Virus record (IMG/VR): IMGVR_UViG_3300028844_003294 | Coordinates: 1-64,000 of that record | Strand: one strand, 5' to 3' | Length of the DNA: 64,000 nucleotides | Source of the DNA: a virus | In this document: positions 1-64,000 of the stretch, one piece after another | Layout of the letters: the number at the start of each line of letters is the position of its first letter | Numbering within the stretch: position 1 is the stretch's first letter | Notes under the pieces: model-generated | What the model was told of the DNA's origin: nothing | Seen by the model: the letters and a program-made list of their open reading frames with translations, nothing else | The model's database searches: none | Position numbers and translations under genes: made by a program

Positions 1-251
1 GTGTAGTCAAAGTCCTTGTTAGGTAAATGGCTGGTAGGTGCCTTTCCATCATACTGTGGGTCATGTGGTGTAGGTGCCGCAATAAAAACAATGTCTTGTC
101 CCTTTACAGCATCTTCCATATTGTCAACCATTATAAAGTTTTCAGGCTTTACTGGATTGACATCATAACCAACAACATCATGGACCTCGGCGACCATCTC
201 GGCGCAGGCTTGTCCTAACTTGCCTACTCCGATGAATCCGATTGAGGCCAT
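1..251 (-). CDS. Nucleotide-sugar dehydrogenase-like protein, N-terminal part (cut by window edge)
   Basis: The first 83 codons are present; the gene runs off the left edge. The protein begins with a Rossmann NAD-binding motif (GFIGVGKLGQA, residues 5-15) and continues with VVGYDVNP and IVFIAAPTPHDP, the order seen in UDP-glucose/GDP-mannose dehydrogenases. Such enzymes oxidise a nucleotide sugar to a uronic acid using NAD. I chose the ATG at 251 because AGGAG lies 6 nt ahead of it; an in-frame ATG at 257 abuts that Shine-Dalgarno and is unlikely. A late-type promoter lies 41 nt upstream. The catalytic cysteine region is outside the window, so the exact substrate is unknown; another NAD-binding family is possible. 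Confidence 0.75.
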   Translation of the reverse strand, partial: MASIGFIGVGKLGQACAEMVAEVHDVVGYDVNPVKPENFIMVDNMEDAVKGQDIVFIAAPTPHDPQYDGKAPTSHLPNKDFDY

Positions 252-292
252 TTTCATCTCCTAAATGTTATTGTGTGTATCGAGTACTTGTA

Positions 293-300
293 TATTTATC
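293..300 (-). promoter_or_regulatory. T4-type late promoter (GATAAATA)
   Basis: The minus strand reads GATAAATA, matching the T4 late -10 element TATAAATA at 7 of 8 positions. It lies 41 nt upstream of the dehydrogenase-like start and inside the gap after the preceding gene. An AT-rich hairpin (302-311 with 315-324, one G.U pair, loop of 3) sits just upstream of it. Confidence 0.7.
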
Positions 301-337
301 AATAGAATTTTACAAAAACTCTATATATTGACTTATA

Positions 338-1687
338 TTATTTGAAAACTTTATCTTGGTACTCAGAAAATGTAGGGAATTTTTCTAGGTAGTTATTTTT
401 ATTACGATTAGTATAATCATAAAACCGCATATATGGATCGTTTTTAACCATTTGAATAAACTGTTGTTTGTTATGTTGTAGTTTGTCTTGTACACTATCA
501 CTATAGTAGAGTTCATGTATTTCTTCTATAGGTGTGCTTGATAACCTATGTATGTTTTGTTTTATTATATCAAATCTCTCACCGTAGTAAGATATTGAAT
601 CGTATGACTCATCATAAAACTCTGGAAAAGTTTCAAACCCTAAGTCTTGTAAAACTTTTAATTGCCCAGGTAAGCCTACAATCATTATAGGTAATTCATA
701 ATACATACTCTTTAAACTTTTTTCTGATATCCAACCGTCAATTGGTATTTCCATGCTCTGCCATTTTTCTTTATCAGTCTTTGAAAAAATAACAGTATCA
801 TATTCATAATCTTGATCATCGTGCCTGCCAAATTTCCAAACTGGATTACAATGTGTTTCTGTTGCAATATAGAGATAAGAATCGTTTACTATATCATGAG
901 AAACAACATCTTGCCATTGCTCAATATTATTCATTTCAAATTTGCCGTCTAGTATTCTTTGCAAAGACTCATCATCTGGTTTTAAATAACTTAAATTAAA
1001 TTTGGATTCAAGCTCAGCATCTATAATATATTTTACAGTATCAGTCCTGTGCGCCTTAGCATAGTTATTCATACATAAGAAATGTTTTGTTCTTGATGTT
1101 GTAGTAGCGGGTGCTTTATAAAATGGTAAGTGATTTTCGTACTGCTTTGCAATCATACGTATTGGATAAATGCTGTAGTACCTTACATCTGCTAATGGAA
1201 AATGTCCTTGTAATTTTTTTACTTCAGCAGTATTTCCTACCCAATAATGTATACGTTCGTTGTCTATGTTTTTAAATGCTTTTTTATGTAAAGCAATTCT
1301 ATCAAATACGCATTGTAATGTTGTATGTGGTTCTACCCAGCCATACACTCTACTGCTGTATAAGTCCCAACCATGTGAGAATAGTAAATGTATGTTTTGT
1401 GTTGATTCAATTGCTTCTGCAAGTTTCCCAACATTAGGACCTCCATCTAAATAATTATTTACACTAAGTCCAAACTCTATGTAGTAATCGGTATTTGGAT
1501 TTAGAGTTGCCGTTGAAACTACATGCTGTAAATTTTCAAATTTAACAATACAACCTTCTAGTCTATTACCATCTAGGTAACCTACCATGCTATGACTTTC
1601 TGTAACAAGGCCTGGCGCTCTATCATTATCCATAGCATCAGCACCATCACCAGGTTCGAATATATGATCTAATGTTACTAGTATCAT
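338..1687 (-). CDS. SEK-motif protein 1, possible glycosyltransferase-like protein
   Basis: This 449 aa protein has no family I can name with certainty. Its C-terminal half contains DSYLYIATET, then WISEKSLKSMYYELPIMIVG, then a GFETFPEFYDESYDSI segment. The same ordered blocks recur in the products at 1684-2967 and 13163-14461, so the three are paralogues. A [ST]EK-x-LKP block followed by a hydrophobic strand recalls the donor-binding end of GT-B type glycosyltransferases (for example fucosyltransferase-like families), but that is inference. The ATG overlaps the upstream stop as ATGA, implying translational coupling. It is the last gene before the promoter-bearing gap at 252-337. Confidence 0.6.
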   Translation of the reverse strand: MILVTLDHIFEPGDGADAMDNDRAPGLVTESHSMVGYLDGNRLEGCIVKFENLQHVVSTATLNPNTDYYIEFGLSVNNYLDGGPNVGKLAEAIESTQNIHLLFSHGWDLYSSRVYGWVEPHTTLQCVFDRIALHKKAFKNIDNERIHYWVGNTAEVKKLQGHFPLADVRYYSIYPIRMIAKQYENHLPFYKAPATTTSRTKHFLCMNNYAKAHRTDTVKYIIDAELESKFNLSYLKPDDESLQRILDGKFEMNNIEQWQDVVSHDIVNDSYLYIATETHCNPVWKFGRHDDQDYEYDTVIFSKTDKEKWQSMEIPIDGWISEKSLKSMYYELPIMIVGLPGQLKVLQDLGFETFPEFYDESYDSISYYGERFDIIKQNIHRLSSTPIEEIHELYYSDSVQDKLQHNKQQFIQMVKNDPYMRFYDYTNRNKNNYLEKFPTFSEYQDKVFK

Positions 1688-2967
1688 TGCTGTAGCATCT
1701 CCGACATGTTTATATCGCTGTTCTGCATGAATAATTTATAGTTATGTTCTAATATAGATTGACACTCGTTAGATATATAATATTCATGTATCTCATCTAA
1801 TGATAAGTTAAGCAGTCTATTTATTTCTGTTTTTAAACTAATCATTCTTTTCTTGCCAGAAATAATATTATCAAAACTGTAATCTATAAAATTATCAAAT
1901 AGTTTGTAACCATATTCTTTTAAAACTTCATGTGTTTTATATGTACCTGCAACTAAAAATATTTGTCTAAAGTAAATAGGCTTTAGTGTTTTTTCAGAAT
2001 GCCACTTAACAATTTTATCTTCTGGTTGCTTTGTAATACCAGTATGCCAATGAGGCTTTTCTGATTCTGATTTTATAAAAGAGTCGTTGTAGTTATAAAA
2101 AAATGTTTCAGATACTAAATTTATATATGAGTCATTATAATATGTATGTGGTAGACTATCTTGCCACGTTGTAATATTATGAGTCCTCATTAGTTTAGTT
2201 TTTTCTTCTAACAATCTAAATCCATTTTCTACTAATGTTTTATATGACTTATCCTCAGGCAGAAAATCATATAGTTCTTTTCTAAAATCTTTTATTCTAT
2301 GATTTAGATTTATAAAATGTTTATTACGTTTATTTTTATTAGGTATATACTCTTCAGGATTGTATGCCCTTATTCTATTGTAGTAGCAGTTATGATTATA
2401 TGCTGTTACGTTTGGCATAATTTCTTTTGTTCTATCTACTATTTCTTTATTGCAACTTAAAATTATAATTCGTTCTTGCGGTATACTTTGTGTTTGTTCT
2501 TTTATATATTCTATTAAATCAAAATCTGTTGTGTGATCTATAGAAGTATACAAATCCCATGTACCACTGAAAAGTAGTTTTACTTCTTTGTAAGGAGCAA
2601 ATGTTTCTGCTATGTCTTTAAGTAAGTTATCTTTTTGAATTGACGAAATATGTACAGGTATAATAATATGCACTATAGGAGTGCTACCTCTTAATCTTCT
2701 TATTTGTTTATCTAATGTGTCGTCCAACGTTAGGTATACAACTTTGTCTTTAGTAGTATCATCACCTATTCTAAAGAACGTATTTGCTTCAGCACCTTTG
2801 TATAGTGTTGCAAAATCTTTTACTTCGTAATTATCAAGCCACTCTTTATTATTAAATCTTGGGCCTATGTATTCTTGTCCTTCTTGAACTTCATAGAATT
2901 GATTTCCTATCTTTAGTTCTCCAATAGGGTGGTTCTTGATTTTGTCAAATCTTATCCAACTAATCAT
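1684..2967 (-). CDS. SEK-motif protein 2, possible glycosyltransferase-like protein
   Basis: This 427 aa protein is a diverged paralogue of its downstream neighbour. Matching blocks in the same order are DSYINLVSETFFYN, WHSEKTLKPIYFRQIFLVAG and YGYKLFDNFIDYSFDNI. The N-terminal half (about 250 residues) differs between the paralogues, suggesting a variable recognition half and a conserved C-terminal half. GAGG lies 5 nt before the ATG, and the start sits just after the stop of the radical SAM gene. No signal peptide or membrane segment is visible. The function is unknown; the glycosyltransferase idea rests on the LKP-type motif and on neighbours, not on a clear catalytic signature. Confidence 0.6.
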   Translation of the reverse strand: MISWIRFDKIKNHPIGELKIGNQFYEVQEGQEYIGPRFNNKEWLDNYEVKDFATLYKGAEANTFFRIGDDTTKDKVVYLTLDDTLDKQIRRLRGSTPIVHIIIPVHISSIQKDNLLKDIAETFAPYKEVKLLFSGTWDLYTSIDHTTDFDLIEYIKEQTQSIPQERIIILSCNKEIVDRTKEIMPNVTAYNHNCYYNRIRAYNPEEYIPNKNKRNKHFINLNHRIKDFRKELYDFLPEDKSYKTLVENGFRLLEEKTKLMRTHNITTWQDSLPHTYYNDSYINLVSETFFYNYNDSFIKSESEKPHWHTGITKQPEDKIVKWHSEKTLKPIYFRQIFLVAGTYKTHEVLKEYGYKLFDNFIDYSFDNIISGKKRMISLKTEINRLLNLSLDEIHEYYISNECQSILEHNYKLFMQNSDINMSEMLQQ

Positions 2968-2969
2968 GC

Positions 2970-4388
2970 TTACCTCGAATTGTGTTTTGGGTCTATTCTA
3001 TTATACCAATTATATAATTCTTCGTCTTCTTTATAAATGTCTTGTATTGTTAGTGCTTCACCTGGTGCGCCATCGTTTCTGATATCAGCAATAGTTTTCT
3101 GCCATTGCCTACCATTAAAGAATTGATCTTCGTGTGTATCAGGAAACTGTTCAGCAAACGTAGGTGTGTTGAGAATTGATTCTAACTGATGTATAACTGT
3201 TTGTTGTTTAGGTGTAATAATAGGTCGCAAGTCATCTAACAAACTGTTTACTATTCTGTCTAATATATGTCTAGGCCAGCTCATAAAACTAAACACAATG
3301 TCTGGATGGAATGCAAACATATTCTTTGTTTCAATTTTTACATCTAAATCTAATGCATAGTTTACAAAATCTCTTAATCCAAATAAGCCTGGTCCTGTTA
3401 GTGTTAAGTCCATTAGCATTTTGTCATTACCACCTGGTAATGCTACACCTTCTCTAAAGTTTTGATCCCATTGTTCCCAATCTAATCCTGTGCGTATAAA
3501 CTCTCCGATCTTGCCTATGCCATCTATACTGGCACACATAGTCCAGTCTTTTGCTTGTGGTAACCAATCATACAAGTAATACTTTCCGTATCTTACTCTA
3601 CTTAAATTACTGTTATAACGTAAGTGTACTTTGTGTAAGTTATTGTCTTCGCTAAGCCTATCCATTGACTTCCAATGTATATCATACATCAATGGCTCGC
3701 CGCCTACCCAGTATATTTCTTCTACTGTGCCTGACTTAATGGCTTCCCAAAATTCTTCCTCTACTACTTCTTTCTGAAACTTCTCGATAATTTCCTTATT
3801 CTCCGGAACCATAAACGGTTGAGACTCGGGAGTCCAGTGACCATGCGTTCTCTTTTCTGTTTCCCATGTTGAACTAAGTTGTTCGCCGCACATACGGCAT
3901 TTAAAATTGCATAAATTACTAACCCTATAATCAAAAGAGATAGGGTCCATTGTAGTGAATCCATTTTCGTCTGTCTCCTCGAAACACTGATCTATTTTGT
4001 TTTGAAATAAAAATCCAGTAAACCATTGTCTATATGTACTCTGACTAAGTATACTTTCATTGCACACATCACATTGAGGTATTTTTTCTCCAGCAAGTAG
4101 TTTAAGACGTATGTCTCTCATGTACTTACTATTCCAATGTTCTTTTAAACTTACTGGTTGATAGTCTGCAATAGTACCTGACTCTTTGAATAAGCCTGTA
4201 CTCTCATCATTACTTGCATCTATATACTGCTTTTGAAATTGATGTTCTTCTCTACTAGCACAGCACATACGCCTTTCGCTTTGTGGAGAAATATATGTGT
4301 GAGTCCATGGAGCAGTACAAAACACTTTATTAGGTGAATCAGGATGTACAGCACCACCTTCCCATATTGGTTTTACTCTGTTGCTCAT
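2970..4388 (-). CDS. Radical SAM protein 1
   Basis: This 472 aa protein carries the radical SAM iron-sulfur motif CX3CX2C (C160, C164, C167 in NLCNFKCRMCG) followed by the glycine-rich VGGEPLM strand that contacts SAM. Upstream are further cysteines (C24, C42/C43, C106, C109) in an FCTAPW...CC...CDVC order, resembling a SPASM/twitch-type auxiliary cluster placed before rather than after the core. Such enzymes use SAM-derived radicals on peptide or small-molecule substrates; the substrate here is unknown. The start overlaps the upstream Smr-like stop as ATGA. Two paralogues (5576-7237, 9740-11377) and metK are in the same operon. Confidence 0.85.
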   Translation of the reverse strand: MSNRVKPIWEGGAVHPDSPNKVFCTAPWTHTYISPQSERRMCCASREEHQFQKQYIDASNDESTGLFKESGTIADYQPVSLKEHWNSKYMRDIRLKLLAGEKIPQCDVCNESILSQSTYRQWFTGFLFQNKIDQCFEETDENGFTTMDPISFDYRVSNLCNFKCRMCGEQLSSTWETEKRTHGHWTPESQPFMVPENKEIIEKFQKEVVEEEFWEAIKSGTVEEIYWVGGEPLMYDIHWKSMDRLSEDNNLHKVHLRYNSNLSRVRYGKYYLYDWLPQAKDWTMCASIDGIGKIGEFIRTGLDWEQWDQNFREGVALPGGNDKMLMDLTLTGPGLFGLRDFVNYALDLDVKIETKNMFAFHPDIVFSFMSWPRHILDRIVNSLLDDLRPIITPKQQTVIHQLESILNTPTFAEQFPDTHEDQFFNGRQWQKTIADIRNDGAPGEALTIQDIYKEDEELYNWYNRIDPKHNSR

Positions 4389-4597
4389 ATTTCTCTTACC
4401 ACAATAACACCGTATTGGTCCATTACTACATTCTCACATTCTATCCTGTTTAATACTGTATTTACTAAATCAATCATCATTTGACTGTTACCACATATAA
4501 TTGTTAAAGGGACTTCGCTTTGATTCATTAGTACAAAATTTTCTACCATGCTATCAACAGCATGATGTCTTGTGCCATGTAAATCAAGTGTATGCAT
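4385..4597 (-). CDS. Small Smr-domain-like protein
   Basis: A 70 aa protein with LDLHGTRHHAVDSMVENFV at residues 4-22, the LDxHG plus amphipathic helix that opens Smr (MutS2 C-terminal) domains. The usual GxG loop appears as ICGNS. Smr domains bind or cut nucleic acids; this one is a minimal domain with nothing attached. I place the start at the ATG at 4597, which overlaps the upstream stop as TAATG; a TTG 12 nt earlier also opens the frame. Its own stop overlaps the downstream radical SAM start. Nuclease activity is not established for this divergent form. Confidence 0.6.
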   Translation of the reverse strand: MHTLDLHGTRHHAVDSMVENFVLMNQSEVPLTIICGNSQMMIDLVNTVLNRIECENVVMDQYGVIVVREI

Positions 4598-5583
4598 TAG
4601 TCTTCCCAAACTTTTATATTACTTATAAAAGGATACTCCTCTATCTTTTGTATCACAGATTCCCATGTTTCGTTTTGCAAATCTCCTAAGTGAGCTCTGC
4701 CTAAATTATTTTGTGGGTCTCGAACATTGATACCATAGTCTTCTACCTTGTGACCGTCAGCCCAATAGTAATACATTTCGTATAAGTCTTTGTCTGCCTG
4801 ACCACTGTACTGTTTAAATGTGTTACCATTTAACCCTATACATGCACTTCCTGTAATTAGTTTTTGAGGTTTTACTTCACCACGTTTTACTAATTCTAAA
4901 TCACCTGTTGAATAAGCATGTCCTAAATCTTTTCCTACTGTATAAAAATCTAAATATAAATCACCTGTATAGTAATGAGGTTTAAATTGTGCATAACCTT
5001 CGTCATCTAGATCTTCATAGTATTGTTCTGCATCTGGACTAAAATGTCTTATCACTATAAAATATTGTTTCTCTTCAATGTCTCTGGCTCTAAACCATTT
5101 GTCCATGTTTGCTTCTATTTCGTGTACAGTTTTATTTAATCGTTCAAGTATTTCAACCTCAGGATGATATTCTTCTGTGTAAACAAAGTCTGGGTCTTCT
5201 TGTAAGTCAACTAATTGTTTTTCAAATACATAATGAACTTCGTTTAATTTATCATGCATTACTACCATTGTGTCGTCGTAGTTTATTAGTAAGTTTTCAT
5301 CTGCACCTTGACGTTTAATATCTTCATTTAATGTATCTATTAAATCATGCATGTTTGCAACTTGATTAGCATTATAAAAATTCCAGTGACACCATCGATA
5401 TGGATCGTTGATTGCTCTGTTGTTTATATAATAAAATTGATTTGCTATTGCAGTATCGTCAAGTAACCACGTGATTGTTGTGTCGGTATCATTAAAACTT
5501 TTTTTGCCAAGCACATTAGTACCGCTGTCATCAACAACACCGTTTTGTGTTTTGCTTAAATGTATTGTGTAATACTTACTCAT
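4597..5583 (-). CDS. Hypothetical protein, conserved-looking, unknown function
   Basis: A 328 aa protein I do not recognise. It is rich in aromatic and acidic residues (for example PYRWCHWNFYNANQ near residue 62, and a YYEDLDDEGYAQF segment) and contains no membrane segment or signal peptide. The ATG overlaps the end of the radical SAM gene upstream by 8 nt and the stop forms TAATG with the Smr-like gene, so it is co-translated with two radical SAM genes. It might be a partner or substrate-binding protein for them, but nothing in the sequence proves this. Confidence 0.55.
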   Translation of the reverse strand: MSKYYTIHLSKTQNGVVDDSGTNVLGKKSFNDTDTTITWLLDDTAIANQFYYINNRAINDPYRWCHWNFYNANQVANMHDLIDTLNEDIKRQGADENLLINYDDTMVVMHDKLNEVHYVFEKQLVDLQEDPDFVYTEEYHPEVEILERLNKTVHEIEANMDKWFRARDIEEKQYFIVIRHFSPDAEQYYEDLDDEGYAQFKPHYYTGDLYLDFYTVGKDLGHAYSTGDLELVKRGEVKPQKLITGSACIGLNGNTFKQYSGQADKDLYEMYYYWADGHKVEDYGINVRDPQNNLGRAHLGDLQNETWESVIQKIEEYPFISNIKVWED

Positions 5584-7237
5584 CTACAGCACCGCCGAGA
5601 CCATCAACTTCTGTGTCCCAACCGATACTGCTACCTACACGTTTATTTTTTGCTTCGTCGTCTAAATATTTTGCGTCGTCATAGTCATCTTGGCTTTCAC
5701 CAGTTTGTCTTCCACGTACTTTCATTTCGACTACTTTAACTTCACCATCTTCAGTAACAATACGTTTAGCATATAATGTATTAGTTACACCAACACTATC
5801 TGGTGCTTGTATATCAGTATCATCTGATATATCTAATACGTCTATGCTGTTGTACCATTCTGCAAGTCTTGGAAAAGTTTCTTTAAAATTAAAACCACGT
5901 CTAGCATCATACTGTTCATAAAATACTTTAAAGTCGTGATGTAATAAATGTTGTTCTGCAGTATTTCTGTGTGGGGTCTTTACAACATCAAGGTACTCAA
6001 TCAATCTACTAATTTGATCTTGCTCCCATGGTTGTAATAGTTCTACTCCGTTTTTGTCTTTCTCGCCTTTCTCTCTAACATTGTTTAACCATTCACTTAT
6101 CTCATCATGATACATTTTACGCAAACTATCTGGCAATGTTAGTGGAGATTGGAAACTAGGGAAACGTAATATGTTTACACTGATACCAGGAACGTGATGT
6201 CCATATTTACGTTTCATTGATAAACACCAATCCCAAAATTCTGTAATTGTGTCTAGACATAATGCATTGATAGTCATCATCATATGCACTCCTTCATATC
6301 TTGCCTCTGTGGCAAAACGTTCAAACTGACTAGTCCATATTTCCCATTCTAATCCGTCTCTGATATATTCTGCTTGTTTACCATATGCCTCACAACTTGT
6401 ATACACATGAAAGTGATCAATATGTTGTGTTGCATCAATAAACTTGTTAAGCAATACTTCTTTAGCCATCAAGTTACTGTTGATTGCTAGACGCATTTTA
6501 TGTTTGTTTGGATCGTCTGTTTCTTTAAACCAATCGAATAGTTTGTATATACTTGGCGTCATTAGTGGCTCACCACCAGTCACTCGTATCTCTTCTAATT
6601 CACTACTGAGTTCAGGCCACCATCTCCAAAAGGCTTCTACATAAGGATTGTCTTCGCCTTGATCAAATGGTTCGGCGTAAGGTGCATCGTCAATAAAATG
6701 ACCTCTTGCATCACTTTTAATTCCTTGGTATCCGCCGTTTGTTCTAATGTCTTTTACCCATGTACTGCTGAATGCAGGGTTACAATAACTACATGCAAGT
6801 TGACATGTTCTGTCAAATGCTATCTCTAATGTTTTTAAATTTATATCAAACTGAGGGTCTAGGGTGGCAATTTTATTTAAATCGCTATCCTCATAGATAA
6901 CTGTTTTGTATGTTCTATCTGATACAGGTTCGTTGCCGTCTGAATCTTTGCCCATGTCTTCAATCTTCCAGCAGTATTCACACTCTTTAGGTCTTGTGCC
7001 TTCTTGCATCATTTGACGCATTTTCTTCTTGTGCCTAGTGTTGTGAATAGCACTTGGGTTTGTTTTTATTTCTTCTAAATCAATTTGGTGTGCTGGAGGG
7101 TGATGACAACTGGTTGTTCCACCGTGCCCTAACCATATAGTAGCATTGAGCCACTTAGCACCGCAGAATGATTCTGATACTGGATCAATCATTCTTGCTT
7201 TAAATTCTCTATGGCTTTCGCCTACTTTTCTACCCAT
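5576..7237 (-). CDS. Radical SAM protein 2
   Basis: A 553 aa protein with radical SAM cysteines C145, C149 and C152 (FDRTCQLACSYCNPAFSSTW) and the SAM-contact strand VTGGEPLMTP. An N-terminal block C25-GAKW, C44-HHPPAH and C86-EYCW matches the third radical SAM protein (9740-11377) closely and radical SAM protein 1 loosely. The C-terminal tail of about 80 residues is hydrophilic and may be a docking extension. The start overlaps the SDR stop (TAATG). A SAM-dependent radical modification of an unknown substrate is the safest call; a SPASM-like second cluster in the N-terminal part is inferred from cysteine spacing. Confidence 0.85.
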   Translation of the reverse strand: MGRKVGESHREFKARMIDPVSESFCGAKWLNATIWLGHGGTTSCHHPPAHQIDLEEIKTNPSAIHNTRHKKKMRQMMQEGTRPKECEYCWKIEDMGKDSDGNEPVSDRTYKTVIYEDSDLNKIATLDPQFDINLKTLEIAFDRTCQLACSYCNPAFSSTWVKDIRTNGGYQGIKSDARGHFIDDAPYAEPFDQGEDNPYVEAFWRWWPELSSELEEIRVTGGEPLMTPSIYKLFDWFKETDDPNKHKMRLAINSNLMAKEVLLNKFIDATQHIDHFHVYTSCEAYGKQAEYIRDGLEWEIWTSQFERFATEARYEGVHMMMTINALCLDTITEFWDWCLSMKRKYGHHVPGISVNILRFPSFQSPLTLPDSLRKMYHDEISEWLNNVREKGEKDKNGVELLQPWEQDQISRLIEYLDVVKTPHRNTAEQHLLHHDFKVFYEQYDARRGFNFKETFPRLAEWYNSIDVLDISDDTDIQAPDSVGVTNTLYAKRIVTEDGEVKVVEMKVRGRQTGESQDDYDDAKYLDDEAKNKRVGSSIGWDTEVDGLGGAVDE

Positions 7238-7833
7238 TAAAAATTACCTACATCAAAACTTATGTTTCTTACTTGAACTTCTTTGCCCAAGTCGATAAGC
7301 CACTCTAATTGTTCTGCTACACTATCTGCTGTCATCATATAATCTTCAGCAAAATCTTTAAACATAGCAGTACTGTCCGTATCTACAAAGCCTGGTTTTA
7401 CTAAACTGACTCTGCATTTACCTTTTTTATACATATTTGCAAGTTGTAAACTTGCCCAATCTAATCTTGCTTTGTCACTAACATATGGTGTCCAATCGGG
7501 ATTGTAACCCATTTGACTAAAGTTAGTTATACTATCACTACTAGTAGCACTTAAATTTACAATAAGTCTAGGCCTATCTTGCCATTGCTCATACATCAAG
7601 TATAGTAATCTCACTTGATTATCTGGAACATACGCATTATTTATAAAGACATCTGCGTTCCATTCGCTGATTTCCCTAACAACTTTTTTACATGTACTTG
7701 TCTTTAATAAGTTGTAGCCATTACTCCTACTAAAACCTTTTAATTCAAATCCACGATCTTCTAACCTATTCCAAAGTTGTTCGCCTATACCTTTTGTGTG
7801 TCCTGTTATTGCTATTCGCTTTATGTGTGGCAT
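7237..7833 (-). CDS. Short-chain dehydrogenase/reductase (SDR)
   Basis: A 198 aa SDR-type oxidoreductase. It shows the cofactor loop TGHTKGIGEQL (TGxxxGIG) near the N-terminus, NNAY in the NNAG position, SATSS with the catalytic serine, and YVSDKARLDW supplying the YxxxK pair. SDRs usually have about 250 residues, so this is a short member lacking some of the substrate-binding C-terminus. It probably reduces or oxidises a sugar or other intermediate in this accessory pathway; the substrate cannot be inferred. There is no Shine-Dalgarno; an AGTAAATA late-like element lies exactly 5 nt before the ATG. Confidence 0.8.
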   Translation of the reverse strand: MPHIKRIAITGHTKGIGEQLWNRLEDRGFELKGFSRSNGYNLLKTSTCKKVVREISEWNADVFINNAYVPDNQVRLLYLMYEQWQDRPRLIVNLSATSSDSITNFSQMGYNPDWTPYVSDKARLDWASLQLANMYKKGKCRVSLVKPGFVDTDSTAMFKDFAEDYMMTADSVAEQLEWLIDLGKEVQVRNISFDVGNF

Positions 7834-7838
7834 GTATG

Positions 7839-7846
7839 TATTTACT
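7839..7846 (-). promoter_or_regulatory. Degenerate late promoter (AGTAAATA) 5 nt before SDR start
   Basis: The minus strand reads AGTAAATA, then CATAC, then ATG. Spacing is identical to the exact GATAAATA elements at 17714, 21871 and 43349. The mismatch in the -10 box makes this weaker evidence. The 28-base gap between metK and the SDR gene otherwise holds nothing. Confidence 0.35.
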
Positions 7847-7861
7847 CAAATTTTATTATAT

Positions 7862-8962
7862 TTAGAACAAATCTAGGTGCTCCCATGGTAAGTCTGGTTT
7901 ACCAAAGTGCCCGTAGTTTGTTGTTTTTGTTAAGTCAAGTTTAAACAAGTCGAAACGTTCTATTATTCCCAGTGGTGTTAAGTCTACAAGTTGTTGTATC
8001 TCATGTGCCAAGTCTGGTCTAACTTCACCGTCTGCATAAACATACACACTAGTTGGCTCTTTAACGCCAATAGCATAACTTAGTTGTACTGTACAGTTAT
8101 CTGCTTTACCAAATGCTACAATGTTCTTTGCCAAATATCTAGCCATATATGCCGCTGATCTGTCGACTTTAGTGCAGTCCTTACCTGAGAAAGCACCACC
8201 GCCATGTGGAGCATACCCACCATAAGTATCAACAACAATTTTTCGTCCAGTAAGTCCTGTATCTCCATCTGGTCCTCCTATTACAAATTTACCCGTAGGG
8301 TTGATTAAGTATTCAGTATTATCATCAATTGGTGCATTACACTCCTTTAGTGCTTTTACTACTAGTTGTCTAATAGCATCACGAGTATGTTCTAAAGGAT
8401 ATCTATCATCATGTTGATGACTGCACACTACTCTAGCAACTCTAATTGGTGTGTTTATATCTGTATATTCCATTGTTACCTGTGCTTTGCCATCTGGTCC
8501 TAACCAAGTACTTGCTTTCTTTCTTTCAGTTTCAATAAATTGTAAAATCTTATGACTATAGTAAATAGCACTTGGCATATAGTCTTCTGTTTCTTTACAA
8601 GCATATCCAAACATAAGTCCTTGGTCACCGGCTCCAAAATTGTCTGTGCCTAATGCAATGTCTGGTGATTGTCCGTGTAACTCGTTATACACTTTAACTT
8701 TTGCCCAGTGAAAACCGTCTTGTTCGTAACCAATATTTCTAATTACTGCTCTAACAAGTTTTTCAATATATATTTTATCAAACTTATCGCTTTTATATTC
8801 TCCAGCAAGTGTAACCATATTTGTAGTAACCAAAGTTTCTACAGCCGCTCTGTGATTATCTTTGCCGTCTATTAAGTACGTTGCGACAGCATCTGATATA
8901 CTATCAGATATTTTGTCAGGGTGTCCTGCACTTACACTTTCGCTTGTGAATTCATATTTCAT
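7862..8962 (-). CDS. metK: S-adenosylmethionine synthetase
   Basis: A 366 aa methionine adenosyltransferase, making SAM from methionine and ATP. Diagnostic motifs are ESVSAGHPDKISDS near the N-terminus (ATP/methionine site), GAGDQGLMFGYA (family signature) and GGGAFSGKD (phosphate-binding loop). Length is slightly under the usual 380-400. I start at the ATG at 8962, with AGAGG 7 nt upstream; a longer reading to 9010 would overlap the preceding gene and add residues foreign to the family. It sits among three radical SAM genes, which consume SAM, so a local SAM supply is the obvious role. All core motifs look intact, suggesting an active enzyme. Confidence 0.95.
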   Translation of the reverse strand: MKYEFTSESVSAGHPDKISDSISDAVATYLIDGKDNHRAAVETLVTTNMVTLAGEYKSDKFDKIYIEKLVRAVIRNIGYEQDGFHWAKVKVYNELHGQSPDIALGTDNFGAGDQGLMFGYACKETEDYMPSAIYYSHKILQFIETERKKASTWLGPDGKAQVTMEYTDINTPIRVARVVCSHQHDDRYPLEHTRDAIRQLVVKALKECNAPIDDNTEYLINPTGKFVIGGPDGDTGLTGRKIVVDTYGGYAPHGGGAFSGKDCTKVDRSAAYMARYLAKNIVAFGKADNCTVQLSYAIGVKEPTSVYVYADGEVRPDLAHEIQQLVDLTPLGIIERFDLFKLDLTKTTNYGHFGKPDLPWEHLDLF

Positions 8963-8966
8963 ATTT

Positions 8967-9179
8967 TTACCTCTGTGTGTTTGAAGGTTTGTGCTCCTCA
9001 TACAAAGCATTTGCTTCGTTGCTTAATCCTAGGCCACAACATATATCCATTTGTCTTCGAATATCGTCTGCCTGATTTTGTCCTTTAGTCCATGCTCTAT
9101 GATCATCGCTGTACATATATGTCCAGTCGTAACTTTGAAGCAATGTTTTTAATTGTAAGAGATCCGGGTGGTTACTCAT
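8967..9179 (-). CDS. Small hypothetical protein
   Basis: A 70 aa soluble protein of unknown function. It has an aromatic stretch SYDWTYMYSDDHRAW and two cysteines in DICCGLG. The start overlaps the stop of the SCP2-like gene as ATGA, and its own stop is 4 nt before the metK ATG, so it is certainly part of the operon. No domain could be recognised. Confidence 0.65.
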   Translation of the reverse strand: MSNHPDLLQLKTLLQSYDWTYMYSDDHRAWTKGQNQADDIRRQMDICCGLGLSNEANALYEEHKPSNTQR

Positions 9180-9499
9180 TTTACAAATAATCCTTTTAGT
9201 GATTTACCTTTGGCCATATCACCATTAAAGGTCATTTGTCCGCCCATTACTAATCCCATAGGATTAGCACCATTTACAAACATGTCAATCATGACATTTT
9301 TGTTTGCAAAGCCTACTGTAATATCTGCTGTATCCAAGTAGCCTTCTTCAAGTGCAACTGTGGAATTATGCACTCGTACATTAAATTTTCCATTACTTAC
9401 ACCTAATACATTTACGTTGATATCAACATCAACATCTTTTGATTTATCTTCGTTTAGATTTGTTGTAAGTGTATTTCTTATACTATCTATGTCTAACAT
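9176..9499 (-). CDS. SCP2-like sterol-transfer domain protein
   Basis: A 107 aa protein whose C-terminal half, ANPMGLVMGGQMTFNGDMAK followed by GKSLKGLFVK, matches the end of SCP2 (sterol carrier protein 2) domains, where a G-K/Q-x-x-x-x-G-D pattern precedes a short amphipathic helix. SCP2 domains bind lipids or other hydrophobic ligands, so it could carry a hydrophobic substrate. The start at 9499 is chosen because AAGGAG lies 7 nt upstream and the ATG forms TAATG with the previous stop; a longer reading to 9529 lacks such support. An SCP2-like protein in a phage operon is unusual. Confidence 0.65.
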   Translation of the reverse strand: MLDIDSIRNTLTTNLNEDKSKDVDVDINVNVLGVSNGKFNVRVHNSTVALEEGYLDTADITVGFANKNVMIDMFVNGANPMGLVMGGQMTFNGDMAKGKSLKGLFVK

Positions 9500-9747
9500 T
9501 ATGTCTCCTTTGGGTAGCCTTCGTACCACTCTTTGATTGTGTTTACTCTTACATCACGCCATGCATTTTTATCTAATGCATACATAATAATTGTGTCGCT
9601 CATACTGTCATACTTTTTAATTTCGAGTGTGAAGTCGCCAAGTGCTGGATTAAGTGTACACGGCATTGTTCGAATTTCGCCTGTGCCTATTTTTTCAAAA
9701 ACTATTGTTACCACACCTGACTTTAATGCTTGTAGTAATTTATCCAT
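9499..9747 (-). CDS. Small Sm-like/SH3-barrel protein (WYL_2, DUF2693-like)
   Basis: An 82 aa protein with LLQALKSGVVTIVFEKIGTG, an IRTMPCTLNP strand and a C-terminal NAWRDVRVNTIKEWYEG. This order (first strands changing TF-x-K-x-G-x-x-R-x-M-x-C-T-L, last strands ending W-R-x-F/V-R-V) fits the small phage family described as WYL_2 Sm-like SH3 barrel. It is common in T4-like marine phages and of unknown role, possibly nucleic-acid binding. Stop and next start overlap as TAATG. Confidence 0.6.
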   Translation of the reverse strand: MDKLLQALKSGVVTIVFEKIGTGEIRTMPCTLNPALGDFTLEIKKYDSMSDTIIMYALDKNAWRDVRVNTIKEWYEGYPKET

Positions 9748-11377
9748 TTAATGCATCTGCCTCCTCACAGATAAACCAGAAGTCGTGCATCTCTGGAAAT
9801 GTTGCTAAAAAGTTTGTGTGTCTGCGTCTATCATGTTCTGTAAAAAATTTATAAAAGTCTGCTCTGTTTCTAATAAGTTCTTCATGTGGTAATTCTTTTT
9901 TCATTAAATCTAAATTACGTTTTGCTTTTGCTATTTCAAAATCTTTAAATCCTCTGTAGTCTACATAGTCTTCGTTTGCCTTGTGTGATTCCATAAACTG
10001 TATTGCTTCTTCCAAATAACTTTGATATTCGCTTGGTAGCACTTGTATTGTTTGCCATGCAGGATTTCTTAATACAGGAATATCAAACCATATACGTTGT
10101 TCTGGTACTTCCCACCCCATTGCATATTGATTTTCCTTACTCCACTTTTCTCTAAGTTCTAGTATGCCTTCTAAGAATTCTTTAAAACTTGTTACACTTA
10201 AACAATTGAATGTATTGATAAAATTTATACTTGTGAATCTAGTTTCGTCTAAAAATCTATGACAGTTATTCCATACTGTATCAAACTTCATGCCATTACG
10301 CATATACTCTGCTTGTTCTCCCCAACCATCAAGACTACAGAATACACTAAAGTTATGATATGCTTTATCGTTGTATTCATATATGTATGTAAAACTATTG
10401 TTGTCTTGCTCTTCGCATTGACCTACTTGTAAAAATGTTTGCGGTATCTCATGCCTTTCTATAACAGGTAATTCACTATCATGATAACGTTTAGCATCTT
10501 CACCTATAATATAATGTTGCCATGTTTGCCAATCAGTACCGTCTAGAGGATCTTTAACATACACTTCTGCACCATGTTGTACGTCATCTAATTTTTTAAC
10601 ACTTGTTAAAAATCTTTCAAACAATGCATCGTTGACTGGGCACATATTTGATGTAATGCTTAATTCTAAATCTTTATTTGGATTATCATATACATAGTCT
10701 AATACCAAGAATGTATTTTTATCCATGAGTGGCTCGCCACCTGTCATACGAAACACTCTTAATGTTTTGTACATTTCAGGCCACCATTTCCAAAATGCAG
10801 TAACGTATGGATTGTCATCTTGTCTTACTTTAAGTGGCATAAGACCTTTGCTGTTTAAACTTTGTATATTATTGTGTGGAGCAGTTGTAGGATATTCTCC
10901 ATGCTCGTCTATCTCTTCTTGCCATGCTGTACTTAAATGTGGACTGCAATAACTACACTTAAAGTTACATGCTTGGTTAAAGTTTACTTCTACATAACGT
11001 GGGTTGATGTTGCCACTGGCACCAGCATCCATGATATCTTCTTTGCTTTCTTGTGCCCAGTACTCTCCACTACGATATACTCTATCACTTCTTGCACCTG
11101 TATCTTCTATGTTCCAGCAGTAACTACAACCATCGGGCCTTTCGCCTTTGAGCATTTGTCTACGTTGCTCTTTTTTCTCTTCTGTGTTGTGTAATGCCGT
11201 AATATTTTTATCTAGTTCTTCTAATGGAATTTTATGTGTAGGTGGGTGATAACAACTATGTGTCATGCCGTTTGTTAAATGCATAGACACTTGACTCCAC
11301 TTTGCATAACACATCGTAGGACTTATTGTGTCTAGTTGTTGTTTGGCCTTATCTGCGGCCTGATCGTATATACTCAT
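9740..11377 (-). CDS. Radical SAM protein 3
   Basis: A 545 aa paralogue of radical SAM protein 2. The core motif is C137, C141, C144 in FNQACNFKCSYCSPHLSTAW, followed by MTGGEPLMDK. The N-terminal cluster (C23-YAKW, C42-YHPPTHKI, C84-SYCW) is nearly superimposable on that of the 5576-7237 product. It has an insertion of roughly 60 residues between the GGEPLM strand and the SLDGWGEQAEYMRNG segment. I start at the ATG at 11377, which overlaps the upstream stop as TAATG; a TTG at 11383 also opens the frame. The substrate is unknown. Confidence 0.85.
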   Translation of the reverse strand: MSIYDQAADKAKQQLDTISPTMCYAKWSQVSMHLTNGMTHSCYHPPTHKIPLEELDKNITALHNTEEKKEQRRQMLKGERPDGCSYCWNIEDTGARSDRVYRSGEYWAQESKEDIMDAGASGNINPRYVEVNFNQACNFKCSYCSPHLSTAWQEEIDEHGEYPTTAPHNNIQSLNSKGLMPLKVRQDDNPYVTAFWKWWPEMYKTLRVFRMTGGEPLMDKNTFLVLDYVYDNPNKDLELSITSNMCPVNDALFERFLTSVKKLDDVQHGAEVYVKDPLDGTDWQTWQHYIIGEDAKRYHDSELPVIERHEIPQTFLQVGQCEEQDNNSFTYIYEYNDKAYHNFSVFCSLDGWGEQAEYMRNGMKFDTVWNNCHRFLDETRFTSINFINTFNCLSVTSFKEFLEGILELREKWSKENQYAMGWEVPEQRIWFDIPVLRNPAWQTIQVLPSEYQSYLEEAIQFMESHKANEDYVDYRGFKDFEIAKAKRNLDLMKKELPHEELIRNRADFYKFFTEHDRRRHTNFLATFPEMHDFWFICEEADALNG

Positions 11378-11538
11378 TACCAATTATGAATTATGTTTGC
11401 CATAATAAAAAATGCACACACTACATTCACTGTAACAACAAAAGTTCTTATAATTGCTACATGATTATCGTAGTCAGCAGTTTTGTCATCTGAAAAACTA
11501 CCTATTGCATATTTCCATATGGTCCAAACTTTTTTCAT
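11377..11538 (-). CDS. Small single-span membrane protein
   Basis: A 53 aa protein with one membrane segment (IIRTFVVTVNVVCAFFIMANII, in part) near its C-terminus and a charged N-terminal part (KKVWTIWKYAIGSFSDDK). The ATG at 11538 overlaps the stop of the preceding gene as ATGA; a longer reading to 11598 would run back into that gene and is rejected. Similar tiny proteins occur in marine T4-like phages with no assigned role; a holin-type function is possible but unsupported. Confidence 0.65.
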   Translation of the reverse strand: MKKVWTIWKYAIGSFSDDKTADYDNHVAIIRTFVVTVNVVCAFFIMANIIHNW

Positions 11539-12539
11539 TGAATTAAACCGTTTTCTAATAGTTCTTGTATTTGTTTTTCTCTTACCATGGCACCCCAACG
11601 TCTTGGATTTACAAATGTCTTTTTAAAGAATTTACTCATTTGTACATCTGGGTCAAACAACATCATTTCATTTATGTCATCATTAAGTCTGCGTCCTAGA
11701 ACACATACTTCTTTAAATAGCATATTACTATCCCAATCTAATTTTGTATAGCGACATGTTTTATCGTTCATACCATCGAACTTTGGTGCTACTTCATTAT
11801 AGAAGAAATCTTTAAACCATTCAAAGTCAGATATTTGATTAGTGTCCCAATCACTTAGTACTGCCATCTCACAACCAAGTCTTGCTCCGTAGATAGCCCA
11901 CAAGCCATTCTCTACATCACTGCCAATGTTACACCATGTCTGCAGTCTGTTATAATTACCATACCAAATTTTTTGTATAAACTCATCTGGTTTTACTCTT
12001 ACACCTTGATCCAAACTCATTTTAACTCCTTCCCTAAAACCTGCTCTAAAGGCCTGGAAAGGTGAAGCAGTTTGATGTACTTCACTAAAGGTATCGTTAA
12101 GTTGTATGTAATTTAACTTCCAACAAAACTCCATGCCCTCGCCGTCTGTTGCGGCTTCATGTGTATTGATTGTTTTAGTATATTCTGTAGGCCAGCATTT
12201 AAGTCCGCCATTGCCGTATACTAAACCATTTAAAATATTTTTAGCATTCCAACTGAAGATACTTTCTGATATGTTATTGCCATCGTGATCGGTATCTGGT
12301 ACATCTAATACTTGCTCGAAAAAGTCATCCATAACAATATTGTCACCATCAACTGTGATAAAACGATCTGTTTCAGATTGATTTGCGGCGGCCTTATGTG
12401 CGGCATCGAAACCTTTGACTCCGTGTACACGTTTAGCCCACGGTACTTTGTTAAGTAAGTCTGCCCAATGTTCTTCTGCATTAGGTTCATCATATGAGAT
12501 ATAAAAAATGTCTAATTCTGTTACGTCTATTTTTGCCAT
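11535..12539 (-). CDS. Putative GT-A glycosyltransferase-like protein
   Basis: A 334 aa soluble protein. The N-terminus LDIFYISYDEPNAEEHWADL leads into ITVDGDNIVMDDF, where DGDN matches the DxD motif that holds metal and nucleotide-sugar in GT-A enzymes, at about the expected residue (65-68). The remainder is rich in aromatic residues and has no membrane segment. Transfer of a sugar to an unknown acceptor is inferred. A late promoter lies 23 nt upstream, within the end of the preceding gene, so this gene may head a late transcript carrying the radical SAM/metK block. Confidence 0.6.
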   Translation of the reverse strand: MAKIDVTELDIFYISYDEPNAEEHWADLLNKVPWAKRVHGVKGFDAAHKAAANQSETDRFITVDGDNIVMDDFFEQVLDVPDTDHDGNNISESIFSWNAKNILNGLVYGNGGLKCWPTEYTKTINTHEAATDGEGMEFCWKLNYIQLNDTFSEVHQTASPFQAFRAGFREGVKMSLDQGVRVKPDEFIQKIWYGNYNRLQTWCNIGSDVENGLWAIYGARLGCEMAVLSDWDTNQISDFEWFKDFFYNEVAPKFDGMNDKTCRYTKLDWDSNMLFKEVCVLGRRLNDDINEMMLFDPDVQMSKFFKKTFVNPRRWGAMVREKQIQELLENGLIQ

Positions 12540-12549
12540 TTGTGTGTCC

Positions 12550-13161
12550 TTATGTTCTCACATATTTATCATATATTTTTGTGGTATATATACTAACGTC
12601 GATATTATCAATATTGTGGAACTTTTCTATTTGTTTTTCTTTATACAATTCTGCTAAGTTTATTGTAAACGTCTCTATAACAAAATGAGGGTCACCTTTT
12701 TCTGTTATATAAAATGATACCAAGCCATTCTTGGGTTTCTTGCTTATCACATTGCTATGTAATTTTACAATAAACGATTTATTGTTTAAGGAAACTTTAA
12801 CATCATATGAGTTAGCATTTCCTTTTAAAATCTCTGTGAGGAATTCTTTTTCTGTTTTTACTGTAGAGGTTTCAAATGTTTTTAGTTTTATATGACAAAC
12901 ATCATGTTCATCTTCTTCAATAGAAAACTGGGCAACACTTTTACCTTTATCTTCAAGTATTTTTACATCTCTTGTATTAAATTTATAGACCTTTAGTTTA
13001 GCATATTTAGGATCATGTGTCAAGTCTTCATATGACTTTGCATGTATATCACCTGCATTATCGTATGCAATGTATGTAAATTCTGTTTGTGATTTTACCA
13101 CCTCTGCTAACGAACCTTGTTCTGCTTTTAGTTGTGCTAGTCTTTCTCCTGGTGTTGTCAT
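12550..13161 (-). CDS. Hypothetical protein
   Basis: A 203 aa hydrophilic, lysine- and glutamate-rich protein I do not recognise. AGGAG sits 8 nt before the ATG, inside the final codons of the preceding gene. No membrane segment, signal peptide or metal motif is visible. It separates the late promoter at 12563 from the upstream glycosyltransferase-like genes and is co-directional with all of them. Confidence 0.55.
   Translation of the reverse strand: MTTPGERLAQLKAEQGSLAEVVKSQTEFTYIAYDNAGDIHAKSYEDLTHDPKYAKLKVYKFNTRDVKILEDKGKSVAQFSIEEDEHDVCHIKLKTFETSTVKTEKEFLTEILKGNANSYDVKVSLNNKSFIVKLHSNVISKKPKNGLVSFYITEKGDPHFVIETFTINLAELYKEKQIEKFHNIDNIDVSIYTTKIYDKYVRT
12563..12570 (-). promoter_or_regulatory. 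T4-type late promoter (GATAAATA)
   Basis: The minus strand reads GATAAATA, ending 23 nt before the ATG at 12539. It lies in the last codons of the hypothetical gene at 12550-13161, so it is an internal promoter in the block. Confidence 0.65.
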
Positions 13162-13162
13162 A

Positions 13163-14461
13163 TTATGCTCCTAACCATTTTTGTATGTTCTTAGAATTTA
13201 GTTGAGATGTTTCTATAATGTTACTTGGTTGTAGTATTAAATCTTTGTCCATAAGTTCAATAAACTTTGTGAGTCTCATATAATTTCTATATAGTCTTTC
13301 ATGCAATGTTGCTTCATGCTTTTTCCAATGATTCAATACTTCGTCAAAGTTTTTTATAACTGAATTATATATTACATGTGTTTGCTTAATTGCTCTTTCT
13401 ACAGGATCGTCTATTTGATCGTATAAGTCGTAATCAATAATATCTTTAAACATATCGAATCCTAATGACTCCATATATGCATTTATGCCTTTCTGCCCCA
13501 TAATATTTACTGGTTGTAAGTTTAGAATAGGTAATATAGTTTTTTCTGTAATAAACATAGAGTCACCATGGATTTCAGATTCAGCACTCATTATAAAAAA
13601 TGATGATTGATATGTCTTAGTTGCAAATGGCATCCTCATGCCCAACTCTGGAGGATAGTTCTTTTCAATATCCATGTGCATCTCTGCTGGTGCTAATTCT
13701 TGTTTTCTGTTCTTAAAACTTTTTATTATATCTATTGCAAATTCATCGTTTTGATATGCTTTGGGTATTATAATTTCTCTAGCAACTTCATCAGATTGCC
13801 CAAAATCATTTATTGTACAGTTAGGATTATTGTCCCAAAAGCCTATCCTTTTTGCTTCAATGTAAAATGCTAATCTATTATCTTTTGCTCTAGACATTAA
13901 ATTACAAATAGGATATTCCACATATCTTAAATCTGTTAGTACATGTTTTCTGTCGTGCAATTCTCCAAAGCGATCATATCTTACCCATTCGTCTATGTCC
14001 AAAGGGTGTTTTTTACATGATACTAACCATGTATTAGCAACAAACTTTTCAAACTTTGTTTTATAAGTTTTATCGAGATTAAAATTAAATCCGGCATCAA
14101 TTAAATAAAATTTTTCTATCCCTACGTCTATACATATTTCATCTAACAGTTCTAAAATATTATATATTATCATATGATTTTCATGTGCTGTATATTTAAT
14201 AGTTTCATGGTTTACATATAATATTGGTTTAAGATTATTTTGCTTTGCACATACTAATGCTTCTTTAAGCCATGAAATATCTGCTAATTTTATATCGTAT
14301 GAGTCCTCTAAATTCTTATTAAATACTACCCAAGTACCATCTTTAAGCAGTCCTATTTCTAATTGCCCAATGGTTGTTTTCCAGTCACCTTCAAATTCTT
14401 CTAGTAGAGCTTTAGCACTACTCTTAAACATACATATTGTAAGTGATTTACCTTCTAGCAT
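13163..14461 (-). CDS. SEK-motif protein 3, possible glycosyltransferase-like protein
   Basis: A 432 aa third member of the [ST]EK family. The shared blocks are SSFFIMSAESEIHGDSMF, FITEKTILPILNLQPVNIMG and LGFDMFKDIIDYDLYDQI. It is more diverged than the pair at 338-2967, and lies next to two DxD glycosyltransferase-like genes. The start overlaps the preceding gene by 14 nt. The N-terminal half is lysine rich and shares little with its paralogues. The activity is unknown. Confidence 0.6.
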   Translation of the reverse strand: MLEGKSLTICMFKSSAKALLEEFEGDWKTTIGQLEIGLLKDGTWVVFNKNLEDSYDIKLADISWLKEALVCAKQNNLKPILYVNHETIKYTAHENHMIIYNILELLDEICIDVGIEKFYLIDAGFNFNLDKTYKTKFEKFVANTWLVSCKKHPLDIDEWVRYDRFGELHDRKHVLTDLRYVEYPICNLMSRAKDNRLAFYIEAKRIGFWDNNPNCTINDFGQSDEVAREIIIPKAYQNDEFAIDIIKSFKNRKQELAPAEMHMDIEKNYPPELGMRMPFATKTYQSSFFIMSAESEIHGDSMFITEKTILPILNLQPVNIMGQKGINAYMESLGFDMFKDIIDYDLYDQIDDPVERAIKQTHVIYNSVIKNFDEVLNHWKKHEATLHERLYRNYMRLTKFIELMDKDLILQPSNIIETSQLNSKNIQKWLGA

Positions 14462-15314
14462 AATTCTCTTCTAATTGTTTTATCATATCTTTTGTAAGCC
14501 ATGTTTTTTCTACATAGTGAAATGGATATGTAATTTGAAAGTTACCAATTTTAAAATTTTTATAATCTTTGTAATATGTAGGTAATGTTTTTGTCCAGTC
14601 GTCTTCTATTATACTAGTAGGTATGTTTTGTACTTTGCTTTTCATATGTATAAATGTTGGTAACTCTGTCATGTGATCTGCGGTACATTCGTCTTCAATT
14701 CCTAATATCTTCATTGCTAAACTAAATGCCACATCGCCACTTAATTTATCTGGTTTACCTTTTGGCATATATTTAAAATAAAATCTTTCCCAATTTTCAA
14801 ATATAATTTGTACCATTTTAAAAAATTCTGTAGCCATATCGCTTTTTTTAAAATAGAAAAATGCTGTATATACATTAGCCATTTTATTTGCTTTTAAATC
14901 TTTTCTATGGAACGTATCGTATATAAGTTCGTTTCTATAAGTGTGTACATTAGTACATGCCCATATATCTTTATCACTTAGTGTGTCCCACCAATGGCTA
15001 ACATCAGTTGGAAACAGCATATCAGTATCTAGTATTACTGTTTCATCATAAGGTGTCATGTAGTAATATTTCCACTTGTTGTTTATCTTCCATTGTGAAT
15101 CTTGTGCTTCATCTGTCCATGGTATATCTACTATGTGATCAAACACCTTCTTGTGTTTTGCAGTTACTAGTTTCTTAGTCTTGTTGTCAACACATACTGT
15201 TAGATTGCACACAGTCGTCTGTGTTAGTTTTAAATTAAGTGCGAGTGCATACGCCTGCTCTAAGTAATCAACTGTGTCGTTGTTTTGTGCTATTACTATA
15301 TAACCTTTAGACAT
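14448..15314 (-). CDS. Putative GT-A glycosyltransferase 1
   Basis: A 288 aa protein resembling nucleotide-sugar transferases of the GT8/GT2 type. It begins GYIVIAQNNDTVDYLEQAYA, and YDETVILDTDMLFPTDVSHW supplies the DxD motif (DTD). Later motifs include YTAFFYFKKSD and an HMKSKVQ segment in the place of the second metal ligand. The product at 16463-17356 follows the same plan (FAHNNEEIDYFKLA, ILIDADYLIL, ATVVYFKKSNYA), so the two are paralogues. It probably adds sugars to a glycan or virion protein. It overlaps the small gene upstream and the SEK-motif gene downstream. Confidence 0.75.
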   Translation of the reverse strand: MSKGYIVIAQNNDTVDYLEQAYALALNLKLTQTTVCNLTVCVDNKTKKLVTAKHKKVFDHIVDIPWTDEAQDSQWKINNKWKYYYMTPYDETVILDTDMLFPTDVSHWWDTLSDKDIWACTNVHTYRNELIYDTFHRKDLKANKMANVYTAFFYFKKSDMATEFFKMVQIIFENWERFYFKYMPKGKPDKLSGDVAFSLAMKILGIEDECTADHMTELPTFIHMKSKVQNIPTSIIEDDWTKTLPTYYKDYKNFKIGNFQITYPFHYVEKTWLTKDMIKQLEENYARR

Positions 15315-15483
15315 CTATCTTTTTCCATGTTTCTTTAAACAAACAAAAACGGTCTTGTCCATCATCTGTTTTGTATATAAACTGCATTCCTAACATTTGT
15401 ATTACAATACCTTCAAACTTACCGTTTAAACTGCATGTATGCTCTATGCGGTCTCCTAATTCTGGTCTCTTTTGTTTACCCAA
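15307..15483 (-). CDS. Small protein with TTG start
   Basis: A 58 aa open frame fills the gap between two genes: TTG at 15483, stop at 15307. GAGG precedes the TTG by 6 nt, the start overlaps the upstream stop, and its stop overlaps the next ATG by 8 nt, the same packing as the rest of the operon. The product is small and charged, with the segments KRPELGDRIEH and FEGIVIQMLGMQFIYK followed by DGQDRFCLF, suggestive of a small beta barrel. No alternative ATG lies near the N-terminus. Function unknown. Confidence 0.6.
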   Translation of the reverse strand: MGKQKRPELGDRIEHTCSLNGKFEGIVIQMLGMQFIYKTDDGQDRFCLFKETWKKIDV

Positions 15484-15703
15484 TTGTAACCTCTGCTTCT
15501 GTTTCTATTACAACTCTAGCACCACATGGTAGCAATGGCTTGTCGTTACCACCATAAACAATTTTACTAGGCCCGTGTATTTCTACACTATGTCCGTATG
15601 TATTACTACGTCCTTCCTTGACTGTAATCACAGGCTCGTTAGTTCCGTGTTTTTTATTTGCACGAATCTTGTGCATGTTTACATGTATATATTTCTTTGC
15701 CAT
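15476..15703 (-). CDS. Small conserved phage protein
   Basis: A 75 aa basic protein beginning KKYIHVNMHKIRANKKHG and containing VEIHGPSKIVYG and CGARVVIETEAEV. Proteins of this shape recur in T4-like cyanophages as conserved hypotheticals. The composition (basic N-terminus, beta-rich C-terminus) suggests a nucleic-acid or structural binding role, but none is known to me. The ATG overlaps the previous stop as TAATG. Confidence 0.65.
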   Translation of the reverse strand: MAKKYIHVNMHKIRANKKHGTNEPVITVKEGRSNTYGHSVEIHGPSKIVYGGNDKPLLPCGARVVIETEAEVTIG

Positions 15704-16473
15704 TATATAATGCTCCTTGCATTTAAATGCGGTTCTATAAATTGTTCTGTATATTTTTTATGTCCTTCTTCCGACGGATGTTTATCGTCGTGTTCTTGCA
15801 ATAAATTTTCCTCTTTACACCACTCATACATTCCTGTGCTTATAAATTTATCCCAATTGATTAGTTCGTATAACCATTTTATATTTTCATTATTGATGTT
15901 AAAGGTTAGACTATCGTCAGTGAACCCACTCATAAAATAATCTATATTATGTAATTCTAAAAAGTTTTGTGTCCATAATATATTTTCTAATGTTGTTATT
16001 TCGCTAAATGTTCTGTTATTAAAATTTTTATACCAGGCAGTATTTAAATGTTGATATGGAAAATTTTCAATAGTGCTTGTTCCAGGCGATAAATTTATCC
16101 AACCACCCATATCTGTATATTGTGTATTAGGATGCAAAACATCTATTGGAGTTCTAATAAAATTTCTAGGTCCTATAGGTATATTAAATTTTGCAGGACG
16201 CCTAGCATCCTCACTATAAAAAGCATGCCTGTCTTGACCACTCCACATAACACCAACAATTAAATCTTTGCTTTCTTTTAAAAACTCTGATACACCATAT
16301 ATCAAAGTTCTTACTATCATAGAGTTGCCGGTTGCAAAAAACCCATAGTTGATTAAGTTTAAATTATACTTTGTTGCTAGTTGCTGTGGCCAAGCATTAA
16401 ATTTTTTATCTATACAAGGCAACTCGGTTTGTGTAAAAGAGCAACCAGATGTAATAAGAGTTTTATGTGACAT
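15703..16473 (-). CDS. SGNH/GDSL-type hydrolase-like protein
   Basis: A 256 aa protein with an N-terminal ITSGCSFTQTE block, where the serine of GCSF is the expected nucleophile, then FFATGNSMIVR as the G/N oxyanion block, and DDKHPSEEGHKKYTE near the C-terminus providing the D-x-x-H catalytic pair. This is the layout of SGNH esterases, which often remove acetyl groups from sugars. It lies between two glycosyltransferase-like genes, which fits glycan trimming or O-acetyl chemistry. No secretion signal is present. The start overlaps the upstream gene by 11 nt. Confidence 0.7.
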   Translation of the reverse strand: MSHKTLITSGCSFTQTELPCIDKKFNAWPQQLATKYNLNLINYGFFATGNSMIVRTLIYGVSEFLKESKDLIVGVMWSGQDRHAFYSEDARRPAKFNIPIGPRNFIRTPIDVLHPNTQYTDMGGWINLSPGTSTIENFPYQHLNTAWYKNFNNRTFSEITTLENILWTQNFLELHNIDYFMSGFTDDSLTFNINNENIKWLYELINWDKFISTGMYEWCKEENLLQEHDDKHPSEEGHKKYTEQFIEPHLNARSII

Positions 16474-17356
16474 GATTTATCAACTCCTCACTTACTCTGT
16501 TTATTGCCCATTTATTCATAACATGAATATCCATCTCCCTCCACTTACATAAGACGAAGTCGCCTAAACTCTTTGGCTTTTCTAAATAGAAAAGGATTTC
16601 ATTCTTTCGTGGTGACGAATGAATGTCATCGGTATCAAAGGTCTTATATAAGGAAGGGATAGGAAGTTGTGGTATAGCCTTATCTACAAACCCACCTAAC
16701 ATGTGAGCGGCTACACTAAAACTGTAATCATTTCTATACAGGCTCCCTGGCCATCTGTATAGATCTTGATAGTAATTGTTATTATCTCTAACGTGTTTTA
16801 CTGTGTTAAAAAATTGTTCTGCGTAATTAGATTTCTTAAAGTATACTACTGTTGCCCAATACATTTTGATGCCAAAAGGTGATAGCCTTTTTAATGATGG
16901 GTCATTTCTATCAGACATGATGTCTTCATAATGCCAATTCATCATTAGTTCATTTTCGTGACCCCAACAGTTATTTAATGTATTACTTAGTATTAAGTAA
17001 TCAGCATCAATTAGTATGGTTTCATCATACGGACTTAAATCGTATGCATCACATCTGTCTACATTGTAAAATGGCAATGTTTTATTTGTGTGGCTAGTAT
17101 CTTTGTATAATCTTCTGTTTGCATTCTTAAATGCTTTATCTTTTTCTGTAAATACAATATTAGATACTGCATTATCAATAAATTCTTTACCTACATTTTT
17201 TACATTGTAATCATAACTAAATTTATTAGTTACCACAGTTATATCATGTATACCTAAATTCTCTTTGATATAGTATGCGTTGATTACTGCTAACTTGAAA
17301 TAATCTATTTCTTCGTTATTGTGTGCAAATATTAAAATGCCTTTAGTTGTTGTCAT
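16463..17356 (-). CDS. Putative GT-A glycosyltransferase 2
   Basis: A 297 aa paralogue of the 14448-15314 product, with GILIFAHNNEEIDYFKLAV at the N-terminus and the DxD motif as DAD in YDETILIDADYLIL. Between them is a probable acceptor loop rich in lysine and asparagine. The ATG at 17356 is preferred over a TTG one codon upstream; both overlap the end of the preceding gene. Sugar donor and acceptor cannot be predicted. Confidence 0.75.
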   Translation of the reverse strand: MTTTKGILIFAHNNEEIDYFKLAVINAYYIKENLGIHDITVVTNKFSYDYNVKNVGKEFIDNAVSNIVFTEKDKAFKNANRRLYKDTSHTNKTLPFYNVDRCDAYDLSPYDETILIDADYLILSNTLNNCWGHENELMMNWHYEDIMSDRNDPSLKRLSPFGIKMYWATVVYFKKSNYAEQFFNTVKHVRDNNNYYQDLYRWPGSLYRNDYSFSVAAHMLGGFVDKAIPQLPIPSLYKTFDTDDIHSSPRKNEILFYLEKPKSLGDFVLCKWREMDIHVMNKWAINRVSEELINHVT

Positions 17357-17708
17357 CAAGTTCTAAATCTATCAACTTATGAACTTTTCTACTTTTCTTT
17401 AATTTTGAATATTCTGCATGATATTCATTAGTTGCTTCAAAGTAACGTGATAGAATTTCCTCTAAAAAATCTTCTAGATCAGTGATCTCTATAGGGTTAT
17501 TATACACGTCTAATAGTACGACACTATCTTCCTTTCTTTTGATTAGCATTTCAATGAATGTTATTAAGGAATGATCAACAATGAAACTTCCACCATTGAT
17601 ACTGTAGGTCAATAAGGTTTGAACTTTTGACTTTAAATTGTTGTGTTGTATGTTTAGAGTTTGTCTGTAATTAGCAAACTCTAATGCTTTTGTGAGTTTA
17701 GACGTCAT
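17343..17708 (-). CDS. Conserved hypothetical protein
   Basis: A 121 aa, largely helical and charged protein starting MTSKLTKALEFANYRQTLN. Similar proteins occur in T4-like cyanophages without known function. It is the first gene of the accessory block. There is no Shine-Dalgarno, and GATAAATA ends exactly 5 nt before the ATG, so its late mRNA is predicted to be leaderless. A rho-independent terminator just upstream insulates it from the fibre genes. Confidence 0.65.
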   Translation of the reverse strand: MTSKLTKALEFANYRQTLNIQHNNLKSKVQTLLTYSINGGSFIVDHSLITFIEMLIKRKEDSVVLLDVYNNPIEITDLEDFLEEILSRYFEATNEYHAEYSKLKKSRKVHKLIDLELDDNN

Positions 17709-17713
17709 ATCAA

Positions 17714-17721
17714 TATTTATC
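17714..17721 (-). promoter_or_regulatory. T4-type late promoter, 5 nt from start codon
   Basis: The minus strand reads GATAAATATTGATATG, in which the octamer is followed by 5 nt and the ATG at 17708. The same 16-mer occurs before gp25 at 43343. T4 late initiation is about 6 nt past the octamer, which places +1 on the A of the ATG. Confidence 0.75.
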
Positions 17722-17726
17722 CGGTC

Positions 17727-17756
17727 AAAAAAAAGCCAGTTACTAGAACTGGCTTT
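17727..17756 (-). terminator. Rho-independent terminator
   Basis: On the minus strand AAAGCCAGTT (17756-17747 side) pairs with AACTGGCTTT (17741-17732 side) around a 5-nt loop, and the stem runs into a tract of 8 T. It ends transcription from the fibre-like gene at 17775-18821 and is followed at once by the late promoter at 17714. Confidence 0.85.
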
Positions 17757-17774
17757 AAGATTTGTTTATTATTT

Positions 17775-18821
17775 TTATAGTTCGTTTGTTGTTGCTGTAG
17801 TTGGTGCAGATATAACAACACCGTTATTTGCACGTTTAGTTTGGATAGTACTTGATATTGTACCGTCTACACTATCAACGTATCCAACACTATCGTCACT
17901 GTTACCGTCAACCCCGTCAGGACCAAGACCATCACCTAATGCGTGGTCATCTCTCATTGTAACTGTGAAAGTTAGCACTGTTGGGTTAGTTGTGCTGTTC
18001 ACTTTCCCTTCTATTCTATAATAGTTACTTGCATACGCACCTGAACCATACTTAATATATAGTTGCTGATTACTTGTGGACAATTCATAAAAACCTTTAC
18101 CTGCACTTGTTCCTGTTGAACCTGAGCTTGTTAAGTTGTTTAAGTTAAATGTCAATGTTCCCATTGCACTTAATAGTGATGTCCAGTTTGCATTCTGGGA
18201 ACCAATTGTTCCTGCGGTACTACCTGATGTACCACCACTTCTTGCACCTGTGAATAATACTTCTCCACCTGCATTAAAGAATGCTCTACAGTGTGCTTCA
18301 CTACTGAATGTCATTGTAAATATATGATCTATTGCAGGAGTACCTGAACTACCCCAAGCACTTGTTCTTGTACTTGTATCTGCGGCATCTGTTGTTAAAC
18401 TTCCTGAAGGAACACTAAGTCTTGCATCATATACATCTTTGACATCATCCATTAAGTTACTCCAGTCAGTTGCTGTGATACTACCACCTGCAACTTCGTC
18501 TGAACTACTTGAACTATTTAATGAATGGCCTAAGAATGTCGCTAAAGCCTGTACTTCGTCCTGTAAGTTTTTGTAACCGTTATCAGTGCTACTTGCTCTT
18601 ACAAGTTCTCCTGTTGCGGCATCTAAACTACCGATTGATTGGTTGTAGCCATATATGCTACCTGCACTATATGTTCCTATTGTGTGGTCTGCTGGTGTGC
18701 CTAATTGACGATAGACATTGTTTTTCATGTTATCGTAATCTGCGTTACCTATAACATCTCCGGCAACAACCTGTGTCATTGTATATCCGCCTGTTACTGA
18801 TAATGTACTTCCGCTAGCCAT
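17775..18821 (-). CDS. Virion structural / fibre-like protein
   Basis: A 348 aa serine-, threonine- and glycine-rich protein of low charge. It contains AHCRAFFNAGGEVLFTGARS, a motif common in marine phage fibre-like structural proteins. There are no membrane segments. AGGAGA lies before the ATG, and a late promoter is 22 nt upstream, so expression should be late. It is probably a tail fibre or decoration component; the exact position in the virion is not shown by the sequence. A strong terminator follows it. Confidence 0.65.
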   Translation of the reverse strand: MASGSTLSVTGGYTMTQVVAGDVIGNADYDNMKNNVYRQLGTPADHTIGTYSAGSIYGYNQSIGSLDAATGELVRASSTDNGYKNLQDEVQALATFLGHSLNSSSSSDEVAGGSITATDWSNLMDDVKDVYDARLSVPSGSLTTDAADTSTRTSAWGSSGTPAIDHIFTMTFSSEAHCRAFFNAGGEVLFTGARSGGTSGSTAGTIGSQNANWTSLLSAMGTLTFNLNNLTSSGSTGTSAGKGFYELSTSNQQLYIKYGSGAYASNYYRIEGKVNSTTNPTVLTFTVTMRDDHALGDGLGPDGVDGNSDDSVGYVDSVDGTISSTIQTKRANNGVVISAPTTATTNEL

Positions 18822-18843
18822 ATTGTCTCCTACGTATTACTTA

Positions 18844-18851
18844 TATTTATC
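18844..18851 (-). promoter_or_regulatory. T4-type late promoter (GATAAATA)
   Basis: The minus strand reads GATAAATA, 22 nt before the ATG at 18821, with AGGAGA between them. It touches the stop of the upstream tail fibre gene. Confidence 0.75.
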
Positions 18852-21235
18852 TATTTAATTCCTATTACGGCTTCAACGGTACCCATACCGCCGTCTTCTT
18901 TATCTTCGAGACTTCTACCAATAATAGATCTTGCATCGTAATTGTCTGAACCTAAAGCCCAAGCATATCCAGGCTCATCACTTGAAATAAGTCTTTCACC
19001 TTTCTTAACTTTGCCAATTACTTTAACAGGACATCTTCCTGCTAGTGCTACTGGTACACCTTCTGCTTCGCTGTTCATTAAATAAGCAGGAGCAGTAGAT
19101 ACTACACCAAACACATCTCTATCTGCATGTGTTGTGGTTTGGGTTACCTCTGCATCTCCACCAATCTTAACGATTGTGCCTGCTTCATATTCTGAGTCTG
19201 AGGAATATATCTCAGCCAAGTCAGCATATTGAGCCTGTGTTGCTGTACCATTAAAAGTTGTTGCGTAAACGGTATTCCATTTGCTACCACTTGCGCCTAA
19301 ATTTAAATTATTGTTTGTTGCTGGTAATATTTCACCAAATGAACCACCTGATATTTTGCCACTTGCTGTTACGTTAGTTGCACCTGTAATAGCACCACTA
19401 CTTGCAGTTAAAGTACCGTCAGTTAAACTTCCACCAGTTACTGCTCCTGAGAACGTACCAGTAGTTGCTCCACTTAATGCACCTGAACTTAAAGTTGCTG
19501 TACCATCTGTAAATGAACCACCTGATATTTGGCCACTTGCTGTAACACTACCTGTATCAACTGTTGATGCGTAAACAGTATTCCATCTGTTACCACCTGC
19601 ACCAATGTTATAATTGTTGTTTGAAACTGAACTTATATTACCTGCTGTTACTGTACCACTAGTTGTTGTAAATGTTCCGTCTGATACTGTACCACCTGAT
19701 ACTGTACCACTGAATGATCCAGTTGTACCACTAATAGTACCACTAAATGATGCACCAACACCGGCTGTAATACTACCACCGGTAATAGTCAATGTGCCAT
19801 CAGTTAAACCACTGCTATGTGTTGTTTCAGCACTAAACGTTTTAGAACCTGCAATACTTTGTGTACCACTTGTTCTAACTACTGTACTGTCAACTGCAAC
19901 TGTTTTAGGTGCTGACCCATCGTAAGTAAATGTATCTATACCATCACCATCTGTGATAGCATTTGCAAGTGCAATGTTTTGCAAAGTACCTGTACTTGCA
20001 TCAAATATTACTACACCACTGGTGTCTTTAATATCAAGTCCACGCATACCAGTTGAATCAATTCTCTGGTTAGCACCATTATCAATAATTACATTTGAAC
20101 TGAATACTTGTTCTAGTGGATTAGTGTTACTACCGAGGCTTTCTACACTACCTAGACTAAAACCTGCAAGGTTGCCACCTAAAACAATATCTTCAACATA
20201 TAATGTTGTTACTGGTAAAGCATTTGAACCTAGTGTTAGGTGTGCATTACCATCAACTGGTAAAACACTGTGAACAATGTTAGATGTTGATGTTGGATCA
20301 CCAAATACAATGTCACTACCTAGATATAAGTTATTAAATCTGTTTGAAGTATTACCTAAGTCAACATCATCTGTTGAACTTGGTATAATATCTGTACTTC
20401 CTGTGTGGTATACGTTTGCGGCTGTTACATTAGAACCACCAATTAAAAGTGAGTTGGCTGTATCTGCCCAGTATGCCACGTTTGCTAATGGTACTGCTGT
20501 TTCTGAATATGCTTGTCTTAAGTTAAGACCTTTTCTAATTGTTAAACCAATACCATCGCTATCGTTAAATTCTGCTGTTAAATCTCTTGTGCTAACGCCA
20601 TCAATGTCTGTGTTCTGTAATGATGTATTACTCAATGTAAATGAGTAATCACTGAATACAGCCATTATAGTTTCATTTTCTGTATAACCTGTATCAGTAC
20701 CATCGTTTACATAAACGAATGCCAATACAGCACGTTTAACACCTAAGTTATCTTCTAAATAAACTGTTCTTGTTCTAGTACCATAATTCGAACCACCCTT
20801 AGATGCTGAATACTTACTAGATACTGTTCCTGGATAAGATGTTTCTTTCCAGTTTGATCCATCAAAAATTCTTAACTTGTTGTCAGTTGTGTTAAAGTAT
20901 TGAGTTGCAGATGCAACATCGGTTGATGGTTGAGAAGAACTAATTAGAGGAGTTAGTCTTGCCCATACCAAAGTACCGTCTTCATCTTTGTACACTCTCA
21001 TGGTATTGTCACCTGTACTATACCAAAGTTGTCCTTCTAAACCGGTTTTACCTCTTGCTACTGGAGATGTAGAACTTGCAAAGTTCTCCAACATCCATAA
21101 TGTATTTTCTACGAAAAACTGTCCATACCCTGAAACGTTTCTACCAACAAGTGCTACACCATACTTAGTGTTTACTTCACCGGTAGCAACTGTAATAGTT
21201 GTATTTAGGTCAGTTGTTTTAACTGAATAAGTCAT
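18851..21235 (-). CDS. Tail fibre protein with repeat shaft and C-terminal chaperone-like domain
   Basis: A 794 aa protein. Residues 1-100 (YGQFFVENTLWMLENFASS, GQLWYSTGDNTMRVY) resemble fibre attachment regions of marine myophages. The middle contains repeats of an S-G-x-x-x-G-G-x-x-x-D-G-T-x-T pattern typical of beta-helical shafts, and a duplicated NIGAGGNRWNTVYA / NLGASGSKWNTVYA unit. The C-terminus (YADLAEIYSSDSEYEAGTIV, VFGVVSTAPAYLMNS) is a widespread fibre-end domain thought to aid trimer folding or self-cleavage. It is likely a receptor-binding fibre. GAGG lies upstream of the ATG. Confidence 0.8.
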   Translation of the reverse strand: MTYSVKTTDLNTTITVATGEVNTKYGVALVGRNVSGYGQFFVENTLWMLENFASSTSPVARGKTGLEGQLWYSTGDNTMRVYKDEDGTLVWARLTPLISSSQPSTDVASATQYFNTTDNKLRIFDGSNWKETSYPGTVSSKYSASKGGSNYGTRTRTVYLEDNLGVKRAVLAFVYVNDGTDTGYTENETIMAVFSDYSFTLSNTSLQNTDIDGVSTRDLTAEFNDSDGIGLTIRKGLNLRQAYSETAVPLANVAYWADTANSLLIGGSNVTAANVYHTGSTDIIPSSTDDVDLGNTSNRFNNLYLGSDIVFGDPTSTSNIVHSVLPVDGNAHLTLGSNALPVTTLYVEDIVLGGNLAGFSLGSVESLGSNTNPLEQVFSSNVIIDNGANQRIDSTGMRGLDIKDTSGVVIFDASTGTLQNIALANAITDGDGIDTFTYDGSAPKTVAVDSTVVRTSGTQSIAGSKTFSAETTHSSGLTDGTLTITGGSITAGVGASFSGTISGTTGSFSGTVSGGTVSDGTFTTTSGTVTAGNISSVSNNNYNIGAGGNRWNTVYASTVDTGSVTASGQISGGSFTDGTATLSSGALSGATTGTFSGAVTGGSLTDGTLTASSGAITGATNVTASGKISGGSFGEILPATNNNLNLGASGSKWNTVYATTFNGTATQAQYADLAEIYSSDSEYEAGTIVKIGGDAEVTQTTTHADRDVFGVVSTAPAYLMNSEAEGVPVALAGRCPVKVIGKVKKGERLISSDEPGYAWALGSDNYDARSIIGRSLEDKEDGGMGTVEAVIGIK

Positions 21236-21247
21236 TTACCATTTCCT

Positions 21248-21865
21248 CTAATTTAATTGTATCCTGACAGTATAAACAATTTCTATTTCTCTATTTTTAC
21301 TTTTTTGAACTGGGTGAAACACCACATGCGTAAGCATAATACTGTCATTTATGTCATTCGCAAAGGATAATAATCCCAATTCATCGAAAACGTACAAACC
21401 ATCGTTTGTGGTACTTGTATCAAATGCATCAGCATCACTAGGTTCGTTGTAACCTAATGTACAAGTAATCTTTAAGTCTGTGTAACTGGCACCAGGAATA
21501 ACTTCAATTTTATCTGTTTCAGTACTGTTACTAATAACTTTTTGATATGTTCTACTATATAAAGAACCACTCGATTCGTAACTTTCGCTAACTCTTGGCG
21601 ACTTGTAAATTACTTTACCTGCTGAATCAACACTAGTTGCACCATTACCAAATGCCATAAAGTGAATGTAACTATCACCTAGTTTGTCATTTAATGCTTT
21701 AGCAATAAAGTTTGCCATATTACCGTAGTGAATAGCATTCCTTTTGTTTACTAATTCTTCCCCTGATTCTTTATCACGTATTAAAATATGCCCTGATACT
21801 TTTATACCCATTTGATCATCTGCAGGTTTTTGAGTTTCTTTTTTATTTTTACTTAAATCGCTCAT
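21248..21865 (-). CDS. Virion structural protein
   Basis: A 205 aa protein with a hydrophilic N-terminus (SDLSKNKKETQKPADDQ), then IKVSGHILIRDKESGEELV and NKRNAIHYGNMANFIAKALN. Proteins with this RNAIHYGNMA segment are conserved structural proteins in T4-like marine phages, next to the baseplate genes. I start at the ATG at 21865; a GTG at 21880 also opens the frame but lies inside the promoter. The start has no Shine-Dalgarno and the octamer GATAAATA ends 5 nt upstream. The role is probably fibre or baseplate attachment, inferred from position. Confidence 0.65.
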   Translation of the reverse strand: MSDLSKNKKETQKPADDQMGIKVSGHILIRDKESGEELVNKRNAIHYGNMANFIAKALNDKLGDSYIHFMAFGNGATSVDSAGKVIYKSPRVSESYESSGSLYSRTYQKVISNSTETDKIEVIPGASYTDLKITCTLGYNEPSDADAFDTSTTNDGLYVFDELGLLSFANDINDSIMLTHVVFHPVQKSKNREIEIVYTVRIQLN

Positions 21866-21870
21866 GCTGT

Positions 21871-21878
21871 TATTTATC
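21871..21878 (-). promoter_or_regulatory. T4-type late promoter, 5 nt from start codon
   Basis: The minus strand reads GATAAATA, then ACAGC, then ATG at 21865. It is the third exact octamer with 5-nt spacing, here with a different spacer sequence, which argues that the spacing and not simple duplication is conserved. Confidence 0.75.
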
Positions 21879-21902
21879 ACTTTTTGTTAAAAATAGTTTT
21901 AA

Positions 21903-24900
21903 TTATACGTTTTGTATAAATCCTATAATTGTGTCCGTTGTTGGACTGTTTGTGGTATCCGTTATACTTACACCATCTTGCCCCAACCAGTTTGCTATTT
22001 GTGGATCACGTGCGCCTTGCAATGCAATATTTTGTGACTCTTCGCCGTTAAATATTTGTGCGCCACTTTCTATCAATGGTTGTGCTGTTGTTCCTCTTGT
22101 TCCTCTTACAACACCTAATAACTTATTATTTGCAGTATCAACACCTGTATATTCTATTCTTTCTGCACCAATCCAAATAATACCTTTATTAGACTCGTTT
22201 CCATCTGGTAGTACTGAAACATCTGCTACACTTATCTCATTTTCCCAAATGTTTACATTTGCACTAACTGTTGTAAGTCCTGTTAAAGTTTGTCTATAAA
22301 AATCTGTTTTACCAAATAAATCCATAAACATTCTATATCTTATTGATTTAGAAGTTGATACACCTGGTAAAGTTTCAATATCTGCATTTGATGTATGTAC
22401 ATTTATTACCAATGTTTCTAGTGGTTGTACTACTGCAAGTTCTTCTGGTCTATCAGGACCATGTCTTGATTTTAAGAATGTTACAGCATCAAAACCGTAT
22501 ACAGTTTCGTTATCAACTCTGTAATTTACATTACCTTGTGTTTCTTCATTTAATATTCCAATAAAGTTTTCAACGTCTACTTCTCTGTCCCAAACTTCGC
22601 TATCCCATGAATAAAAATCAAATCCTCTTGTATTTGTGTAATAAGTGGTTGGATGTGTTCCAGGAACTATATCAGTAAACACACTTGCATCTAATTGTCT
22701 ACCTTGGAAGTCACCGCCTATCTTAGTTTTTACAAGAGAGAATGTGTTATCTAAATTACCAGAATCAACCATGCTAGTAATTGTGTTTACATTTGTCATT
22801 ACAGTTGCATTTGTAAGTACACCTTCTCCAAATGTTGATTCCATATCATGTGTAAACTGTGAAATAATTTCTGGATCAAACTTAAACAGTCTATCACTTG
22901 CTGTCCAACTTAATTGTGTATTACTAATATTTGCATTGCTGTTTTGCATAATGCTTACAATATTTTTTGCAATACTGACATTTATTGTTTCTTTAGTTGG
23001 GTCAAAACCATCTATTACACTAACTTCTATAACATCACCTGCACTTACTGTTTGGAATTCTGAATTACCTGTCTTGTTTAATACTATAACATTGTTTGCA
23101 CTATCAAACGTGTAGTTAGTTGTTGAAATATTACCACCGGGTGATGTTATTATATTACCATCCGGTGCAATTCCAATACTTGAATTTAAGTTAGTTGAGA
23201 TAGTAGGAACAACTTCATCATTTCTTTTAACTACAATTCTATCTGCTTCAGAAGGTACGAAGTTAAGTGACAACGCATCAATATCTGTTGACGCCACAAA
23301 TGTTTGTGTTTGCATACCGCTTGAGTTTTCAAATAGGTCTGCTTTTACTCTATCAAATACAATCTTAGTATCTACACTTCTAATTGGTGCATTACTGCTT
23401 ACAAATCCTGCATAAGTTGAATCTGTTGCTAAAATATTTGCATCAGCACTTACACTATCATCAAGTACTCGAACATCTATTGTTTCGCTATCAAAATAAG
23501 GAGGTCTATCAAAGTCTGTGCTTGTTCCACTTACTATTTCTGTTGCAGGTTTTTTAATATCACTGTAGTTTTGTATCTTACTGCTGTACGGTTTTACTTC
23601 GTTAAAGTAATCAATTGCTTTATCAAAGTTATCAACTTTAAATCCTTTTAGTGGAACTAGGTCTGTTTCTTCTTTAACAATATTTAGATAAGTTGTTTTG
23701 AATGCCCAGTTTAATTCTGTTTGTTCTGAATATGCATACTTGACCATATCAAAAAAGAATCTATTCCAATATACTCTACTACTACCAACAAACACGTTGT
23801 TATATAATGCTAATAGTACGCTTCTAATTTCTTCTGCAATAGGATTAGACTGTTGCTCTTTGTAAACTTTTTCGTTCCATTCAACTGTCTCATCTTCTAT
23901 AGCGATCAACTTAAATGTATCTGTTGACTTACTGTATTCGTAAAGTGAATACTTGCTGTTTGAGTTACTTTGTACTTGTATAACTGATCTATCTAGAACA
24001 TTTTTTAATAATTCTAGTTGTTTTGTAGTGGCTACTTTTCTTAAAGGTTTGTAATCACTATTATAATAAATTTTAGAGTTAGTAACTTTGTCTGTTCTTA
24101 GTTCTTCAAACCAGTTTACTGTGTCTAAATAATTTAATGTTGTAGGTAAACTATTTCTCCAGTCATCAAAAGTTGAATCCATTTTTAATTCTTTAAATAT
24201 AGAATTCAAAGAATTAAACATTTGCTTTCTTGCTTCTTTGATATATTTAAACATGGTTTGTCTAGGTCTATAAGATGAACCATAACGTTCGGCTTCACTT
24301 AAACCTTTAGCCGGAACATCTTCGCCCAACCCATTTATACCTGCTAAACTATCAATAAGTTTTACACTTAATTCACTAGGTATGCTACTGTTCTTATCAC
24401 CTTCACTTGCTAATTGCCATGAAGTATGTTGTTGTGAATGCTTTTCAGGGCGTCTAGTATAATTTAAACTCAAAATACTATTTTCAGTTTTAATTAAATC
24501 GCCTAGCATGTTTATACCCATTGCTTCTGGAGATACCATAGCAAAGTATGGTAATCGTTGTCCTTCAGGATTACTTAATAGGTTTACAAGTTCAACTGTG
24601 CTTCTTTCTCTACCATAATGTGCAAATGCCTTAGCATCAACCGTGGTCTTACCTTCAACCCAGAAGTAATAGTAGTCTGTTAGTTTACCTTTATCATTTG
24701 CTCTAGTTTCTAATATAAAGTTAGGTGCTGAACCATCACTGGGTGTAAGTGCTTGAACACCATTACTGATGTTTTGTAAATTAAATTCTTCTGGTGTTAG
24801 TAAACTTTCTATCCATTCAACAATCTCAATCTTACTATTGGGGAACATGCTACCCCAATTTCTTATTCTTTCTTCGTTATTATATCCGTATATATCATAT

Positions 24901-27900
24901 GTACCAGCACCTTGCTCGTACCATTCGTATTTAACTTTGCTGGTATTCCACCATGTGGCACCAACTTGTTCTTTACCAAATTTGGTATATGCAGGATTAT
25001 ATACCACAGGGTCGTTTTCAGACTTGAATATTATTTCTTTATCAATAAACCCAGGTATAATTCCTTTAAATGGATCATATAAATTTAACTCAAATTCTTT
25101 TTGTGCGGTATCTTCGTCATATGTGAATACATCTTTAACAAATTTAATATCTGCTAATTTTTCCTGTTGTCTAATAACTGTATTGCTTTCCAAGTATGCC
25201 CAGCCACCTGTTGTTCCGTAACTGTCAATCCATGCATTACTAATATTTGCTAAATCTAATCCTGACTCAGTATCATGTCTCATGCTTTCTAATACTAATG
25301 GTTTAACATATTGTCTATCAACATCATCACGTGTAAATTGTATAGCATCGCCAGTGATTGTAGTAATATCGTATTTAAACATATCTTGAGACTGTGTTAT
25401 GTTACCCAAGTTCATATTAAAGTTCCAACCATTTTGCCATGGTTTGTTTCTTACGCCTCTTCCGGCTGCTCCATTAAATGGAAAACCATCAGCCATTTGT
25501 TGTACTGAAATTGCTGGGTTTACACCGGAACCATCGTTGTTTGTAACTTCAATTCCTGGTCCACAATAATATGTTCCTGGTAAAACACCTAGGATGTCTA
25601 GCAAACCTGGATTTAAATTATCATCAATTTCGATGCCCATTAGTGTTGGAGAACTTAATACTAACTCACCAATCATTGCACCATTAGGTACACCACCTCT
25701 ACCTAAACCACTATTACCGAGACCATCATCACCTAAGTTAGCATCACTTGGAATAATATTACCATCAGCATCTCTGTATACAACATCAGCCGCAAATAGA
25801 GGATTACCATTCTCATCTAATTCAGAGAATAAAGAAATATCATCTGCTAATTGTTGTTCAGGAGTTGTTGCATAAATTACTCCATTTGGTAAACCTAAGT
25901 CTGTTAAAGCATTACCTTTCTCTGAGCAACTTGGAATTTCTCTTGCTGTTAAGAATATTCTAGCACCAAATCCTGCGCCTTTGTTAGCGGCGTCTCCGTA
26001 TGCATTATCTATATGACCACTGCTACCAAGTATCTCACTATCTGGAGTTCCTGATTGTGGTCGTTTAATATCATACTCTAATGGTACACCACTATCCAAA
26101 TCACTTGGGAATATTTTATATATACCTCTAGTGATAATTTGTATATCTGTAATTTCACCATCTGGCCCAACGCCGTTTACAACAAATCTTGCAGGTTTTT
26201 CTACTGCTGGGTGTTCTACTTTAGTTTTTGCTGATACACTTGCATTTCTACCGGTACCAATTATTGTAATTGTTGGAGGATTATCCATGCTATAACCATC
26301 TCCTCCGGAGGCCAATGGAATTTTTGTAATTGCACCAGAACCATCAACTTCGATGCCACTATAATCAACTAGTGCGCCTGTTCCAGGTTCACCGGTTTGT
26401 CCAATTACAACTCGTATGCTGTCTTTAACATACCCAAATCCGCCATTGTTTACTGTTATTGATTGTAATTCACTAGACGGTAATCCAACTACAGGTGTAC
26501 CGCCCATAACTCTCAGTACATCACCTACAGCATATCCACTGCCTTTAGTTAAGCAAATACTTTGCTTATCATTGTTAGCCAATCTTTCTTCTGGTGTAAT
26601 TGTGTCAGTAGTAAATGATGCCACACTAGTACCAACAATAGTAGCATTGCCACTACCACTTGCTGTATTTGTAAGTGTTGTTGGTCCTTGCACAACTTCT
26701 TTGTTGAAACACATTTGTTGATCTTTTTGTAATGTGTAATCTAATACTTCTTTGTACACACCACCAGCACAACCATTTCTAACTACCATTGGGTCTGCGG
26801 TTTTGTTTCTAATGGTCAAACATTTATCGCCTAATCCATCTGGTGTTACATGTACTGTTACTGATGTTACTTGACTTCTAATTTCGTTTGCTATTGCATC
26901 TATACTGGTAGCACCGCTTAGTGTTACTGATGTGCCATTTATATAAAATGTATCACCTTGCCCTACTGATTTAGTTTGTCCACAAACTTTAATTCTAGGT
27001 TTAGGTGTACAAACCGGTATCTGACTTGTATTTGTAGTACCACCTGTAGGAGTATGTCCTGTTAGTCCAATATGATTTGTATTACCTTGTCCTTGGTTTC
27101 CTGGGTTGGTATTAGTAAGTTGTGCTTGTGGACCACTAATCAGTGTACCACTCCAAGCATTACCATTTATATCTACCCAACCCAATGTTGGGCTCCATCC
27201 AGCCGTGTTTGCATTATATGAAGGATAACCATTAGTTAGTCCTGCTTGATACTGAGTATTATAACTGAAAGTACCGGCACCTATACCTGCGATGTTTACG
27301 CCACTAAAGTTAAAGGTAGTGTTGACTCCGTTAAAACCTGAACCATAACCACCACCAATTTGTAAACCACCTGGTGGGATAAAGCCATTGCCCCAAGGAC
27401 CGGCTCCGTTTGCTATTACACCTGGATTTGCATTGTTACTAGGATTACCTACACTAGCCACACTACCTTGTAAAGGTACCCCATCGTCTGATGGATATTC
27501 TATTGCAAAATTGTATGCAGTACTTGTACTGCCATCTTTTTCTAATTTGATTGTTATGTATTGTCCGTTAGCAGGATAATATGTAAAACTTAACTTACCA
27601 TTTTCTTTCACAAAGCCGTTGCCGTGTGTGGTATAATCTTGTATACCACCACTAAATTGAGTGTTATTTGAACCAGTTCGTATTCTATTATACTCTGTTT
27701 TATCTGTATCAGTTAGTTGGCTTAATGTACCTGCTACACCTGTGCCTGCAAGAGTTCTACCTGTACTACCTGCTGTTGTGCCTTGATAAACAGTCATTTT
27801 GTCTTTAGCACTATACATGTCGAATAATATTTTAATAGGCCATCCTGCACCGTTGTTATCATCAGTAGCAAATTTAAATCTAGTTGTCTCTGTTACACCC

Positions 27901-30900
27901 CTACCTTTTGTGTTACTAATAAATTGTGTGACCATTTTTACAGGTGGTACCGGTGGCGTAGGTGGTACCGGTGGCGGAGGTGGACAAGGTGTATCATTTT
28001 GAGTAATATCTATGATAGGACTAAAATCAGCAAATGATGTACCATTAGTACCTGCTGACGCATAGTTACCACTACTACCTGGTGCCTGTATTGTATTGAC
28101 TACAGTAGTAGGCGGCGGAGGCGGATTATAAGTTGGTGACTGGGTCGGTGGTGTAGATGATCCTCCTCCGAATGTTAGTCCACCACCACTTAGCGGAACC
28201 GGAACCGGTGCGGATGGTCCTGAAGTAGTAACATTACCCGAGTTACCAGGATTTGGATCTACGAAACTATGCTGACCACCATTTAGTACTCTTTGAGCTA
28301 ATCCGGCATAGTTATAACTATTTCTTAATGTATGTTGTTTACCTTGCAGTTTTGGATTTATTGTTCCTGCAGGTACTTGACCTAATCCAGCAAAATTTTG
28401 TAATCCGGTTCGATTGGCGGCATTCAATGCCGCGGCTCTTGCCGCCGCCTTTAGTGCTGGTGTTATAAAAGGAATACTAATTTGTATAGAGCCACAAAAT
28501 GCTACTGCACCTTGTTTAATTTGTAATTGATAATTTATATCATCAACATACTGTTGTGAAGAATACATTGGGAAAGCAGTTGCAACTGGCATTCCATTTA
28601 TGAAAATCTTACCTTTATGTGTTGAGGACAGGTACGCATTTCCTTCTGGGTTGCCTACTGTGAGTTGTGCAGAATTACCATATTCTAAATATTGTTTTTC
28701 TGAGACTGCATTAGCACTAAATGTTATACTGTTATTTGCACTACTGTCAGCATTGCCGTCTAATATTACAGTTGTGCCATCTACAGAAACTACTTTAGTT
28801 CCTGAAGCAACATCTCCACCAGACACCGAAACAAATTTTTGTACAAAATCGTTTTCACTAGCAATCACAATAGAGTTGCCTGTTCCAGTAAAGGTTGTTG
28901 TATATGTTACAGGTACTGGATGATCGTATCCGTATCCTTGTACTAATAATGTATTTGCAGTAGGAACACCTTTTGCTCTCCAGGCCCAGTTATAGTATCC
29001 AGGCTCTGCATAACCAATGTTTACTACATGCTCGAGTATTGTATCTTGTCCTGCAGAATCTATTGTTAAATCATGATCTTCTGTAAATGTTACTGTTACA
29101 TAATTGTCTACAAGTGTTGCATTACCAAATCTATCTTCTGTGAATGTAATTGAAGAATTTGCACTACTATCAGCATTAGAAGATAATATAATATTTCCTC
29201 CTGCATCTATGTATAGTACTTTACAATTTGCCGCAACATTACCACCAGTTACCAACATACCATCTGTAATTGAACTGTTTGCTGTTGCTAATTGAATGTT
29301 AGCAGTATCTACACCTGTAAAAGTGCTTGTAATACTTAGAGGTGCAACATAATCGCCTGGTATAGAAATAGTGTTAGCAACACCATTTACTGTGATATCT
29401 TTGATTCTATGTACACCTTCGAACAGTCCAGCATTTTGTATTTTAACATCATCACCACGTGTTAGTGTTGTTGTATCAAAATCAGTTGTAACTATTAAAC
29501 CGTCTGTTTTACCTATTGTTAAATTTGCAGTTGATACATTACTACTTACTGTGGCATCTTCAATTGTAAATGTTGTTGTTGAAGATTCTGTTGTTGTGTA
29601 TATTACACTTTGGCTTACAAATGTAATATTAGCACCACTTGATATGTTTGCATTTTGTGAAAGTGTAATTGTTGTACCAGATATTTGATTGACCTTGGTA
29701 TTATTTTCTACACCAGTTCCAAGTACTGACATTCCATTTCTAATGTCTGTGTTAGCCTCAAGTAATGTTACTGTTTTACTATTAGTTACAGTACCCGATA
29801 CTTCAGAAATAACTGGTACACTAGTATTTGCTGTACTTGACTGTGTTCCGTTAGTTGTAAATGCAGTAACATTTAGGTTGCTTATCTCGTAATTATTTCC
29901 GTTTAAGTTGCCACCTGAAGTATCAACAAAGTTTACATATGAACCATTTGTTAGTCCAGAAAATTGATTACTAAATGAAACTGTGCCATCTACAGTTTCC
30001 TGTGTTGTTACTATCGAAATTTCAACAATGTTATTACCTACTATGTTTGCGTTTGCAACAATACCTTCATTGAATAAAGCATGTGGCTGAATATTTAAAA
30101 CATTACCACTAACATTAGGTTCTATTTTTTCTATACCAAGCACCATAGGTCTTGTGTAAGTGATATCTGTAACATCAAAAGAGTTTTTAACAACTTGCTC
30201 TTCGTTAAAGAATAATCCAACCGGTGTAGTCAGATCCATTATTGTATCGTCAAAGATTTTTTCACCGTCAGCATAACTCATTTTATCGTAGTATGCATTA
30301 TAAATATTTTTATCACGTTTAAATGCAACAACATTATCATAGTATTTGTTTATGTTGTTTGCAGTATTTTCTCTGTTTCCATCTGTAAATTGCATTAAAC
30401 TTTTGTTTGTAAAAAGTGATATAGATTGACTGTTTAAGTCGCCTTCCACGTATGCAACATTACAATTAGTATCAACTAGTTGATAAGCATTAAAATCGCT
30501 ATGCTCATCGATAGCGAAATGTATTAAATCATTTGCTTGTGGAATTTTACTTGCTTTTCTAGTTGCTCTATCGAATAATTGTTCAAAGTTTTGCAAGTCC
30601 ATTGCCTGATAATTTACATTGTATTTTGAAATATATCCTGCATTAGGTAATGGTGTATACTTACTGTCTACTATACCTAAGTGGCTTACACTAGACGTTG
30701 TTGGCCATAAGTCGTTAGTTGCCATATCAGTTGGTCTATGTATCATTCTAGTACCATCGTCAACGTCTATTAAAATTGTTGAATCTGTTTTAACATCTGG
30801 TGTAATTTCAAATGTTCTTATTTGCTTTAGTTTGGCCGCTAAGGCGTCATTTGCTGTGACTTTAATATTTAGAACACTACCGGGTAAATCACCTTGATAT

Positions 30901-33900
30901 GTATCCTCAAAATCTAGAGTACCATACTCGACAACTTCAATTACTGAATTCTCATTTAATTCACCACCTGGTAATTTTGACACATCATAGAATGTAATAA
31001 TATTATTACTACCTGACTCGCTTACAATATAACCTGCAACACTACTAGTTTCTAGTGCATCGTCTAATTTCTGTCCGTCAATGAAAACATCTAAATGCGG
31101 ATATATTCCGTTTATAACTGTTCTGTTATCAATATCAATTAAATTAGTATTTGATACTCCGTCACTGACTGATGTTGGTACAAAATTAAATGATATATTA
31201 CCTCCTGTTGTTCTACTGGTAGGTCTTATAGTTGTTCTACTACCTTCATCGAACACCCAATCATTGCCTGCTGAAGTTATGTTGCCGTCAACTGTTGCTA
31301 TAATATCACTTTGTGCAGTACTGTTAGCAGTTTCAAAACTATATCGTTGCCTTGGTTGATATCTTCTTTCTTCTAATAAGAACTTGTTTGTGATATCATC
31401 AACAATAGCACTATTGCCCTGTCCAGAAAGTTGAAAATCATTACCTTGTATTTCTAGCAAATAATTGGTTGATGTAGATGTTGTAATTTCAACTGCTCTT
31501 GCTACAATATTAGCATTAGTGTTTGCAGTACTGTTGATTGCATTTGCAACACCAGTAAGTGTTGTAACACCCGATAAATCAATAAATGTATTTGCATTAC
31601 CGCTAGGTGCAAAATGGTCTGTGATATGGATACCTGTTAAGGCATTTGCAAATGTACCTGAACCAGATACATAATCACTTGATATTGCATAAGGCTTACT
31701 AAAATATGTTGTAAGGTTTGCTGTAAGCAACTGTGCCGCAACTACTGTTACAGATGGGTTTATAGTATAGCCATAACCTTTTTCTGTAACTGTGACGTTG
31801 CTAATTGTTCCATCAGTGGATAAATTCACTATGGCTTCAGCAGTAGTACCTCCACCGTATGAGAAACTTCCTGGAATCTCTGCAGGTGGTGGTTCTATTT
31901 CAAGTATTGGTTTTGTATAGAATTTTGTATTTCTACTTAATACTTCTACATCATCAACAATACTAACTATATTTTCTGGGTATACAATTTGTACTAATGT
32001 TTTTTCACTTTTAATCTCGTCTTCATCAATTTTAACATCCAGTCTCTGTTTATTACCAGTGTCACCAAAATCACCAATTTTTAATGCCCATTGATCAAAT
32101 ATACTTACGTTACCAGGAATAAACACTTTGTCACTGTTTAACAAGATTTCTAAACTGTCTTTTGTACCTTTGTTTCTGATCATACCTTGATAGAAATCAA
32201 ACTGGTTATCATCTACTAATTCAAATTCTCTAAGATATTTTCTTTCTTGATAACCATATTGTCTTCTACTTGCATCATAAACTTGTTTTTCTACTGGCAT
32301 ATAACCTATTTCGTTATATCTGCCAATGTCACTTGCAAGTGTATCAAAGTTTGGTTTTAATCCATTGTCAGTGATTATGAAACCTTCACTTGATAATGTT
32401 CCGTTCCAATTAGCAGTTCTCTTGCCTTTAATTTTTAAACGTTTTTGTCTTTGATTAAATACTGGATCATAAATTGTATCGCCAAATTGCGATTTGTTGT
32501 TTACAAGCATACTATGTTCTAATTCATTAGTATGTAATGTAATACCATAAATTTGTACTTCTCTATCAATTGTTGCGATCGTAATAGAATTACTTTCTCT
32601 AACAATTTCACAATCCCGAGGAGAAACCATTTTTCCTTCTTGATCTAATATACTAAATTGTCCTTTATAAGATTCTTGAATTCGATTTATTCTACCTGTA
32701 GTAGTAGCAAACGATACTTTGTTTGCCATAGGACTAAGATTTAATGTATTACCTGTTGACCATTTACCAATGCTCCAGAATAAGAACTGCTTACCTGAAT
32801 ATAACCAATCGTTTATATCATTTATTTCTGTGCTAAATTCACCAAAATCAAATCCTATTGATTTTTGATATCTGCCTAAACTGGTTAAGAAATCAAATAA
32901 GTCATTTACATTATAATAAACAGTACCGTATTCTACTCTTTCAACATTACCAGTTCCATCTAGATAAAATGTTGCTTCTGCTCCGCCTACGTTTGGCAAT
33001 GCACTCATTCTTTGCCATACTGTTGTATCGGTCACTGCCGTACCTGCAGAAGCAAATGCTACTGCTCGATAATAATTGTAACCTGATTTAACTATGTTAC
33101 CTTCGTTGTATTGTTTAGTTGTATCGTAATTACTAAAGTTTGCAGGTTCGCCGCCTACTGATACTTCTGTTTTTCTGCCTTGTTTATCACTAGGAATAAT
33201 ATCAAAGTATCTTTTTAAACTGCTGTATCCAGAAACTTTATATCCATTATTTGAAACTTTTTCTATAAGCACACCTGTATAATTGTTTGTTGTTGATACA
33301 GGACCTTCATGGATATCAATTTGTAAATCTTCTTGAGGTAATATTAAACTTGAACTATTACCTGTTGTACTATATGTATCACTGAATACAGTCATTGTAT
33401 CTTTATCAATAAATCCAGCAAACTTATGTCCTAGTTTACCGTTGACAGATCTAAATGGTTTTGCAAATATAGATGTATTATTAAGGCCCTGGAATCTCAA
33501 ATAAGAGTCTATGAATTGTGTATAACCAGTGTTAGTACATAATGTTTTACCGTCTGCCTTTATGTCGCCGTGTACAATAGCATTTTTGACTTTATATCTT
33601 TTGTTTGTATTTTTATCAACTAATTGGTTGGTGTTTGCAGAAACTCGAATAAGTTTTTCCGGTTCTGCAAACACACTGGCAAACTTACCTGGCTTGGTAA
33701 GAAATAGTGATTCTATAATTGCAAATGGATAATATTCAGAAATTTTCCATGCATTCTCTACTGGAGCACCGTCACTAAATTTCCAATTGCTACTTGCTAA
33801 TGTTGAGTTAGCACTATATACTGTTGACTCTGAGTTGTCTAACGAATATGATAGGGTACCGTTTGTATTTAGAGTTTGTGTACCAATTAAATTGTTTGCT

Positions 33901-36900
33901 AAGTCTGGTGTATCTATAAACTTGCCACCAACTGTATAAGGATATGCTGGTTTGCTGTTTGCATCTATTGTTGCAACATAATAGTATGTTCCTGCAGGAT
34001 ATTCTGGTGTAACACCAAAACGTCCATTAAACTGATCAAGATCACCACTGCCTGGGTTATACGCATAATCTTCAATAAATTCACCTGTTGGTAAACCTGT
34101 TGCACCACTGGCTATATCAGATCTTACATCACTTCTTAGTTCGTAACTGCTTTCTATTCTTTTAATAGCACTACTGGCATTTGCACCATCAGTGTAGCCG
34201 TATGGACCATAAATTGGTAATCCGTCAAATGCCCATCCAACAATTGGTGAATGACTGTCAGTTGCCCAACTAGTCAATCCAACTGTTTGAGGACTAGGTT
34301 GTACATATCCGTAAATATTATTACTGTCTGGTGAACCACCAGCAGTATCTCTGTCAACATCATTTCTAAACATTGCATTGTAGTGCCAGTTACTACTATC
34401 TTCAAAGATAATACCTGTATTACTGTTTGTAATCATTGCACCGTTTACTGCTATACCTATTGCAGTATTGCTTGTTGATGTTGCATTTGCATAATCATTA
34501 TAATATGCTAAATTTCCTGTTGCTATACCTGTAGCAAATTGGAAACTGTAATTGAATTCTGAGTCTACAATTTCATTTGTATTATTTGTAGACGGGAATG
34601 TTCCAGTGTCGTGTCCTGGAATATTATTTGTTGTAACATTTATAAATGTGTTACCTGAATTATTGTATTCACTTATTGATAAACCGTCAGTAGCAATAAA
34701 TGTATTTGCATTTGCACTAGGTGTTCCTGTAACACTCTGTGACCAAGAAATACTTTTTGTTGTTGATGTAGTACTAATAATATTAGCAGGTGGTATTAGG
34801 TTGCCTTGTGCATCTACAGGTATTTCATATTTTAATCCAATTCTTCTAAAAGGATTTTTTCTAGTTTTATATCTATCATTTTCAATATTGGCTCTAGTGC
34901 CTTGTCTAATAATACCTTCCTCTAAATCTTTCCATAAGTCAGTGTTAGTTGAACCATAGTCTGTACCATACTGTTCTTCCCACCATGTTGGTTTTTTAGT
35001 GAAGCCTAGCATTTCCCATGGGTGTGTATGAGGTTTTTCTGTATCGTAACAACTTTCAAAAATACCTCTCCAATAAGCAGGTTTTACAGTATTGCTATTG
35101 TAATTCCATGTCCAAAAATCATCTTCTTTATAATATTCATTTGTAACAAAGTCTACTTCGTTTCTTGTAACAAATTTATTAAAACTTTCTCTTAAAATAT
35201 TATAAAAGTCGTTTCTTGAAAATCCTGTTGTTCTGAATCTACCTGGTCTAATGTCAAATACATTTAAGTCAGGATGTGATTCCTTATCTTTATAAACTTG
35301 TAATATTGTATTGTAAACTCTTCTTTCAAACTCTAATAATATTTCATCTTCTTTGTCGTTTACTGCTACATGCTTACTACCATCATGTCCAAGTACTACA
35401 TTTATTGGCTCATTGAAAGTAGTATCCTTAAATATTTCTGGTTTTGTTACAGGATACAGACCCATTGCACTTGGTGTGGGCGGACATTGAGCACTTTCTC
35501 TGTTTGTATTAAAGAATCTTGCTTTTATTGTACTACCTAACGATAAAGTATAATTATCAGTAAATGTTAAAGTAACAATGCTGTTATCACTGTTTATGCT
35601 ATAGTCAGTATCAATCAAAAGCATTTGATCTTTACCTTCGCTATCTGTTTCGTAAATGTAAACTACATTTTCTACTTTAGTCAAATCGCTATATCTAGAT
35701 AAGGCATATTCTTTTTGATTTACGTTATTGATTACAATAGTTTCTTCGTCGTATCTATCACCAATTGCTAACATGTAACTATAGTCAAATACTAGTTTGC
35801 CTGGATTGTATGCTATAACATTTTGTATTACAAGTTCTAATATATCGCTGTTTGTTAAACCAATTATATCGTTGCCATCAATGTAACGTTTAATCTCTTT
35901 TCTTAATCTGTTTTTATACTTAATATACTCTTCTGCATTATATCTTATTGCATCGATAATATTAAAGTTATCATTGCTAACTAGGAAAGCCGCAGTTTGC
36001 AAGTCATCGTCTGACTGTACAATTTTGTCTGCATATTTTATTTCTTTTGTTAGATTACTAAAGTTATTACTTCCAAGAGGCTCACCTTCAATGTGCTCTT
36101 GGTTGTTTATTAAATTTTTAAAATGTTCGATGTATTGTGGTTCACTGATTTCAGATATATCTACTTTATCAGTGTTCGAATCCCAACTTAGAGGTATTTC
36201 ATATCTACCAGTTCTGTTTTCACCTAATATATGCCCAGTACTTGTTTTTGTTTTAATATCAATTACATCATTTAATTTTAACTCAAAACTTGCAAACTGA
36301 ATAGCAGTCAATACACTATTATATGTGAACGCCTTAGTACGTTTACCATTGATATAAACTCTTATGTCATTGCTATCTGTGGGTGTTGCTGATATATTAT
36401 AAATTACAGTTTTTGCATCTACAAGATCTTGAGATATTTGATATCTATCTTCGACTACTTGTTCGAAAGGAGTGTTTTGTCCTCTCCACATAGTTCTATA
36501 TTCTATGTTACCGTTGCTTAATCTTTGCTTGTAATACAAGTATCCATTTATGTAAGAGTTTGTTGTGCCACCAAAGGGCACATAACTAATTACGTCAGAA
36601 CTTAAATTGTTGTTAAAAACAATTTCGCTGAAGTTATTAAAGTTTTTATACTCTAGAGGAAATCCTAAAACACTATCATTCTGTGTATTTGACGTTGCAT
36701 CTTTATAAGAAAATAATTTTGTTCCTTTAAAAGATGATTTTGGGTATACCAAATCATCATCGACAATATTTCTATTACCGTCATATGCTTTAAACAATAT
36801 AGGACTGTTTACCCTAGTTTTCTTTTGACCTAATATCCATTTTTTTCCATTCCAAAAATATTCTGTACCTTGATTTTGAGAACCAAACAGAATAGAAATA

Positions 36901-38537
36901 CTATTACCAACTTCAGGAACAAACGGTATAAAATTACTATCGCCGTCTACTGCACCTACAGGGTTATTGTCTGCTGGTTTTCTTTTAAGTATAACTCTAT
37001 CACCAAATGTAATGCTTTGCTGATCTGTAAGTGTTACATTTGCACTAGTTGTAATTATTTTAGAGCTAGTATCAATATCTTCAACTTGCACAGTAGTACT
37101 AATGCCATTGCCTGTAATAGTTGAATATAGATAAATGTCTGATATGTCGTCAACAATAAAGGTTGAACTATTTGATACACCACCTACAACTGTTTTAGTT
37201 GTTGATGCTTTTACAACATAAACATATTTTGCATTATCTTCTGTATCATCTGGTATTAAAACTAAATTTTCTTCTTTGATGCCCTGACTGTCAATTGGTG
37301 CTGATATTGGCCGGCCTTCTATTTCAGCCTTAGTATAACCTGCGGCAGATAAATCAGCATTAAAGTTTAGACCTAGATTACCAAAATTGTATACTTCTAT
37401 ATCTCTATCAAATTCTAAAATAGGTCTTTTTGCTCTGAATTCTTTACCTGGTAATTCAGAGCCCGAATCTATGAAATTGTTTTTATGATGCCAAAAGTTT
37501 ATTCTACTCCAAATATTTTTATCTTGTGCACCACGTTGCATAAGAATGTAATCTGGTGTTTCCTGAGTGTTACCACCATCCCATGGTTCATTGTCGAATC
37601 CATATAATCCATCGTTTATATAAACCAAGAAGCCGTCTGCTTCTGAAACGTAGCCTTCCCAAAAAGGATTACCGTTTAAGTCTATATCTTGTAATGAATT
37701 GACTTGTACTGTGGACTGCTCACCTTCTGCATCAAAGTAGTAATATAAACCTGTACTAGTATCAAGATAACCATGTGTTGTAATAATACTTTCTGATACT
37801 GCACCTTGAGGTATGTCGGTTAAAATTAAGTTAGATTCACCTGTTATTATTTCTTGATCCCATGGAGAAAAAGAAGGAGTTGAAAAACTTGCTGAAAAAT
37901 TTTGTTCCTTATTATGTAAAATAATACTGTCGCCAACACCTTCAACAATGTATCTATCGTCTTTGTATGTTTGAGGAATCACATAGTCACCTGCAAATTC
38001 CACCACTGCACCATTTTTAAATGTATAACCTGATGGATCAGTAAATGTTTTTTTACCAATAATATCTTTTAAAATGTTTATAGGTTGACTTGCTGTACCA
38101 CTAACTACTATTGCTTGTGGTCCTTCTGGACTCCAAAAATATTCTTGGAAATTTACAAATTTATCTTCATCAATGGGAGGTAACAAACTGTAAAAGTTTG
38201 AACTGAATAAATTGTTTTGGTTTTGTGTATCGACACCATAACTTTTTAAAACATTTAAAAAGTCATCGTAGAACATTAAATTAGTACTTAATCCTGTTAG
38301 TTGATCTACACTATTGACTACTGGTTCTAAACTATATTTTTCTCTGTTAGGTGTGCTCTGAGGAACATATACATCTGTATCTGGGTTATAGTCGTCGAAC
38401 TCTTTTCTTCCAATATATGCAGACAAGTTTTCAACATTTGCTTTGCTGAATAACTGTTCTACTGTACTTTCGAAAAAGTTTTTAACAGTAGTTGTCTGAA
38501 TATTCGTTGGTAAGTCTTTATACTTTTTATCAGCCAT
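21903..38537 (-). CDS. Giant 5,544 aa baseplate/tail structural protein
   Basis: This single uninterrupted frame takes up a quarter of the window. It follows gp25 and gp6, the place of gp7/gp8 in T4, so a baseplate wedge or peripheral role is inferred. Visible parts, in order: an N-terminal module with FQEYFWSPEGPQ; a YHYH-type domain around residues 1300-1540 (HSPIVGWAFDGLPIYGPYGY); copies of a valine-rich repeat ending S-x-x-S-I-T-F (near residues 500, 2960, 3115, 3265); a glycine/proline-rich linker near 3350-3850 including a run of prolines; and a C-terminal part with ERIEYTGVDTANNKLLGVVR. No transmembrane or protease motif is evident. It is several times longer than T4 gp7 (about 1,030 aa). 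Confidence 0.75.
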   Translation of the reverse strand: MADKKYKDLPTNIQTTTVKNFFESTVEQLFSKANVENLSAYIGRKEFDDYNPDTDVYVPQSTPNREKYSLEPVVNSVDQLTGLSTNLMFYDDFLNVLKSYGVDTQNQNNLFSSNFYSLLPPIDEDKFVNFQEYFWSPEGPQAIVVSGTASQPINILKDIIGKKTFTDPSGYTFKNGAVVEFAGDYVIPQTYKDDRYIVEGVGDSIILHNKEQNFSASFSTPSFSPWDQEIITGESNLILTDIPQGAVSESIITTHGYLDTSTGLYYYFDAEGEQSTVQVNSLQDIDLNGNPFWEGYVSEADGFLVYINDGLYGFDNEPWDGGNTQETPDYILMQRGAQDKNIWSRINFWHHKNNFIDSGSELPGKEFRAKRPILEFDRDIEVYNFGNLGLNFNADLSAAGYTKAEIEGRPISAPIDSQGIKEENLVLIPDDTEDNAKYVYVVKASTTKTVVGGVSNSSTFIVDDISDIYLYSTITGNGISTTVQVEDIDTSSKIITTSANVTLTDQQSITFGDRVILKRKPADNNPVGAVDGDSNFIPFVPEVGNSISILFGSQNQGTEYFWNGKKWILGQKKTRVNSPILFKAYDGNRNIVDDDLVYPKSSFKGTKLFSYKDATSNTQNDSVLGFPLEYKNFNNFSEIVFNNNLSSDVISYVPFGGTTNSYINGYLYYKQRLSNGNIEYRTMWRGQNTPFEQVVEDRYQISQDLVDAKTVIYNISATPTDSNDIRVYINGKRTKAFTYNSVLTAIQFASFELKLNDVIDIKTKTSTGHILGENRTGRYEIPLSWDSNTDKVDISEISEPQYIEHFKNLINNQEHIEGEPLGSNNFSNLTKEIKYADKIVQSDDDLQTAAFLVSNDNFNIIDAIRYNAEEYIKYKNRLRKEIKRYIDGNDIIGLTNSDILELVIQNVIAYNPGKLVFDYSYMLAIGDRYDEETIVINNVNQKEYALSRYSDLTKVENVVYIYETDSEGKDQMLLIDTDYSINSDNSIVTLTFTDNYTLSLGSTIKARFFNTNRESAQCPPTPSAMGLYPVTKPEIFKDTTFNEPINVVLGHDGSKHVAVNDKEDEILLEFERRVYNTILQVYKDKESHPDLNVFDIRPGRFRTTGFSRNDFYNILRESFNKFVTRNEVDFVTNEYYKEDDFWTWNYNSNTVKPAYWRGIFESCYDTEKPHTHPWEMLGFTKKPTWWEEQYGTDYGSTNTDLWKDLEEGIIRQGTRANIENDRYKTRKNPFRRIGLKYEIPVDAQGNLIPPANIISTTSTTKSISWSQSVTGTPSANANTFIATDGLSISEYNNSGNTFINVTTNNIPGHDTGTFPSTNNTNEIVDSEFNYSFQFATGIATGNLAYYNDYANATSTSNTAIGIAVNGAMITNSNTGIIFEDSSNWHYNAMFRNDVDRDTAGGSPDSNNIYGYVQPSPQTVGLTSWATDSHSPIVGWAFDGLPIYGPYGYTDGANASSAIKRIESSYELRSDVRSDIASGATGLPTGEFIEDYAYNPGSGDLDQFNGRFGVTPEYPAGTYYYVATIDANSKPAYPYTVGGKFIDTPDLANNLIGTQTLNTNGTLSYSLDNSESTVYSANSTLASSNWKFSDGAPVENAWKISEYYPFAIIESLFLTKPGKFASVFAEPEKLIRVSANTNQLVDKNTNKRYKVKNAIVHGDIKADGKTLCTNTGYTQFIDSYLRFQGLNNTSIFAKPFRSVNGKLGHKFAGFIDKDTMTVFSDTYSTTGNSSSLILPQEDLQIDIHEGPVSTTNNYTGVLIEKVSNNGYKVSGYSSLKRYFDIIPSDKQGRKTEVSVGGEPANFSNYDTTKQYNEGNIVKSGYNYYRAVAFASAGTAVTDTTVWQRMSALPNVGGAEATFYLDGTGNVERVEYGTVYYNVNDLFDFLTSLGRYQKSIGFDFGEFSTEINDINDWLYSGKQFLFWSIGKWSTGNTLNLSPMANKVSFATTTGRINRIQESYKGQFSILDQEGKMVSPRDCEIVRESNSITIATIDREVQIYGITLHTNELEHSMLVNNKSQFGDTIYDPVFNQRQKRLKIKGKRTANWNGTLSSEGFIITDNGLKPNFDTLASDIGRYNEIGYMPVEKQVYDASRRQYGYQERKYLREFELVDDNQFDFYQGMIRNKGTKDSLEILLNSDKVFIPGNVSIFDQWALKIGDFGDTGNKQRLDVKIDEDEIKSEKTLVQIVYPENIVSIVDDVEVLSRNTKFYTKPILEIEPPPAEIPGSFSYGGGTTAEAIVNLSTDGTISNVTVTEKGYGYTINPSVTVVAAQLLTANLTTYFSKPYAISSDYVSGSGTFANALTGIHITDHFAPSGNANTFIDLSGVTTLTGVANAINSTANTNANIVARAVEITTSTSTNYLLEIQGNDFQLSGQGNSAIVDDITNKFLLEERRYQPRQRYSFETANSTAQSDIIATVDGNITSAGNDWVFDEGSRTTIRPTSRTTGGNISFNFVPTSVSDGVSNTNLIDIDNRTVINGIYPHLDVFIDGQKLDDALETSSVAGYIVSESGSNNIITFYDVSKLPGGELNENSVIEVVEYGTLDFEDTYQGDLPGSVLNIKVTANDALAAKLKQIRTFEITPDVKTDSTILIDVDDGTRMIHRPTDMATNDLWPTTSSVSHLGIVDSKYTPLPNAGYISKYNVNYQAMDLQNFEQLFDRATRKASKIPQANDLIHFAIDEHSDFNAYQLVDTNCNVAYVEGDLNSQSISLFTNKSLMQFTDGNRENTANNINKYYDNVVAFKRDKNIYNAYYDKMSYADGEKIFDDTIMDLTTPVGLFFNEEQVVKNSFDVTDITYTRPMVLGIEKIEPNVSGNVLNIQPHALFNEGIVANANIVGNNIVEISIVTTQETVDGTVSFSNQFSGLTNGSYVNFVDTSGGNLNGNNYEISNLNVTAFTTNGTQSSTANTSVPVISEVSGTVTNSKTVTLLEANTDIRNGMSVLGTGVENNTKVNQISGTTITLSQNANISSGANITFVSQSVIYTTTESSTTTFTIEDATVSSNVSTANLTIGKTDGLIVTTDFDTTTLTRGDDVKIQNAGLFEGVHRIKDITVNGVANTISIPGDYVAPLSITSTFTGVDTANIQLATANSSITDGMLVTGGNVAANCKVLYIDAGGNIILSSNADSSANSSITFTEDRFGNATLVDNYVTVTFTEDHDLTIDSAGQDTILEHVVNIGYAEPGYYNWAWRAKGVPTANTLLVQGYGYDHPVPVTYTTTFTGTGNSIVIASENDFVQKFVSVSGGDVASGTKVVSVDGTTVILDGNADSSANNSITFSANAVSEKQYLEYGNSAQLTVGNPEGNAYLSSTHKGKIFINGMPVATAFPMYSSQQYVDDINYQLQIKQGAVAFCGSIQISIPFITPALKAAARAAALNAANRTGLQNFAGLGQVPAGTINPKLQGKQHTLRNSYNYAGLAQRVLNGGQHSFVDPNPGNSGNVTTSGPSAPVPVPLSGGGLTFGGGSSTPPTQSPTYNPPPPPTTVVNTIQAPGSSGNYASAGTNGTSFADFSPIIDITQNDTPCPPPPPVPPTPPVPPVKMVTQFISNTKGRGVTETTRFKFATDDNNGAGWPIKILFDMYSAKDKMTVYQGTTAGSTGRTLAGTGVAGTLSQLTDTDKTEYNRIRTGSNNTQFSGGIQDYTTHGNGFVKENGKLSFTYYPANGQYITIKLEKDGSTSTAYNFAIEYPSDDGVPLQGSVASVGNPSNNANPGVIANGAGPWGNGFIPPGGLQIGGGYGSGFNGVNTTFNFSGVNIAGIGAGTFSYNTQYQAGLTNGYPSYNANTAGWSPTLGWVDINGNAWSGTLISGPQAQLTNTNPGNQGQGNTNHIGLTGHTPTGGTTNTSQIPVCTPKPRIKVCGQTKSVGQGDTFYINGTSVTLSGATSIDAIANEIRSQVTSVTVHVTPDGLGDKCLTIRNKTADPMVVRNGCAGGVYKEVLDYTLQKDQQMCFNKEVVQGPTTLTNTASGSGNATIVGTSVASFTTDTITPEERLANNDKQSICLTKGSGYAVGDVLRVMGGTPVVGLPSSELQSITVNNGGFGYVKDSIRVVIGQTGEPGTGALVDYSGIEVDGSGAITKIPLASGGDGYSMDNPPTITIIGTGRNASVSAKTKVEHPAVEKPARFVVNGVGPDGEITDIQIITRGIYKIFPSDLDSGVPLEYDIKRPQSGTPDSEILGSSGHIDNAYGDAANKGAGFGARIFLTAREIPSCSEKGNALTDLGLPNGVIYATTPEQQLADDISLFSELDENGNPLFAADVVYRDADGNIIPSDANLGDDGLGNSGLGRGGVPNGAMIGELVLSSPTLMGIEIDDNLNPGLLDILGVLPGTYYCGPGIEVTNNDGSGVNPAISVQQMADGFPFNGAAGRGVRNKPWQNGWNFNMNLGNITQSQDMFKYDITTITGDAIQFTRDDVDRQYVKPLVLESMRHDTESGLDLANISNAWIDSYGTTGGWAYLESNTVIRQQEKLADIKFVKDVFTYDEDTAQKEFELNLYDPFKGIIPGFIDKEIIFKSENDPVVYNPAYTKFGKEQVGATWWNTSKVKYEWYEQGAGTYDIYGYNNEERIRNWGSMFPNSKIEIVEWIESLLTPEEFNLQNISNGVQALTPSDGSAPNFILETRANDKGKLTDYYYFWVEGKTTVDAKAFAHYGRERSTVELVNLLSNPEGQRLPYFAMVSPEAMGINMLGDLIKTENSILSLNYTRRPEKHSQQHTSWQLASEGDKNSSIPSELSVKLIDSLAGINGLGEDVPAKGLSEAERYGSSYRPRQTMFKYIKEARKQMFNSLNSIFKELKMDSTFDDWRNSLPTTLNYLDTVNWFEELRTDKVTNSKIYYNSDYKPLRKVATTKQLELLKNVLDRSVIQVQSNSNSKYSLYEYSKSTDTFKLIAIEDETVEWNEKVYKEQQSNPIAEEIRSVLLALYNNVFVGSSRVYWNRFFFDMVKYAYSEQTELNWAFKTTYLNIVKEETDLVPLKGFKVDNFDKAIDYFNEVKPYSSKIQNYSDIKKPATEIVSGTSTDFDRPPYFDSETIDVRVLDDSVSADANILATDSTYAGFVSSNAPIRSVDTKIVFDRVKADLFENSSGMQTQTFVASTDIDALSLNFVPSEADRIVVKRNDEVVPTISTNLNSSIGIAPDGNIITSPGGNISTTNYTFDSANNVIVLNKTGNSEFQTVSAGDVIEVSVIDGFDPTKETINVSIAKNIVSIMQNSNANISNTQLSWTASDRLFKFDPEIISQFTHDMESTFGEGVLTNATVMTNVNTITSMVDSGNLDNTFSLVKTKIGGDFQGRQLDASVFTDIVPGTHPTTYYTNTRGFDFYSWDSEVWDREVDVENFIGILNEETQGNVNYRVDNETVYGFDAVTFLKSRHGPDRPEELAVVQPLETLVINVHTSNADIETLPGVSTSKSIRYRMFMDLFGKTDFYRQTLTGLTTVSANVNIWENEISVADVSVLPDGNESNKGIIWIGAERIEYTGVDTANNKLLGVVRGTRGTTAQPLIESGAQIFNGEESQNIALQGARDPQIANWLGQDGVSITDTTNSPTTDTIIGFIQNV

Positions 38538-38542
38538 TTATT

Positions 38543-41500
38543 TTAATATCCATTGCCTGATGAACCACCTGTGTTATCTGCTGAATTAGTAGACAACGTG
38601 TTGTTCAATGTAATTGTATTTCCTGTAGCATTTGTGGCTACACTTTGATCTAATACATAAGTTCCATGATAATGCATTATGCCATTTGGCATGTAAAATA
38701 CTTTACCAAAGAATTCATGTGTATGACTAGTTCCATCTCCTGCAAAATCAGCCGCTTCTTTTGTTGCATATAATGGATAATATCCATTGATAGCATATGG
38801 TCCTACTTGACTTGTAGCACCGTCATATGTTGTTAAAAGTCCTGTTGACGATTTGTCTGGTCTAATATTAGATTGTGTAAGTTTGTCTACAACATCGATA
38901 TCTAATATATTTGCAGTACTTATAAATAGTTCATCAGCATCTGATTTAACCTGGAATAAATCTCCAAATACACCACTAGCAGTTTTTGGTACTATAACAA
39001 TACTTCCTATTGCATTACCTACTTGCTGATGTATGTAACTACTTAATTCTGTAAAGTAGAATGTATCACCAAAGTCCCAATTTTCAATATTAAAATATCT
39101 ATTGACTGCGGCAATAACTTGTGTTCTTATTTCGTTGTCACTTAGACTTGTTCCTGGAAGCCTAACAACTTTAAATCTTGCTTGTAATTCTGGTTCTGCA
39201 TCGTCACCAAATAATAATTTAAATTTGCCACTTCTAAAAACTAGTTGATCACTTGCTGATTTTAAATCATTTAAATGCATAAACTCTGTTTCTAATTCTG
39301 ACGGAGTTGGTGGTGTAGGATAATCTGTACCTGGCACATTTAAATATGATTGCATTTTGTTGTAATATGTTGTTGTTAAAATAAACATTTCGTGTATATT
39401 ACTAATACTAGGATCTATTCTTACACTATTGTCTGCAATGTGAGTCCATTTAAATACAACTGGTTGTTGTCTTTTTGCATTTGTGTTTTGTGTAAAACTT
39501 CTTCCTTTTTTAGCAAAATGAGATGATGATTCATAATGAGACACTCTCTGTAAATTTGTACTACTTTTTGACATTTGATAAACTTTACCATCTGCTTTTG
39601 CATAAACTTTTTTGTTATGCAATTTACCAATAGTGTTATCAAATGATGTATTAGGGTTTCCAGAACCTTCTATGACTGATTTACTTTTAACCAAGTAGTA
39701 ATCATAATCGTTAGTAGAATGTACAGTACCTGTATTATTTTCTGCATCACCAATACTGTTTCCGGCAATTCTTGAATAGTCTGAACTAAAGTTTACGCCG
39801 CTTTCTTTTCTTAAATCTAGTATGCCTGCTTTAACAGGTCTTGTATATGAATAACCATCAAATTCTTCGTATTCTTCAAATAGTACTATATCATCGCGAC
39901 CTACAAAATCCGCAAATTGAATAGGATTGTTAGGTGCATCTCCACCTTCAGTGTTTGTAGGTGTTACTTTTACTTTTTTAGGATCAGTGAACCCATCTGG
40001 ATATGTAAAGTTTCCAATAGCACTATAAATGATTGGATTTTCTAACCTTGTTGTATCGGTTACATATCTAACTTCTATAGTATCACTTCTATTTTGTCTT
40101 GCAGTACTATCAACGCCATAGTGTTGTCTTTCATCTAATCTAATTTGTAGGTTACCTGATTGTGTTGTTACATTACTATCGAGTAAATATAATCCAAAAC
40201 CGTCGCCGGCGGCACCTGGTCCTAATGTTCTATTATTGTTAAAAGACGTACCTTCTTTATTATATGAATAAGCAATATTACCGTTATTGTCTAGGATGTT
40301 TACTCCAAATGTAGCATTTGTAAACGCCACATTCACAATTGGTAAACTATCAATTAAACCTGAGTTTTTTACTACAACAACATTTGCATCGTCTGTTGTG
40401 TTTGGACTTGTGCCTAATTGCAATGTGATTTCGTCTACAAATTCTCCACTTGATGCTGAACCTTCTTTCCATAGTCCAAAGTTAGATGTAATACTGATTT
40501 CTAAATCACTGTATTCTATGTTTCTAGAAATAAGAGGTATGTTATCAAACGTATCACCTGTACTTACAAGATACCACTTATCACCAATGTTATTATCGTT
40601 TGTATCTCTCCATTCAAACACTTCGCTAAAACTTGGTCTTACATTTAATGTTGTAAGTTCTACCGTATCATATAGTGCTAAACCTGTTGCACTATCTTGT
40701 ATTCTATTTGTGTTTACATTATAAAATCTAACTTCTTCTAGGCTTTCAAAAATAAATTGTGTTCCTCTGATTTCTATATTGTATCTATATGCTGTAGAAT
40801 CAATTGGTACATAAGTGAATTTTAAGATCCAACTTGCATCTGCTTGTCCGCCTGTTTCGTCTCCAGCATTTGCAATGTTAAACTCGACTTGATCAGATAA
40901 GTTATTATTTTCTATAATGTAATATCTATTGTCAGCAGGATCAAATCTCAATCCAAATGTTCTTTTACTTGCTAAAGCAGTTTGTAATTCAGTTTTTTCT
41001 AATGCAAACAATGTTTTTCTTAAAACAGTAATAATTTGATCTGATTTCCAACCATTTGGTATTTCTCTATCTAATGTGATAGGACCATCTACATTAGTTC
41101 CACTAGCAGTTCTAATTGCATTGTTTGTAATGCTTACTATCTTGGCCCATTTGTAATCACCTACGTTAGCAGGGTCATAAAATTTCATTACTGAGCCAGC
41201 CTGTATAATTTTAAATAAATTATTTGCTGTGTTTAAATCTATAGCATTATTAGTTGTATATGTTTCTGTTAGGAAACCTTTACTACCTGTATCTTTTTTA
41301 GGTAATGTATTCCATGCAATATTGAAAAGTTCTAAATTAAATGTATCTTTGTAAGATGCAGTATTTAAAAAAGAATCTCTAAAATCACTGTATATAAAAT
41401 CATTTAATTTTTGATTTTTAAGTATAGTTGGTATTTTTGTATTCACAAAATCCAACGGTGTATTTACATTGTCAAAATTAAAGTAATCAGATGAGTTTGA

Positions 41501-42970
41501 TTTCTCTGAATACAATGCACCATCTTCTGCGATCGAAGTTGTAGTTTGAAAGGTGCTTGTTGGATCTGTGATATCAATATATCTACTATGTCCAGCATGT
41601 GTTTTATTTGTTACTTTAAGTTTTGAAATATTAGTACTCTTTGCTAAAGGGAGTACTTGGTAATCTTGGGCACTTATCATTCTATCTTGTGAGTAGTATG
41701 ATTGTGGTGCTCTTTCTTTAATACCTGCTATAGTTTCTGCAGGCAAACTGTTGTTTACAGCATTTTCTAATCTTGTTGTAATTGTAAGTTCGTAGTTTTT
41801 ACCATCACCATTTACATAAGGTATAGATGTTGTTACAACACCAAAGTCATCTGGCTGTACACTAAATCTTTCGTTATCACTTGTTCTGTAATACACTCTA
41901 TAGTTTCCAACAGGAACATTAGCAAAGTTGCCATCTGCAAATTGCATGTTGATACCACCGGTTCCTAAGTTTTGTACAGCATAAAGTAATGGTGTTTGTT
42001 TTGCCTTCACATTGTACATTAGTGTTTGTCCAATTGTGTTAGGCACTTTTTCCCATTTTGCTAATACACTTCTATCTGAATCTATTTGTTGCAAGTAAAC
42101 ATCAGTTTCGTTGATGTTGTCAACGCCAATTGTTTGTTGTCTATTTTCTACTGGTTGTGCAAAATTAAATTCTTGGTTTGCTAATGTTCCTTGTTTGAAC
42201 ATCATAAAGAAACCAGTATTGTTACTGGATAATCCTAATCCATCGTTTCTGTGTACTATAGAAAAATCGTTTTTTGGGTCTGGGTGCTTTTCATAAAAGA
42301 ACCCTGCATCATCAAAATCTACGTTTACAAAGTCAAATGCTCTACTAACACCGTTTATGTCTCTTTTAAAGTTAAAAGTCAAAGGAGCATTTGTAGGAGT
42401 TTTTACATCGTACTTGTCGGTAGCAATGCCTCCAACTGTGCCTGATTTAACAGGCTTACTAAATCTATTCACGTTACCGAACGCACTATTTAATATAGTA
42501 ATAAATTGTTCATAACTGTCTGGGTTGTTTGCATCATCCCAACTTACTGTTCTATTGTTAAGAGGTGTACTAGAACTATCTGTTAGAGGTTCTGATGTTG
42601 CGACACTTACAATTTTTGCTAATCCACTAGCCGCAATGTTTCTTTTAGGATTATATCCTAACTGTCTTGCAAGTTTAAATACTGAATCTCGTCTTTCTGC
42701 TGTTTCTAAAAAGTTCTCTCTAGTATTGACATCCATTCTAAATGCAATACTTTGAGCAAGGTATGCCAGCAATTCTATAATTGCTATGAATTCTGAACTT
42801 TCTATGTAGTCGTTAAAGTTTTCAGGAAAATTAGTTTTGATGTATTCGACCATTGCTGTACGAATAGTATCAAAGTCATATGCTTGAAAGTCTACCTGAC
42901 TGTATGCTTGGTAGGCTACTTCCCAGTCTTCAGCCGCGAATAGATTATTTTGTCTGCTGTTTATTGCCAT
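38543..42970 (-). CDS. 6: Baseplate wedge protein gp6, enlarged
   Basis: A 1,475 aa protein. The N-terminal region (DFQAYDFDTIRTAMVEYIKT, ESSEFIAIIELLAYLAQSIA, RMDVNTRENFLETAERRDSV) is the signature of T4-like gp6, the wedge subunit that forms the inner baseplate ring. T4 gp6 is about 660 aa, so roughly 800 residues are extra. The C-terminus has NGYYPLYATKEAADFAGDGT, HTHEFFGKVFYMPNG and MHYHGTYV, a module found in other marine phage structural proteins. The ATG at 42970 follows the gp25 stop by one base; a TTG at 42997 inside gp25 is rejected as the start. Confidence 0.85.
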   Translation of the reverse strand: MAINSRQNNLFAAEDWEVAYQAYSQVDFQAYDFDTIRTAMVEYIKTNFPENFNDYIESSEFIAIIELLAYLAQSIAFRMDVNTRENFLETAERRDSVFKLARQLGYNPKRNIAASGLAKIVSVATSEPLTDSSSTPLNNRTVSWDDANNPDSYEQFITILNSAFGNVNRFSKPVKSGTVGGIATDKYDVKTPTNAPLTFNFKRDINGVSRAFDFVNVDFDDAGFFYEKHPDPKNDFSIVHRNDGLGLSSNNTGFFMMFKQGTLANQEFNFAQPVENRQQTIGVDNINETDVYLQQIDSDRSVLAKWEKVPNTIGQTLMYNVKAKQTPLLYAVQNLGTGGINMQFADGNFANVPVGNYRVYYRTSDNERFSVQPDDFGVVTTSIPYVNGDGKNYELTITTRLENAVNNSLPAETIAGIKERAPQSYYSQDRMISAQDYQVLPLAKSTNISKLKVTNKTHAGHSRYIDITDPTSTFQTTTSIAEDGALYSEKSNSSDYFNFDNVNTPLDFVNTKIPTILKNQKLNDFIYSDFRDSFLNTASYKDTFNLELFNIAWNTLPKKDTGSKGFLTETYTTNNAIDLNTANNLFKIIQAGSVMKFYDPANVGDYKWAKIVSITNNAIRTASGTNVDGPITLDREIPNGWKSDQIITVLRKTLFALEKTELQTALASKRTFGLRFDPADNRYYIIENNNLSDQVEFNIANAGDETGGQADASWILKFTYVPIDSTAYRYNIEIRGTQFIFESLEEVRFYNVNTNRIQDSATGLALYDTVELTTLNVRPSFSEVFEWRDTNDNNIGDKWYLVSTGDTFDNIPLISRNIEYSDLEISITSNFGLWKEGSASSGEFVDEITLQLGTSPNTTDDANVVVVKNSGLIDSLPIVNVAFTNATFGVNILDNNGNIAYSYNKEGTSFNNNRTLGPGAAGDGFGLYLLDSNVTTQSGNLQIRLDERQHYGVDSTARQNRSDTIEVRYVTDTTRLENPIIYSAIGNFTYPDGFTDPKKVKVTPTNTEGGDAPNNPIQFADFVGRDDIVLFEEYEEFDGYSYTRPVKAGILDLRKESGVNFSSDYSRIAGNSIGDAENNTGTVHSTNDYDYYLVKSKSVIEGSGNPNTSFDNTIGKLHNKKVYAKADGKVYQMSKSSTNLQRVSHYESSSHFAKKGRSFTQNTNAKRQQPVVFKWTHIADNSVRIDPSISNIHEMFILTTTYYNKMQSYLNVPGTDYPTPPTPSELETEFMHLNDLKSASDQLVFRSGKFKLLFGDDAEPELQARFKVVRLPGTSLSDNEIRTQVIAAVNRYFNIENWDFGDTFYFTELSSYIHQQVGNAIGSIVIVPKTASGVFGDLFQVKSDADELFISTANILDIDVVDKLTQSNIRPDKSSTGLLTTYDGATSQVGPYAINGYYPLYATKEAADFAGDGTSHTHEFFGKVFYMPNGIMHYHGTYVLDQSVATNATGNTITLNNTLSTNSADNTGGSSGNGY

Positions 42971-42971
42971 C

Positions 42972-43343
42972 TTAAGTCTCTGTATTATTTCTTGCAAAAT
43001 CTAAATATAATACCTCTTCGTTAAGGAAAGGTAATATTTTAAGATTCACTACAATTTTAACAGTATGATCAAGTGCTTCAGTGAATATGTCCTGTAGTTC
43101 TACTCTAGGATCTTTCAATACTACTCTACGAACCTCATCTTCTACTTCCTGGATAAGGAACTTGTCCAGTGGGTTCATAAGTATGTCTTCAATTCTAGTG
43201 CCAAAGGAAGGTCTCATTACTCTCTCGCCTTTTTTAGCCTTGAGTTCATTGAGTAAGTCAGTTTTAATTAGTTCGCCATCCGTTAGTGTATACGGGGGTC
43301 TAATTCTTTCTTGCGTACTAAAGCCTCGATATATGTTTGCCAT
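42972..43343 (-). CDS. 25: Baseplate wedge protein gp25
   Basis: A 123 aa gp25-like protein, a wedge component that nucleates sheath assembly. It contains YRGFSTQERIRPPYTLTD, the MRPSFGTRIEDILMNPLD core and KDPRVELQDI, matching the family's conserved order; T4 gp25 has 132 residues. It lies directly ahead of gp6, the usual arrangement. I start at the ATG at 43343: a TTG at 43358 would place the start inside the late promoter. There is no Shine-Dalgarno and the octamer lies exactly 5 nt upstream. Confidence 0.9.
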   Translation of the reverse strand: MANIYRGFSTQERIRPPYTLTDGELIKTDLLNELKAKKGERVMRPSFGTRIEDILMNPLDKFLIQEVEDEVRRVVLKDPRVELQDIFTEALDHTVKIVVNLKILPFLNEEVLYLDFARNNTET

Positions 43344-43348
43344 ATCAA

Positions 43349-43356
43349 TATTTATC
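43349..43356 (-). promoter_or_regulatory. T4-type late promoter, 5 nt from start codon
   Basis: The minus strand reads GATAAATATTGATATG before gp25, identical over 16 nt to the element before the gene at 17708. It should drive gp25, gp6 and perhaps the giant gene. Confidence 0.8.
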
Positions 43357-43397
43357 AAGAACCTTTAAAACATGTTTTAAATCAACCAAAAAAACGG

Positions 43398-43426
43398 TTG
43401 ACTTTATTTGTGTTATACTATATATT
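43398..43426 (+). promoter_or_regulatory. Sigma70-like promoter
   Basis: TTGACT (43398-43403), a 17-nt spacer and TATATT (43421-43426) match the bacterial housekeeping promoter. It lies about 58 nt ahead of the ATG at 43484 and diverges from the late promoter of gp25. Two similar TTGACTTT-containing promoters occur at 49572 and 55192. Confidence 0.7.
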
Positions 43427-43483
43427 ATATGGCGTGTGATGGAAATCACATTTAATTCATATTTTACACATTATAGGAAAAAA

Positions 43484-43759
43484 ATGCGTAACGTTATAGA
43501 ATATTTTGACAATATTTGCAAAAATGCCGAGAAGGCCAACAGAAAGTTAGCCGGCTCGGGTCAATCCACAGGTTATGGTAACCGTTTTCACAAAATGGTA
43601 TCTAAAAAGAAGAACCGTTTTGAGTCTGTAGGAATCTACGATTCCTTTACTAAAAAGTATGTTCTTTTTGAAATGGTCAACTTAGTTGGTCAAAAAGACA
43701 AGATACCACAAGAGTTTAAAGACATGGAGATGCTTATCAAGAATGCCTTCAGAAACTAA
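43484..43759 (+). CDS. Small hypothetical protein, early gene
   Basis: A 91 aa basic protein (NRKLAGSGQSTGYGNRFHKM, VSKKKNRFESVGIYDSF) that I do not recognise. The ATG at 43484 has AGGA 5 nt upstream; a longer reading to 43337 would run through the sigma70-like promoter and is rejected. Lysine/arginine content suggests nucleic-acid or acidic-partner binding. It is the first gene of a three-gene plus-strand group and is probably expressed early by host RNA polymerase. Confidence 0.65.
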   Translation: MRNVIEYFDNICKNAEKANRKLAGSGQSTGYGNRFHKMVSKKKNRFESVGIYDSFTKKYVLFEMVNLVGQKDKIPQEFKDMEMLIKNAFRN

Positions 43760-44372
43760 GAATATAATTTTTTTACATGGCACTGGGCAATCTGCTCTGA
43801 GTTATGAATATTTTAATTTGTTTCTACCTGAGCATAGTTCTCATTGTTTAGAGTATGATGTTCATGAAGACTTTGATGATATTGTAAATAGATTATACAA
43901 GTACTATGTAGACAACTTAGCAGGTGAACAAGTACACCTTGTATGCCATAGTTATGGTTGTCTACTAGGTATGTATCTTGCTAGTCGCATCGATGCAAAT
44001 GTAGAAAATTTTATTTCTTTAAGTGCTCCTTGGAAAGGTAGCAGAACTGCTAAGTGGTTAAACTTAGTATTTAGGCAAAGTAAACTGTTTCAAAACACAA
44101 GACCAGATAGTGACATAATTCAATCATTATCTAACTTAAACAATAATTTTAAGATAACTAATATTATTACCACAGGTTCATCTGGCGGTGGTAATGTATT
44201 AGCAGGATTTGGTCAAGAAAAAAATGATGGTTTACTAACGGTTCTAACACAAGAATCTTATCCTGATAATTTTAAAAATGTAACTGATATAAAATTTGCA
44301 TTAAGTCATAACGAAGTTTTACTAAGTTACGATGTAGTAAACATTTTAAAAGAAAAAATATTTAATGAGTAA
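43743..44372 (+). CDS. Alpha/beta hydrolase (lipase-like)
   Basis: A 209 aa alpha/beta hydrolase. NIIFLHGTGQSALSY supplies the oxyanion HG, VHLVCHSYGCLLGMYLA has the nucleophile elbow with serine flanked by H and Y (C-H-S-Y-G in place of G-x-S-x-G), and LSHNEVLLS near the C-terminus provides the catalytic histidine. It resembles small esterase/lipase-type enzymes. No signal peptide is seen, so it acts in the cytoplasm unless released at lysis. The ATG at 43743 overlaps the previous gene by 17 nt. The substrate is unknown; a host lipid or ester is possible. Confidence 0.75.
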   Translation: MPSETKNIIFLHGTGQSALSYEYFNLFLPEHSSHCLEYDVHEDFDDIVNRLYKYYVDNLAGEQVHLVCHSYGCLLGMYLASRIDANVENFISLSAPWKGSRTAKWLNLVFRQSKLFQNTRPDSDIIQSLSNLNNNFKITNIITTGSSGGGNVLAGFGQEKNDGLLTVLTQESYPDNFKNVTDIKFALSHNEVLLSYDVVNILKEKIFNE

Positions 44373-44559
44373 GCAAAACGTAACTTTAAATAATACCCTA
44401 GAGGAAGAACTCAGAATAATTGTATGTGAGCAAAAGAAACAAATTGTTGAGCTTGAAACACTTGTTAAACTATTGCAACGTAATATCAAAGATCTCGAAG
44501 AGCAAAAATATAATGCTTATAAGAGATTAGCAGAAAAAACCACTACACTAATTGCTTAG
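44365..44559 (+). CDS. Small coiled-coil protein
   Basis: A 64 aa protein dominated by a heptad-like helix (EEELRIIVCEQKKQIVELET, then VKLLQRNIKDLEEQKYNAYK). The start overlaps the hydrolase stop by 8 nt, and its stop overlaps the convergent gp5-like stop by 4 nt. It is probably an oligomerising accessory protein; no specific role can be assigned. Confidence 0.6.
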   Translation: MSKQNVTLNNTLEEELRIIVCEQKKQIVELETLVKLLQRNIKDLEEQKYNAYKRLAEKTTTLIA

Positions 44560-46094
44560 TTGTCGTCTTTGGGACGATATTCCCAAGGTTCTCTAGTAGT
44601 AATCAGACGCAATAAACTTTTTATTGTGTCTCTAACACCATCCCTTTTACCTTGTGTAGGCATTGGATCGGTATTCTCATCTACCTCGTCTGGATTTTCT
44701 GGATATTCCCAAATAGGTTTTTCGATTGGTTGATCCAGGAATTGATTTACAACATGTGGTGTTGCAACTTTGCCTTTTTGTGCCTGTTCCGCAGTACCAC
44801 CATCATTTAAATGTACACTAGAACCAAGTACATTATTTCTACCACTTGCTTGTGAGTTTATAGTTGATCCAGATTTAATATCAACTCCACTAGAACCATA
44901 AACTTTAAGTTTACCATCTGATGTTGTTTCAATGTCACCGATTGCAGTTTGATGTATTTTTGTTTGAGATGTAAGATGAATTGCACCAGTACTATCTGTT
45001 TGTAATACAAAGTCTTTTTTGTTTAACCAGTTTGTTTGATTGCTTATGTTGAGACTAAAGTTTCCTTTTGGATTACCGTCAACGTCTAAAATTTGGTCTG
45101 CACTTTCATATTCTCCGGCTTGTACATATATTGAAGAATTTGCTTCTAAATTTAAATTTTTATCAGATCTAATATTCACATTGCCTTTTGCTCTCATATT
45201 AAAATCTCTTTCAGCATAGACATTTATATCTCCTGCATCTGACATCTCTATCCAAGCAGTTCCTTTTTTGTTTATAATATAAATGTCACCAGATGTATCA
45301 TCAAGTAATATTTGATGTCCTCCTCCAGTTCTAATTCTAACATTCTTGCTTTCACCTTCTATATCACCATCATCTAGAACAATGCTATGTCCTGGTTCTC
45401 TGTGAGTATTATCTTTTTTACTAGTTCTTTTATTTGCTACTTCTGGACCGGGAGTGAGTATTCCAAATACTTGACTTGGTGATTCGCGCCTTGCAGAAGA
45501 TACACTGATTCCTCTAACTGAATCATGTATTAAACCTTGTTCTAAAATTGCTTTTGTTACATAAGGGTTTATAGGTCTTTTTGCATTTATGCTATGACTA
45601 ACAGATTCTTCATTTCTGTTTTTTTCTGCAACCGGAACTTTTATGTCAGTACCGTATGCAGGACCGGCCGCATTACCCGGAACCATATGTTGTAGTTGAT
45701 CAGGATATAGACAACTTATTACAACTGGAAATTTTCTTTTACCATCGGCAAAACATACTAACACAAAGTTACCTGGATCAGGTGGTACCATCCACATACC
45801 ATATGTTTTTTGTGTATCATGAAAACCGTATACTTGTTCATCTTGTCCTATTTTTGCTGAGTGTGTGCTACCAGCAAACGGACTACTCCAATATGCATTG
45901 TAGTATCCGTTAGGATCATCTCTGTCTTTACTTAGCATTGGAATATAAACTGTAAGCCTACCACTATGTGTAGCATCTTTTGGCCTTACAATAATTTCAC
46001 CAATATACACACCAAAGTCCAAGTCAGCATGTCCACGCAACTTGTCTCTAAGTCCTTTATTGGTTACTCTAAATCTATCTGCCTTATAAGCCAT
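44556..46094 (-). CDS. 5: Baseplate central spike/hub protein, gp5-like, without lysozyme domain
   Basis: A 512 aa protein with an N-terminal OB fold (FGVYIGEIIVRPKDATHSGR, LTVYIPMLS) as in gp5/VgrG, and a long beta-helix (VRIRTGGGHQILLDDTSGDI, then GDINVYAERDFNMRAKGNVN and further short strands) that forms the needle. The lysozyme domain inserted in T4 gp5 is absent: between OB and helix there is only a linker of roughly 130 residues with no glutamate-based lysozyme motif that I can see. It pierces the outer membrane during injection. The ATG overlaps the previous stop as TAATG. Confidence 0.8.
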   Translation of the reverse strand: MAYKADRFRVTNKGLRDKLRGHADLDFGVYIGEIIVRPKDATHSGRLTVYIPMLSKDRDDPNGYYNAYWSSPFAGSTHSAKIGQDEQVYGFHDTQKTYGMWMVPPDPGNFVLVCFADGKRKFPVVISCLYPDQLQHMVPGNAAGPAYGTDIKVPVAEKNRNEESVSHSINAKRPINPYVTKAILEQGLIHDSVRGISVSSARRESPSQVFGILTPGPEVANKRTSKKDNTHREPGHSIVLDDGDIEGESKNVRIRTGGGHQILLDDTSGDIYIINKKGTAWIEMSDAGDINVYAERDFNMRAKGNVNIRSDKNLNLEANSSIYVQAGEYESADQILDVDGNPKGNFSLNISNQTNWLNKKDFVLQTDSTGAIHLTSQTKIHQTAIGDIETTSDGKLKVYGSSGVDIKSGSTINSQASGRNNVLGSSVHLNDGGTAEQAQKGKVATPHVVNQFLDQPIEKPIWEYPENPDEVDENTDPMPTQGKRDGVRDTIKSLLRLITTREPWEYRPKDDN

Positions 46095-48481
46095 TAGTCA
46101 TCTACTCCGTCATATGAATTCTGTGTCATATCAAGTTTTGCTAAACTTAATGCTGTTTGTTTTTTAGCATTAGTTTCTATTTCAAACATACCACCACTAA
46201 AGTTTGCAGTTATACCGAATATTTGGTACACACCACTTAAAAAGAATGCTGTACCTTGTTGACTCATGTACCCGCTATTTTCGTCTTCATCATCAATATT
46301 AGGATCTCTAACACGTGGTGTTTGCATTGTGAATAAAAAGTAATTATCACTTCTATTGTATACTATGTACTGATCTGTGGAATTTTCTTCTTCCTCATTT
46401 GCTTTTTTGACTAACTTTGGTGACTTTGGTTCTACTTCTGGCGGCCCTAAATACCAAGGATCTCCTCTAACTTTTAATCCAAGGTCTACTAGTATACTTG
46501 CATCGTTTACGTTTTGATACATGTATCCAAACAATGTGCCTTTAGCACCTCCATCACTAGTATTTGAATTATTTACAATAACATTGTGGTCATATACCAT
46601 ACCTGGCAAAGGACCCACATCTGCTTCGTCGCCTTTGAGAGCATTTGCTAATGAGTTAGTGACTTGTTGATCTGTTAGTTCGCCAATGACAGTTGGGCTA
46701 CCACCTGCATCATGCATTAGTTCAGCACTATAAATGAACCCACTTGGTTCTGGTTTATATGTACCATCAAAATCATTTGTAGGTGTGGTATCTGCATTGT
46801 TATCAGAAGCCGCTGTTTGATAATAATCTGTAGGATTCTGTCCACCACTTTGTAAATAGTTTATAGTTTGTGCTAACCTATTTCTTTGTTCTTTGTCTTT
46901 TCTTAAATTATTTCTCTCTTCTTCTGTTAGATTCAATCTATCAGCAATTTTATCAAAGTACTGATCATCGTTTTTTAATTTTTTAGCAATTTGTGTAGGA
47001 TCTTCTACAGCCGCATCTGTTTTTGCTTGTCTTTCTTTTCCTTCATTATCTCCATCTGTTGAAGGACTACCAGGTGCATTTGGACTTGATGAAGCATCAC
47101 CTAGATAACCTCCACCTGGTGCGGCCAATAATACTTGACCTGCTTTATATGATATATCTGCACTAAGTATTTGATCATTAAGACCAGTATACAAATAATG
47201 ATATGCTTTTTTAATTAGTAATTCATTTACACGTTTTGTAACGTTTTCTTTAGACAGTTTAAATTCACTCTGCGATAAATTGTTGTCTTGATCAGCGGTC
47301 TTATATATTATAGGCTTGTATGTAACTCTTCGAGCATAAGCATTACGTCTTGCATCATAACCATTTTCTATATATTCCATATCAGCAGTCATTTTATACC
47401 AATATGTAAATGTTTGATTTAAATCTAAGCCATGCTCGTCAATAACAGGATTGTCTAATCCTCCTTTTTTCCTAGATGATTTATCTAAGAATGCTTCGTT
47501 CATTACTAGCATAGTTGATAATATTCTGTGAAAGTTTGTTCCTTCGGGTACTTGTATTCTATCTCTTCTCCAAAAGCCTCCGGTGGCTTCTATGCCACCA
47601 TCCAAACTTTCTGGTGAGTCTTCTAACATTTTTTCAAATTCTTCACGTGATTTTATGCCATACGATTCTGCATTCATCAACCTGTTTAATTGTTCAGCAT
47701 CTTTGTAGTTACTATATTTGATGCTGTCATCACCTAGCACTTCTTTAAGTTGACTTAAATCAAAAACAACTTCATCACTGACAAGTTCTTCTTTTTTATT
47801 ATTTTTTGTATAGTTTTCGATTGCTTCTGTTAAACTGTCAAAACATTCTGTTATGGTATCACCTGTAAATGATGTATCTGCTGGTAATGTATAATATTTG
47901 TCAGTCCATGCTTCGTCATCACCAATAGTTACAAAAAAGTCATATGTACTGCCGGCATCTGTAATAGAAACATCAACAGTGGCAATATGACATTCGTAAA
48001 TGTATGGACCTGCTATTTGTGTTTCTATTTCACCACCACCTTCTAAATCATCTAAATCTTCTGTATAACCTTTAAAATTTATTTCTAAAAATAAAGGTAC
48101 TGGTGCAAAAACACCTGCTTGAATTCCTAAATGTTTTTTAGCGGCCTGTATTTGGTCTAATAAATCTGCGGCACCAGGTTGTATTAGTGTAAACTGTGCC
48201 GATGTGGCAAAAGCACCACTGGCTCCTTTTTTAATATCAATTGATAAGTCATCAATTTGTACACCTGTTACACTAGTCTGTGCAATGATAACTGTATTTT
48301 GAGGTTCGGCTGATTTTGCTTTTCTGAGATATCCTCCCCCGTCTGATGTGAGGTCGGGAATCATATAAAGTTTTAATGTGTAAGTAGAATTTTGATAAGC
48401 ATCAAGAATATTACCTTGTACTTTGCCAATATATCTATCTTCTTTTTCTACTTTAGATTGATTAGGATTTTTATCTGTCAT
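46094..48481 (-). CDS. Baseplate hub structural protein (gp27-like position)
   Basis: A 795 aa protein between gp53 and the gp5-like spike. It starts with a beta-rich region (NSTYTLKLYMIPDL, VIIAQTSVTGVQIDDLSIDI, FATSAQFTLIQPG) and has a charged helical linker in the middle (QIAKKLKNDDQYFDKIADRL, NLTEEERNNLRKDKEQRN). Its position suggests the hub ring that holds the spike (gp27 role in T4), but gp27 is about 390 aa and I see no clear sequence match. It is most likely an enlarged hub protein. Start and stop form TAATG overlaps with both neighbours. Confidence 0.6.
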   Translation of the reverse strand: MTDKNPNQSKVEKEDRYIGKVQGNILDAYQNSTYTLKLYMIPDLTSDGGGYLRKAKSAEPQNTVIIAQTSVTGVQIDDLSIDIKKGASGAFATSAQFTLIQPGAADLLDQIQAAKKHLGIQAGVFAPVPLFLEINFKGYTEDLDDLEGGGEIETQIAGPYIYECHIATVDVSITDAGSTYDFFVTIGDDEAWTDKYYTLPADTSFTGDTITECFDSLTEAIENYTKNNKKEELVSDEVVFDLSQLKEVLGDDSIKYSNYKDAEQLNRLMNAESYGIKSREEFEKMLEDSPESLDGGIEATGGFWRRDRIQVPEGTNFHRILSTMLVMNEAFLDKSSRKKGGLDNPVIDEHGLDLNQTFTYWYKMTADMEYIENGYDARRNAYARRVTYKPIIYKTADQDNNLSQSEFKLSKENVTKRVNELLIKKAYHYLYTGLNDQILSADISYKAGQVLLAAPGGGYLGDASSSPNAPGSPSTDGDNEGKERQAKTDAAVEDPTQIAKKLKNDDQYFDKIADRLNLTEEERNNLRKDKEQRNRLAQTINYLQSGGQNPTDYYQTAASDNNADTTPTNDFDGTYKPEPSGFIYSAELMHDAGGSPTVIGELTDQQVTNSLANALKGDEADVGPLPGMVYDHNVIVNNSNTSDGGAKGTLFGYMYQNVNDASILVDLGLKVRGDPWYLGPPEVEPKSPKLVKKANEEEENSTDQYIVYNRSDNYFLFTMQTPRVRDPNIDDEDENSGYMSQQGTAFFLSGVYQIFGITANFSGGMFEIETNAKKQTALSLAKLDMTQNSYDGVDD

Positions 48482-48777
48482 TACAATACTCTATCAATAG
48501 TTTCTCTTGGAGGAATATAAATGTTTGTACCGGATGTAAAATCTGTCAAAGGGTCGATGATTACATCTGGGTTTCTTAGTGCAAAAACCCACCACAACTT
48601 TACAGTTCCATATAATTCATGTGCTAATAAATCCGGTCTATTTTCATATCGAGATTCTATTGCATAGAGTCGATCAGCAGTACTTTTTGGAATCTTAGGT
48701 AGATTATTCATCCCTAGATAGAACTTGTTTACGTCTGCTTTTTTCAAAAAACTGTGATTGTCATGAAAACTTGCCAT
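48481..48777 (-). CDS. 53: Baseplate wedge protein gp53 (LysM-like)
   Basis: A 98 aa protein with LYAIESRYENRPDLLAHELY, GTVKLWWVFALRNPDVIIDP and IYIPPRETI. This is the gp53-type wedge protein, a small LysM-related fold linking wedges in the baseplate. T4 gp53 is about 196 aa, so this is a short form keeping the conserved core. It is in the baseplate operon between hub and tube-end genes, with TAATG overlaps on both sides. Confidence 0.8.
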   Translation of the reverse strand: MASFHDNHSFLKKADVNKFYLGMNNLPKIPKSTADRLYAIESRYENRPDLLAHELYGTVKLWWVFALRNPDVIIDPLTDFTSGTNIYIPPRETIDRVL

Positions 48778-49508
48778 TAAATAAATCCTTGATTGTACTG
48801 CTTGCCGCTTGTAAATGCATTAAGATCAAACCTTTTTCTTGTTTTTCTGTATGTGTACTGTGGTGCTAATTCAATCATAACACTTGTTTCGGTTGGCATC
48901 ATAGTAGTTGTGCCTTTAAATTTTACTGGAACATAATCAACATCTGCTGGTAATTGGAAGTTGTAGTTTCTAATAATTACTGGCAATTTGTTAAATCCAA
49001 ATTCTCCTAGGTATTCAAATAATAATACTGGAGGTGGTGTTCCGTAGTATCCACCTGTTACAGCCGCATCACCGTAATATGCTTTAGTTACACTTCTTAA
49101 GAAATGAAATACTGCTAACATATATTGTCCTTCTTCTATTGTGTTTGCTGTAAACGTACCTGTGATAGGTAGTGTAGTTGGTCTAGAACTTATAAATGTA
49201 TAAAACGGATAGTTTGAACCGTGTTGTTGTGCTTCGTTATAATCTACTGAGGCTTGCAAAAATATATCTGGTGTAAACGGATAGACTATACCACCTCTAT
49301 CTTGTAAAGGTTTAAGTATGCTGTCTTTTTGTTCTTCGCCTTTTGAATCTACTAATCCATAGGCAAACTTCTCACCGCCACGTTTTGGCCGTATTCTTGC
49401 CCTCCAATCTACGTCTTTAAACGTAGTAGAGTCTGTTCTGCTTATCAACGAGTCAAACGGATTGTCCGGTGTTTGCGTCTCTTGATTAAATTCTGTTTCG
49501 CCTGCCAT
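48777..49508 (-). CDS. Baseplate/tail tube junction protein (gp48/gp54-like)
   Basis: A 243 aa protein with an N-terminal WRARIRPKRGGE, then IVYPFTPDIFLQASVDYNEA, LPITGTFTANTIEEGQYML and FNKLPVIIRNYNFQLPADVD. The tail-tube-like beta sheet and its position resemble the gp48/gp54 proteins that start the tube on the baseplate. I cannot separate gp48 from gp54 by sequence. AGGAG precedes the ATG and a late promoter ends 16 nt upstream. It heads the minus-strand baseplate hub operon. Confidence 0.6.
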   Translation of the reverse strand: MAGETEFNQETQTPDNPFDSLISRTDSTTFKDVDWRARIRPKRGGEKFAYGLVDSKGEEQKDSILKPLQDRGGIVYPFTPDIFLQASVDYNEAQQHGSNYPFYTFISSRPTTLPITGTFTANTIEEGQYMLAVFHFLRSVTKAYYGDAAVTGGYYGTPPPVLLFEYLGEFGFNKLPVIIRNYNFQLPADVDYVPVKFKGTTTMMPTETSVMIELAPQYTYRKTRKRFDLNAFTSGKQYNQGFI

Positions 49509-49524
49509 AATTGCTCCTGTGTTA

Positions 49525-49532
49525 TATTTATC
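49525..49532 (-). promoter_or_regulatory. T4-type late promoter (minus arm of divergent pair)
   Basis: The minus strand reads GATAAATA, 16 nt before the ATG at 49508. It is separated by only 2 nt from an identical octamer on the plus strand at 49535. Confidence 0.8.
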
Positions 49533-49534
49533 AC

Positions 49535-49542
49535 GATAAATA
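49535..49542 (+). promoter_or_regulatory. T4-type late promoter (plus arm of divergent pair)
   Basis: Plus strand GATAAATA, 81 nt upstream of the gp55-like ATG. The top strand reads TATTTATCACGATAAATA, an inverted repeat with a 2-nt centre. It could let the late sigma factor activate its own gene. Confidence 0.65.
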
Positions 49543-49571
49543 ATAACGAGTTTTAATTTTTAAAAAAAACG

Positions 49572-49600
49572 TTGACTTTTGCAAAATAATGTATTATAAT
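49572..49600 (+). promoter_or_regulatory. Sigma70-like promoter of the gp55 operon
   Basis: TTGACT (49572-49577), a spacer of exactly 17 nt, and a perfect TATAAT (49595-49600). It lies 23 nt before the ATG at 49624, with AGGAG between. It should give early expression of gp55, gp47 and gp46 by the host polymerase. Confidence 0.85.
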
Positions 49601-49623
49601 GCGTTATCAGTAAAGGAGATTAC

Positions 49624-50490
49624 ATGGTACAGGCTAAGAAACAGAATTATTTAAACAATAAAGATCTACTAAAAGAAATACATAAAAGTAAGATGACTTA
49701 TTGCTACATTCAAGATGACAGATACTTAAATGTAGACATCATTGTTGATGATGTTAAAAAAATCAACAAAGCAACAATTAAACAGGCACAATTAAACCGT
49801 GTTTCTAAAATGCAATCAACTGCTTATCAAGAAGCAGTAGCAAAAGGAGACTGGGAGAAAAAGCCAAAACAAAAGGACTTTGCAGTTGATCCTGACACTA
49901 TTCCTGTAGACGAATTAGTGTTTAGGGTAATGACATATGAGCATATTCCTGATGAACCTGGAAGAAAGAAAACTACTAAAACTCTTGCTGACACAAAAGC
50001 AAAAGTAAACTTCCCACCATTCAAGCACTATATACTTGATAGTAATGGTATCAATCCTAGGGAAGTTGCTAGAAGTCATTGGGAAGGTAGTTTAAGTAAC
50101 GGTCAGTTTAATTGTGAACATGGACAGATTACAAATGAACTTGGCAGAATGTTTATGAAACTTGTTGAACGTTACAGTCAAAGAGGTAACTGGAGAGGTT
50201 ACACTTATGTTGATGAAATGCGTGGACAAGCATTAGTACAACTTGCTCAGGTTGGATTGCAGTTCAATGAAGCAAAATCAGATAACCCATTTGCTTATTA
50301 TACTGCAACAGTGAATAACAGTTTTACAAGAGTTCTAAATTTAGAAAAAAGAAATCAATCAATACGTGATGACATTCTTATTGAAAGCGGACACTTACCA
50401 AGTTATGGTAGACAGATTCAGTACGAAAACGAAATAAAGGCCGCTAGAGAAGAAGCACAGACCGAACTAGAAACTTCACCACAAGAGTAA
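49624..50490 (+). CDS. 55: Late-transcription sigma factor gp55
   Basis: A 288 aa gp55-like sigma factor, which directs host RNA polymerase to late promoters. Its C-terminal half contains NELGRMFMKLVERYSQRGNW, VDEMRGQALVQLAQVGLQF and NPFAYYTATVNNSFTRVLNL, the conserved sigma-2-like region of phage gp55. T4 gp55 has 185 residues; here about 100 extra N-terminal residues are rich in lysine. AGGAG precedes the ATG. Its presence matches the GATAAATA octamers found before late genes in this window. Confidence 0.9.
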   Translation: MVQAKKQNYLNNKDLLKEIHKSKMTYCYIQDDRYLNVDIIVDDVKKINKATIKQAQLNRVSKMQSTAYQEAVAKGDWEKKPKQKDFAVDPDTIPVDELVFRVMTYEHIPDEPGRKKTTKTLADTKAKVNFPPFKHYILDSNGINPREVARSHWEGSLSNGQFNCEHGQITNELGRMFMKLVERYSQRGNWRGYTYVDEMRGQALVQLAQVGLQFNEAKSDNPFAYYTATVNNSFTRVLNLEKRNQSIRDDILIESGHLPSYGRQIQYENEIKAAREEAQTELETSPQE

Positions 50491-50496
50491 TCTTAT

Positions 50497-51513
50497 ATGG
50501 CAAACCTTTTTGAAAGGGCCGCATGTTTTACAGATATACATTACGGCTTAAAACAAAATAGTAGACAACATTTAAAAGATTGTCATGACTTTGTTGATTG
50601 GTTTATTGCAGAAGCAAAAGCCAGAGACGCAGAGACATGTATCTTTTTGGGCGACTGGCACCACCATAGAGCAAGTATAAACATTGCTACAATGAATGCC
50701 ACAATTAAAGACCTTAAAAAATTAAATGACAATTTTGAAAAAGTCTATTTTATTACTGGCAACCATGATTTATATTACAGAGAAAAACGTGACTTAAACA
50801 GTATTGAGTTTGCTAGAGATTTACCAAACTTTATAATGATCGACGAGCATTTCTGTGAGGACGGTGTTGCAATTATACCATGGTTAGTTGGCGATGAGCA
50901 CAAACAACTAAACAAACTAGATTGCAAATACATGTTTGGACATTTCGAGTTACCGTACTTTAAAATGAATGCAATGGTAGAAATGCCAGATCATGGTGGT
51001 ATTACTGCAAACGATTTAAGTAACCCCGAATATGTGTTTAGTGGTCACTTTCATAAACGTCAATACAAAAACAATATACATTATATAGGCAATGCTTTCC
51101 CACATAACTATGCAGATGCTGGTGACAATGAACGTGGTGCTATGTTTTTAGATTGGGGTGGCGAACCTGTATATGTAAATTGGCAAGAATGTCCAAAGTA
51201 TGTCATGACAGGTCTTAAAGAGTTACTTGATAAAGCAGATGATATACTTGATGCTCAAACACATGCTAGAGTAAAACTTGATATTGGTATTAGTTACGAA
51301 GAAGCAAACTTTATTAGAGAAACATTTGCAGAAAAATACGGAGTAAGAGAACTACAACTTTTACCTGTTAAGGAAGAAGAAGAAATTTTTGACGGTGTTG
51401 ATATACAGTTTGAAAGTGTAGATCAAATTGTTATACAACAATTAGAAACAATCGAAAGCAACTTAGTTGATACCCAAAAACTTATTACTATTTACAGAGA
51501 GTTAGAAGTATAA
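50497..51513 (+). CDS. 47: Recombination endonuclease subunit gp47 (Mre11-like)
   Basis: A 338 aa calcineurin-like phosphoesterase, the nuclease half of the gp46/47 complex that processes DNA ends for recombination-dependent replication. Metal motifs are FTDIHYG (D13, H15), LGDWHHH (D53), TGNHD (N89, H90) and SGHFHKRQY near residue 185. The size matches T4 gp47 (339 aa). Its stop overlaps the gp46 ATG. Host takeover and repair of phage DNA are the established roles of the family. Confidence 0.95.
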   Translation: MANLFERAACFTDIHYGLKQNSRQHLKDCHDFVDWFIAEAKARDAETCIFLGDWHHHRASINIATMNATIKDLKKLNDNFEKVYFITGNHDLYYREKRDLNSIEFARDLPNFIMIDEHFCEDGVAIIPWLVGDEHKQLNKLDCKYMFGHFELPYFKMNAMVEMPDHGGITANDLSNPEYVFSGHFHKRQYKNNIHYIGNAFPHNYADAGDNERGAMFLDWGGEPVYVNWQECPKYVMTGLKELLDKADDILDAQTHARVKLDIGISYEEANFIRETFAEKYGVRELQLLPVKEEEEIFDGVDIQFESVDQIVIQQLETIESNLVDTQKLITIYRELEV

Positions 51514-53285
51514 TGCTTACTATAAAAAATGTGAGTGCAAAGAACTTTATGAGTATTGGTAACAATACTCAAGCAGTAAACTTTGACACAGAATCACTAA
51601 CATTGGTTTTAGGTCACAATCTAGATCTAGGTGGAGACGGTAGCAGAAATGGTACTGGTAAAACCACTATTATCAATGCACTCAGTTATGCATTATATGG
51701 TGATGCACTAACAAACATTCGTAAAGATAATCTCATAAACAAAACAAACGGCAAAGGCATGATTGTTACTGTTGATTTTGAAATCAACGGCACCGAGTAC
51801 AGAATTGAAAGAGGTCGTAGGCCAAATGTATTAAAGTTTTTTGTGAATGGGTCTGAGGCGGCCGATGATGAACAACAGGGTGATAGCAGAGAAACACAAA
51901 AAGACATTGAAAAAATAATTGGTTTCCCTCATAATATGTTTAAGCATTTAATTGCACTAAACACATATACCGAACCTTTCCTCAGCATGAAAACAAATGA
52001 TCAACGTGATATGATTGAGCAGTTGCTAGGAATTACTGAAATTAGTTCAAAAGCAGAAATACTAAAAGAAAAATTAAAGGAAACTCGAGATAGAATTAAA
52101 GAAGAAGAGTTGCGAATACAAGCAGTAAACAATGCCAACGAACGTATTGAAAAAAATATAAAGGACATTGAATTACGTGGTAGAGCATGGGCTAAGAACA
52201 AAGAAGACAAGGTTCAACAATTACAAACTAGTCTAGATGCATTACAACAAACTGATATCGATGCAGAATTAGAAAACCATAGACAAGCAACAGAAATAAA
52301 TCAAAAATATACACAAATACAGAGTGTACAAAATGAGGTTAAACAACTTACAACTAGTTTAAAACGCAATGAAGGTAACCTTGCAACACTTGTTAAAAAT
52401 ATTAAACTTGCTAAAGAAGGTATATGTCCTGCGTGTGAACAAAGTACAGCACATTTAGATACGCACGAAGAATACACAACGGATTTAGAAACTAAACTAG
52501 CAGAAGAAAACTCTTACAGCAAAGAGCTACAAACTAAATTATCAACATGTGAAAAGCAATTGATTGACTTAGGCGAGTTACCAGAAACACCAATTACATT
52601 TTATAACAACATGGAAGATGCATTACAACACATGCATAACGTTGAGACAATAAAATCTCAAATAGATGAAAAAATTAAAGAACAAAACCCATACACTGAA
52701 CAAGTTGAACAACTAAAAGAAAATGGTATGGAAGAAATTAGTTACGACTTAATAAACGAACAAACTTATTTAAAAGAACACCAAGAATTTTTACACAAAT
52801 TGTTGACCAGTAAAGATAGTTTTATTCGTAAGAAAATTATTGATCAGAACTTGCAGTATCTAAACTATAGGCTAGGACACTATTTAGACAAACTAGGCTT
52901 ACCACATGATGTTAAGTTTAGCAGTGATCTGAGTGTAGAAATTACAGAGTATGGCAGAGATTTAGACTTTGATAATTTAAGCAGAGGTGAACGTAACAGA
53001 CTTATATTAGGTATGAGTTGGGCGTTCAGAGATATCTACGAAAGCCTAAATAGACCAATGAATTTGATGTGTATAGATGAACTGGTAGACAGTGGCATGG
53101 ATACCACTGGTGTTGAAAATGCATTGGCAGTTCTTAAGAAGATGGGTCGAGAAGCAAATAAGAACGTCTTCCTTATATCACATAAGGAAGAACTGCAAGG
53201 TCGTGTAAATAACGTCTTGTATGTAATCAAAGAAGGAGGATTCACTAGTTATAGCAATGACATTGAAATCCTCGAAGAGACTTAA
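51513..53285 (+). CDS. 46: Recombination endonuclease subunit gp46 (Rad50-like ATPase)
   Basis: A 590 aa SMC-type ATPase, partner of gp47. It has a Walker A loop (GSRNGTGKTT, residues 43-52), a long coiled coil interrupted near residue 306 by a CPAC zinc hook, the ABC signature LSRGERNRL near 488 and a Walker B LMCIDE near 518. Size is close to T4 gp46 (560 aa). All motifs look intact. The gene overlaps gp47 upstream and the GIY-YIG gene downstream. Confidence 0.95.
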   Translation: MLTIKNVSAKNFMSIGNNTQAVNFDTESLTLVLGHNLDLGGDGSRNGTGKTTIINALSYALYGDALTNIRKDNLINKTNGKGMIVTVDFEINGTEYRIERGRRPNVLKFFVNGSEAADDEQQGDSRETQKDIEKIIGFPHNMFKHLIALNTYTEPFLSMKTNDQRDMIEQLLGITEISSKAEILKEKLKETRDRIKEEELRIQAVNNANERIEKNIKDIELRGRAWAKNKEDKVQQLQTSLDALQQTDIDAELENHRQATEINQKYTQIQSVQNEVKQLTTSLKRNEGNLATLVKNIKLAKEGICPACEQSTAHLDTHEEYTTDLETKLAEENSYSKELQTKLSTCEKQLIDLGELPETPITFYNNMEDALQHMHNVETIKSQIDEKIKEQNPYTEQVEQLKENGMEEISYDLINEQTYLKEHQEFLHKLLTSKDSFIRKKIIDQNLQYLNYRLGHYLDKLGLPHDVKFSSDLSVEITEYGRDLDFDNLSRGERNRLILGMSWAFRDIYESLNRPMNLMCIDELVDSGMDTTGVENALAVLKKMGREANKNVFLISHKEELQGRVNNVLYVIKEGGFTSYSNDIEILEET

Positions 53286-53710
53286 TGAGTGCATGGTACT
53301 ATAAAGGACAAGTAGTAGACGAATTACCCGAAGGTTGTGAAGCCATTGTTTATCTTATAACCAATAATACAAATGGTAAGAAATATGTTGGTAAAAAATT
53401 AGCAAAGTTCAAAACAACTAAACCTCCCTTAAAAGGAAAAAAGAATAAACGTAGAGGCACTAAAGAAAGTGACTGGCGTACTTATTGGGGTAGTTCTGAT
53501 AATTTAAAAGAAGACGTAGAAAAATTAGGTGAAGATAAATTTACCCGTGAAATACTTTACTATTGTCCTAGTAGAGGAGTTGCTAGTTACATAGAGGCAA
53601 GAGAACAGTTCGAAAGAAAGGTTTTAGAATCAGACGATTATTACAATGGAATTATCAATGTTCGAATAGGCGGTTCAAAAATTTTGCGAGAATCTCTTAA
53701 AGAGTTATAA
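53285..53710 (+). CDS. GIY-YIG nuclease-like protein
   Basis: A 141 aa protein starting with a GIY-YIG-type fold: EAIVYLITNNTNGKKYVGKK, with VYLI in place of GIY and YVG in place of YIG. A basic segment (KGKKNKRRGTKES) follows, then SDWRTYWGSSDNL and YIEAREQFERKVL, in which a glutamate could bind metal. Similar genes lie near gp46 in other marine T4-like phages. It may be a homing-type or degradative endonuclease. The start overlaps the gp46 stop, and the stop borders the structured gene-free region. Confidence 0.65.
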   Translation: MSAWYYKGQVVDELPEGCEAIVYLITNNTNGKKYVGKKLAKFKTTKPPLKGKKNKRRGTKESDWRTYWGSSDNLKEDVEKLGEDKFTREILYYCPSRGVASYIEAREQFERKVLESDDYYNGIINVRIGGSKILRESLKEL

Positions 53711-54193
53711 GTATCAGTCAAGGCACATTACAGACACCCAGTCAGACTAACATAGGCACACACATAGGTCCATACACCACCCCATCGAGGCACATAATAT
53801 CGATTTCCTTGACAATCCGTTAAACACGGTGCGAGATTCTGGAATGTATGGCGTAAATGAGATACATACACACGACAACAGTATTAGATGATGCAGGCAA
53901 TGAAAAACAGCAACCTGCAAATTTGTATAACTGAACTCTACAAGGTTATACAGGTTTCCGTAAGTGCGAAAGCAGTGACGGTAGTGTAGGGGAGATAAGG
54001 CTTACCACTTCCCGTTTAAACACCCGAGTTAGAGATGGCGATGCTCATCATGATGACATCATTTTATTCACCCGGCAACGGGTGAATTATGGCTTAACTT
54101 TCATGATAACCTTTAATAATAAAAATTCTTCTAACAAAAACTGATATGAACGAAGTGAATGAAGTTTGCAGTTGGAAAGATACGAAGTATCTA
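53711..54193 (+). ncRNA. Candidate structured non-coding RNA
   Basis: This 483-base stretch has no convincing gene on either strand and is visibly richer in G and C than its surroundings. Pairings seen: GTCAAGG 53717-53723 with CCTTGAC 53807-53813; ATCGA 53784-53788 with TCGAT 53800-53804; TGTATG 53845-53850 with CATACA 53865-53870; GTATAAC 53925-53931 with GTTATAC 53945-53951, whose loop (53936-53942) can pair with 53985-53991 as a pseudoknot; CCGT/ACGG plus a TGC-GAAA-GCA hairpin at 53958-53981; a 9-bp stem at 54066-54087 closed by a GCAA tetraloop; and AGATAC-GAA-GTATCT at 54178-54192. GNRA loops (GAAA, GCAA) appear on the plus strand, which favours that orientation. Family and true ends are unknown. 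Confidence 0.55.
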
Positions 54194-54712
54194 TTAGAAA
54201 GACTGTAAATAAGTTATAGTGTCAGAATAACTTTTTCTTAAGTTTAAACTGAATAATTTAGTTAGTTCATTTATATTACTATGATCACAACCATGTTTTT
54301 TAGTAACATCTAAAATCATTATTTGTTGAGGGTTTATATATTTGTTATGTGAGGGATCTTCATGAGTTATGTATACAGGAAAATCATTTAGATTAAACAA
54401 CACATTACATTTTCTAGTAAATGGGTTTCTCCAACCTGTTAAAAAATCTTCATGAAGTTGTACTATTTGATTAGGATTTACATTTTCAAATCCTGCACTA
54501 TGTTCGGGTAATACTTCTATAGGACTTACTGCAAGTTTTATTTTATCTGCACAATTTAAATCTTTAACCATTAAAATATCTTGCGTCATGTCAGGCGTGT
54601 CTGCTCTATGCATAAAATACTTTTTATCATCTGGTATAGTAGTAGATATTTCTTCTTCTAAAGACAATAACAAATCTACATCATAATCAAAATTTAATAC
54701 AGTACTAAACAT
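54194..54712 (-). CDS. 2-oxoglutarate/Fe(II) oxygenase-like protein 1
   Basis: A 172 aa protein with VQLHEDFLTGW (H87-x-D89), a strand CNVLFNLNDFPVYI, then MILDVTKKHGCDHS with a distal H140 and SLNLRK (R159). H-x-D...H...R in a beta-rich context is the iron and 2-oxoglutarate site of non-haem dioxygenases, especially aspartyl/asparaginyl hydroxylase-like proteins. It overlaps and probably descends from the same ancestor as the next gene. AAGGAG lies 8 nt before the ATG. The substrate could be a protein or nucleotide. It converges on the structured RNA candidate. Confidence 0.55.
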   Translation of the reverse strand: MFSTVLNFDYDVDLLLSLEEEISTTIPDDKKYFMHRADTPDMTQDILMVKDLNCADKIKLAVSPIEVLPEHSAGFENVNPNQIVQLHEDFLTGWRNPFTRKCNVLFNLNDFPVYITHEDPSHNKYINPQQIMILDVTKKHGCDHSNINELTKLFSLNLRKSYSDTITYLQSF

Positions 54713-55145
54713 TAAACAACTCCTTTGTTTTATCGTAATTAAGTTTTGTATTAAGTGTTAAAAATTTGTAATCATAATCATGTCCATTTGTAGAGCCATG
54801 CATTTTTTGTGTGTTTATTAAAAACATCTCGCCAGGTGCAAATGTGTGTTTTTTAGATTCACCGTTATTGCTGTGAAAAATTACAGCATCGGATTCTGAC
54901 ACATTTATTAGTAAATTAGATTTTCTTATGTGATCAGTGTGTGGATCAAGTGTGCTGTTTGCTGGTATAGTTTCTGCACCAATAAGATAATCGTCGTCTA
55001 GATTAAATTCTTCGACAAATTCTTGTGGTAATATATCCTTTAATCTACCAACAGGAAAAACACACTGAACTATGTTATTATATTCAAATTCCCAACGTCC
55101 GTGACCTTGTAATTGCTGTAGGTTAGTAAAAATATCCTTGTACAT
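54705..55145 (-). CDS. 2-oxoglutarate/Fe(II) oxygenase-like protein 2
   Basis: A 146 aa protein with LDPHTDHIRKSNLLINVS (H69-x-D71 and a following basic residue) and FAPGEMFLINTQKMHGSTN (distal H116), the order of metal ligands in small cupin-type hydroxylases. It is shorter than typical enzymes (about 200-250 aa). Two ATGs are possible: 55151 and 55145. I use 55145, which leaves 7 nt to the CATAAATA element; with 55151 the promoter would touch the start. It overlaps the downstream gene by 8 nt. Confidence 0.6.
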   Translation of the reverse strand: MYKDIFTNLQQLQGHGRWEFEYNNIVQCVFPVGRLKDILPQEFVEEFNLDDDYLIGAETIPANSTLDPHTDHIRKSNLLINVSESDAVIFHSNNGESKKHTFAPGEMFLINTQKMHGSTNGHDYDYKFLTLNTKLNYDKTKELFNV

Positions 55146-55151
55146 TTGCAT

Positions 55152-55160
55152 ATATTTATG
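55152..55160 (-). promoter_or_regulatory. Late promoter variant (CATAAATA)
   Basis: The minus strand reads CATAAATA just ahead of the oxygenase-like gene. It matches the T4 late core ATAAATA exactly with C in the first position. No Shine-Dalgarno lies between it and either candidate ATG. Confidence 0.5.
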
Positions 55161-55191
55161 GTAAAAATTGCCACTTTTCTTGGTAAAATGG

Positions 55192-55219
55192 TTGACTTTT
55201 CACACTATTTTAGTATAAT
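55192..55219 (+). promoter_or_regulatory. Sigma70-like promoter
   Basis: TTGACT (55192-55197), a 16-nt spacer and TATAAT (55214-55219), 28 nt before the SWIM gene ATG with AGGAG between. It shares the TTGACTTT -35 region with the promoters at 43398 and 49572. Confidence 0.8.
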
Positions 55220-55247
55220 AGTATGTATTGTTAGGAGTAACAGAAAC

Positions 55248-55556
55248 ATGAAAATAACGGTATTACAAGAAGTAACAGATTGGCCTTATAAGGGTGTGTA
55301 TCACGTGAATGGCTCTAACGAGTTAGTGGCATATCAAGCCAGTTTAAAGGCACCAGAAAAGGTGTTTAAGAACCCAATTAAGCAATTTTCTAAATCTCAT
55401 AGAAAGTTTGAAACTATTAGACAGTATGAGATAGAAAACAATGACCCTAATGTAATTGAGGTTATTGGATCAAATGGCAATGTTTACACTATCAGAGATG
55501 GTAAGTGTAGTTGCCCAGGTTACACATACAGAGGAAACTGTAAACATGTTAAATAA
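55248..55556 (+). CDS. Small SWIM zinc-finger protein
   Basis: A 102 aa protein ending in GKCSCPGYTYRGNCKHVK, the C-x-C-x(n)-C-x-H pattern of SWIM domains, which bind zinc and usually contact DNA or protein. The N-terminal part (ITVLQEVTDWPYKGVYHVNG) is a small beta-rich region. The ATG at 55248 is chosen for AGGAG upstream; an in-frame start at 55146 would lie before the promoter. The stop overlaps the lipoprotein start by 11 nt, so the two are co-translated. Confidence 0.75.
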   Translation: MKITVLQEVTDWPYKGVYHVNGSNELVAYQASLKAPEKVFKNPIKQFSKSHRKFETIRQYEIENNDPNVIEVIGSNGNVYTIRDGKCSCPGYTYRGNCKHVK

Positions 55557-57915
55557 AATTGTAAAAAATGTTTTGGATTTTGGCGTAATTATTGCAATAG
55601 GTATTGTACTTACATCTTGTGCTAGTGGAGGAGGTAGTGCCGGTGTTGCCATTGAACCTTCTTACACACCACCCCCAACAACAACCACTACCCCAGATGA
55701 TAAAAGACATCAGTTTGAATCATTTTCTGATACATTTACACAATCAGCAAGTTCACTAGGTTACAACAAAGTAACTTATCAAGTAGGTGAGTTTAACGAT
55801 ACACAATGGGTAAATGGAAAATATACTGTAGAAGATTTTTCATTTTTACAAGTTGTTATAGATGGTAATCATCCTGGTAAAGATTTAAACAATCCTGACA
55901 GTGATGAGTATTCTGCAGGTGGTAATTGGATGACCAATGCCAGTTTAGTCATTGAAAATGATGTCAATCTAGATGGTAATAGTGACTTTATTATTTACAT
56001 GCAAACATTTGGTGACAGGAACACATTACCAGGTATGAGAATGTTGCAATTTGTAAATGATGGCAATGGACATTTTCAATTAGATTGTAGTGTTTTTGAA
56101 AACAATGTTTGTCCTATTGTGTTTGGCCAAGGTTCTACTATGAACAATATGGGTTGGTACCACAATGAAGATGCTCCTGTACAAGATTATAACTCAGGTG
56201 TTGCTCATCAATATGATTTGAATGGTGATGGTAACAAAGACATTTTTAATGTCAGTCAGTTATGGCTAACAGACAATGGTAAATTTGTTGATGCACACGA
56301 TAACCTACCTGACTTTATGTTTGAAAACCTAAATGCCGACGGTGTTGATGTTGGTATTTTTGTTCATGACCATGCAGTAGGTGATTTAAATGGTGACGGT
56401 TACAATGATATATTCATGCCTAACACTACACCTATAAGCACACACAACAACGGCTACAAGTTTTTTATGCTAAACGATGGCACAGGTAACTTTAAAGATG
56501 TTAGTTTTAAAGTAGGGCATTCAGCCTACTTTGCTACATCTACAACTATTGCAGATTTTGACAACGATGGATTTGGTGATATTGCATTAGGTTGGAGTGC
56601 TTCTGCTTATAGAGACTTAGGCGGTAATAGTGTTGGTGGGATATATTGGGGCAATACTGATATGGATTACACCAGAGACTATACAGCATTACCTCCGGGT
56701 TATTATGAGAATAATATTGCATATGATATGCAAGTGATAGACTCAAATAATGACGGACTGTTAGACATTGTTATTGCTAACACAAATGCTGACCCTTATT
56801 ATCAAGGTCATGTTTTACAATTGATAATCAATAATGGAAACAGAGATTTTAGTCAATTTTCATTTTTGGACGACGGTGCTACTACAAGTGATTTAGGTGC
56901 AGGACATATTTATGTTTTAGATTTCGACCATGATGGAGATATGGATATTTTTGTAGGTCCTGGACAAGACTCTTATGTACTTTACAATAACGATGGCGAC
57001 TGGAGTTGTAAAAATTGTGAATTTGCCAGACCTGATAATGGTGCAGTAATGAGTTTGTTATTTCCTGTAGAAGTTGATGGCATGTATGAGTACGACTTTA
57101 TTGGCATTGATATTATGAACATGAGTGATACACAGACTGTGAGTAACTTTTACATTAGTTTAGATCCTCCAGCACAATTACAAGAAATGCGTAATGAACT
57201 GTTTGACAAATCCATCGATTATGCCAAGGCAGTTTTTAATAACAAAACTATGTTTCATAATATTAAAAATACTTCATTGTCAAATAGTGTATTTTATGTA
57301 GACAATACACATAATAGTATTGCAGGTTATTCACATAACTTTGACAACTTTGGTATTACACTTGGTCAAACCAATGAAGGCGGATTGTTTTATGTAGATA
57401 GACAGCACGGTACATACCATTATGGTATTGGTTACTTTACTAACAGCATTGATGCACTCAGTTTTGGTAATTGGTATGGCACTGGTTCTGCTGTATTAGA
57501 TTTTGACACATTTAATGCGTATGCAGAAAAGTTTTTACCTTTGTCAACAAATATATTTGTAACTTCAGGTGTAGCATTATATCAGACAGACGTAGCAGGT
57601 TTTGTAGAAGAAAATAGTCAATACAATATTACTGTACAAGATTTTACCATGAATGATTTAGAGATGTACACAGACATTACTGCTGTTTTACCTTCTCAAT
57701 ACGGTACTACTTTGCTTAGTGCAGGAGTAAGTTCTCATTACAGTTTAGGTACAACTGACATTACTTGGGATGGTGGCTTGGTATCTAAATTCAAGCAAGA
57801 CGATCAAGTTGCTAGAGCAACAATCAGTCATACTTATAAAATGTTTTATGCTAAAGCAACGTTTAGCTCTGTGGATAGCGATACATTTGAAGTAGGATTT
57901 AACTTACAGTTTTAA
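55546..57915 (+). CDS. Large FG-GAP/VCBS-repeat lipoprotein with barrel-like C-terminus
   Basis: A 789 aa exported protein. The N-terminus MLNKIVKNVLDFGVIIAIGI runs into LTSC, a lipobox with C25 as the lipid-modified residue. A threonine/proline linker follows. The middle carries several calcium-binding D-x-N/D-x-D-G repeats (NLDGNSDF, DLNGDGNKDIF, DLNGDGYNDIF, DFDNDGFGDIA, DSNNDGLLDIV, DFDHDGDMDIF) as in FG-GAP/VCBS beta-propellers. The last about 250 residues alternate aromatic and polar residues and end FEVGFNLQF, like outer-membrane beta-barrel domains with terminal F. It is likely placed in the host outer membrane. Early expression behind a sigma70-like promoter suggests an action on the living host, for example blocking other phages; this is inference. 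Confidence 0.75.
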   Translation: MLNKIVKNVLDFGVIIAIGIVLTSCASGGGSAGVAIEPSYTPPPTTTTTPDDKRHQFESFSDTFTQSASSLGYNKVTYQVGEFNDTQWVNGKYTVEDFSFLQVVIDGNHPGKDLNNPDSDEYSAGGNWMTNASLVIENDVNLDGNSDFIIYMQTFGDRNTLPGMRMLQFVNDGNGHFQLDCSVFENNVCPIVFGQGSTMNNMGWYHNEDAPVQDYNSGVAHQYDLNGDGNKDIFNVSQLWLTDNGKFVDAHDNLPDFMFENLNADGVDVGIFVHDHAVGDLNGDGYNDIFMPNTTPISTHNNGYKFFMLNDGTGNFKDVSFKVGHSAYFATSTTIADFDNDGFGDIALGWSASAYRDLGGNSVGGIYWGNTDMDYTRDYTALPPGYYENNIAYDMQVIDSNNDGLLDIVIANTNADPYYQGHVLQLIINNGNRDFSQFSFLDDGATTSDLGAGHIYVLDFDHDGDMDIFVGPGQDSYVLYNNDGDWSCKNCEFARPDNGAVMSLLFPVEVDGMYEYDFIGIDIMNMSDTQTVSNFYISLDPPAQLQEMRNELFDKSIDYAKAVFNNKTMFHNIKNTSLSNSVFYVDNTHNSIAGYSHNFDNFGITLGQTNEGGLFYVDRQHGTYHYGIGYFTNSIDALSFGNWYGTGSAVLDFDTFNAYAEKFLPLSTNIFVTSGVALYQTDVAGFVEENSQYNITVQDFTMNDLEMYTDITAVLPSQYGTTLLSAGVSSHYSLGTTDITWDGGLVSKFKQDDQVARATISHTYKMFYAKATFSSVDSDTFEVGFNLQF

Positions 57916-58151
57916 CCCATCCAATCACCGCTTTTATCACCACTCTTGGCTTTGTTATATTTGTTAAGGGTGGTTATAAGAGTATCTCGTTCAACAGGAC
58001 TGAGGTGCCATGCTTCTGAATAAGACACGGCGCCTTCACTGTATATAGCCAGCTCTGCTACTGTTTTGATAATCTTCTTCTGTTCTGCGTCGAGTTGACC
58101 TAAGTAGCCTGTAATTGCCTCAGGCTCTGCTGTGCCTAGGAACCCGTGAAA
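57912..58151 (-). CDS. -1 frame extension of gp26 (probable programmed frameshift product, gp51-like)
   Basis: A 79-codon open frame starts inside the end of gp26, in the -1 frame, and ends at a TAA at 57912 that overlaps the stop of the convergent lipoprotein gene. It has no ATG, GTG or TTG start with a Shine-Dalgarno, so independent translation is unlikely. Its product (for example LGTAEPEAITGYLGQLDAEQ, SEAWHLSPVERDTLITTL) is compact, helical and charged, not a random read-through. Joined to gp26 by a -1 shift at 58151-58157 it gives a protein of about 363 residues. In T4 the next hub-assembly gene after 26 is 51, so a gp26-gp51-like fusion is plausible. Confidence 0.6.
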   Translation of the reverse strand, partial: FHGFLGTAEPEAITGYLGQLDAEQKKIIKTVAELAIYSEGAVSYSEAWHLSPVERDTLITTLNKYNKAKSGDKSGDWMG

Positions 58152-58157
58152 AAATTT
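58118..58157 (-). promoter_or_regulatory. Predicted -1 frameshift signal (slippery site plus hairpin)
   Basis: On the minus strand the zero-frame codons read GTA AAT TTT TTC; A AAT TTT (58157-58151) is an X-XXY-YYZ slippery heptamer. Ten nt later CCTAGGC (58140-58134) pairs with GCCT-(G)-AGG (58125-58118) around an 8-nt loop, a 7-bp stem with one bulged G. The gp26 stop TAG is within the 5' arm. Confidence 0.6.
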
Positions 58158-59002
58158 ACAGGATCAAAGTTGATGGGTGCCATAAACTCTTCTCCACATT
58201 CTTCGTTGCTACATGTAACGGCAATATCTTGTTTAACACCTTTGGTGTTTATGCCATTTACTAGTTCTTCGATTTCTTTACCAGTACGATTATCTGTGTT
58301 TTCTAAAAACTCTCTGATAGTTGCTTTGTCTTTAACACTAACATTTTCACCATCTTCGTTTGCATACGTTATTGATGATATGCTTTCAATTAAAAGTTCA
58401 AAATTAAGATCTGCAAGTGTTACAAAACTTTCGTTAAATGCTTTTAATCTTTCCATATCGTCTTTCATTTCTGAAATACTTTGCATACTTCTTGTACTTT
58501 GGAAACTGGCAACACCAGCCTTAATAGTACTACTATAGTCAAACGGTAATGCTTTTATTTGCAATCCATTTGATAATGTAATAGAATATTCTTCGTTGAG
58601 TTCTTCCATTGTGAGTAAAGATTGTTCAACACTAACTGTAAGATCAGTTGTGGTCTCACATTTAGGGCATTTAGCCGCAACATCTACGTCATCTCCGGAA
58701 CTTGCTCCTCTGATAGCAATTAGTAATGCGTCTACGTCAGCACTATAAAGTTTTTTAGGTTTCTTTATTTGCGGTACGCAACTTTTTATTAAACTAGATA
58801 CTGCTTCACCATTTAAAAGTGCATCAGGGTTTTTCAGCAATAATTCATCCTTTGTTGTCATAGGGTAAATTGCCAATTCCTCGTTTACAGCATCTGCATC
58901 GATTATTCCTTCATCATAAAACTGACCACCACTTGGTAATTTTGTGTATAATTTAGGTGCCCTAAAATAGGCACTTAAAGGATTCTGTGTATTTTTGCTC
59001 AT
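58136..59002 (-). CDS. 26: Baseplate hub assembly protein gp26-like
   Basis: A 288 aa gp26-like protein needed in T4 to build the baseplate hub. Conserved text includes LSAYFRAPKLYTKLPSGGQF, YPMTTKDELLLKNPDALLNG and the VDALLIAIRGAS helix. Two cysteine pairs (CPKC near residue 110 and CSNEEC near 270) look like a zinc ribbon around a helical insert. T4 gp26 is about 208 aa. AGGAG precedes the ATG. It is transcribed away from the tape measure gene. Its last codons hold a slippery site leading into a -1 frame extension. Confidence 0.8.
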   Translation of the reverse strand: MSKNTQNPLSAYFRAPKLYTKLPSGGQFYDEGIIDADAVNEELAIYPMTTKDELLLKNPDALLNGEAVSSLIKSCVPQIKKPKKLYSADVDALLIAIRGASSGDDVDVAAKCPKCETTTDLTVSVEQSLLTMEELNEEYSITLSNGLQIKALPFDYSSTIKAGVASFQSTRSMQSISEMKDDMERLKAFNESFVTLADLNFELLIESISSITYANEDGENVSVKDKATIREFLENTDNRTGKEIEELVNGINTKGVKQDIAVTCSNEECGEEFMAPINFDPVNFFTGS

Positions 59003-59025
59003 TAAAACTCCTGTTTATATTTTAT

Positions 59026-59033
59026 GATAAATA
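59026..59033 (+). promoter_or_regulatory. T4-type late promoter (GATAAATA)
   Basis: Plus strand GATAAATA in the 118-base gap between divergent gp26 and tape measure genes, 87 nt before the tape measure ATG. The rest of the gap is AT-rich and shows no other clear element. Confidence 0.65.
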
Positions 59034-59120
59034 CAATTAAATTAGTTATATCATTTATGATTTAACAGTTTACTTATTTATCTGAGTTAAAACTAGTTAT
59101 AAAGGATTTTTCGAACTGAA

Positions 59121-62100
59121 ATGATTGAATTTCAAATAGACGGACAAAATTATCGCTTTCCAGATTGGGTAACAGAGACCACTGGCTTGCAAATGAGAGA
59201 TTTGCTTAAAGAATTAGCAAAGAGAGCCGGCGCCTCCGATTCACACTTAACTAGATTGATAAAAGCACATGAAGAAGCAGTTGAAGAATTAAAAGATCAA
59301 AGTAAAGACGGTAAGAAAACTGATGATGACCAAAAGAAACGTGACGAAAAATTAGTAAGAAAAATTGACGACATGGTTGACGGACTCGACGATGTTAGAG
59401 CCGCAACAGAAAAAATAGAACTAGAAGTACCTAAATCTTTCAGAGATAAATTAGCAGACAGTTTAGAAGCAGACGGAGAAGTAATTCTCGGCTCTCTTGG
59501 CGGCGTAGCAGAAAAACTTGTTAAAGTAGGCGGAGTAATGGGCGGTGCCTTATTGGGTGGCGCAGGTTATGTCGGTAGCAAACTAATGGAAGCCGGTGAT
59601 ACTGTAAACGGTTTAGTTAAAAACGGTATAGGTTTTAATCAAACGTTTGCCAGTGTAGGTGGAACAGCCACAACTGCTACAGCACAACTGGGTGCATTAG
59701 GCTTAGGTTTTTCCGAAGCCGCTGAGTTGATGAAAAGAAATTCTAATGTAATTGCTACTCAAGGATTTAAACGTTTCGATGCAACAATGAAATTTGCCGC
59801 TGATACTTCAGAAGAACTAGGTATGAGTTTTTCAGACAGCATAGAAACATTTGCTGAAGCATTATCAACACGTCAACGTTTCTTAGATCTAGGTGGGGTA
59901 AATCAAACTAGATTAAACTCTCAAATTGCAAAAACAACCAAAATACAAACGGTATATGCTACAGCACTTGGTGAAAGTGTAGATAAGATACAGCAGTTTG
60001 TTGATGATTTATTATATAATAACGGCACACTAACAGCATCTATACTGAGATTTAGTAACACAGTAAGAAGTGATTTAGTTGCTGGCCTAGAAGTATTTGC
60101 TGGTGGCCTTAGAGCAATGGGCGGTAAGTCCGGTGAAAATATTGCAGATGCATTCGTCGAAGCAGGTGCCAAGGGTGCTATAGGTTTAAGTGATGCGGCT
60201 ATAGGACTAGTAACAGCATTACCTAATCTTGCTGGTCCAATGAACGAATTTATTAGTGGTGTCCAAAATGGTACATTAAGCCAAGATCAAGCCAACGATA
60301 TGGTACAAGGCCTGACAAGTAATTTAGGTAATTTAAGTAGTACAGAAAAAGAAAGAATTAGATTACTTGCTAGGGCAGGTGATGAGTCTGCACAAATGTT
60401 ATCACAATCGATTGCACAGTTTGAACAATCTGAAAAGAAATTAGAAGAAATAAACAAACAATTAGGTGTTCCATTAAACATGGACCTTGTGCAAAAGGGC
60501 AGAAACGAATTTGCAAAAGTTTTAGCACAGGCAGGTGGAATGGTAGAAAGCACATTCTTTACTTTGTTTGCTGAGCCGGAAGTAACAAAAGCACTAATGG
60601 ATGGCGTTAAAGAAATAATGGGTGTGTTTGGAATTGCCACAGATGATATGTCTGGGTTAAGAGACAATGCAAAAGCATTTGCAGAGAACTTAGCCAAAAA
60701 AGCAATACCAATTATAAAATCAGTTGCCGCAAGTTTAAAAGAATTTGCAGAATATTTAAGAGATACATTTCAAGAAGGTGGTATCAGCGGTGTAATTGGC
60801 GACTTAATGAGTAAAGCCGCAGGTGCAGTAGTTAAAGCATTATTCAAAGGTTTACTAATCTTTGGTACTATGTTGTTTGCGGCAAGTGCCGCCAAAGTTG
60901 CATTTATGACATACGTTATGCCATCAGTAAAAGACTTTGCAGTTAAAATGTTCCAAGGGTCTGCCGGTGCAGGCAAGTTTCTTTTTGATAAAGCAAAAGG
61001 CTGGATGGGCGGTTTGTTTGATCCAAAAAGTTCAGGCAGGTTGGCCAAATTTGCACAAAGCTCAGCAGGCTTTATCAAAGAAAAAGCATCTGGTTTTGCA
61101 GGCAGTGACACTGGAAAAAACATAGCAGGTAAATTAAGTAAGTTCCAAAAAGACGGTGCTAAGATGACAGAAAATTTAAGTAAATCTGTTACAGGCGGCG
61201 GCAAGAGTGGCGGCTTCTTAAAGAGTATAGCAGATGGTGTATCTAAATTTGGTGGCACTAAAGTAATTAAAGGTGCGGCAAGTTTAGCATTGTTAGGTGC
61301 GGCAATAACACTAGCGGCAATAGGATTAAAAACATTTAATGAAGTAGATTTTACTTCTATTATAAAAGGCACAATAGCAGTAGGTGGCTTAGCCATGTTG
61401 GCACAAACACTAGGCAAAGGCTCAACTGCAATGATAAAAGGTGCGGCGGCAGTTGCAATTTTAGGTGCATCAGTTATTCCATTAGCAGTTGGTCTTAACA
61501 TAATGAAAGATGTTGGCATTGGCACTATTGGTGTATTAGCGGCAGGCTTAATCACATTAGGTGTAGCGGCCGCGGCAATGGGTAGTTTCTTACCACTTAT
61601 ACTAATGGGTGCAGTAGCCATAGGTGCTTTGGGTGTAGCAATTATACCATTTGCATTAGCGGCAAACTTGTTAGGTGGTGCAATGGAATCTATTTCCGCA
61701 GGTTTACAAACAATCGCCGACTTACCAATTTTAGAAGTAGCAGGTTCGTTATTAGTACTGGGTGCAACATTTACTATGATGTTACCATTTATTCCTGGCT
61801 TATTGCTTACTGGCGTAGCATTAGGACTTATGGGTATTGCTTTAGTACCATTTGCCATAGGTGCGGCATTGGCCGCAAAAGCATCTCAAGGATTACCAGA
61901 ATTGTTTGAAGCATTATCTCAAGTAAATTGGTTAAATCTTTTAATGGCCGCTCCAGCATTATTAAGTTTAGCGGCAGGTATGATGGCATTAAGTGCCGGT
62001 GGTTTAGTAAGTGGGTTACTAGATGGTTTAGGTAAACTGTTTGGCAGTGAATCACCATTTGACAAATTAGCAACACTTTCTCAAAATGCAAAACACATTG

Positions 62101-62777
62101 TTGAAATGTCCAAAGAAATGCGTAATATGAGTTCTACAATGGGACAATTTGAAAGTGCATTAGAGGCCATAGATGCAAATAAAATAAACGACAAGTTTGT
62201 GGTTATTGCAGATGGTATCTATGTAATGGTTAAAGCATTAGAATCATTAGGCATGGGTTCAATGGCAAAACTTGTATTGTTAAAATCAATGGGAGTAATG
62301 CCACAAGCACAAGCACCAGCAAAACAGAAAAGTCCAGCACCGATTGGATTTGGTATGAATAACGAAGAAGATCCATTTGCTGATATGCAAGGTGCAAAAC
62401 AAATTAGGAAAGAAGGTGGCGTAGTTACAATGCGTGACGGCAAGCCAGTTGAACTTTCTCCAGAGCAACAACAAAGAGTACAAGCCGCAAGAAATATTAA
62501 ACAAATAATGTCTGGTTCTGCAAAGATGCCAGACAGACAAAGCCAATCAGTTGATCCTAAAGCAGTTCCTGTAACAGGACAACGTGAACTTATTGGACCA
62601 GAAATACCAAGTGCAACAGGACCAACACAAACTAATGCTGATATGGTAGGTCCTAAAAAACCAGACGCACCACAAGATATGTCACAACATTACTTAGAAC
62701 AAATGGTTGCGTTACAACACGAACAAATTAAACTTCTCAAGAAACAAGTTAAAGCAACTGGTGAAATAGACATCTAA
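59121..62777 (+). CDS. Tail tape measure protein
   Basis: A 1,218 aa protein. An N-terminal charged, helical part (EEAVEELKDQSKDGKKTDDD, KIDDMVDGLDDVRAATEKIE) leads into a long helical, alanine/glycine-rich body, and residues about 715-925 form a series of hydrophobic segments (LALLGAAITLAAIGLKTF, LIL MGAVAIGALGVAIIP in the middle) typical of tape measure proteins that insert in the host membrane. The C-terminus is amphipathic (QHEQIKLLKKQVKATGEIDI). T4 gp29 is 590 aa, so a longer tail or a multi-part protein is expected. The Shine-Dalgarno (AAAGGA) is 14 nt from the ATG, unusually far. It diverges from gp26 and precedes the portal gene. Confidence 0.8.
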   Translation: MIEFQIDGQNYRFPDWVTETTGLQMRDLLKELAKRAGASDSHLTRLIKAHEEAVEELKDQSKDGKKTDDDQKKRDEKLVRKIDDMVDGLDDVRAATEKIELEVPKSFRDKLADSLEADGEVILGSLGGVAEKLVKVGGVMGGALLGGAGYVGSKLMEAGDTVNGLVKNGIGFNQTFASVGGTATTATAQLGALGLGFSEAAELMKRNSNVIATQGFKRFDATMKFAADTSEELGMSFSDSIETFAEALSTRQRFLDLGGVNQTRLNSQIAKTTKIQTVYATALGESVDKIQQFVDDLLYNNGTLTASILRFSNTVRSDLVAGLEVFAGGLRAMGGKSGENIADAFVEAGAKGAIGLSDAAIGLVTALPNLAGPMNEFISGVQNGTLSQDQANDMVQGLTSNLGNLSSTEKERIRLLARAGDESAQMLSQSIAQFEQSEKKLEEINKQLGVPLNMDLVQKGRNEFAKVLAQAGGMVESTFFTLFAEPEVTKALMDGVKEIMGVFGIATDDMSGLRDNAKAFAENLAKKAIPIIKSVAASLKEFAEYLRDTFQEGGISGVIGDLMSKAAGAVVKALFKGLLIFGTMLFAASAAKVAFMTYVMPSVKDFAVKMFQGSAGAGKFLFDKAKGWMGGLFDPKSSGRLAKFAQSSAGFIKEKASGFAGSDTGKNIAGKLSKFQKDGAKMTENLSKSVTGGGKSGGFLKSIADGVSKFGGTKVIKGAASLALLGAAITLAAIGLKTFNEVDFTSIIKGTIAVGGLAMLAQTLGKGSTAMIKGAAAVAILGASVIPLAVGLNIMKDVGIGTIGVLAAGLITLGVAAAAMGSFLPLILMGAVAIGALGVAIIPFALAANLLGGAMESISAGLQTIADLPILEVAGSLLVLGATFTMMLPFIPGLLLTGVALGLMGIALVPFAIGAALAAKASQGLPELFEALSQVNWLNLLMAAPALLSLAAGMMALSAGGLVSGLLDGLGKLFGSESPFDKLATLSQNAKHIVEMSKEMRNMSSTMGQFESALEAIDANKINDKFVVIADGIYVMVKALESLGMGSMAKLVLLKSMGVMPQAQAPAKQKSPAPIGFGMNNEEDPFADMQGAKQIRKEGGVVTMRDGKPVELSPEQQQRVQAARNIKQIMSGSAKMPDRQSQSVDPKAVPVTGQRELIGPEIPSATGPTQTNADMVGPKKPDAPQDMSQHYLEQMVALQHEQIKLLKKQVKATGEIDI

Positions 62778-62807
62778 TCAAAAAAAATTCCATATTTTCC
62801 AAAAAGT

Positions 62808-62815
62808 GATAAATA
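62808..62815 (+). promoter_or_regulatory. T4-type late promoter (GATAAATA)
   Basis: Plus strand GATAAATA, 21 nt before the portal ATG at 62837, with AAGG in the leader. It falls in the 59-base gap after the tape measure gene, which shows no obvious terminator. Confidence 0.8.
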
Positions 62816-62836
62816 TATGCAAGACAAAGGAAACTT

Positions 62837-64000
62837 ATGGCAACTTGGCGAAAATATTTTAACAGTTCAAACAGCGGACTACCTAGCAATGTATCAGACT
62901 CTAGTTCTAGTACAGGACAATTTGGTGCCGCACGTTTTAGCAGTTGGTTACCCGAAGTATATGCAGGAAGTCCTAATAGACTTATGCGTTATATTCAGTA
63001 CGATCAAATGGACAATGATCTAGAGATCAATGCGGCATTAGATATACTAGCAGAATTTTCTACACAAGACGATGAATATACTGAACAACCTTTTGTGCTA
63101 AAATTCAAAGAAGATCCTAGTGAAACTGAGATGAGTATTCTTAGTAAAACATTAGAGCAATGGCATAAACTTAATGACTTTAGACGTAGATCATTTAAAA
63201 TGTTCCGTAGTACTATTAAGTATGGTGATCAATTCTTTATCAGAGACCCAGAAACATATAAACTATTTTGGGTAGATCCTGCTAACGTAGAGAAAGTAGT
63301 TGTAAATGAGAGTGAAGGTAAGAAAATTGAAACTTACTTTATTAAAAACTTAGATGCAAACTTTGAACAGTTAGCCGCAACTAATACTGCACCAATACAT
63401 GCAAGACCATATGGTAGTGGACAAGGTTTAACAGGCATGTACGCACCAGTTGGACCTAGTGTTACTAATTATGGAACACAAACAGGTGATGCAGGAGCCA
63501 CATACGGTACACCAGTAGATGCACAACATGTGGTACATGTTAGTTTAACAGAAGGTATGGATCACAACTGGCCTTTTGGTATCAGCATACTAGAACCAGT
63601 ATTTAAAGTTTTCAAACAAAAAGAATTATTAGAAGACTCTATACTAATATATAGGGTCCACAGAGCACCTGAAAGACGTGTGTTCTTTATTGATGTAGGT
63701 AATATGCCACCACACAAAGCACAACAGTACTTAGAACGTGTTAAGTATGAAGTGCAACAAAAACGTGTACCTAACAAAAACAAAGATGGTGGTAACGTAG
63801 CCGATGCGGCATACAATCCAATGAGCATGTTGGAAGATTACTTCTTTGCTCAAACGGCAGATGGTAGAGGTTCAAAAGTTGACACACTACCAGGTGGTGA
63901 TAACTTAGGTCAAATAGATGACTTAAGATACTTTAACAACAAACTGCTTAGAGGTTTAAGAGTACCAAGTTCATACTTACCAACTGGACCAGACGATGGA
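62837..64000 (+). CDS. 20: Portal vertex protein gp20 (3' end beyond window)
   Basis: The first 388 codons of the portal protein, which forms the dodecameric ring at the head-tail joint through which DNA enters and leaves. T4-like gp20 hallmarks are RFSSWLPEVYAGSPNRLMRY, IYRVHRAPERRVFFIDVGNM, MLEDYFFAQTADGRGSKVDT and LPGGDNLGQIDDLRYFNNKL. The ATG at 62837 has AAGG 6 nt upstream. T4 gp20 has 524 residues, so about a quarter is missing. A competing plus-frame ORF starting at 62817 is a shadow. Confidence 0.95.
   Translation, partial: MATWRKYFNSSNSGLPSNVSDSSSSTGQFGAARFSSWLPEVYAGSPNRLMRYIQYDQMDNDLEINAALDILAEFSTQDDEYTEQPFVLKFKEDPSETEMSILSKTLEQWHKLNDFRRRSFKMFRSTIKYGDQFFIRDPETYKLFWVDPANVEKVVVNESEGKKIETYFIKNLDANFEQLAATNTAPIHARPYGSGQGLTGMYAPVGPSVTNYGTQTGDAGATYGTPVDAQHVVHVSLTEGMDHNWPFGISILEPVFKVFKQKELLEDSILIYRVHRAPERRVFFIDVGNMPPHKAQQYLERVKYEVQQKRVPNKNKDGGNVADAAYNPMSMLEDYFFAQTADGRGSKVDTLPGGDNLGQIDDLRYFNNKLLRGLRVPSSYLPTGPDDG

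Follow-up and report, generated by a model that had tools for sequence, protein, structure and literature searches.

A late promoter placed on the start codon: predicted leaderless late genes in uncultured T4-like phages

We found that, in a group of uncultured T4-like phages, a late promoter octamer stands exactly 5 nt before the ATG of many late genes, and we consider it likely (probability roughly 0.86) that a gp55-type sigma factor drives the transcription of these genes into leaderless late mRNAs, which would make up a large class; no RNA 5' ends have been mapped. The layout is far more widespread than the three genes in which it was first noticed, is kept across distant relatives of the record and is absent from T4. 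Many of the late genes of these uncultured and apparently widespread phages, a large share of the total, carry promoter and start codon as a single unit of 16 bases.

According to the mechanism that we propose, a gp55-type late sigma would direct RNA polymerase to NATAAATA in a clade of T4-like phages, the large members of which are jumbo-sized, and transcription would begin at a pyrimidine|A initiator located 6 nt downstream of the octamer. The start codon of a large subset of late units would be placed on this initiator, such that the mRNA would begin with 5'-AUG and be leaderless. Translation would then follow the leaderless route, in which the ribosome, probably 70S, binds the 5'-terminal AUG without a Shine-Dalgarno sequence. 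The remaining late genes of the same genomes would use the same promoter with a gap of 14-45 nt carrying a Shine-Dalgarno sequence. The dependence on gp55 and the mode of translation are inferred.

Octamer, 5 nt and ATG in the record

The window, that is, the whole 64,000-nt stretch analysed from the 72,152-base IMG/VR record IMGVR_UViG_3300028844_003294, was observed to contain three GATAAATA-N5-ATG sites, all on the minus strand (17706-17721, 21863-21878 and 43341-43356), as compared with an expected count of 0.08; three or more sites occurred in 0/100 dinucleotide shuffles. This confirmed the sequence-only reading, which had reported the octamer, 5 nt and ATG without a Shine-Dalgarno sequence at genes 17708, 21865 and 43343 (gp25). 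A 16-mer said to be common to two of the sites was indeed found exactly twice in the record (GATAAATATTGATATG, at 17706-17721 and 43341-43356), and the SDR gene at 7833 had the predicted layout with a degenerate octamer, AGTAAATA-N5-ATG. The start codon is AUG at all four genes, and a Shine-Dalgarno sequence between octamer and ATG was present in none of them (0/4). Other late genes of the record had leaders of 16-41 nt, as had been stated; the Shine-Dalgarno sequences attributed to them were present in four of five and missing from one. Two minus-strand octamers of leadered late genes serve for comparison, at 12563-12570 (23-nt gap with AAGGA) and 49525-49532 (16-nt gap with AGGAG).

Gene 17708 (17343-17708, minus strand) encodes a 121-aa late product of unknown function with 265 viral relatives and is predicted to be leaderless. 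Its octamer GATAAATA (17714-17721, minus strand), the spacing of which is conserved in the close clade, is followed by the 5-nt spacer TTGAT and the ATG (17706-17713, minus strand). The transcription start at the A of this ATG (17708) is inferred from the spacing, the pyrimidine at -1 and the initiator position of leadered promoters. In 51 rows of relatives, the 5-nt layout was present in 26, with a Shine-Dalgarno sequence in 0/26, and a Shine-Dalgarno sequence was found in 20 of the other 25; the latter were counted as leadered and include L071 and L073, with a gap of 6 nt, which are probably near-leaderless. Distant relatives had the octamer about 25-30 nt upstream together with AGGAG. The two layouts were clustered on the tree (4 changes vs 17 with shuffled labels), and an outlying clade of 16 rows was leadered throughout. 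Directly upstream of the promoter lies an intrinsic-terminator-like hairpin, GCCAGTT...AACTGGC with a T tract (17732-17756, minus strand), which is kept in most of the 5-nt relatives.

Gene 21865 (21248-21865, minus strand; 205 aa, PHROG 11259), also predicted to be leaderless, has homologs annotated as structural in some jumbo phages. Its octamer GATAAATA (21871-21878, minus strand) showed the 5-nt spacing in 24/24 relatives. A minus-strand open reading frame of 5,544 codons lies directly upstream of this gene (window 21903-38537).

The gp25-like baseplate wedge gene (42972-43343, minus strand; 123 aa) is predicted to be leaderless, and its octamer GATAAATA (43349-43356, minus strand) occupies positions -13 to -6 relative to the A of the ATG. 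In 37/37 loci the octamer was combined with the 5-nt spacing, and a Shine-Dalgarno sequence was absent. Across the 10 distinct upstream haplotypes of these loci, the T residues at -4 and -1 were invariant, as was the octamer in its place at -13 to -6; the flanks varied, and the spacing was invariant down to 41% amino acid identity. The nearest upstream gene of gp25 is divergent, and translational coupling is therefore unavailable to it. For the SDR-like (FabG-like) gene (7237-7833, minus strand), likewise predicted to be leaderless, the degenerate octamer lies at 7839-7846 (minus strand), and TAAATA-N5-ATG was kept in 7/7 sequences. This gene belongs to a late-strand cluster (window 2970-11383) with several radical SAM-like proteins; Sinorhizobium phage Phosso has a similar radical SAM gene run after the same structural gene.

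Spacing, Shine-Dalgarno loss and start point in related genomes

A peak at 5 nt in related genomes, coupled to the loss of Shine-Dalgarno sequences, had been put forward as a check of the initial reading, and we found both. In the 250-kb genome G002, NATAAATA was located at exactly 5 nt in 26 genes, with none at 4 nt and none at 6 nt (binomial p about 1e-27). The 340-kb genome G001 had 16 genes at 5 nt and 7 at 6 nt (p about 1e-13), and permuted control motifs of the same composition gave only 0-1 genes in the scan of these two genomes. The recognisable late promoters of G002 comprise 26 at 5 nt vs 39 leadered, such that about 40% are fused to start codons. The more distant G003 (the L132 record) had 12 genes at 5 nt and a second cluster of 8 genes at 8 nt; the 8-nt gaps would give 3-nt leaders. 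PA5oct had 2 genes at 5 nt. The same scan found no late octamer nearer than 12 nt to a start codon in T4, and in Escherichia phage 121Q there were 0 genes at 5 nt and one at 6 nt, which excludes the layout as a general property of T4-like phages. No cultured phage with a 5-nt peak was found in the collections searched. Genes were called by a simple method in these scans, which were restricted to ATG starts.

In 23 further records, ATAAATA-N5-ATG gave 53 matches vs 4 for the reversed control, as compared with 9 vs 3 at N4 and 11 vs 2 at N6, and, as read by eye, 52 of the 53 N5 matches had a pyrimidine before the ATG. Since most of these records were retrieved by way of gene 17708, several of them contribute one site that is not independent; several records are also closely related to one another. 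A chance origin of the 5-nt spacing was excluded by the shuffles, permuted motifs, reversed patterns and neighbouring spacings; the spacing is not chance because orthologs conserve it and relatives show a genome-wide peak.

The 5-nt genes include those for the terminase large subunit, a head-tail adaptor, a virion structural protein and gp25, as well as a weak tape-measure match, a radical SAM protein, a thioredoxin-domain protein and many genes of unknown function. Among ortholog pairs of G001 and G002, 8 were leaderless in both genomes by their layout and 5 were leaderless in one and Shine-Dalgarno-leadered in the other. The leaderless state is thus often kept and can switch between orthologs.

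For the analysis of translation signals, we pooled 45 genes at 5 nt, namely 3 in the record, 26 in G002 and 16 in G001. A Shine-Dalgarno sequence was found in 2/45 of these as compared with 70/82 leadered late genes (Fisher p 2e-20). Both exceptions are an AGGA joined directly to the octamer and lie ahead of the predicted start, and 0/45 carried a Shine-Dalgarno sequence inside the predicted transcript. One might suppose that the ATG is not the true start and that a downstream start with its own Shine-Dalgarno sequence is used. We regard this reading, which has no specific evidence in its favour, as highly improbable, since such a sequence plus a start within 120 nt was no commoner in the 5-nt genes (4/45) than in the leadered ones (8/82). 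Moreover, M1 of the gene 17708 product was invariant (alignment A1), and the alignment of PA5oct gp25 begins at residue 1, in agreement with the annotated start.

The base before the ATG was C or T in 45/45 of the 5-nt genes vs 36/70 of the leadered ones (p 7e-10). Leadered promoters were observed to have a matching initiator: in 40/70 a pyrimidine-A step spans positions 5|6 counted from the octamer, as compared with 10/70 and 14/70 at the adjacent offsets. These two observations point independently to the A of the ATG as the transcription start. The T4 late octamer is located at -13 to -6 from the transcription start (PMC1524935), and together with the 5|6 peak this makes the A of the ATG the predicted +1, which supports the start point assigned by the sequence-only reading; the actual 5' end is inferred. 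A second, weaker pyrimidine-A excess was found in the leadered promoters at 7|8 (28/70), suggesting that start choice may be looser; a start at position 8 would cut into the ATG. A close variant that overlaps the leaderless reading is that transcripts start near rather than on the ATG, with leaders of 1-3 nt or heterogeneous ends. The 7 genes of G001 at 6 nt and the 8 genes of G003 at 8 nt, which would give such leaders, are in its favour; against it are the pyrimidine at -1 throughout the 45 genes and a peak that falls precisely on 5 nt in both the window and G002, and we consider it unlikely.

A/U-rich leaders can help initiation without a Shine-Dalgarno sequence, and TAAATA-N5-ATG might accordingly be read as a translation-initiation signal, an A/U-rich ribosome-binding element, and not as a promoter acting at its start point. 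We find scarcely any room for this. The octamer also stands 14-45 nt upstream of Shine-Dalgarno-bearing genes of these genomes, it agrees with the late promoter of T4, and the genome encodes a gp55-type sigma; in addition, leadered promoters have their initiator equally far from the octamer.

The gene preceding a 5-nt gene is in most cases on the same strand, and sometimes only 1-12 nt away, as would suit translation from a longer readthrough RNA by coupling with the upstream gene, the octamer being a weak or secondary promoter. However, the upstream gene was divergent in 11/45, including gp25 in all three genomes, and the terminator-like hairpin lies just upstream of gene 17708. Nor would coupling predict the exact 5-nt spacing or the pyrimidine at -1. 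Readthrough with coupling cannot explain gp25 and is unlikely for gene 17708; it may add to the expression of close-packed genes, and as a general account it appears quite improbable.

Taken together, we prefer the hypothesis that late transcripts of the 5-nt genes begin at the AUG. With about 40% of the G002 late promoters fused to start codons, a further, tentative and rather doubtful idea is that of a dedicated leaderless late programme, in which the phage may shift the late ribosome pool to leaderless initiation and so favour translation of these genes late in infection. The genes listed here provide a sequence-based set of predicted leaderless late genes, and their leadered orthologs are natural controls for why leaderless translation is kept or lost. 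Gene callers that rely on Shine-Dalgarno sequences may misplace the starts of 5-nt genes.

Phage group, late sigma gene and an upstream palindrome

Among the products encoded by the record are T4-like baseplate proteins and nuclease subunits resembling gp46/gp47. At the protein level, the closest named phages are the jumbo phages PA5oct, RaK2-like, 121Q, Phosso and Atu_ph07, and the IMG/VR relatives of the record include the contigs of 250 and 340 kb. We describe the group as uncultured, T4-like and mostly very large; a marine origin is inferred from the kind of sample sets and the relatives. The sole match from a scan of genome contigs was a 40% relative carried by a Gammaproteobacteria MAG contig; this copy has a Shine-Dalgarno leader, and the host therefore remains unknown. 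A link of the 5-nt layout to a phage bS21 was considered and was not supported: G001, G003, PA5oct and Phosso encode one, and G002, which has the strongest peak, is without.

The gp55-type late sigma factor gene was identified at 49624-50490 (plus strand; PHROG 12791, E 3e-96). Two GATAAATA octamers stand back to back at 49525-49542, between a minus-strand structural gene and this plus-strand gene, and the late sigma itself may therefore be expressed from a late promoter.

Some late octamers are also preceded by a palindrome, TTAAAACNNGTTTTAA. Allowing up to 2 mismatches and a distance of no more than 15 nt to the octamer, we counted 4 copies in the record, 8 in G002 and 5 in G001, as compared with expected counts of 0.08-0.18 (0.08 in the record). 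The palindrome was never found at this position in T4, 121Q or PA5oct. The window copies lie 4-8 nt upstream of late octamers, at 21887-21902, 43365-43380, 49541-49556 and 59087-59102; the first two, TTAAAACTATTTTTAA and TTAAAACATGTTTTAA (both minus strand), are each 8 nt upstream of the octamers of gene 21865 and gp25, respectively. The pattern was derived from these two, which are thus not independent, and two G002 sites were counted once per strand; the remaining copies still exceed expectation. The palindrome centres near -30, where the T4 late promoter has no element. It precedes both leaderless and leadered genes and is therefore a feature separate from the leaderless layout; it is a possible regulator site, with no function shown.

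Comparison with known systems

In the open-access literature (subscription papers were not covered) we came across no description of T4-like phages with leaderless late genes, and our literature search found no leaderless starts in phiKZ papers. Leaderless transcripts are known for lambda cI and for the middle and late genes of Thermus phage YS40. The initial reading viewed leaderless phage late mRNAs as unusual; leaderless mRNAs in general are not without precedent among phages. Those of lambda cI and YS40 start at AUG, as predicted here, but are not known to arise from gp55-type late transcription. Phage transcripts have been said in passing to be often leaderless (PMC5312081). In Deinococcus-Thermus, many genes have leaderless mRNA because a -10 element lies only a few bp before the ORF; in D. 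radiodurans the share is about one third (PMC12340547). That system involves the host's principal sigma and host genes, whereas a phage late sigma and phage genes are involved here.

T4 late promoters (gp55/gp33/gp45) share with those described here the octamer NATAAATA, the predicted start 6 nt downstream and a gp55-type sigma gene. The T4-type octamer TATAAATA at -13 to -6 has its counterpart in GATAAATA, the position of which relative to the A of the ATG coincides exactly with these coordinates in gp25; the start is inferred, and the first base is G instead of T. T4 gene 25 has a split Shine-Dalgarno site (PMC3014915). In contrast to T4, which has no late octamer within 11 nt of a start codon, the phages described here fuse the promoter to the start codon, and they carry a palindrome near -30 at a subset of their late promoters.

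What the first reader, a model, noticed from the sequence alone, without database searches (positions are those of the whole stretch)
53711..54193. Candidate novel structured RNA between gp46/GIY-YIG genes and two oxygenase-like genes
A 483-base gene-free segment in an otherwise fully packed genome has many nested pairings: a long-range 7-bp helix (53717-53723/53807-53813), a hairpin whose loop can form a 7-bp pseudoknot (53936-53942/53985-53991), and two GNRA tetraloop hairpins, one with a 9-bp GC-rich stem (54066-54087). Composition differs from neighbours. I found no tmRNA tag/CCA end, RNase P core or group I intron P7 signature. Large ornate phage RNAs such as GOLLD and ROOL exist, but I cannot assign this one.
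Basis: partly seen in the sequence, partly recalled or inferred. Interest (0 to 1): 0.85.

Follow-up and report, generated by a model that had tools for sequence, protein, structure and literature searches.

The report
Phage structured RNA with repeated address
A gene-free stretch of this marine phage genome encodes a genuine ~470-nucleotide folded RNA, shared by hundreds of T4-like phage fragments and by some bacterial mobile elements, whose core holds two pseudoknots and two identical copies of a fast-changing short sequence that looks like an address for an unknown partner.

Summary
The finding is real. The segment 53711-54193 is a structured noncoding RNA on the + strand. Aligned with 21 relatives from other viral contigs, 98.2% of cells in the 73-pair model are paired. 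46 of the 73 pairs change on both sides, against 21.5 in shuffles. G-U pairs outnumber A-C mismatches 111 to 5, which shows folding as RNA and fixes the strand. Two pseudoknots are supported by many compensatory changes. One (PK1) is new. A model of the core finds the RNA in many viral contigs and in integrated elements of Sphingomonadales, Beijerinckiaceae and Polynucleobacter. Rfam does not recognise the phage form. A bacterial relative does match Rfam's Methylobacterium-1 RNA (function unknown), so this is an unrecognised phage branch of that RNA class. The strangest feature is a 6-8-nt sequence that differs between RNAs but occurs twice, identically, in nearly every RNA. This is the strongest covariation in the molecule and it is not base pairing. 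No complementary partner was found in cis. I infer a trans-acting RNA with a duplicated, element-specific recognition sequence. Its target and function remain unknown.

The parts
53706..53713 (+). promoter-like box TATAAGTA overlapping the stop of the GIY-YIG gene
   Evidence: ATAA[CGT]TA lies just upstream of the RNA in 37 of 40 marine relatives against 4% of random 100-mers. The word itself is not enriched in the window, so promoter function is inferred.
53718..53780 (+). variable leader with GGCA/GGCACA repeats
   Evidence: mean 3.0 GGCA per 130-nt leader against 0.5 at random; poorly conserved in length
53785..53803 (+). 5' domain hairpin (UCGA/UCGA stem, 53785-53788 with 53800-53803)
   Evidence: 4 pairs, all with double changes, 98.8% paired (helix 1)
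53817..53829 (+). 5' domain hairpin CCG/CGG
   Evidence: 4 pairs, all with double changes, 96.5% paired (helix 3)
53861..53885 (+). P1, 5-bp helix GAUAC/GUAUU with A/C-rich loop
   Evidence: 100% paired, 2 of 5 pairs with double changes (helix 4)
53893..53918 (+). P2 with near-invariant loop (consensus GGCUCUGAGAAAAAGCAACC; here GGCAAUGAAAAACAGCAACC)
   Evidence: 4 of 5 pairs with double changes, 96% paired over 52 diverse RNAs.
53919..53957 (+). P3, long hairpin whose loop forms PK2
   Evidence: 8 of 10 pairs with double changes in the marine clade (helices 6 and 7)
53936..53940 (+). PK2 5' strand CUCUA (P3 loop)
   Evidence: pairs with 54030-54034; CUCUA/UAGAG, CGUAA/UUACG, CUCCA/UGGAG, CUUAA/UUAAG (helix 8; among the top signals)
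53960..53964 (+). PK1 5' strand GUAAG
   Evidence: pairs with 54001-54005; 94.6% of cells paired, 4 of 5 pairs with double changes, more than 20 different strand combinations such as GUAAG/CUUAC, GUGGG/CCCAC, GCGUA/UACGC, GUCGU/ACGAC
53989..54013 (+). P5 hairpin GGGG..CCCC whose loop holds the PK1 3' strand
   Evidence: 99.2% paired in the marine clade (helix 12); 80.9% over the diverse set (helix 4)
54001..54005 (+). PK1 3' strand CUUAC
54030..54034 (+). PK2 3' strand UAGAG
54048..54057 (+). X1, first copy of the duplicated variable element (UCAUGAUGAC)
   Evidence: matches X2 at the variable positions in nearly all of 40 marine relatives; strongest covariation in the RNA (z=20), not complementary
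54067..54086 (+). P7 hairpin UUCACCCGGCAACGGGUGAA between the two copies
   Evidence: 97.4% paired with double changes; loop not conserved as GNRA (helix 13)
54101..54110 (+). X2, second copy (UCAUGAUAAC)
54126..54176 (+). P8, 3' domain helix (approximate limits)
   Evidence: 7 of 8 pairs with double changes, 97.1% paired (helix 14)
54178..54192 (+). P9 terminal hairpin AGAUAC-GAA-GUAUCU
   Evidence: 4 of 6 pairs with double changes, 100% paired (helix 15); no U-run follows
53285..53710 (+). SegE-type GIY-YIG endonuclease gene, usually directly upstream of the RNA; a linked gene, not part of the RNA
   Evidence: PF19835, 114.9 bits; 36 of the 80 GIY-YIG loci carry the RNA by model R1; some RNAs lack this neighbour

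Best explanation
The segment is a gene for a ~470-nt noncoding RNA transcribed in the same direction as gp46 and the GIY-YIG gene. Its core (P1, P2, P3, P5 plus pseudoknots PK1 and PK2) is shared with RNAs of integrated elements in bacteria and is related to Rfam's Methylobacterium-1 RNA. Shown: it folds as RNA, it is conserved, the strand is known, it travels with phages and other mobile elements, and it carries two identical copies of an element-specific sequence X flanking hairpin P7. Inferred: the pseudoknotted core presents the two X copies so that both recognise one partner in trans (an RNA or DNA sequence by pairing, or a dimeric protein), and that partner differs between phages. It would thus act as an element-specific trans-acting RNA during infection or maintenance of the mobile element.
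For: Structure: 73 pairs, 98.2% paired, 46 with double changes against 21.5 in shuffles; slid versions at most 43% paired. PK1 holds over 52 diverse RNAs including four bacterial ones, and PK2 in the marine clade. Strand: G-U to A-C ratio 111:5. Family: the covariance model finds the window at 95.9 bits, E 1e-27 (the window's own RNA is in the training alignment), 36 of 80 GIY-YIG loci, 6 of 296 Sphingomonadales, 5 of them clear, 4 of 248 Beijerinckiaceae (at least 3 look genuine), and two copies in one Polynucleobacter. Bacterial copies lie near integrases or recombinases. X: the strongest covarying columns are X1-X2 with identical letters. When the copies are located by flanks alone, 39 of 55 are identical, against 11.2 shuffled with a maximum of 19. 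There is no cis partner, which leaves a partner in trans as the simplest reading.
Against: No transcript has been seen; promoter and ends are inferred. No target of X was found: X and its complement are not enriched in the 5-15 kb flanks, and the window shows no significant excess of the extended word. Trans recognition is therefore inferred by elimination. The link to Methylobacterium-1 rests on bridging relatives, not on a direct score for the window.
Confidence: 0.5

Rival explanations
1. X1 and X2 are alternative partners of one element inside the same RNA, so the RNA is a two-state switch.
For: Two identical copies are what competing strands would look like.
Against: The exact complement of X is absent from -450..+520 of most RNAs. 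No other column covaries with the X columns above z about 6, against 20 for X1-X2.
Confidence: 0.1
2. X copies are binding sites (operators or iterons) for a DNA- or RNA-binding protein of the element; the covariation reflects co-evolution with that protein.
For: Within-element identity and between-element divergence are typical of operator or iteron repeats. A small ORF that looks like a ribbon-helix-helix protein by eye follows the RNA in several bacterial elements.
Against: No such neighbour was seen in the phages. Spacing and flanks are tied into an RNA fold, with only two copies. The ribbon-helix-helix assignment had no Pfam support.
Confidence: 0.2
3. It is a phage RNA that assembles into homo-oligomers (GOLLD- or ROOL-like), with X as an intermolecular contact.
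For: Large pseudoknotted phage RNA. GOLLD and ROOL are phage or prophage RNAs that form cages (PMC12286853).
Against: Identical copies cannot pair with each other unless palindromic, and most X sequences are not. No GOLLD or ROOL match. No tRNA in the window, so no tRNA island beside it there.
Confidence: 0.1
4. It is an unusual DNA element (replication origin or recombination site) rather than an RNA.
For: It sits between the gp46 side and the baseplate-type gene cluster, and the cassette can be inverted relative to gp46.
Against: G-U to A-C asymmetry of 111:5, and two conserved pseudoknots with G-U intermediates.
Confidence: 0.05

Closest known systems
Methylobacterium-1 RNA (Rfam RF01712; Weinberg et al. 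2010, PMC2864571)
   Same: Same order P1-P2-P3 followed by a CCG(U) strand. The Polynucleobacter relative of this RNA (L311) matches RF01712 at 49.9 bits (threshold 40) over the same helices, and its second copy scores 39.4 bits.
   Different: The phage forms tested do not match RF01712. RF01712 covers 103 positions and lacks the long GAGAAAAAGCAA loop, P5, PK1, PK2, P7 and the duplicated X. Its function is unknown.
GOLLD and ROOL RNAs
   Same: Large, pseudoknotted RNAs carried by phages and prophages (PMC12286853).
   Different: No sequence or structure match in Rfam scans. About 470 nt, with no tRNA in the window. Oligomer formation untested.
Two-piece tmRNA of the marine phage Melnitz (PMC9004378)
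   Same: Structured RNA in a marine T4-like phage that also has the same GIY-YIG gene.
   Different: ARAGORN and Rfam find no tmRNA here. Model R1 found nothing in the 12-kb Melnitz stretch searched.

Membership tests
Methylobacterium-1 RNA (RF01712) | covariance-model score at or above the 40-bit gathering threshold | tested here: not met
   The window and 17 phage loci gave no match at threshold, and nothing for RF01712 at E up to 10 over the window RNA. The bacterial relative L311 meets it.
Methylobacterium-1 RNA (RF01712) | helices P1, P2 and P3 in that order, then CCGu | tested here: met
   L311 aligns to RF01712 and to R1 over the same helices. The window has P1, P2, P3 and CCGU in the same order.
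tmRNA, one- or two-piece | tRNA-like domain and tag reading frame | tested here: not met
   ARAGORN and Rfam find no tmRNA at the RNA in the window or in relatives
GOLLD / ROOL | match to the Rfam model of the family | tested here: not met
GOLLD / ROOL | homo-oligomeric nanocage | not testable with these tools
   needs native gels or cryo-EM
Group I intron or RNase P RNA | match to the Rfam model | tested here: not met
   no match at gathering threshold or at E up to 10
RNA-guided mobile elements (bridge RNA, omega RNA) | adjacent cognate nuclease or recombinase of the IS110, IscB or TnpB type | tested here: inconclusive
   Phage neighbours are SegE GIY-YIG and gp46. Bacterial copies lie near serine or tyrosine recombinases of ordinary families, and neighbours vary. 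Not every neighbour was profiled.

The most novel reading that the evidence does not exclude
A widespread class of mobile-element RNA that uses a duplicated, rapidly evolving 6-8-nt address, held by a conserved double-pseudoknot core, to recognise a nucleic-acid partner in trans in an element-specific way: a guide-like RNA unrelated to CRISPR, OMEGA or bridge RNAs.
Probability: 0.2. Interest if true: 0.9.

Novelty: new variant of a known kind. Interest (0 to 1): 0.68.

Why it matters
It links a fifteen-year-old orphan Rfam family to phages and integrated elements and supplies a full architecture, two pseudoknots and a duplicated variable element that make its function testable. An identical-copy, non-complementary covariation as strong as this is unusual and points to a recognition function.

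Tried and rejected
tmRNA, including relaxed ARAGORN on relatives: rejected. Rfam at gathering and permissive thresholds on the window and relatives: no family for the phage form. Named phages: no significant nucleotide match for four diverse RNAs in 50,697 records. Plasmids: no match for a Sphingomonadales copy. RF01712 in 297 and 248 alphaproteobacterial genomes: none, but the controls were silent too, so absence is not shown. Two of the six bacterial pattern hits (L307, L310) match only the 18-nt word and were discarded. Searching for what X pairs with: in cis, in flanks and in the window, all negative. Intrinsic terminator and sigma-70 promoter scans: nothing on the + strand.

Full report
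OBSERVATION. The window is part of a 72,152-base virus record. Between the GIY-YIG ORF (53285-53710) and the convergent ORF 54194-54712 no plausible gene is present. Single-sequence folding is unremarkable (z -1.6), and no tRNA, tmRNA or Rfam family is found.

RELATIVES. The GIY-YIG protein brought in 80 viral loci. About 22 of them carry an alignable ~480-nt segment directly downstream, with more distant versions in others. Nearly all of these contigs hold the RNA. An 18-nt word found six bacterial contigs; four are true homologues: Erythrobacteraceae, Sphingomonadaceae, Polynucleobacter and Alsobacter. A covariance model of the core, R1, recovers the window at 95.9 bits, 36 of the 80 GIY-YIG loci, 6 of 296 Sphingomonadales genomes, five of them strongly, 4 of 248 Beijerinckiaceae, of which at least three look genuine, and two copies 44 kb apart in one Polynucleobacter. 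The window's own RNA and the four bacterial homologues are in the model's training alignment, so those matches are partly by construction.

STRUCTURE. RNAalifold on 22 sequences gives 82 pairs, 49 with changes on both sides. A 73-pair model including both pseudoknots is 98.2% paired against 85.3% in shuffles and at most 43% when slid, and 46 pairs have double changes against 21.5. Over 52 diverse RNAs, P2 is 96% and PK1 94.6% paired, with four of five pairs doubly changed in each. PK1 appears in more than 20 strand combinations, e.g. GUAAG/CUUAC, GUGGG/CCCAC, GCGUA/UACGC, GAGCG/CGCUC. PK2 is the P3 loop with a segment downstream of P5: CUCUA/UAGAG, CGUAA/UUACG, CUCCA/UGGAG. Reading the sequences by eye suggests the same pairing in distant clades, including the bacterial RNAs. 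G-U pairs outnumber A-C mismatches 111:5 in the nested helices, so the + strand folds as RNA. This pairing, and the indels between relatives, also argue against a reading frame.

DUPLICATED ELEMENT. Downstream of PK2, a short sequence X occurs twice, about 50 nt apart, flanking hairpin P7. In a mutual-information scan of 40 full-length marine RNAs the two copies give the strongest signal in the molecule (z=20, with a further pair at 15.7), with identical and not complementary letters. Located by conserved flanks alone in a broader set, 39 of 55 RNAs have identical hexamers, against 11.2 in shuffles with a maximum of 19; the exceptions look like misplaced anchors. X varies widely: UCAUGA in the window, and AGAUGA, GAAUAA, AAAUGA, ACCGAA, UGGUAA and others elsewhere. 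Bacterial RNAs also carry it by eye, e.g. CGAUCAUA twice in L335. No partner was found in cis, and neither X nor its complement is enriched in flanking DNA.

CONTEXT. In most phages the order is gp47, gp46, (small ORF), GIY-YIG, RNA, next to a baseplate-type gene cluster. In several phages the GIY-YIG plus RNA unit is inverted relative to gp46, and in others the RNA has no GIY-YIG neighbour. So the RNA is separable from the endonuclease. In bacteria it lies in or beside integrated elements with tyrosine or serine recombinases. A promoter-like ATAA[CGT]TA box precedes the RNA in 37 of 40 marine relatives, and the leader is rich in GGCA repeats. Both are of unproven function.

KNOWN FAMILIES. 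The Polynucleobacter copy matches Methylobacterium-1 RNA (RF01712) above threshold, over the same helices. That family was reported in 2010 from Methylobacterium and marine metagenomes (PMC2864571), and I found no other paper in the library that mentions RF01712. The phage forms themselves do not match RF01712, so they are not filed as members. They are a phage branch of a wider superfamily, and the model in Rfam covers only part of the architecture described here. GOLLD and ROOL are comparable in spirit but not in sequence.

MECHANISM. Shown: a conserved + strand RNA fold with two pseudoknots, mobile distribution, and a duplicated variable element. Inferred: transcription as an independent ~470-nt RNA, and presentation of two identical recognition sequences to one partner in trans. 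The partner, and hence the function, is unknown. Confidence that this is a genuine structured RNA is about 0.97, that it belongs to a Methylobacterium-1 superfamily about 0.8, and that X acts as a trans address about 0.35.

Noticed in passing
L018, L009, L010, L050, L156, L040, L088: The GIY-YIG plus RNA cassette is inverted relative to gp46/gp47 while keeping its internal order, as if it moves or flips as a unit.
   Followed up: partly
window 53706-53780: A promoter-like ATAA[CGT]TA box and GGCA repeats precede the RNA in nearly all marine relatives, though the window is depleted in the T4 late-promoter word TATAAATA (3 found, 12 expected).
   Followed up: partly
G002 contig C27, 65931 and 110304 (L329, L330): One Polynucleobacter genome has two copies of the RNA 44 kb apart, apparently with the same X sequence.
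   Followed up: partly
L337 7952-8077 and L338 8249-8370: Alphaproteobacterial variants with a different P2 loop (ACUGUGACAACCACAA or GAGAAUUAC) but intact PK1; probably closer to the original Methylobacterium-1 form.
   Followed up: partly
L325 10160-10548 and equivalents in L324, L326, L327, L328: Small ORFs follow the RNA in Sphingomonadales elements; the first looks like a ribbon-helix-helix protein by eye, but Pfam gave no match.
   Followed up: no
   Followed up: partly

What the first reader, a model, noticed from the sequence alone, without database searches (positions are those of the whole stretch)
55192..57915. Early-expressed FG-GAP lipoprotein with outer-membrane barrel-like end, coupled to a SWIM protein
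A lipobox (LTSC, C25), at least six calcium-binding D-x-D-G repeats and a C-terminus ending in FNLQF are rare for a phage protein. It follows a strong sigma70-like promoter and overlaps the SWIM gene. A surface-displayed protein made early may exclude other phages, mask receptors or alter host adhesion.
Basis: partly seen in the sequence, partly recalled or inferred. Interest (0 to 1): 0.75.

Follow-up and report, generated by a model that had tools for sequence, protein, structure and literature searches.

The report
Phage-encoded self-exporting surface lipoprotein
A large marine virus of bacteria carries a gene for a lipid-anchored protein that most likely inserts a barrel in its host's outer membrane and displays a calcium-binding propeller outside the infected cell; SAR86 ocean bacteria carry the same kind of gene, and one such bacterium and one such virus have exchanged it.

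Summary
The gene starts at ATG 55546 (789 aa), with a lipobox (LTSC, C25), six D-x-[DN]-x-D-G-x-x-D motifs, an integrin-like FG-GAP propeller, and a C-terminal barrel modelled confidently (pLDDT 87.6, pTM 0.80). The model has a helix and 12 strands and matches autotransporter translocators best (NalP Z 22.6, EspP 22.5, EstA 21.0). So it is built like a lipidated type Va autotransporter with a propeller passenger. The autotransporter sequence family PF03797 is not detectable, so I do not file it there. It is not a one-off: about 40 viral contigs carry it at one conserved site in PA5oct-related jumbo myoviruses. Full-length bacterial relatives were found in 10 of 199 sampled SAR86-order genomes. 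One SAR86 chromosomal gene is 74% identical to one phage's gene, with DNA similarity limited to the gene and its ribosome site. That phage keeps a relic of its former signal peptide, so the gene was swapped in place. Early expression is supported indirectly. The SWIM link is only shared gene order: other SWIM genes have other neighbours. Likeliest role: early display on the infected cell, blocking further phage adsorption. The role is inferred; the architecture is well supported.

The parts
55192..55219 (+). sigma70-type promoter-like site TTGACT-16-TATAAT
   Evidence: 11 of 12; 11-12 of 12 within about 340-400 nt upstream of the lipoprotein start in L010, L012, L030, L033, L045, L046, L182, L187
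55248..55556 (+). SWIM zinc-finger protein, 102 aa; its 3' end contains the start codon of the lipoprotein gene
   Evidence: Pfam SWIM E 3.9e-4; CxC...CxH invariant in 15 relatives; over 500 viral loci encode relatives
55546..57915 (+). the lipoprotein-autotransporter-like gene, 789 aa
55546..55620 (+). lipoprotein signal peptide and lipobox LTSC, lipidated Cys25, Ala at +2
   Evidence: sequence; Cys25 invariant in all 28 aligned relatives
55711..57165 (+). FG-GAP (integrin-type) beta-propeller passenger, about residues 56-540
   Evidence: Pfam FG-GAP_3 in 28 of 28 relatives; integrin alpha-V chains E 3e-8
55960..56946 (+). six D-x-[DN]-x-D-G-x-x-D calcium-type motifs (starting 55960, 56215, 56383, 56554, 56740, 56920)
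   Evidence: conserved in phage and SAR86 copies
57169..57273 (+). helices before the barrel (residues 542-565 and 568-576); the first corresponds to the pore helix of autotransporters
   Evidence: AlphaFold2 model; aligned ranges to EspP, EstA and NalP include it wholly or partly
57286..57912 (+). 12-stranded beta-barrel, residues 581-789, ending FNLQF
   Evidence: AlphaFold2 pLDDT 87.6, pTM 0.80 for residues 527-789; VIA-align Z 22.6 to NalP 1uyn

Best explanation
It is a phage-encoded, lipidated, autotransporter-like outer-membrane protein. After infection the host RNA polymerase transcribes SWIM and this gene from the sigma70-type promoter, and translation is probably coupled through overlapping stop and start codons. 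The product is exported by Sec, lipidated at Cys25 and delivered to the outer membrane. The C-terminal 12-stranded barrel is inserted by BAM, and the calcium-binding propeller ends up outside the cell, held by both the lipid and the barrel. Its likeliest use is to change the surface of the infected SAR86-type cell so that further phages cannot adsorb, or so that progeny do not stick to debris. It would do so by occupying or imitating a surface ligand that the host's own homologue also handles. Shown by computation: the architecture and the shared host-phage family. Inferred: transcription timing, topology and the role. I put the architecture (lipoprotein, propeller, autotransporter-like barrel) at about 0.9; the score below is for the whole statement including the role.
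For: Lipobox Cys invariant in 28 relatives. Propeller by Pfam and by integrin matches. Barrel model at pLDDT 87.6 with the nine best structural matches all type Va translocators, pore helix included. sigma70-type promoter conserved in several relatives, and late-type box absent in front. Strong purifying selection on the propeller, dN/dS 0.05-0.13 against 0.13-0.20 in the barrel, as expected if the propeller is the working part. Host homologues in SAR86 and a recent exchange. The slot next to SWIM holds small single-TM proteins in several phages that lack this gene. Phage outer-membrane lipoproteins made early for exclusion are known, e.g. T5 Llp (PMC9586334), and lipid anchoring of autotransporters is known (NalP, SphB1, AlpA, CapA; PMC9289746).
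Against: No experiment. The only full-length AlphaFold2 model, with 5 aligned sequences, was poor (pLDDT 33.9), so the propeller rests on sequence profiles alone. No sequence similarity of the barrel to PF03797 was detectable. Strong purifying selection also fits an adhesin, or a host-function role without any exclusion. Some phages keep only the lipid-anchored propeller, so display cannot always depend on the barrel. No host receptor is known.
Confidence: 0.45

Rival explanations
1. Surface adhesin or aggregation factor: the displayed propeller makes infected cells bind particles, glycans or neighbouring cells, which helps the phage spread or feeds the infected cell; exclusion is not involved.
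For: Integrin-like propellers bind ligands (general knowledge). Autotransporters are commonly adhesins (PMC9289746). The SAR86 copy in L063 lies next to glycosyltransferase and UDP-sugar dehydrogenase-like genes. Purifying selection.
Against: A lytic jumbo phage gains little from adhesion of a cell about to lyse; no carbohydrate-binding module was found beyond the propeller.
Confidence: 0.25
2. Auxiliary copy of a normal SAR86 surface function (for example uptake or envelope maintenance) that the phage supplies to keep the host working during infection.
For: Shared family with SAR86 chromosomes; in-place exchange with a chromosome-like allele in L015.
Against: Only 10 of 199 sampled SAR86-order genomes carry the long form, so it is not a core function that a phage would need to sustain.
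Confidence: 0.15
3. Virion component: a structural or adsorption protein of the particle.
For: It lies between recombination genes and a T4-type baseplate gene.
Against: Lipoprotein signal and outer-membrane barrel; no convincing match to any PHROGs family; no late-type promoter box upstream; chromosomal bacterial homologues.
Confidence: 0.05

Closest known systems
Lipidated type Va autotransporters (NalP, SphB1, AlpA, CapA)
   Same: Lipoprotein signal, passenger, pore helix, 12-stranded C-terminal barrel; the top structural match is the NalP translocator (Z 22.6)
   Different: Passenger is an FG-GAP propeller, not a subtilase or beta-helix; no detectable PF03797 sequence signature; encoded by a jumbo phage
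SAR86 chromosomal FG-GAP lipoproteins (L062, L063, L149-L156)
   Same: Full-length homologues in the same domain order; L063 is 74% identical to the phage L015 protein
   Different: No SWIM gene was found upstream of the three checked; all but L063 form a clade separate from the phage copies
'Autotransporter beta-domain' proteins of uncultured Caudovirales (e.g. A0A6J5KUW0)
   Same: Predicted phage proteins with a similar barrel (Foldseek E 2.8e-7)
   Different: Annotated by domain only; relationship beyond the barrel fold not tested; no functional description found in the papers searched
T5 Llp superinfection-exclusion lipoprotein
   Same: Phage-encoded outer-membrane lipoprotein; exclusion proteins are typically made early (PMC9586334)
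   Different: Llp is small and periplasmic; this protein is about 790 aa with a barrel and a passenger expected outside

Membership tests
Type Va autotransporter | C-terminal 12-stranded outer-membrane beta-barrel | tested here: met
   AlphaFold2 pLDDT 87.6, 12 strands; Z 17.5-22.6 to NalP, EspP, EstA, Hbp, AIDA-I, AaaA, BrkA over 194-246 residues. Predicted model, not a solved structure
Type Va autotransporter | alpha-helix linking passenger and barrel through the pore | tested here: met
   Helix 542-565 in the model; the alignments to EspP, EstA and NalP reach into it
Type Va autotransporter | Translocator sequence conservation of PF03797 | tested here: not met
   Not listed for any of 26-28 members, even at E up to 10; hhalign against SAR86 PF03797 barrels gives probability 0.8% (that comparison profile was shallow). 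I therefore call it autotransporter-like, not a filed member
Type Va autotransporter | Passenger exported to the cell surface | not testable with these tools
   Needs localisation experiments
Lipoprotein | Lipobox with invariant Cys after a short hydrophobic signal | tested here: met
   LTSC at 22-25; Cys invariant in 28 aligned sequences. No signal-peptide predictor was available
FG-GAP / integrin-type propeller | Repeated FG-GAP motifs with calcium-type D-x-D-x-D-G loops | tested here: met
   Pfam FG-GAP_3 1.6e-15 and FG-GAP 5.6e-9; six motifs; integrin alpha-V E 3e-8
Superinfection-exclusion lipoprotein | Expression blocks adsorption or DNA entry of related phages | not testable with these tools
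   Inference only

The most novel reading that the evidence does not exclude
A lineage of jumbo phages of SAR86 bacteria uses an autotransporter-like, lipid-anchored protein to export an integrin-like propeller to the surface of the infected cell for superinfection exclusion. The gene is exchanged with host chromosomal alleles by in-place replacement next to a conserved SWIM gene, and the barrel has been lost in some lineages.
Probability: 0.35. Interest if true: 0.75.

Novelty: new variant of a known kind. Interest (0 to 1): 0.6.

Why it matters
If right, it adds a self-exporting surface protein to the ways a lytic phage can remodel its host's outside, and a passenger type (FG-GAP propeller) that is not mentioned in the autotransporter review read here. 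It also gives a concrete gene link between PA5oct-related marine jumbo myoviruses and SAR86, a group for which no virus had been isolated as of 2017 (PMC5332604), and a clean case of allele exchange between a phage and a bacterial chromosome.

Tried and rejected
Full-length AlphaFold2 with 5 sequences: uninformative (pLDDT 33.9); superseded for the C-terminal region by a 26-sequence alignment. DUF4292 match to the barrel: below cut-off and in 1 of 26 relatives, treated as chance. Homology to PF03797 by profile comparison: not detected. The PDB sequence search with the barrel profile found nothing. A specific SWIM-lipoprotein partnership: rejected, because in 34 of 74 SWIM loci the neighbour is something else (peptide deformylase, DUF932, SnoaL-like, small TM proteins). 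Simple one-way host-to-phage origin of the whole family: not supported, because ten bacterial copies form their own clade and L063 sits among phage sequences. T4 late box TATAAATA (exact): only three copies in the window, none just upstream of a late gene start; a GATAAATA variant is. Literature searches for a phage FG-GAP autotransporter found nothing relevant.

Full report
What was claimed and whether it is there. The finding describes a lipoprotein with FG-GAP repeats and a barrel-like end, preceded by a promoter and overlapping a SWIM gene. All of this is in the sequence. The ORF list starts at TTG 55456, but the start that overlaps the SWIM stop, ATG 55546, gives a signal peptide MLNKIVKNVLDFGVIIAIGIVLTSC and a 789-residue protein. 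The promoter-like site TTGACT-16-TATAAT is at 55192-55219. The protein has six D-x-[DN]-x-D-G-x-x-D motifs against 0.01 expected in shuffles, and Pfam FG-GAP_3 at 1.6e-15.

Where it sits. The window is part of a 72,152-base virus record. Around the gene are a gp55-like late sigma factor, SbcD- and SbcC-like genes, a SegE-like GIY-YIG endonuclease, a T4-type baseplate gene, a long protein at the tape-measure position (no PHROGs match) and a portal-like gene. The SbcC-like protein is closest (52%) to PA5oct-type jumbo phages. Related loci lie in contigs of up to 250 and 340 kb, so the source is probably a marine jumbo myovirus.

Relatives. No annotated phage isolate in the collection has it. Environmental virus contigs do: 12, then 44 and 41 loci in successive overlapping searches, the full-length ones down to about 32% identity. 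The gene order SWIM then lipoprotein is kept in the phage copies examined, with the lipoprotein ATG usually inside the 3' end of the SWIM gene. The start overlap is therefore a conserved arrangement, consistent with translational coupling.

What SWIM means. A search with SWIM itself found over 500 viral loci. Of 74 with a readable neighbour, 40 have this lipoprotein family and 34 have something else: small single-TM proteins, a peptide deformylase, DUF932, a SnoaL-like protein. SWIM marks a site that takes different genes; it is not a dedicated partner.

Fold. The propeller belongs to the FG-GAP family in all 28 relatives scanned and its profile matches integrin alpha-V chains at 3e-8. A first full-length model from five sequences failed. 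The C-terminal 263 residues, modelled from 26 sequences, gave pLDDT 87.6 and pTM 0.80, with a helix followed by 12 strands. Against solved structures the nine best VIA-align matches are all autotransporter translocators, NalP first (Z 22.6, 225 residues, 3.1 A), and the alignments reach into the helix that lies in the autotransporter pore. Foldseek agrees. By sequence, PF03797 is not detectable in any member, and a profile comparison with genuine SAR86 PF03797 barrels fails. I therefore say it is built like a lipidated type Va autotransporter and do not file it as a PF03797 member. Lipidated autotransporters are known (NalP, SphB1, AlpA, CapA; PMC9289746); that review mentions neither propellers nor bacteriophages.

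Host link. The genome collection gave three long bacterial matches: a SAR86 single-cell genome (L063), a gammaproteobacterial MAG (L062) and an uncultured bacterium (L064). Within the order of L063, 10 of 199 sampled genomes, including L063 and L062, have a long homologue; many others have a shorter barrel-less FG-GAP lipoprotein. In 369 genomes sampled across the class, the only matches at E 1e-30 were two genomes already seen in that order. L063 is on a 218-kb contig among guaA, guaB, fumarase and other housekeeping genes, with no phage genes seen nearby. SAR86 as host is therefore likely but inferred from gene sharing.

Exchange. L063 and phage L015 proteins are 74% identical, far above any other phage-bacterium pair compared. 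Their DNA similarity (78%) runs from about 16 nt before the start codon to about 30 nt past the stop codon and no further. Just upstream, L015 keeps a 27-codon ORF at the usual SWIM-coupled ATG whose peptide resembles the signal peptides of sister phages (0 of 500 shuffles as good) and whose surrounding DNA matches theirs at 84-96%. The simplest reading is that an allele with its own ribosome site replaced the native gene in L015 behind its old signal peptide. In the tree the other ten bacterial copies form one clade (100/100), and the L015-L063 pair lies among phage sequences. Only 1 of 8 genomes of the L063 genus has the gene. So phage-to-bacterium transfer earlier in that lineage is also plausible, and the overall direction is open.

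Timing. The site is one of three 11-of-12 promoter-like sites in 64 kb; the second precedes the late sigma factor gene and the third lies inside a gene on the other strand. Eight relatives have an 11-12 of 12 site at the matching place; others have one further upstream or none found. A GATAAATA box lies 24-29 nt before two late-type genes and not before SWIM. This favours early expression by host polymerase but does not prove it.

Selection. dN/dS in pairwise comparisons with four relatives is 0.05-0.13 for the propeller and 0.13-0.20 for the barrel. The outside part is the most constrained, which argues against rapid masking-type variation and for binding of a conserved ligand. In the window-L012 pair the C-terminal part of the propeller has a much lower dS (0.46) than the barrel (1.31), a sign of recombination between phages.

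Mechanism. Shown by computation: lipobox, propeller, barrel with pore helix, overlapping starts, conserved site, shared family with SAR86. Inferred: Sec export, lipidation, BAM insertion, display outside, early timing, and the role. The role I find likeliest is exclusion of further phages or avoidance of debris binding. The reasons are the early-type promoter, the presence of membrane proteins in the same slot in several phages that lack this gene, and the precedent of outer-membrane exclusion lipoproteins such as T5 Llp (PMC9586334). Adhesion is the main rival.

Noticed in passing
L048, L049/L051 (in a 340-kb contig), L262, L299 against barrel-bearing relatives: Phage copies without the barrel have C-G-G-G-G after the lipid Cys; all barrel-bearing copies have C-A or C-S (38:0 against 2:23 in phage and bacterial copies together, not corrected for relatedness, one copy cut by a contig end left out). 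The +2 residue may track export route.
   Followed up: partly
L015:9936-10019: Relic of the native phage signal peptide in front of a swapped-in allele.
   Followed up: yes
window 21903-38537, minus strand: A 5,544-aa ORF with a YHYH domain (E 8e-36) in its N-terminal half.
   Followed up: no
window 54194-55151, minus strand: Two adjacent small proteins weakly similar to each other (23%, E 9e-5) with an HxD...H-like pattern, perhaps diverged 2OG-Fe(II) oxygenase-like duplicates.
   Followed up: no
L277, L283, L290, L294, L295 (downstream of SWIM): The same slot next to SWIM holds a peptide deformylase-like gene in other phages (Pep_deformylase E 6e-36, tested for L290 only).
   Followed up: partly
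L157-L176: Many SAR86-order genomes carry a shorter (about 610 aa) barrel-less FG-GAP lipoprotein family, mostly with CGGGG after the lipobox.
   Followed up: partly

Follow-up and report, generated by a model that had tools for sequence, protein, structure and literature searches.

Conserved frameshifts in tail assembly chaperone (TAC) genes, lambda gpG/gpGT among them, were reportedly described by Xu, Hendrix and Duda. Vladimirov, Gautam and Davidson are said to have identified the TAC genes of T4-like phages (Virology, in 2022), and their abstract reportedly states that several groups of T4-like phages have kept the frameshift and that T4 uses genes 26 and 51. At least in the statements that cite Vladimirov et al. 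2022, PRFect (PMC10885494) has some T4-like phages carrying separate short and long TAC genes with no frameshifting, and another paper (PMC12846349) places polyT frameshift signals in the TAC-N genes of T4-like phages. The latter also describes a TAC locus in Vandenendeviridae/Andersonviridae, with a -1 frameshift at a polyT motif (GTTTTT) that is conserved close to the TAC-N 3' end.

The locus analyzed here lies in a stretch of 64,000 nucleotides (the window) of the IMG/VR virus record IMGVR_UViG_3300028844_003294. A first-pass annotation of the window suggested a -1 frameshift joining gp26 to a gp51-like extension and knew of no earlier description of such a gp26/gp51 frameshift. This suggestion of novelty does not stand: a 2022 study had reported TAC genes in T4-like phages, as the citing statements in PMC10885494 and PMC12846349 indicate, and the central idea was already known because Vladimirov et al. 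2022 proposed TAC frameshifting in T4-like phages. In the literature that our search covered, we found no description of the extent of the arrangement among jumbo phages, of the double heptamer or of the stem reported below.

Results

A gp26 gene of probable jumbo-phage origin

The 288-aa protein matches the Pfam family PF12322 (T4_baseplate, E=1.5e-22) and the PHROG family phrog_150 (baseplate hub, E=3.7e-26). A tblastn search of annotated phages with gp26 matched 62 records, every one below 60% identity, and the best 60 of the 62 are large phages or short records of large phages. The matches listed include Phosso, the PA5oct group, Atu_ph07, 121Q, RaK2, GAP32, CBB and SCTP-2, and the annotated phages among them are jumbo phages, mostly of 280-490 kb. 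For this reason the 72-kb source record is probably a fragment of a jumbo phage, as judged from sequence similarity. A contig of 340 kb encodes a gp26 71% identical to that of the window. The label "T4-like marine phage" given earlier thus proves loose.

The 1218-aa open reading frame adjoining gp26 is in divergent orientation and gave no Pfam match above the cut-off, no PHROG match and no phage match. On the other side, the convergent gene (window 55456-57915, plus strand) is unusual phage cargo: its product has FG-GAP repeats (PF13517, PF01839), a lipoprotein-like N-terminus (VLTSCASGG) and a C-terminus that ends in F and resembles that of an outer-membrane beta-barrel. Farther away, a small protein encoded at window 53285-53710 (plus strand), next to a gp46/SbcC-like gene, matches phrog_447 (annotated as NAD synthetase) together with several homing endonuclease families, and is possibly a homing-type nuclease.

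Two overlapping heptamers precede an open -1 frame

The 3' end of gp26, on the minus strand, reads CCT GTA AAT TTT TTC ACG GGT TCC TAG (Table 1). The heptamer A AAT TTT named in the first-pass annotation is found there as claimed, within the zero-frame codons GTA AAT TTT TTC; what had been missed is a second heptamer, T TTT TTC, which overlaps it in the same zero frame. Slippage on either would give the identical junction ...DPVNFFHGFLG... and the same 363-aa fusion. When we scanned the window's 35 genes encoding 100 aa or more for in-frame canonical heptamers in an overlap with a long -1 frame, gp26 alone had two, and two other genes had one; with the conservation described below, this marks the gp26 site as more than a chance pattern. 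One of the two other genes, the DUF6071 gene (window 15703-16473, minus strand), has an in-frame T TTA AAT heptamer eight codons before its stop; this is probably ordinary, since the next open reading frame has its own ATG with AAGGAG upstream.

Table 1. Features of the gp26 locus, in window coordinates
Feature	Position	Strand	Basis or detail
-1 frame, C-terminal extension (putative TAC-C)	57912..58163	-	open frame, conservation, AlphaFold2
Predicted stimulatory RNA stem	58091..58146	-	58146-58135 with 58104-58091, 2-nt bulge, inner hairpin 58126-58106
gp26 stop codon TAG, within 5' arm of predicted stem	58136..58138	-	sequence
gp26-like gene, short form (putative TAC-N), 288 aa	58136..59002	-	PF12322, phrog_150
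Overlapping slippery heptamer T TTT TTC	58148..58154	-	sequence; kept in 56/59 loci
Slippery heptamer A AAT TTT	58151..58157	-	sequence; kept in 58/59 distinct loci
1218-aa neighbor, putative tape measure position	59121..62777	+	position only

The -1 frame is open from 58163 to 57915, with its stop at 57914-57912, and its end overlaps the end of the convergent gene; counted from the slip it comprises 79 codons, in agreement with the earlier count. AlphaFold2, with an alignment of contig sequences only, models the extension as all helical (pLDDT 87.6). Foldseek returned no significant match for this model in PDB or BFVD, nor for the gp26 model in PDB, and the extension alone matched no Pfam family and no PHROG family significantly. 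Across 40 aligned extensions, invariance is confined to the two F residues that the slip codons encode. A simple count over related sequences distributes the substitutions after the gp26 stop as 29/24/47% over -1-frame codon positions 1/2/3.

Slip site and frame are conserved in relatives

Our first search for relatives used the extension and gave 80 contigs, and one of its patterns, CKFFHGFL, spanned the slip site. Because such a pattern could bias the count, we redid the search from the gp26 alignment and took the conservation counts from the gp26-based set. All 59 distinct marine viral contig loci in this set carry the gp26 N-terminal motif [ML]KNPDALL, and they were thus found independently of the slip site. 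Heptamer and -1 frame, whose conservation in relatives bears directly on the first-pass proposal, are both maintained: at least one heptamer is present in 59/59 loci, and every one of them has a -1 frame that continues for 55 or more codons beyond the gp26 stop, versus a single locus (1/59) with a +1 frame that long. The script counted A AAT TTT in 57 loci and T TTT TTC in 55; locus L188, whose stop is displaced to a position downstream of the slip site, was added to each, giving 58 and 56. A AAT TTT is the only heptamer in three loci (L167, L181 and L189), and T TTT TTC is the only one in L191 (GTA ACT TTT TTC). As the relatives share ancestry, the 59 loci do not represent 59 independent events.

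The layout extends to isolated phages. In all 15 isolated jumbo phages, including Atu_ph07, PA5oct, 121Q, RaK2 and GAP32, a zero-frame T TTT TTC or T TTT TTT is present and the -1 frame is open for 56-74 codons beyond the gp26 stop; loss of both heptamers was seen in none of these phages and in none of the 59 loci. A AAT TTT, the heptamer originally put forward, is therefore not the most widely shared one, since T TTT TTY is found in 15/15 of the isolated jumbo phages. Kyanovirus S-PM2 likewise combines a T TTT TTY site at its gp26 locus with a -1 frame that is open.

In the jumbo-phage records (L090-L104), the extension either figures as a hypothetical protein of its own with an internal start or is unannotated (PA5oct, RaK2), and a joined CDS for gp26 and the extension appears in 0 of the 15. 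The annotation of jumbo-phage genomes, in which the extension is now a separate or missing gene, would need correction.

A predicted bulged stem follows the slip site

The 7-bp hairpin with one bulge and an 8-nt loop named in the first-pass annotation does fold alone (-7.7 kcal/mol), but its mean pair probability in context is 0.002, because the longer stem pairing 58146-58135 with 58104-58091 takes its bases. The fold favored in context is a bulged 12-bp stem enclosing a 6-bp hairpin, with a minimum free energy of -17.9 kcal/mol. In a set of 42 relatives, the two arms had an expected 9.4 pairs between them, against 2.8 in synonymous controls in which the codons past the gp26 stop were swapped for synonyms; taken singly, 17 of the 42 fell below the 5% level. 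The long stem is predicted in most of these relatives; one of the 42, L063, has a different fold. Compared with shuffled sequences, the window segment is unremarkable in total folding energy (z -1.66). RNAalifold on a fixed alignment returned a short upstream hairpin of near-invariant columns; as bulge length varies between subgroups, we tested the long stem sequence by sequence. Beyond the marine clade, S-PM2, Atu_ph07 and XacN1 each have a strong predicted hairpin, and the stem is weak or absent in several enterobacterial jumbo phages, so that its conservation among jumbo phages is incomplete. The distance to the start of the stem is 4-5 nt from A AAT TTT and 1-2 nt from T TTT TTC; from this difference in spacing we infer that A AAT TTT is the main slip site in this clade.

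The predicted fusion aligns with T4 gp51

Both T4 gp26 and T4 gp51 belong to PF12322, and the latter, the longer of the two, consists of a whole gp26 paralog plus a C-terminal tail, which lies inside the region that phrog_634 ("hub assembly catalyst") matches. Profile comparison with hhalign, the check suggested for the gp51-like extension, aligned 220 columns of the fusion profile with T4-like gp51, as far as the C-terminus of gp51 (E=1.8e-7, probability 94%), and adding the S-PM2 fusion to the gp51 side gave E=2.2e-11 and a probability of 97%. The extension alone gave a weaker match than the fusion (35 columns, E=2.7e-4, probability 42%). The gp51-like character proposed for the C-terminal domain is thus supported by the alignment, with the correction that gp51 is more than the counterpart of the extension, being a whole gp26 paralog plus tail.

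The 3' end of T4 gp26, GAG TTC TTT GAG, is without a slippery heptamer. In S-PM2 and HTVC008M, the gp51-length profile phrog_150 is divided over two overlapping pieces, the first of them gp26; the second piece of S-PM2 falls in the -1 frame, with TCT TTT TTC as the slip site.

Discussion

We propose that a fraction of the ribosomes translating gp26 would slip back one base at GTA AAT TTT TTC, on A AAT TTT, T TTT TTC or both, aided by the RNA stem that starts 1-5 nt downstream. The slipped ribosomes would pass the gp26 stop in the -1 frame and yield the 363-aa fusion besides the 288-aa gp26. The short form would be the tail assembly chaperone TAC-N and the long form TAC-NC, equivalents of lambda gpG/gpGT and T4 gp26/gp51, and both may coat the tape measure protein during assembly of the tail tube. 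We give this reading, a gp26 frameshift fusion with short and long chaperone forms, a probability of roughly 0.88. With slip site and frame conserved, we infer the slippage itself, and a programmed -1 frameshift at gp26 appears very likely. It is favored by the contrast between a -1 frame open in every locus and a +1 frame open in one, with no locus lacking both heptamers; by the layout shared with the 15 isolated jumbo phages and S-PM2; by the two loci without any start in the -1 frame and the invariance of the FF slip codons in the 40 extensions; and by the excess of arm pairing over the synonymous controls, together with the alignment of the fusion with gp51. Weighing against it are the incomplete conservation of the stem among jumbo phages, the different fold of L063 and the shared ancestry of the 59 loci. 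The chaperone role of the two forms, which draws on homology, anatomy and the literature, is likely, although Foldseek gave no structural match in its favor. In the PA5oct record, an ESI-MS/MS note is attached to neighbors of gp26 and absent on gp26, which fits a chaperone insofar as the absence of a note can.

The same data bear on whether the extension could instead be a small gene of its own, with translation beginning internally or coupled to termination at the gp26 stop. Most jumbo-phage database records do have a separate small open reading frame with an internal start, and in Phosso the start assigned to the extension overlaps the stop codon of gp26. However, the -1 frame is wholly devoid of ATG, GTG and TTG in 2 of the 59 loci, and its first start codon lies past 60% of the frame in 15/59; in the window, where the first-pass annotation had noted no start codon with a Shine-Dalgarno sequence, the first is codon 46 of 83, within the conserved domain. 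Protein conservation, moreover, reaches back beyond the annotated starts as far as the FF slip codons. We consider a separate gene very improbable.

Slightly less probable still is that the extension is brought into frame by RNA polymerase slipping on the T run and not by the ribosome. The run of six Ts and the longer runs in XacN1 and HTVC008M are compatible with it, but six is short for RNA polymerase slippage, three contigs with an interrupted run (AAT TTT TCC) keep A AAT TTT and the open frame, and the conserved downstream stem fits ribosomal slippage. As for a sequencing error or a decaying gene, the split frame itself is all that would suggest either, and conservation refutes both: dozens of contigs have the same split, as do complete genomes of isolates, which leaves this explanation scarcely credible.

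Returning to the frameshift fusion, it would extend gp26/gp51 frameshifting from T4-like phages to jumbo phages, and it supports reading T4 gp26/gp51 as short and long chaperones made without frameshifting. It also offers a candidate function, long tail assembly chaperone, for the small hypothetical gene phrog_18291 and its relatives. Whether the clade has a composite signal (two heptamers giving the same fusion, either of which can be lost, plus a bulged stem at the gp26 stop), along with an otherwise undescribed gp26-gp51-like fusion in RaK2-, Atu_ph07- and PA5oct-like jumbo phages, we regard as evenly balanced.

Compared with lambda gpG/gpGT, the locus is alike in that one gene would give a short protein and a -1 extended form, and unlike in that its large neighboring gene is divergent, with a tape measure role that is only putative. 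The TAC locus of Vandenendeviridae/Andersonviridae would share a -1 frameshift at a T run near the 3' end of the short-form gene, although these are different phage families from the lineage of the window. The Kyanoviridae S-PM2 and HTVC008M resemble the window in that gp26 is followed by a gp51-like C-terminal piece, with a T run in a pair of F codons at that point; their gp26 is shorter, however, and the S-PM2 hairpin differs from the window stem. With TAC-N/TAC-NC of T4-like phages, as far as the statements citing Vladimirov et al. 2022 go, the locus has in common the gp26 family as the short form and a polyT -1 frameshift site, and it differs in belonging to a jumbo-phage lineage and in having two overlapping heptamers and a long bulged stem, whereas T4 itself has separate genes 26 and 51.
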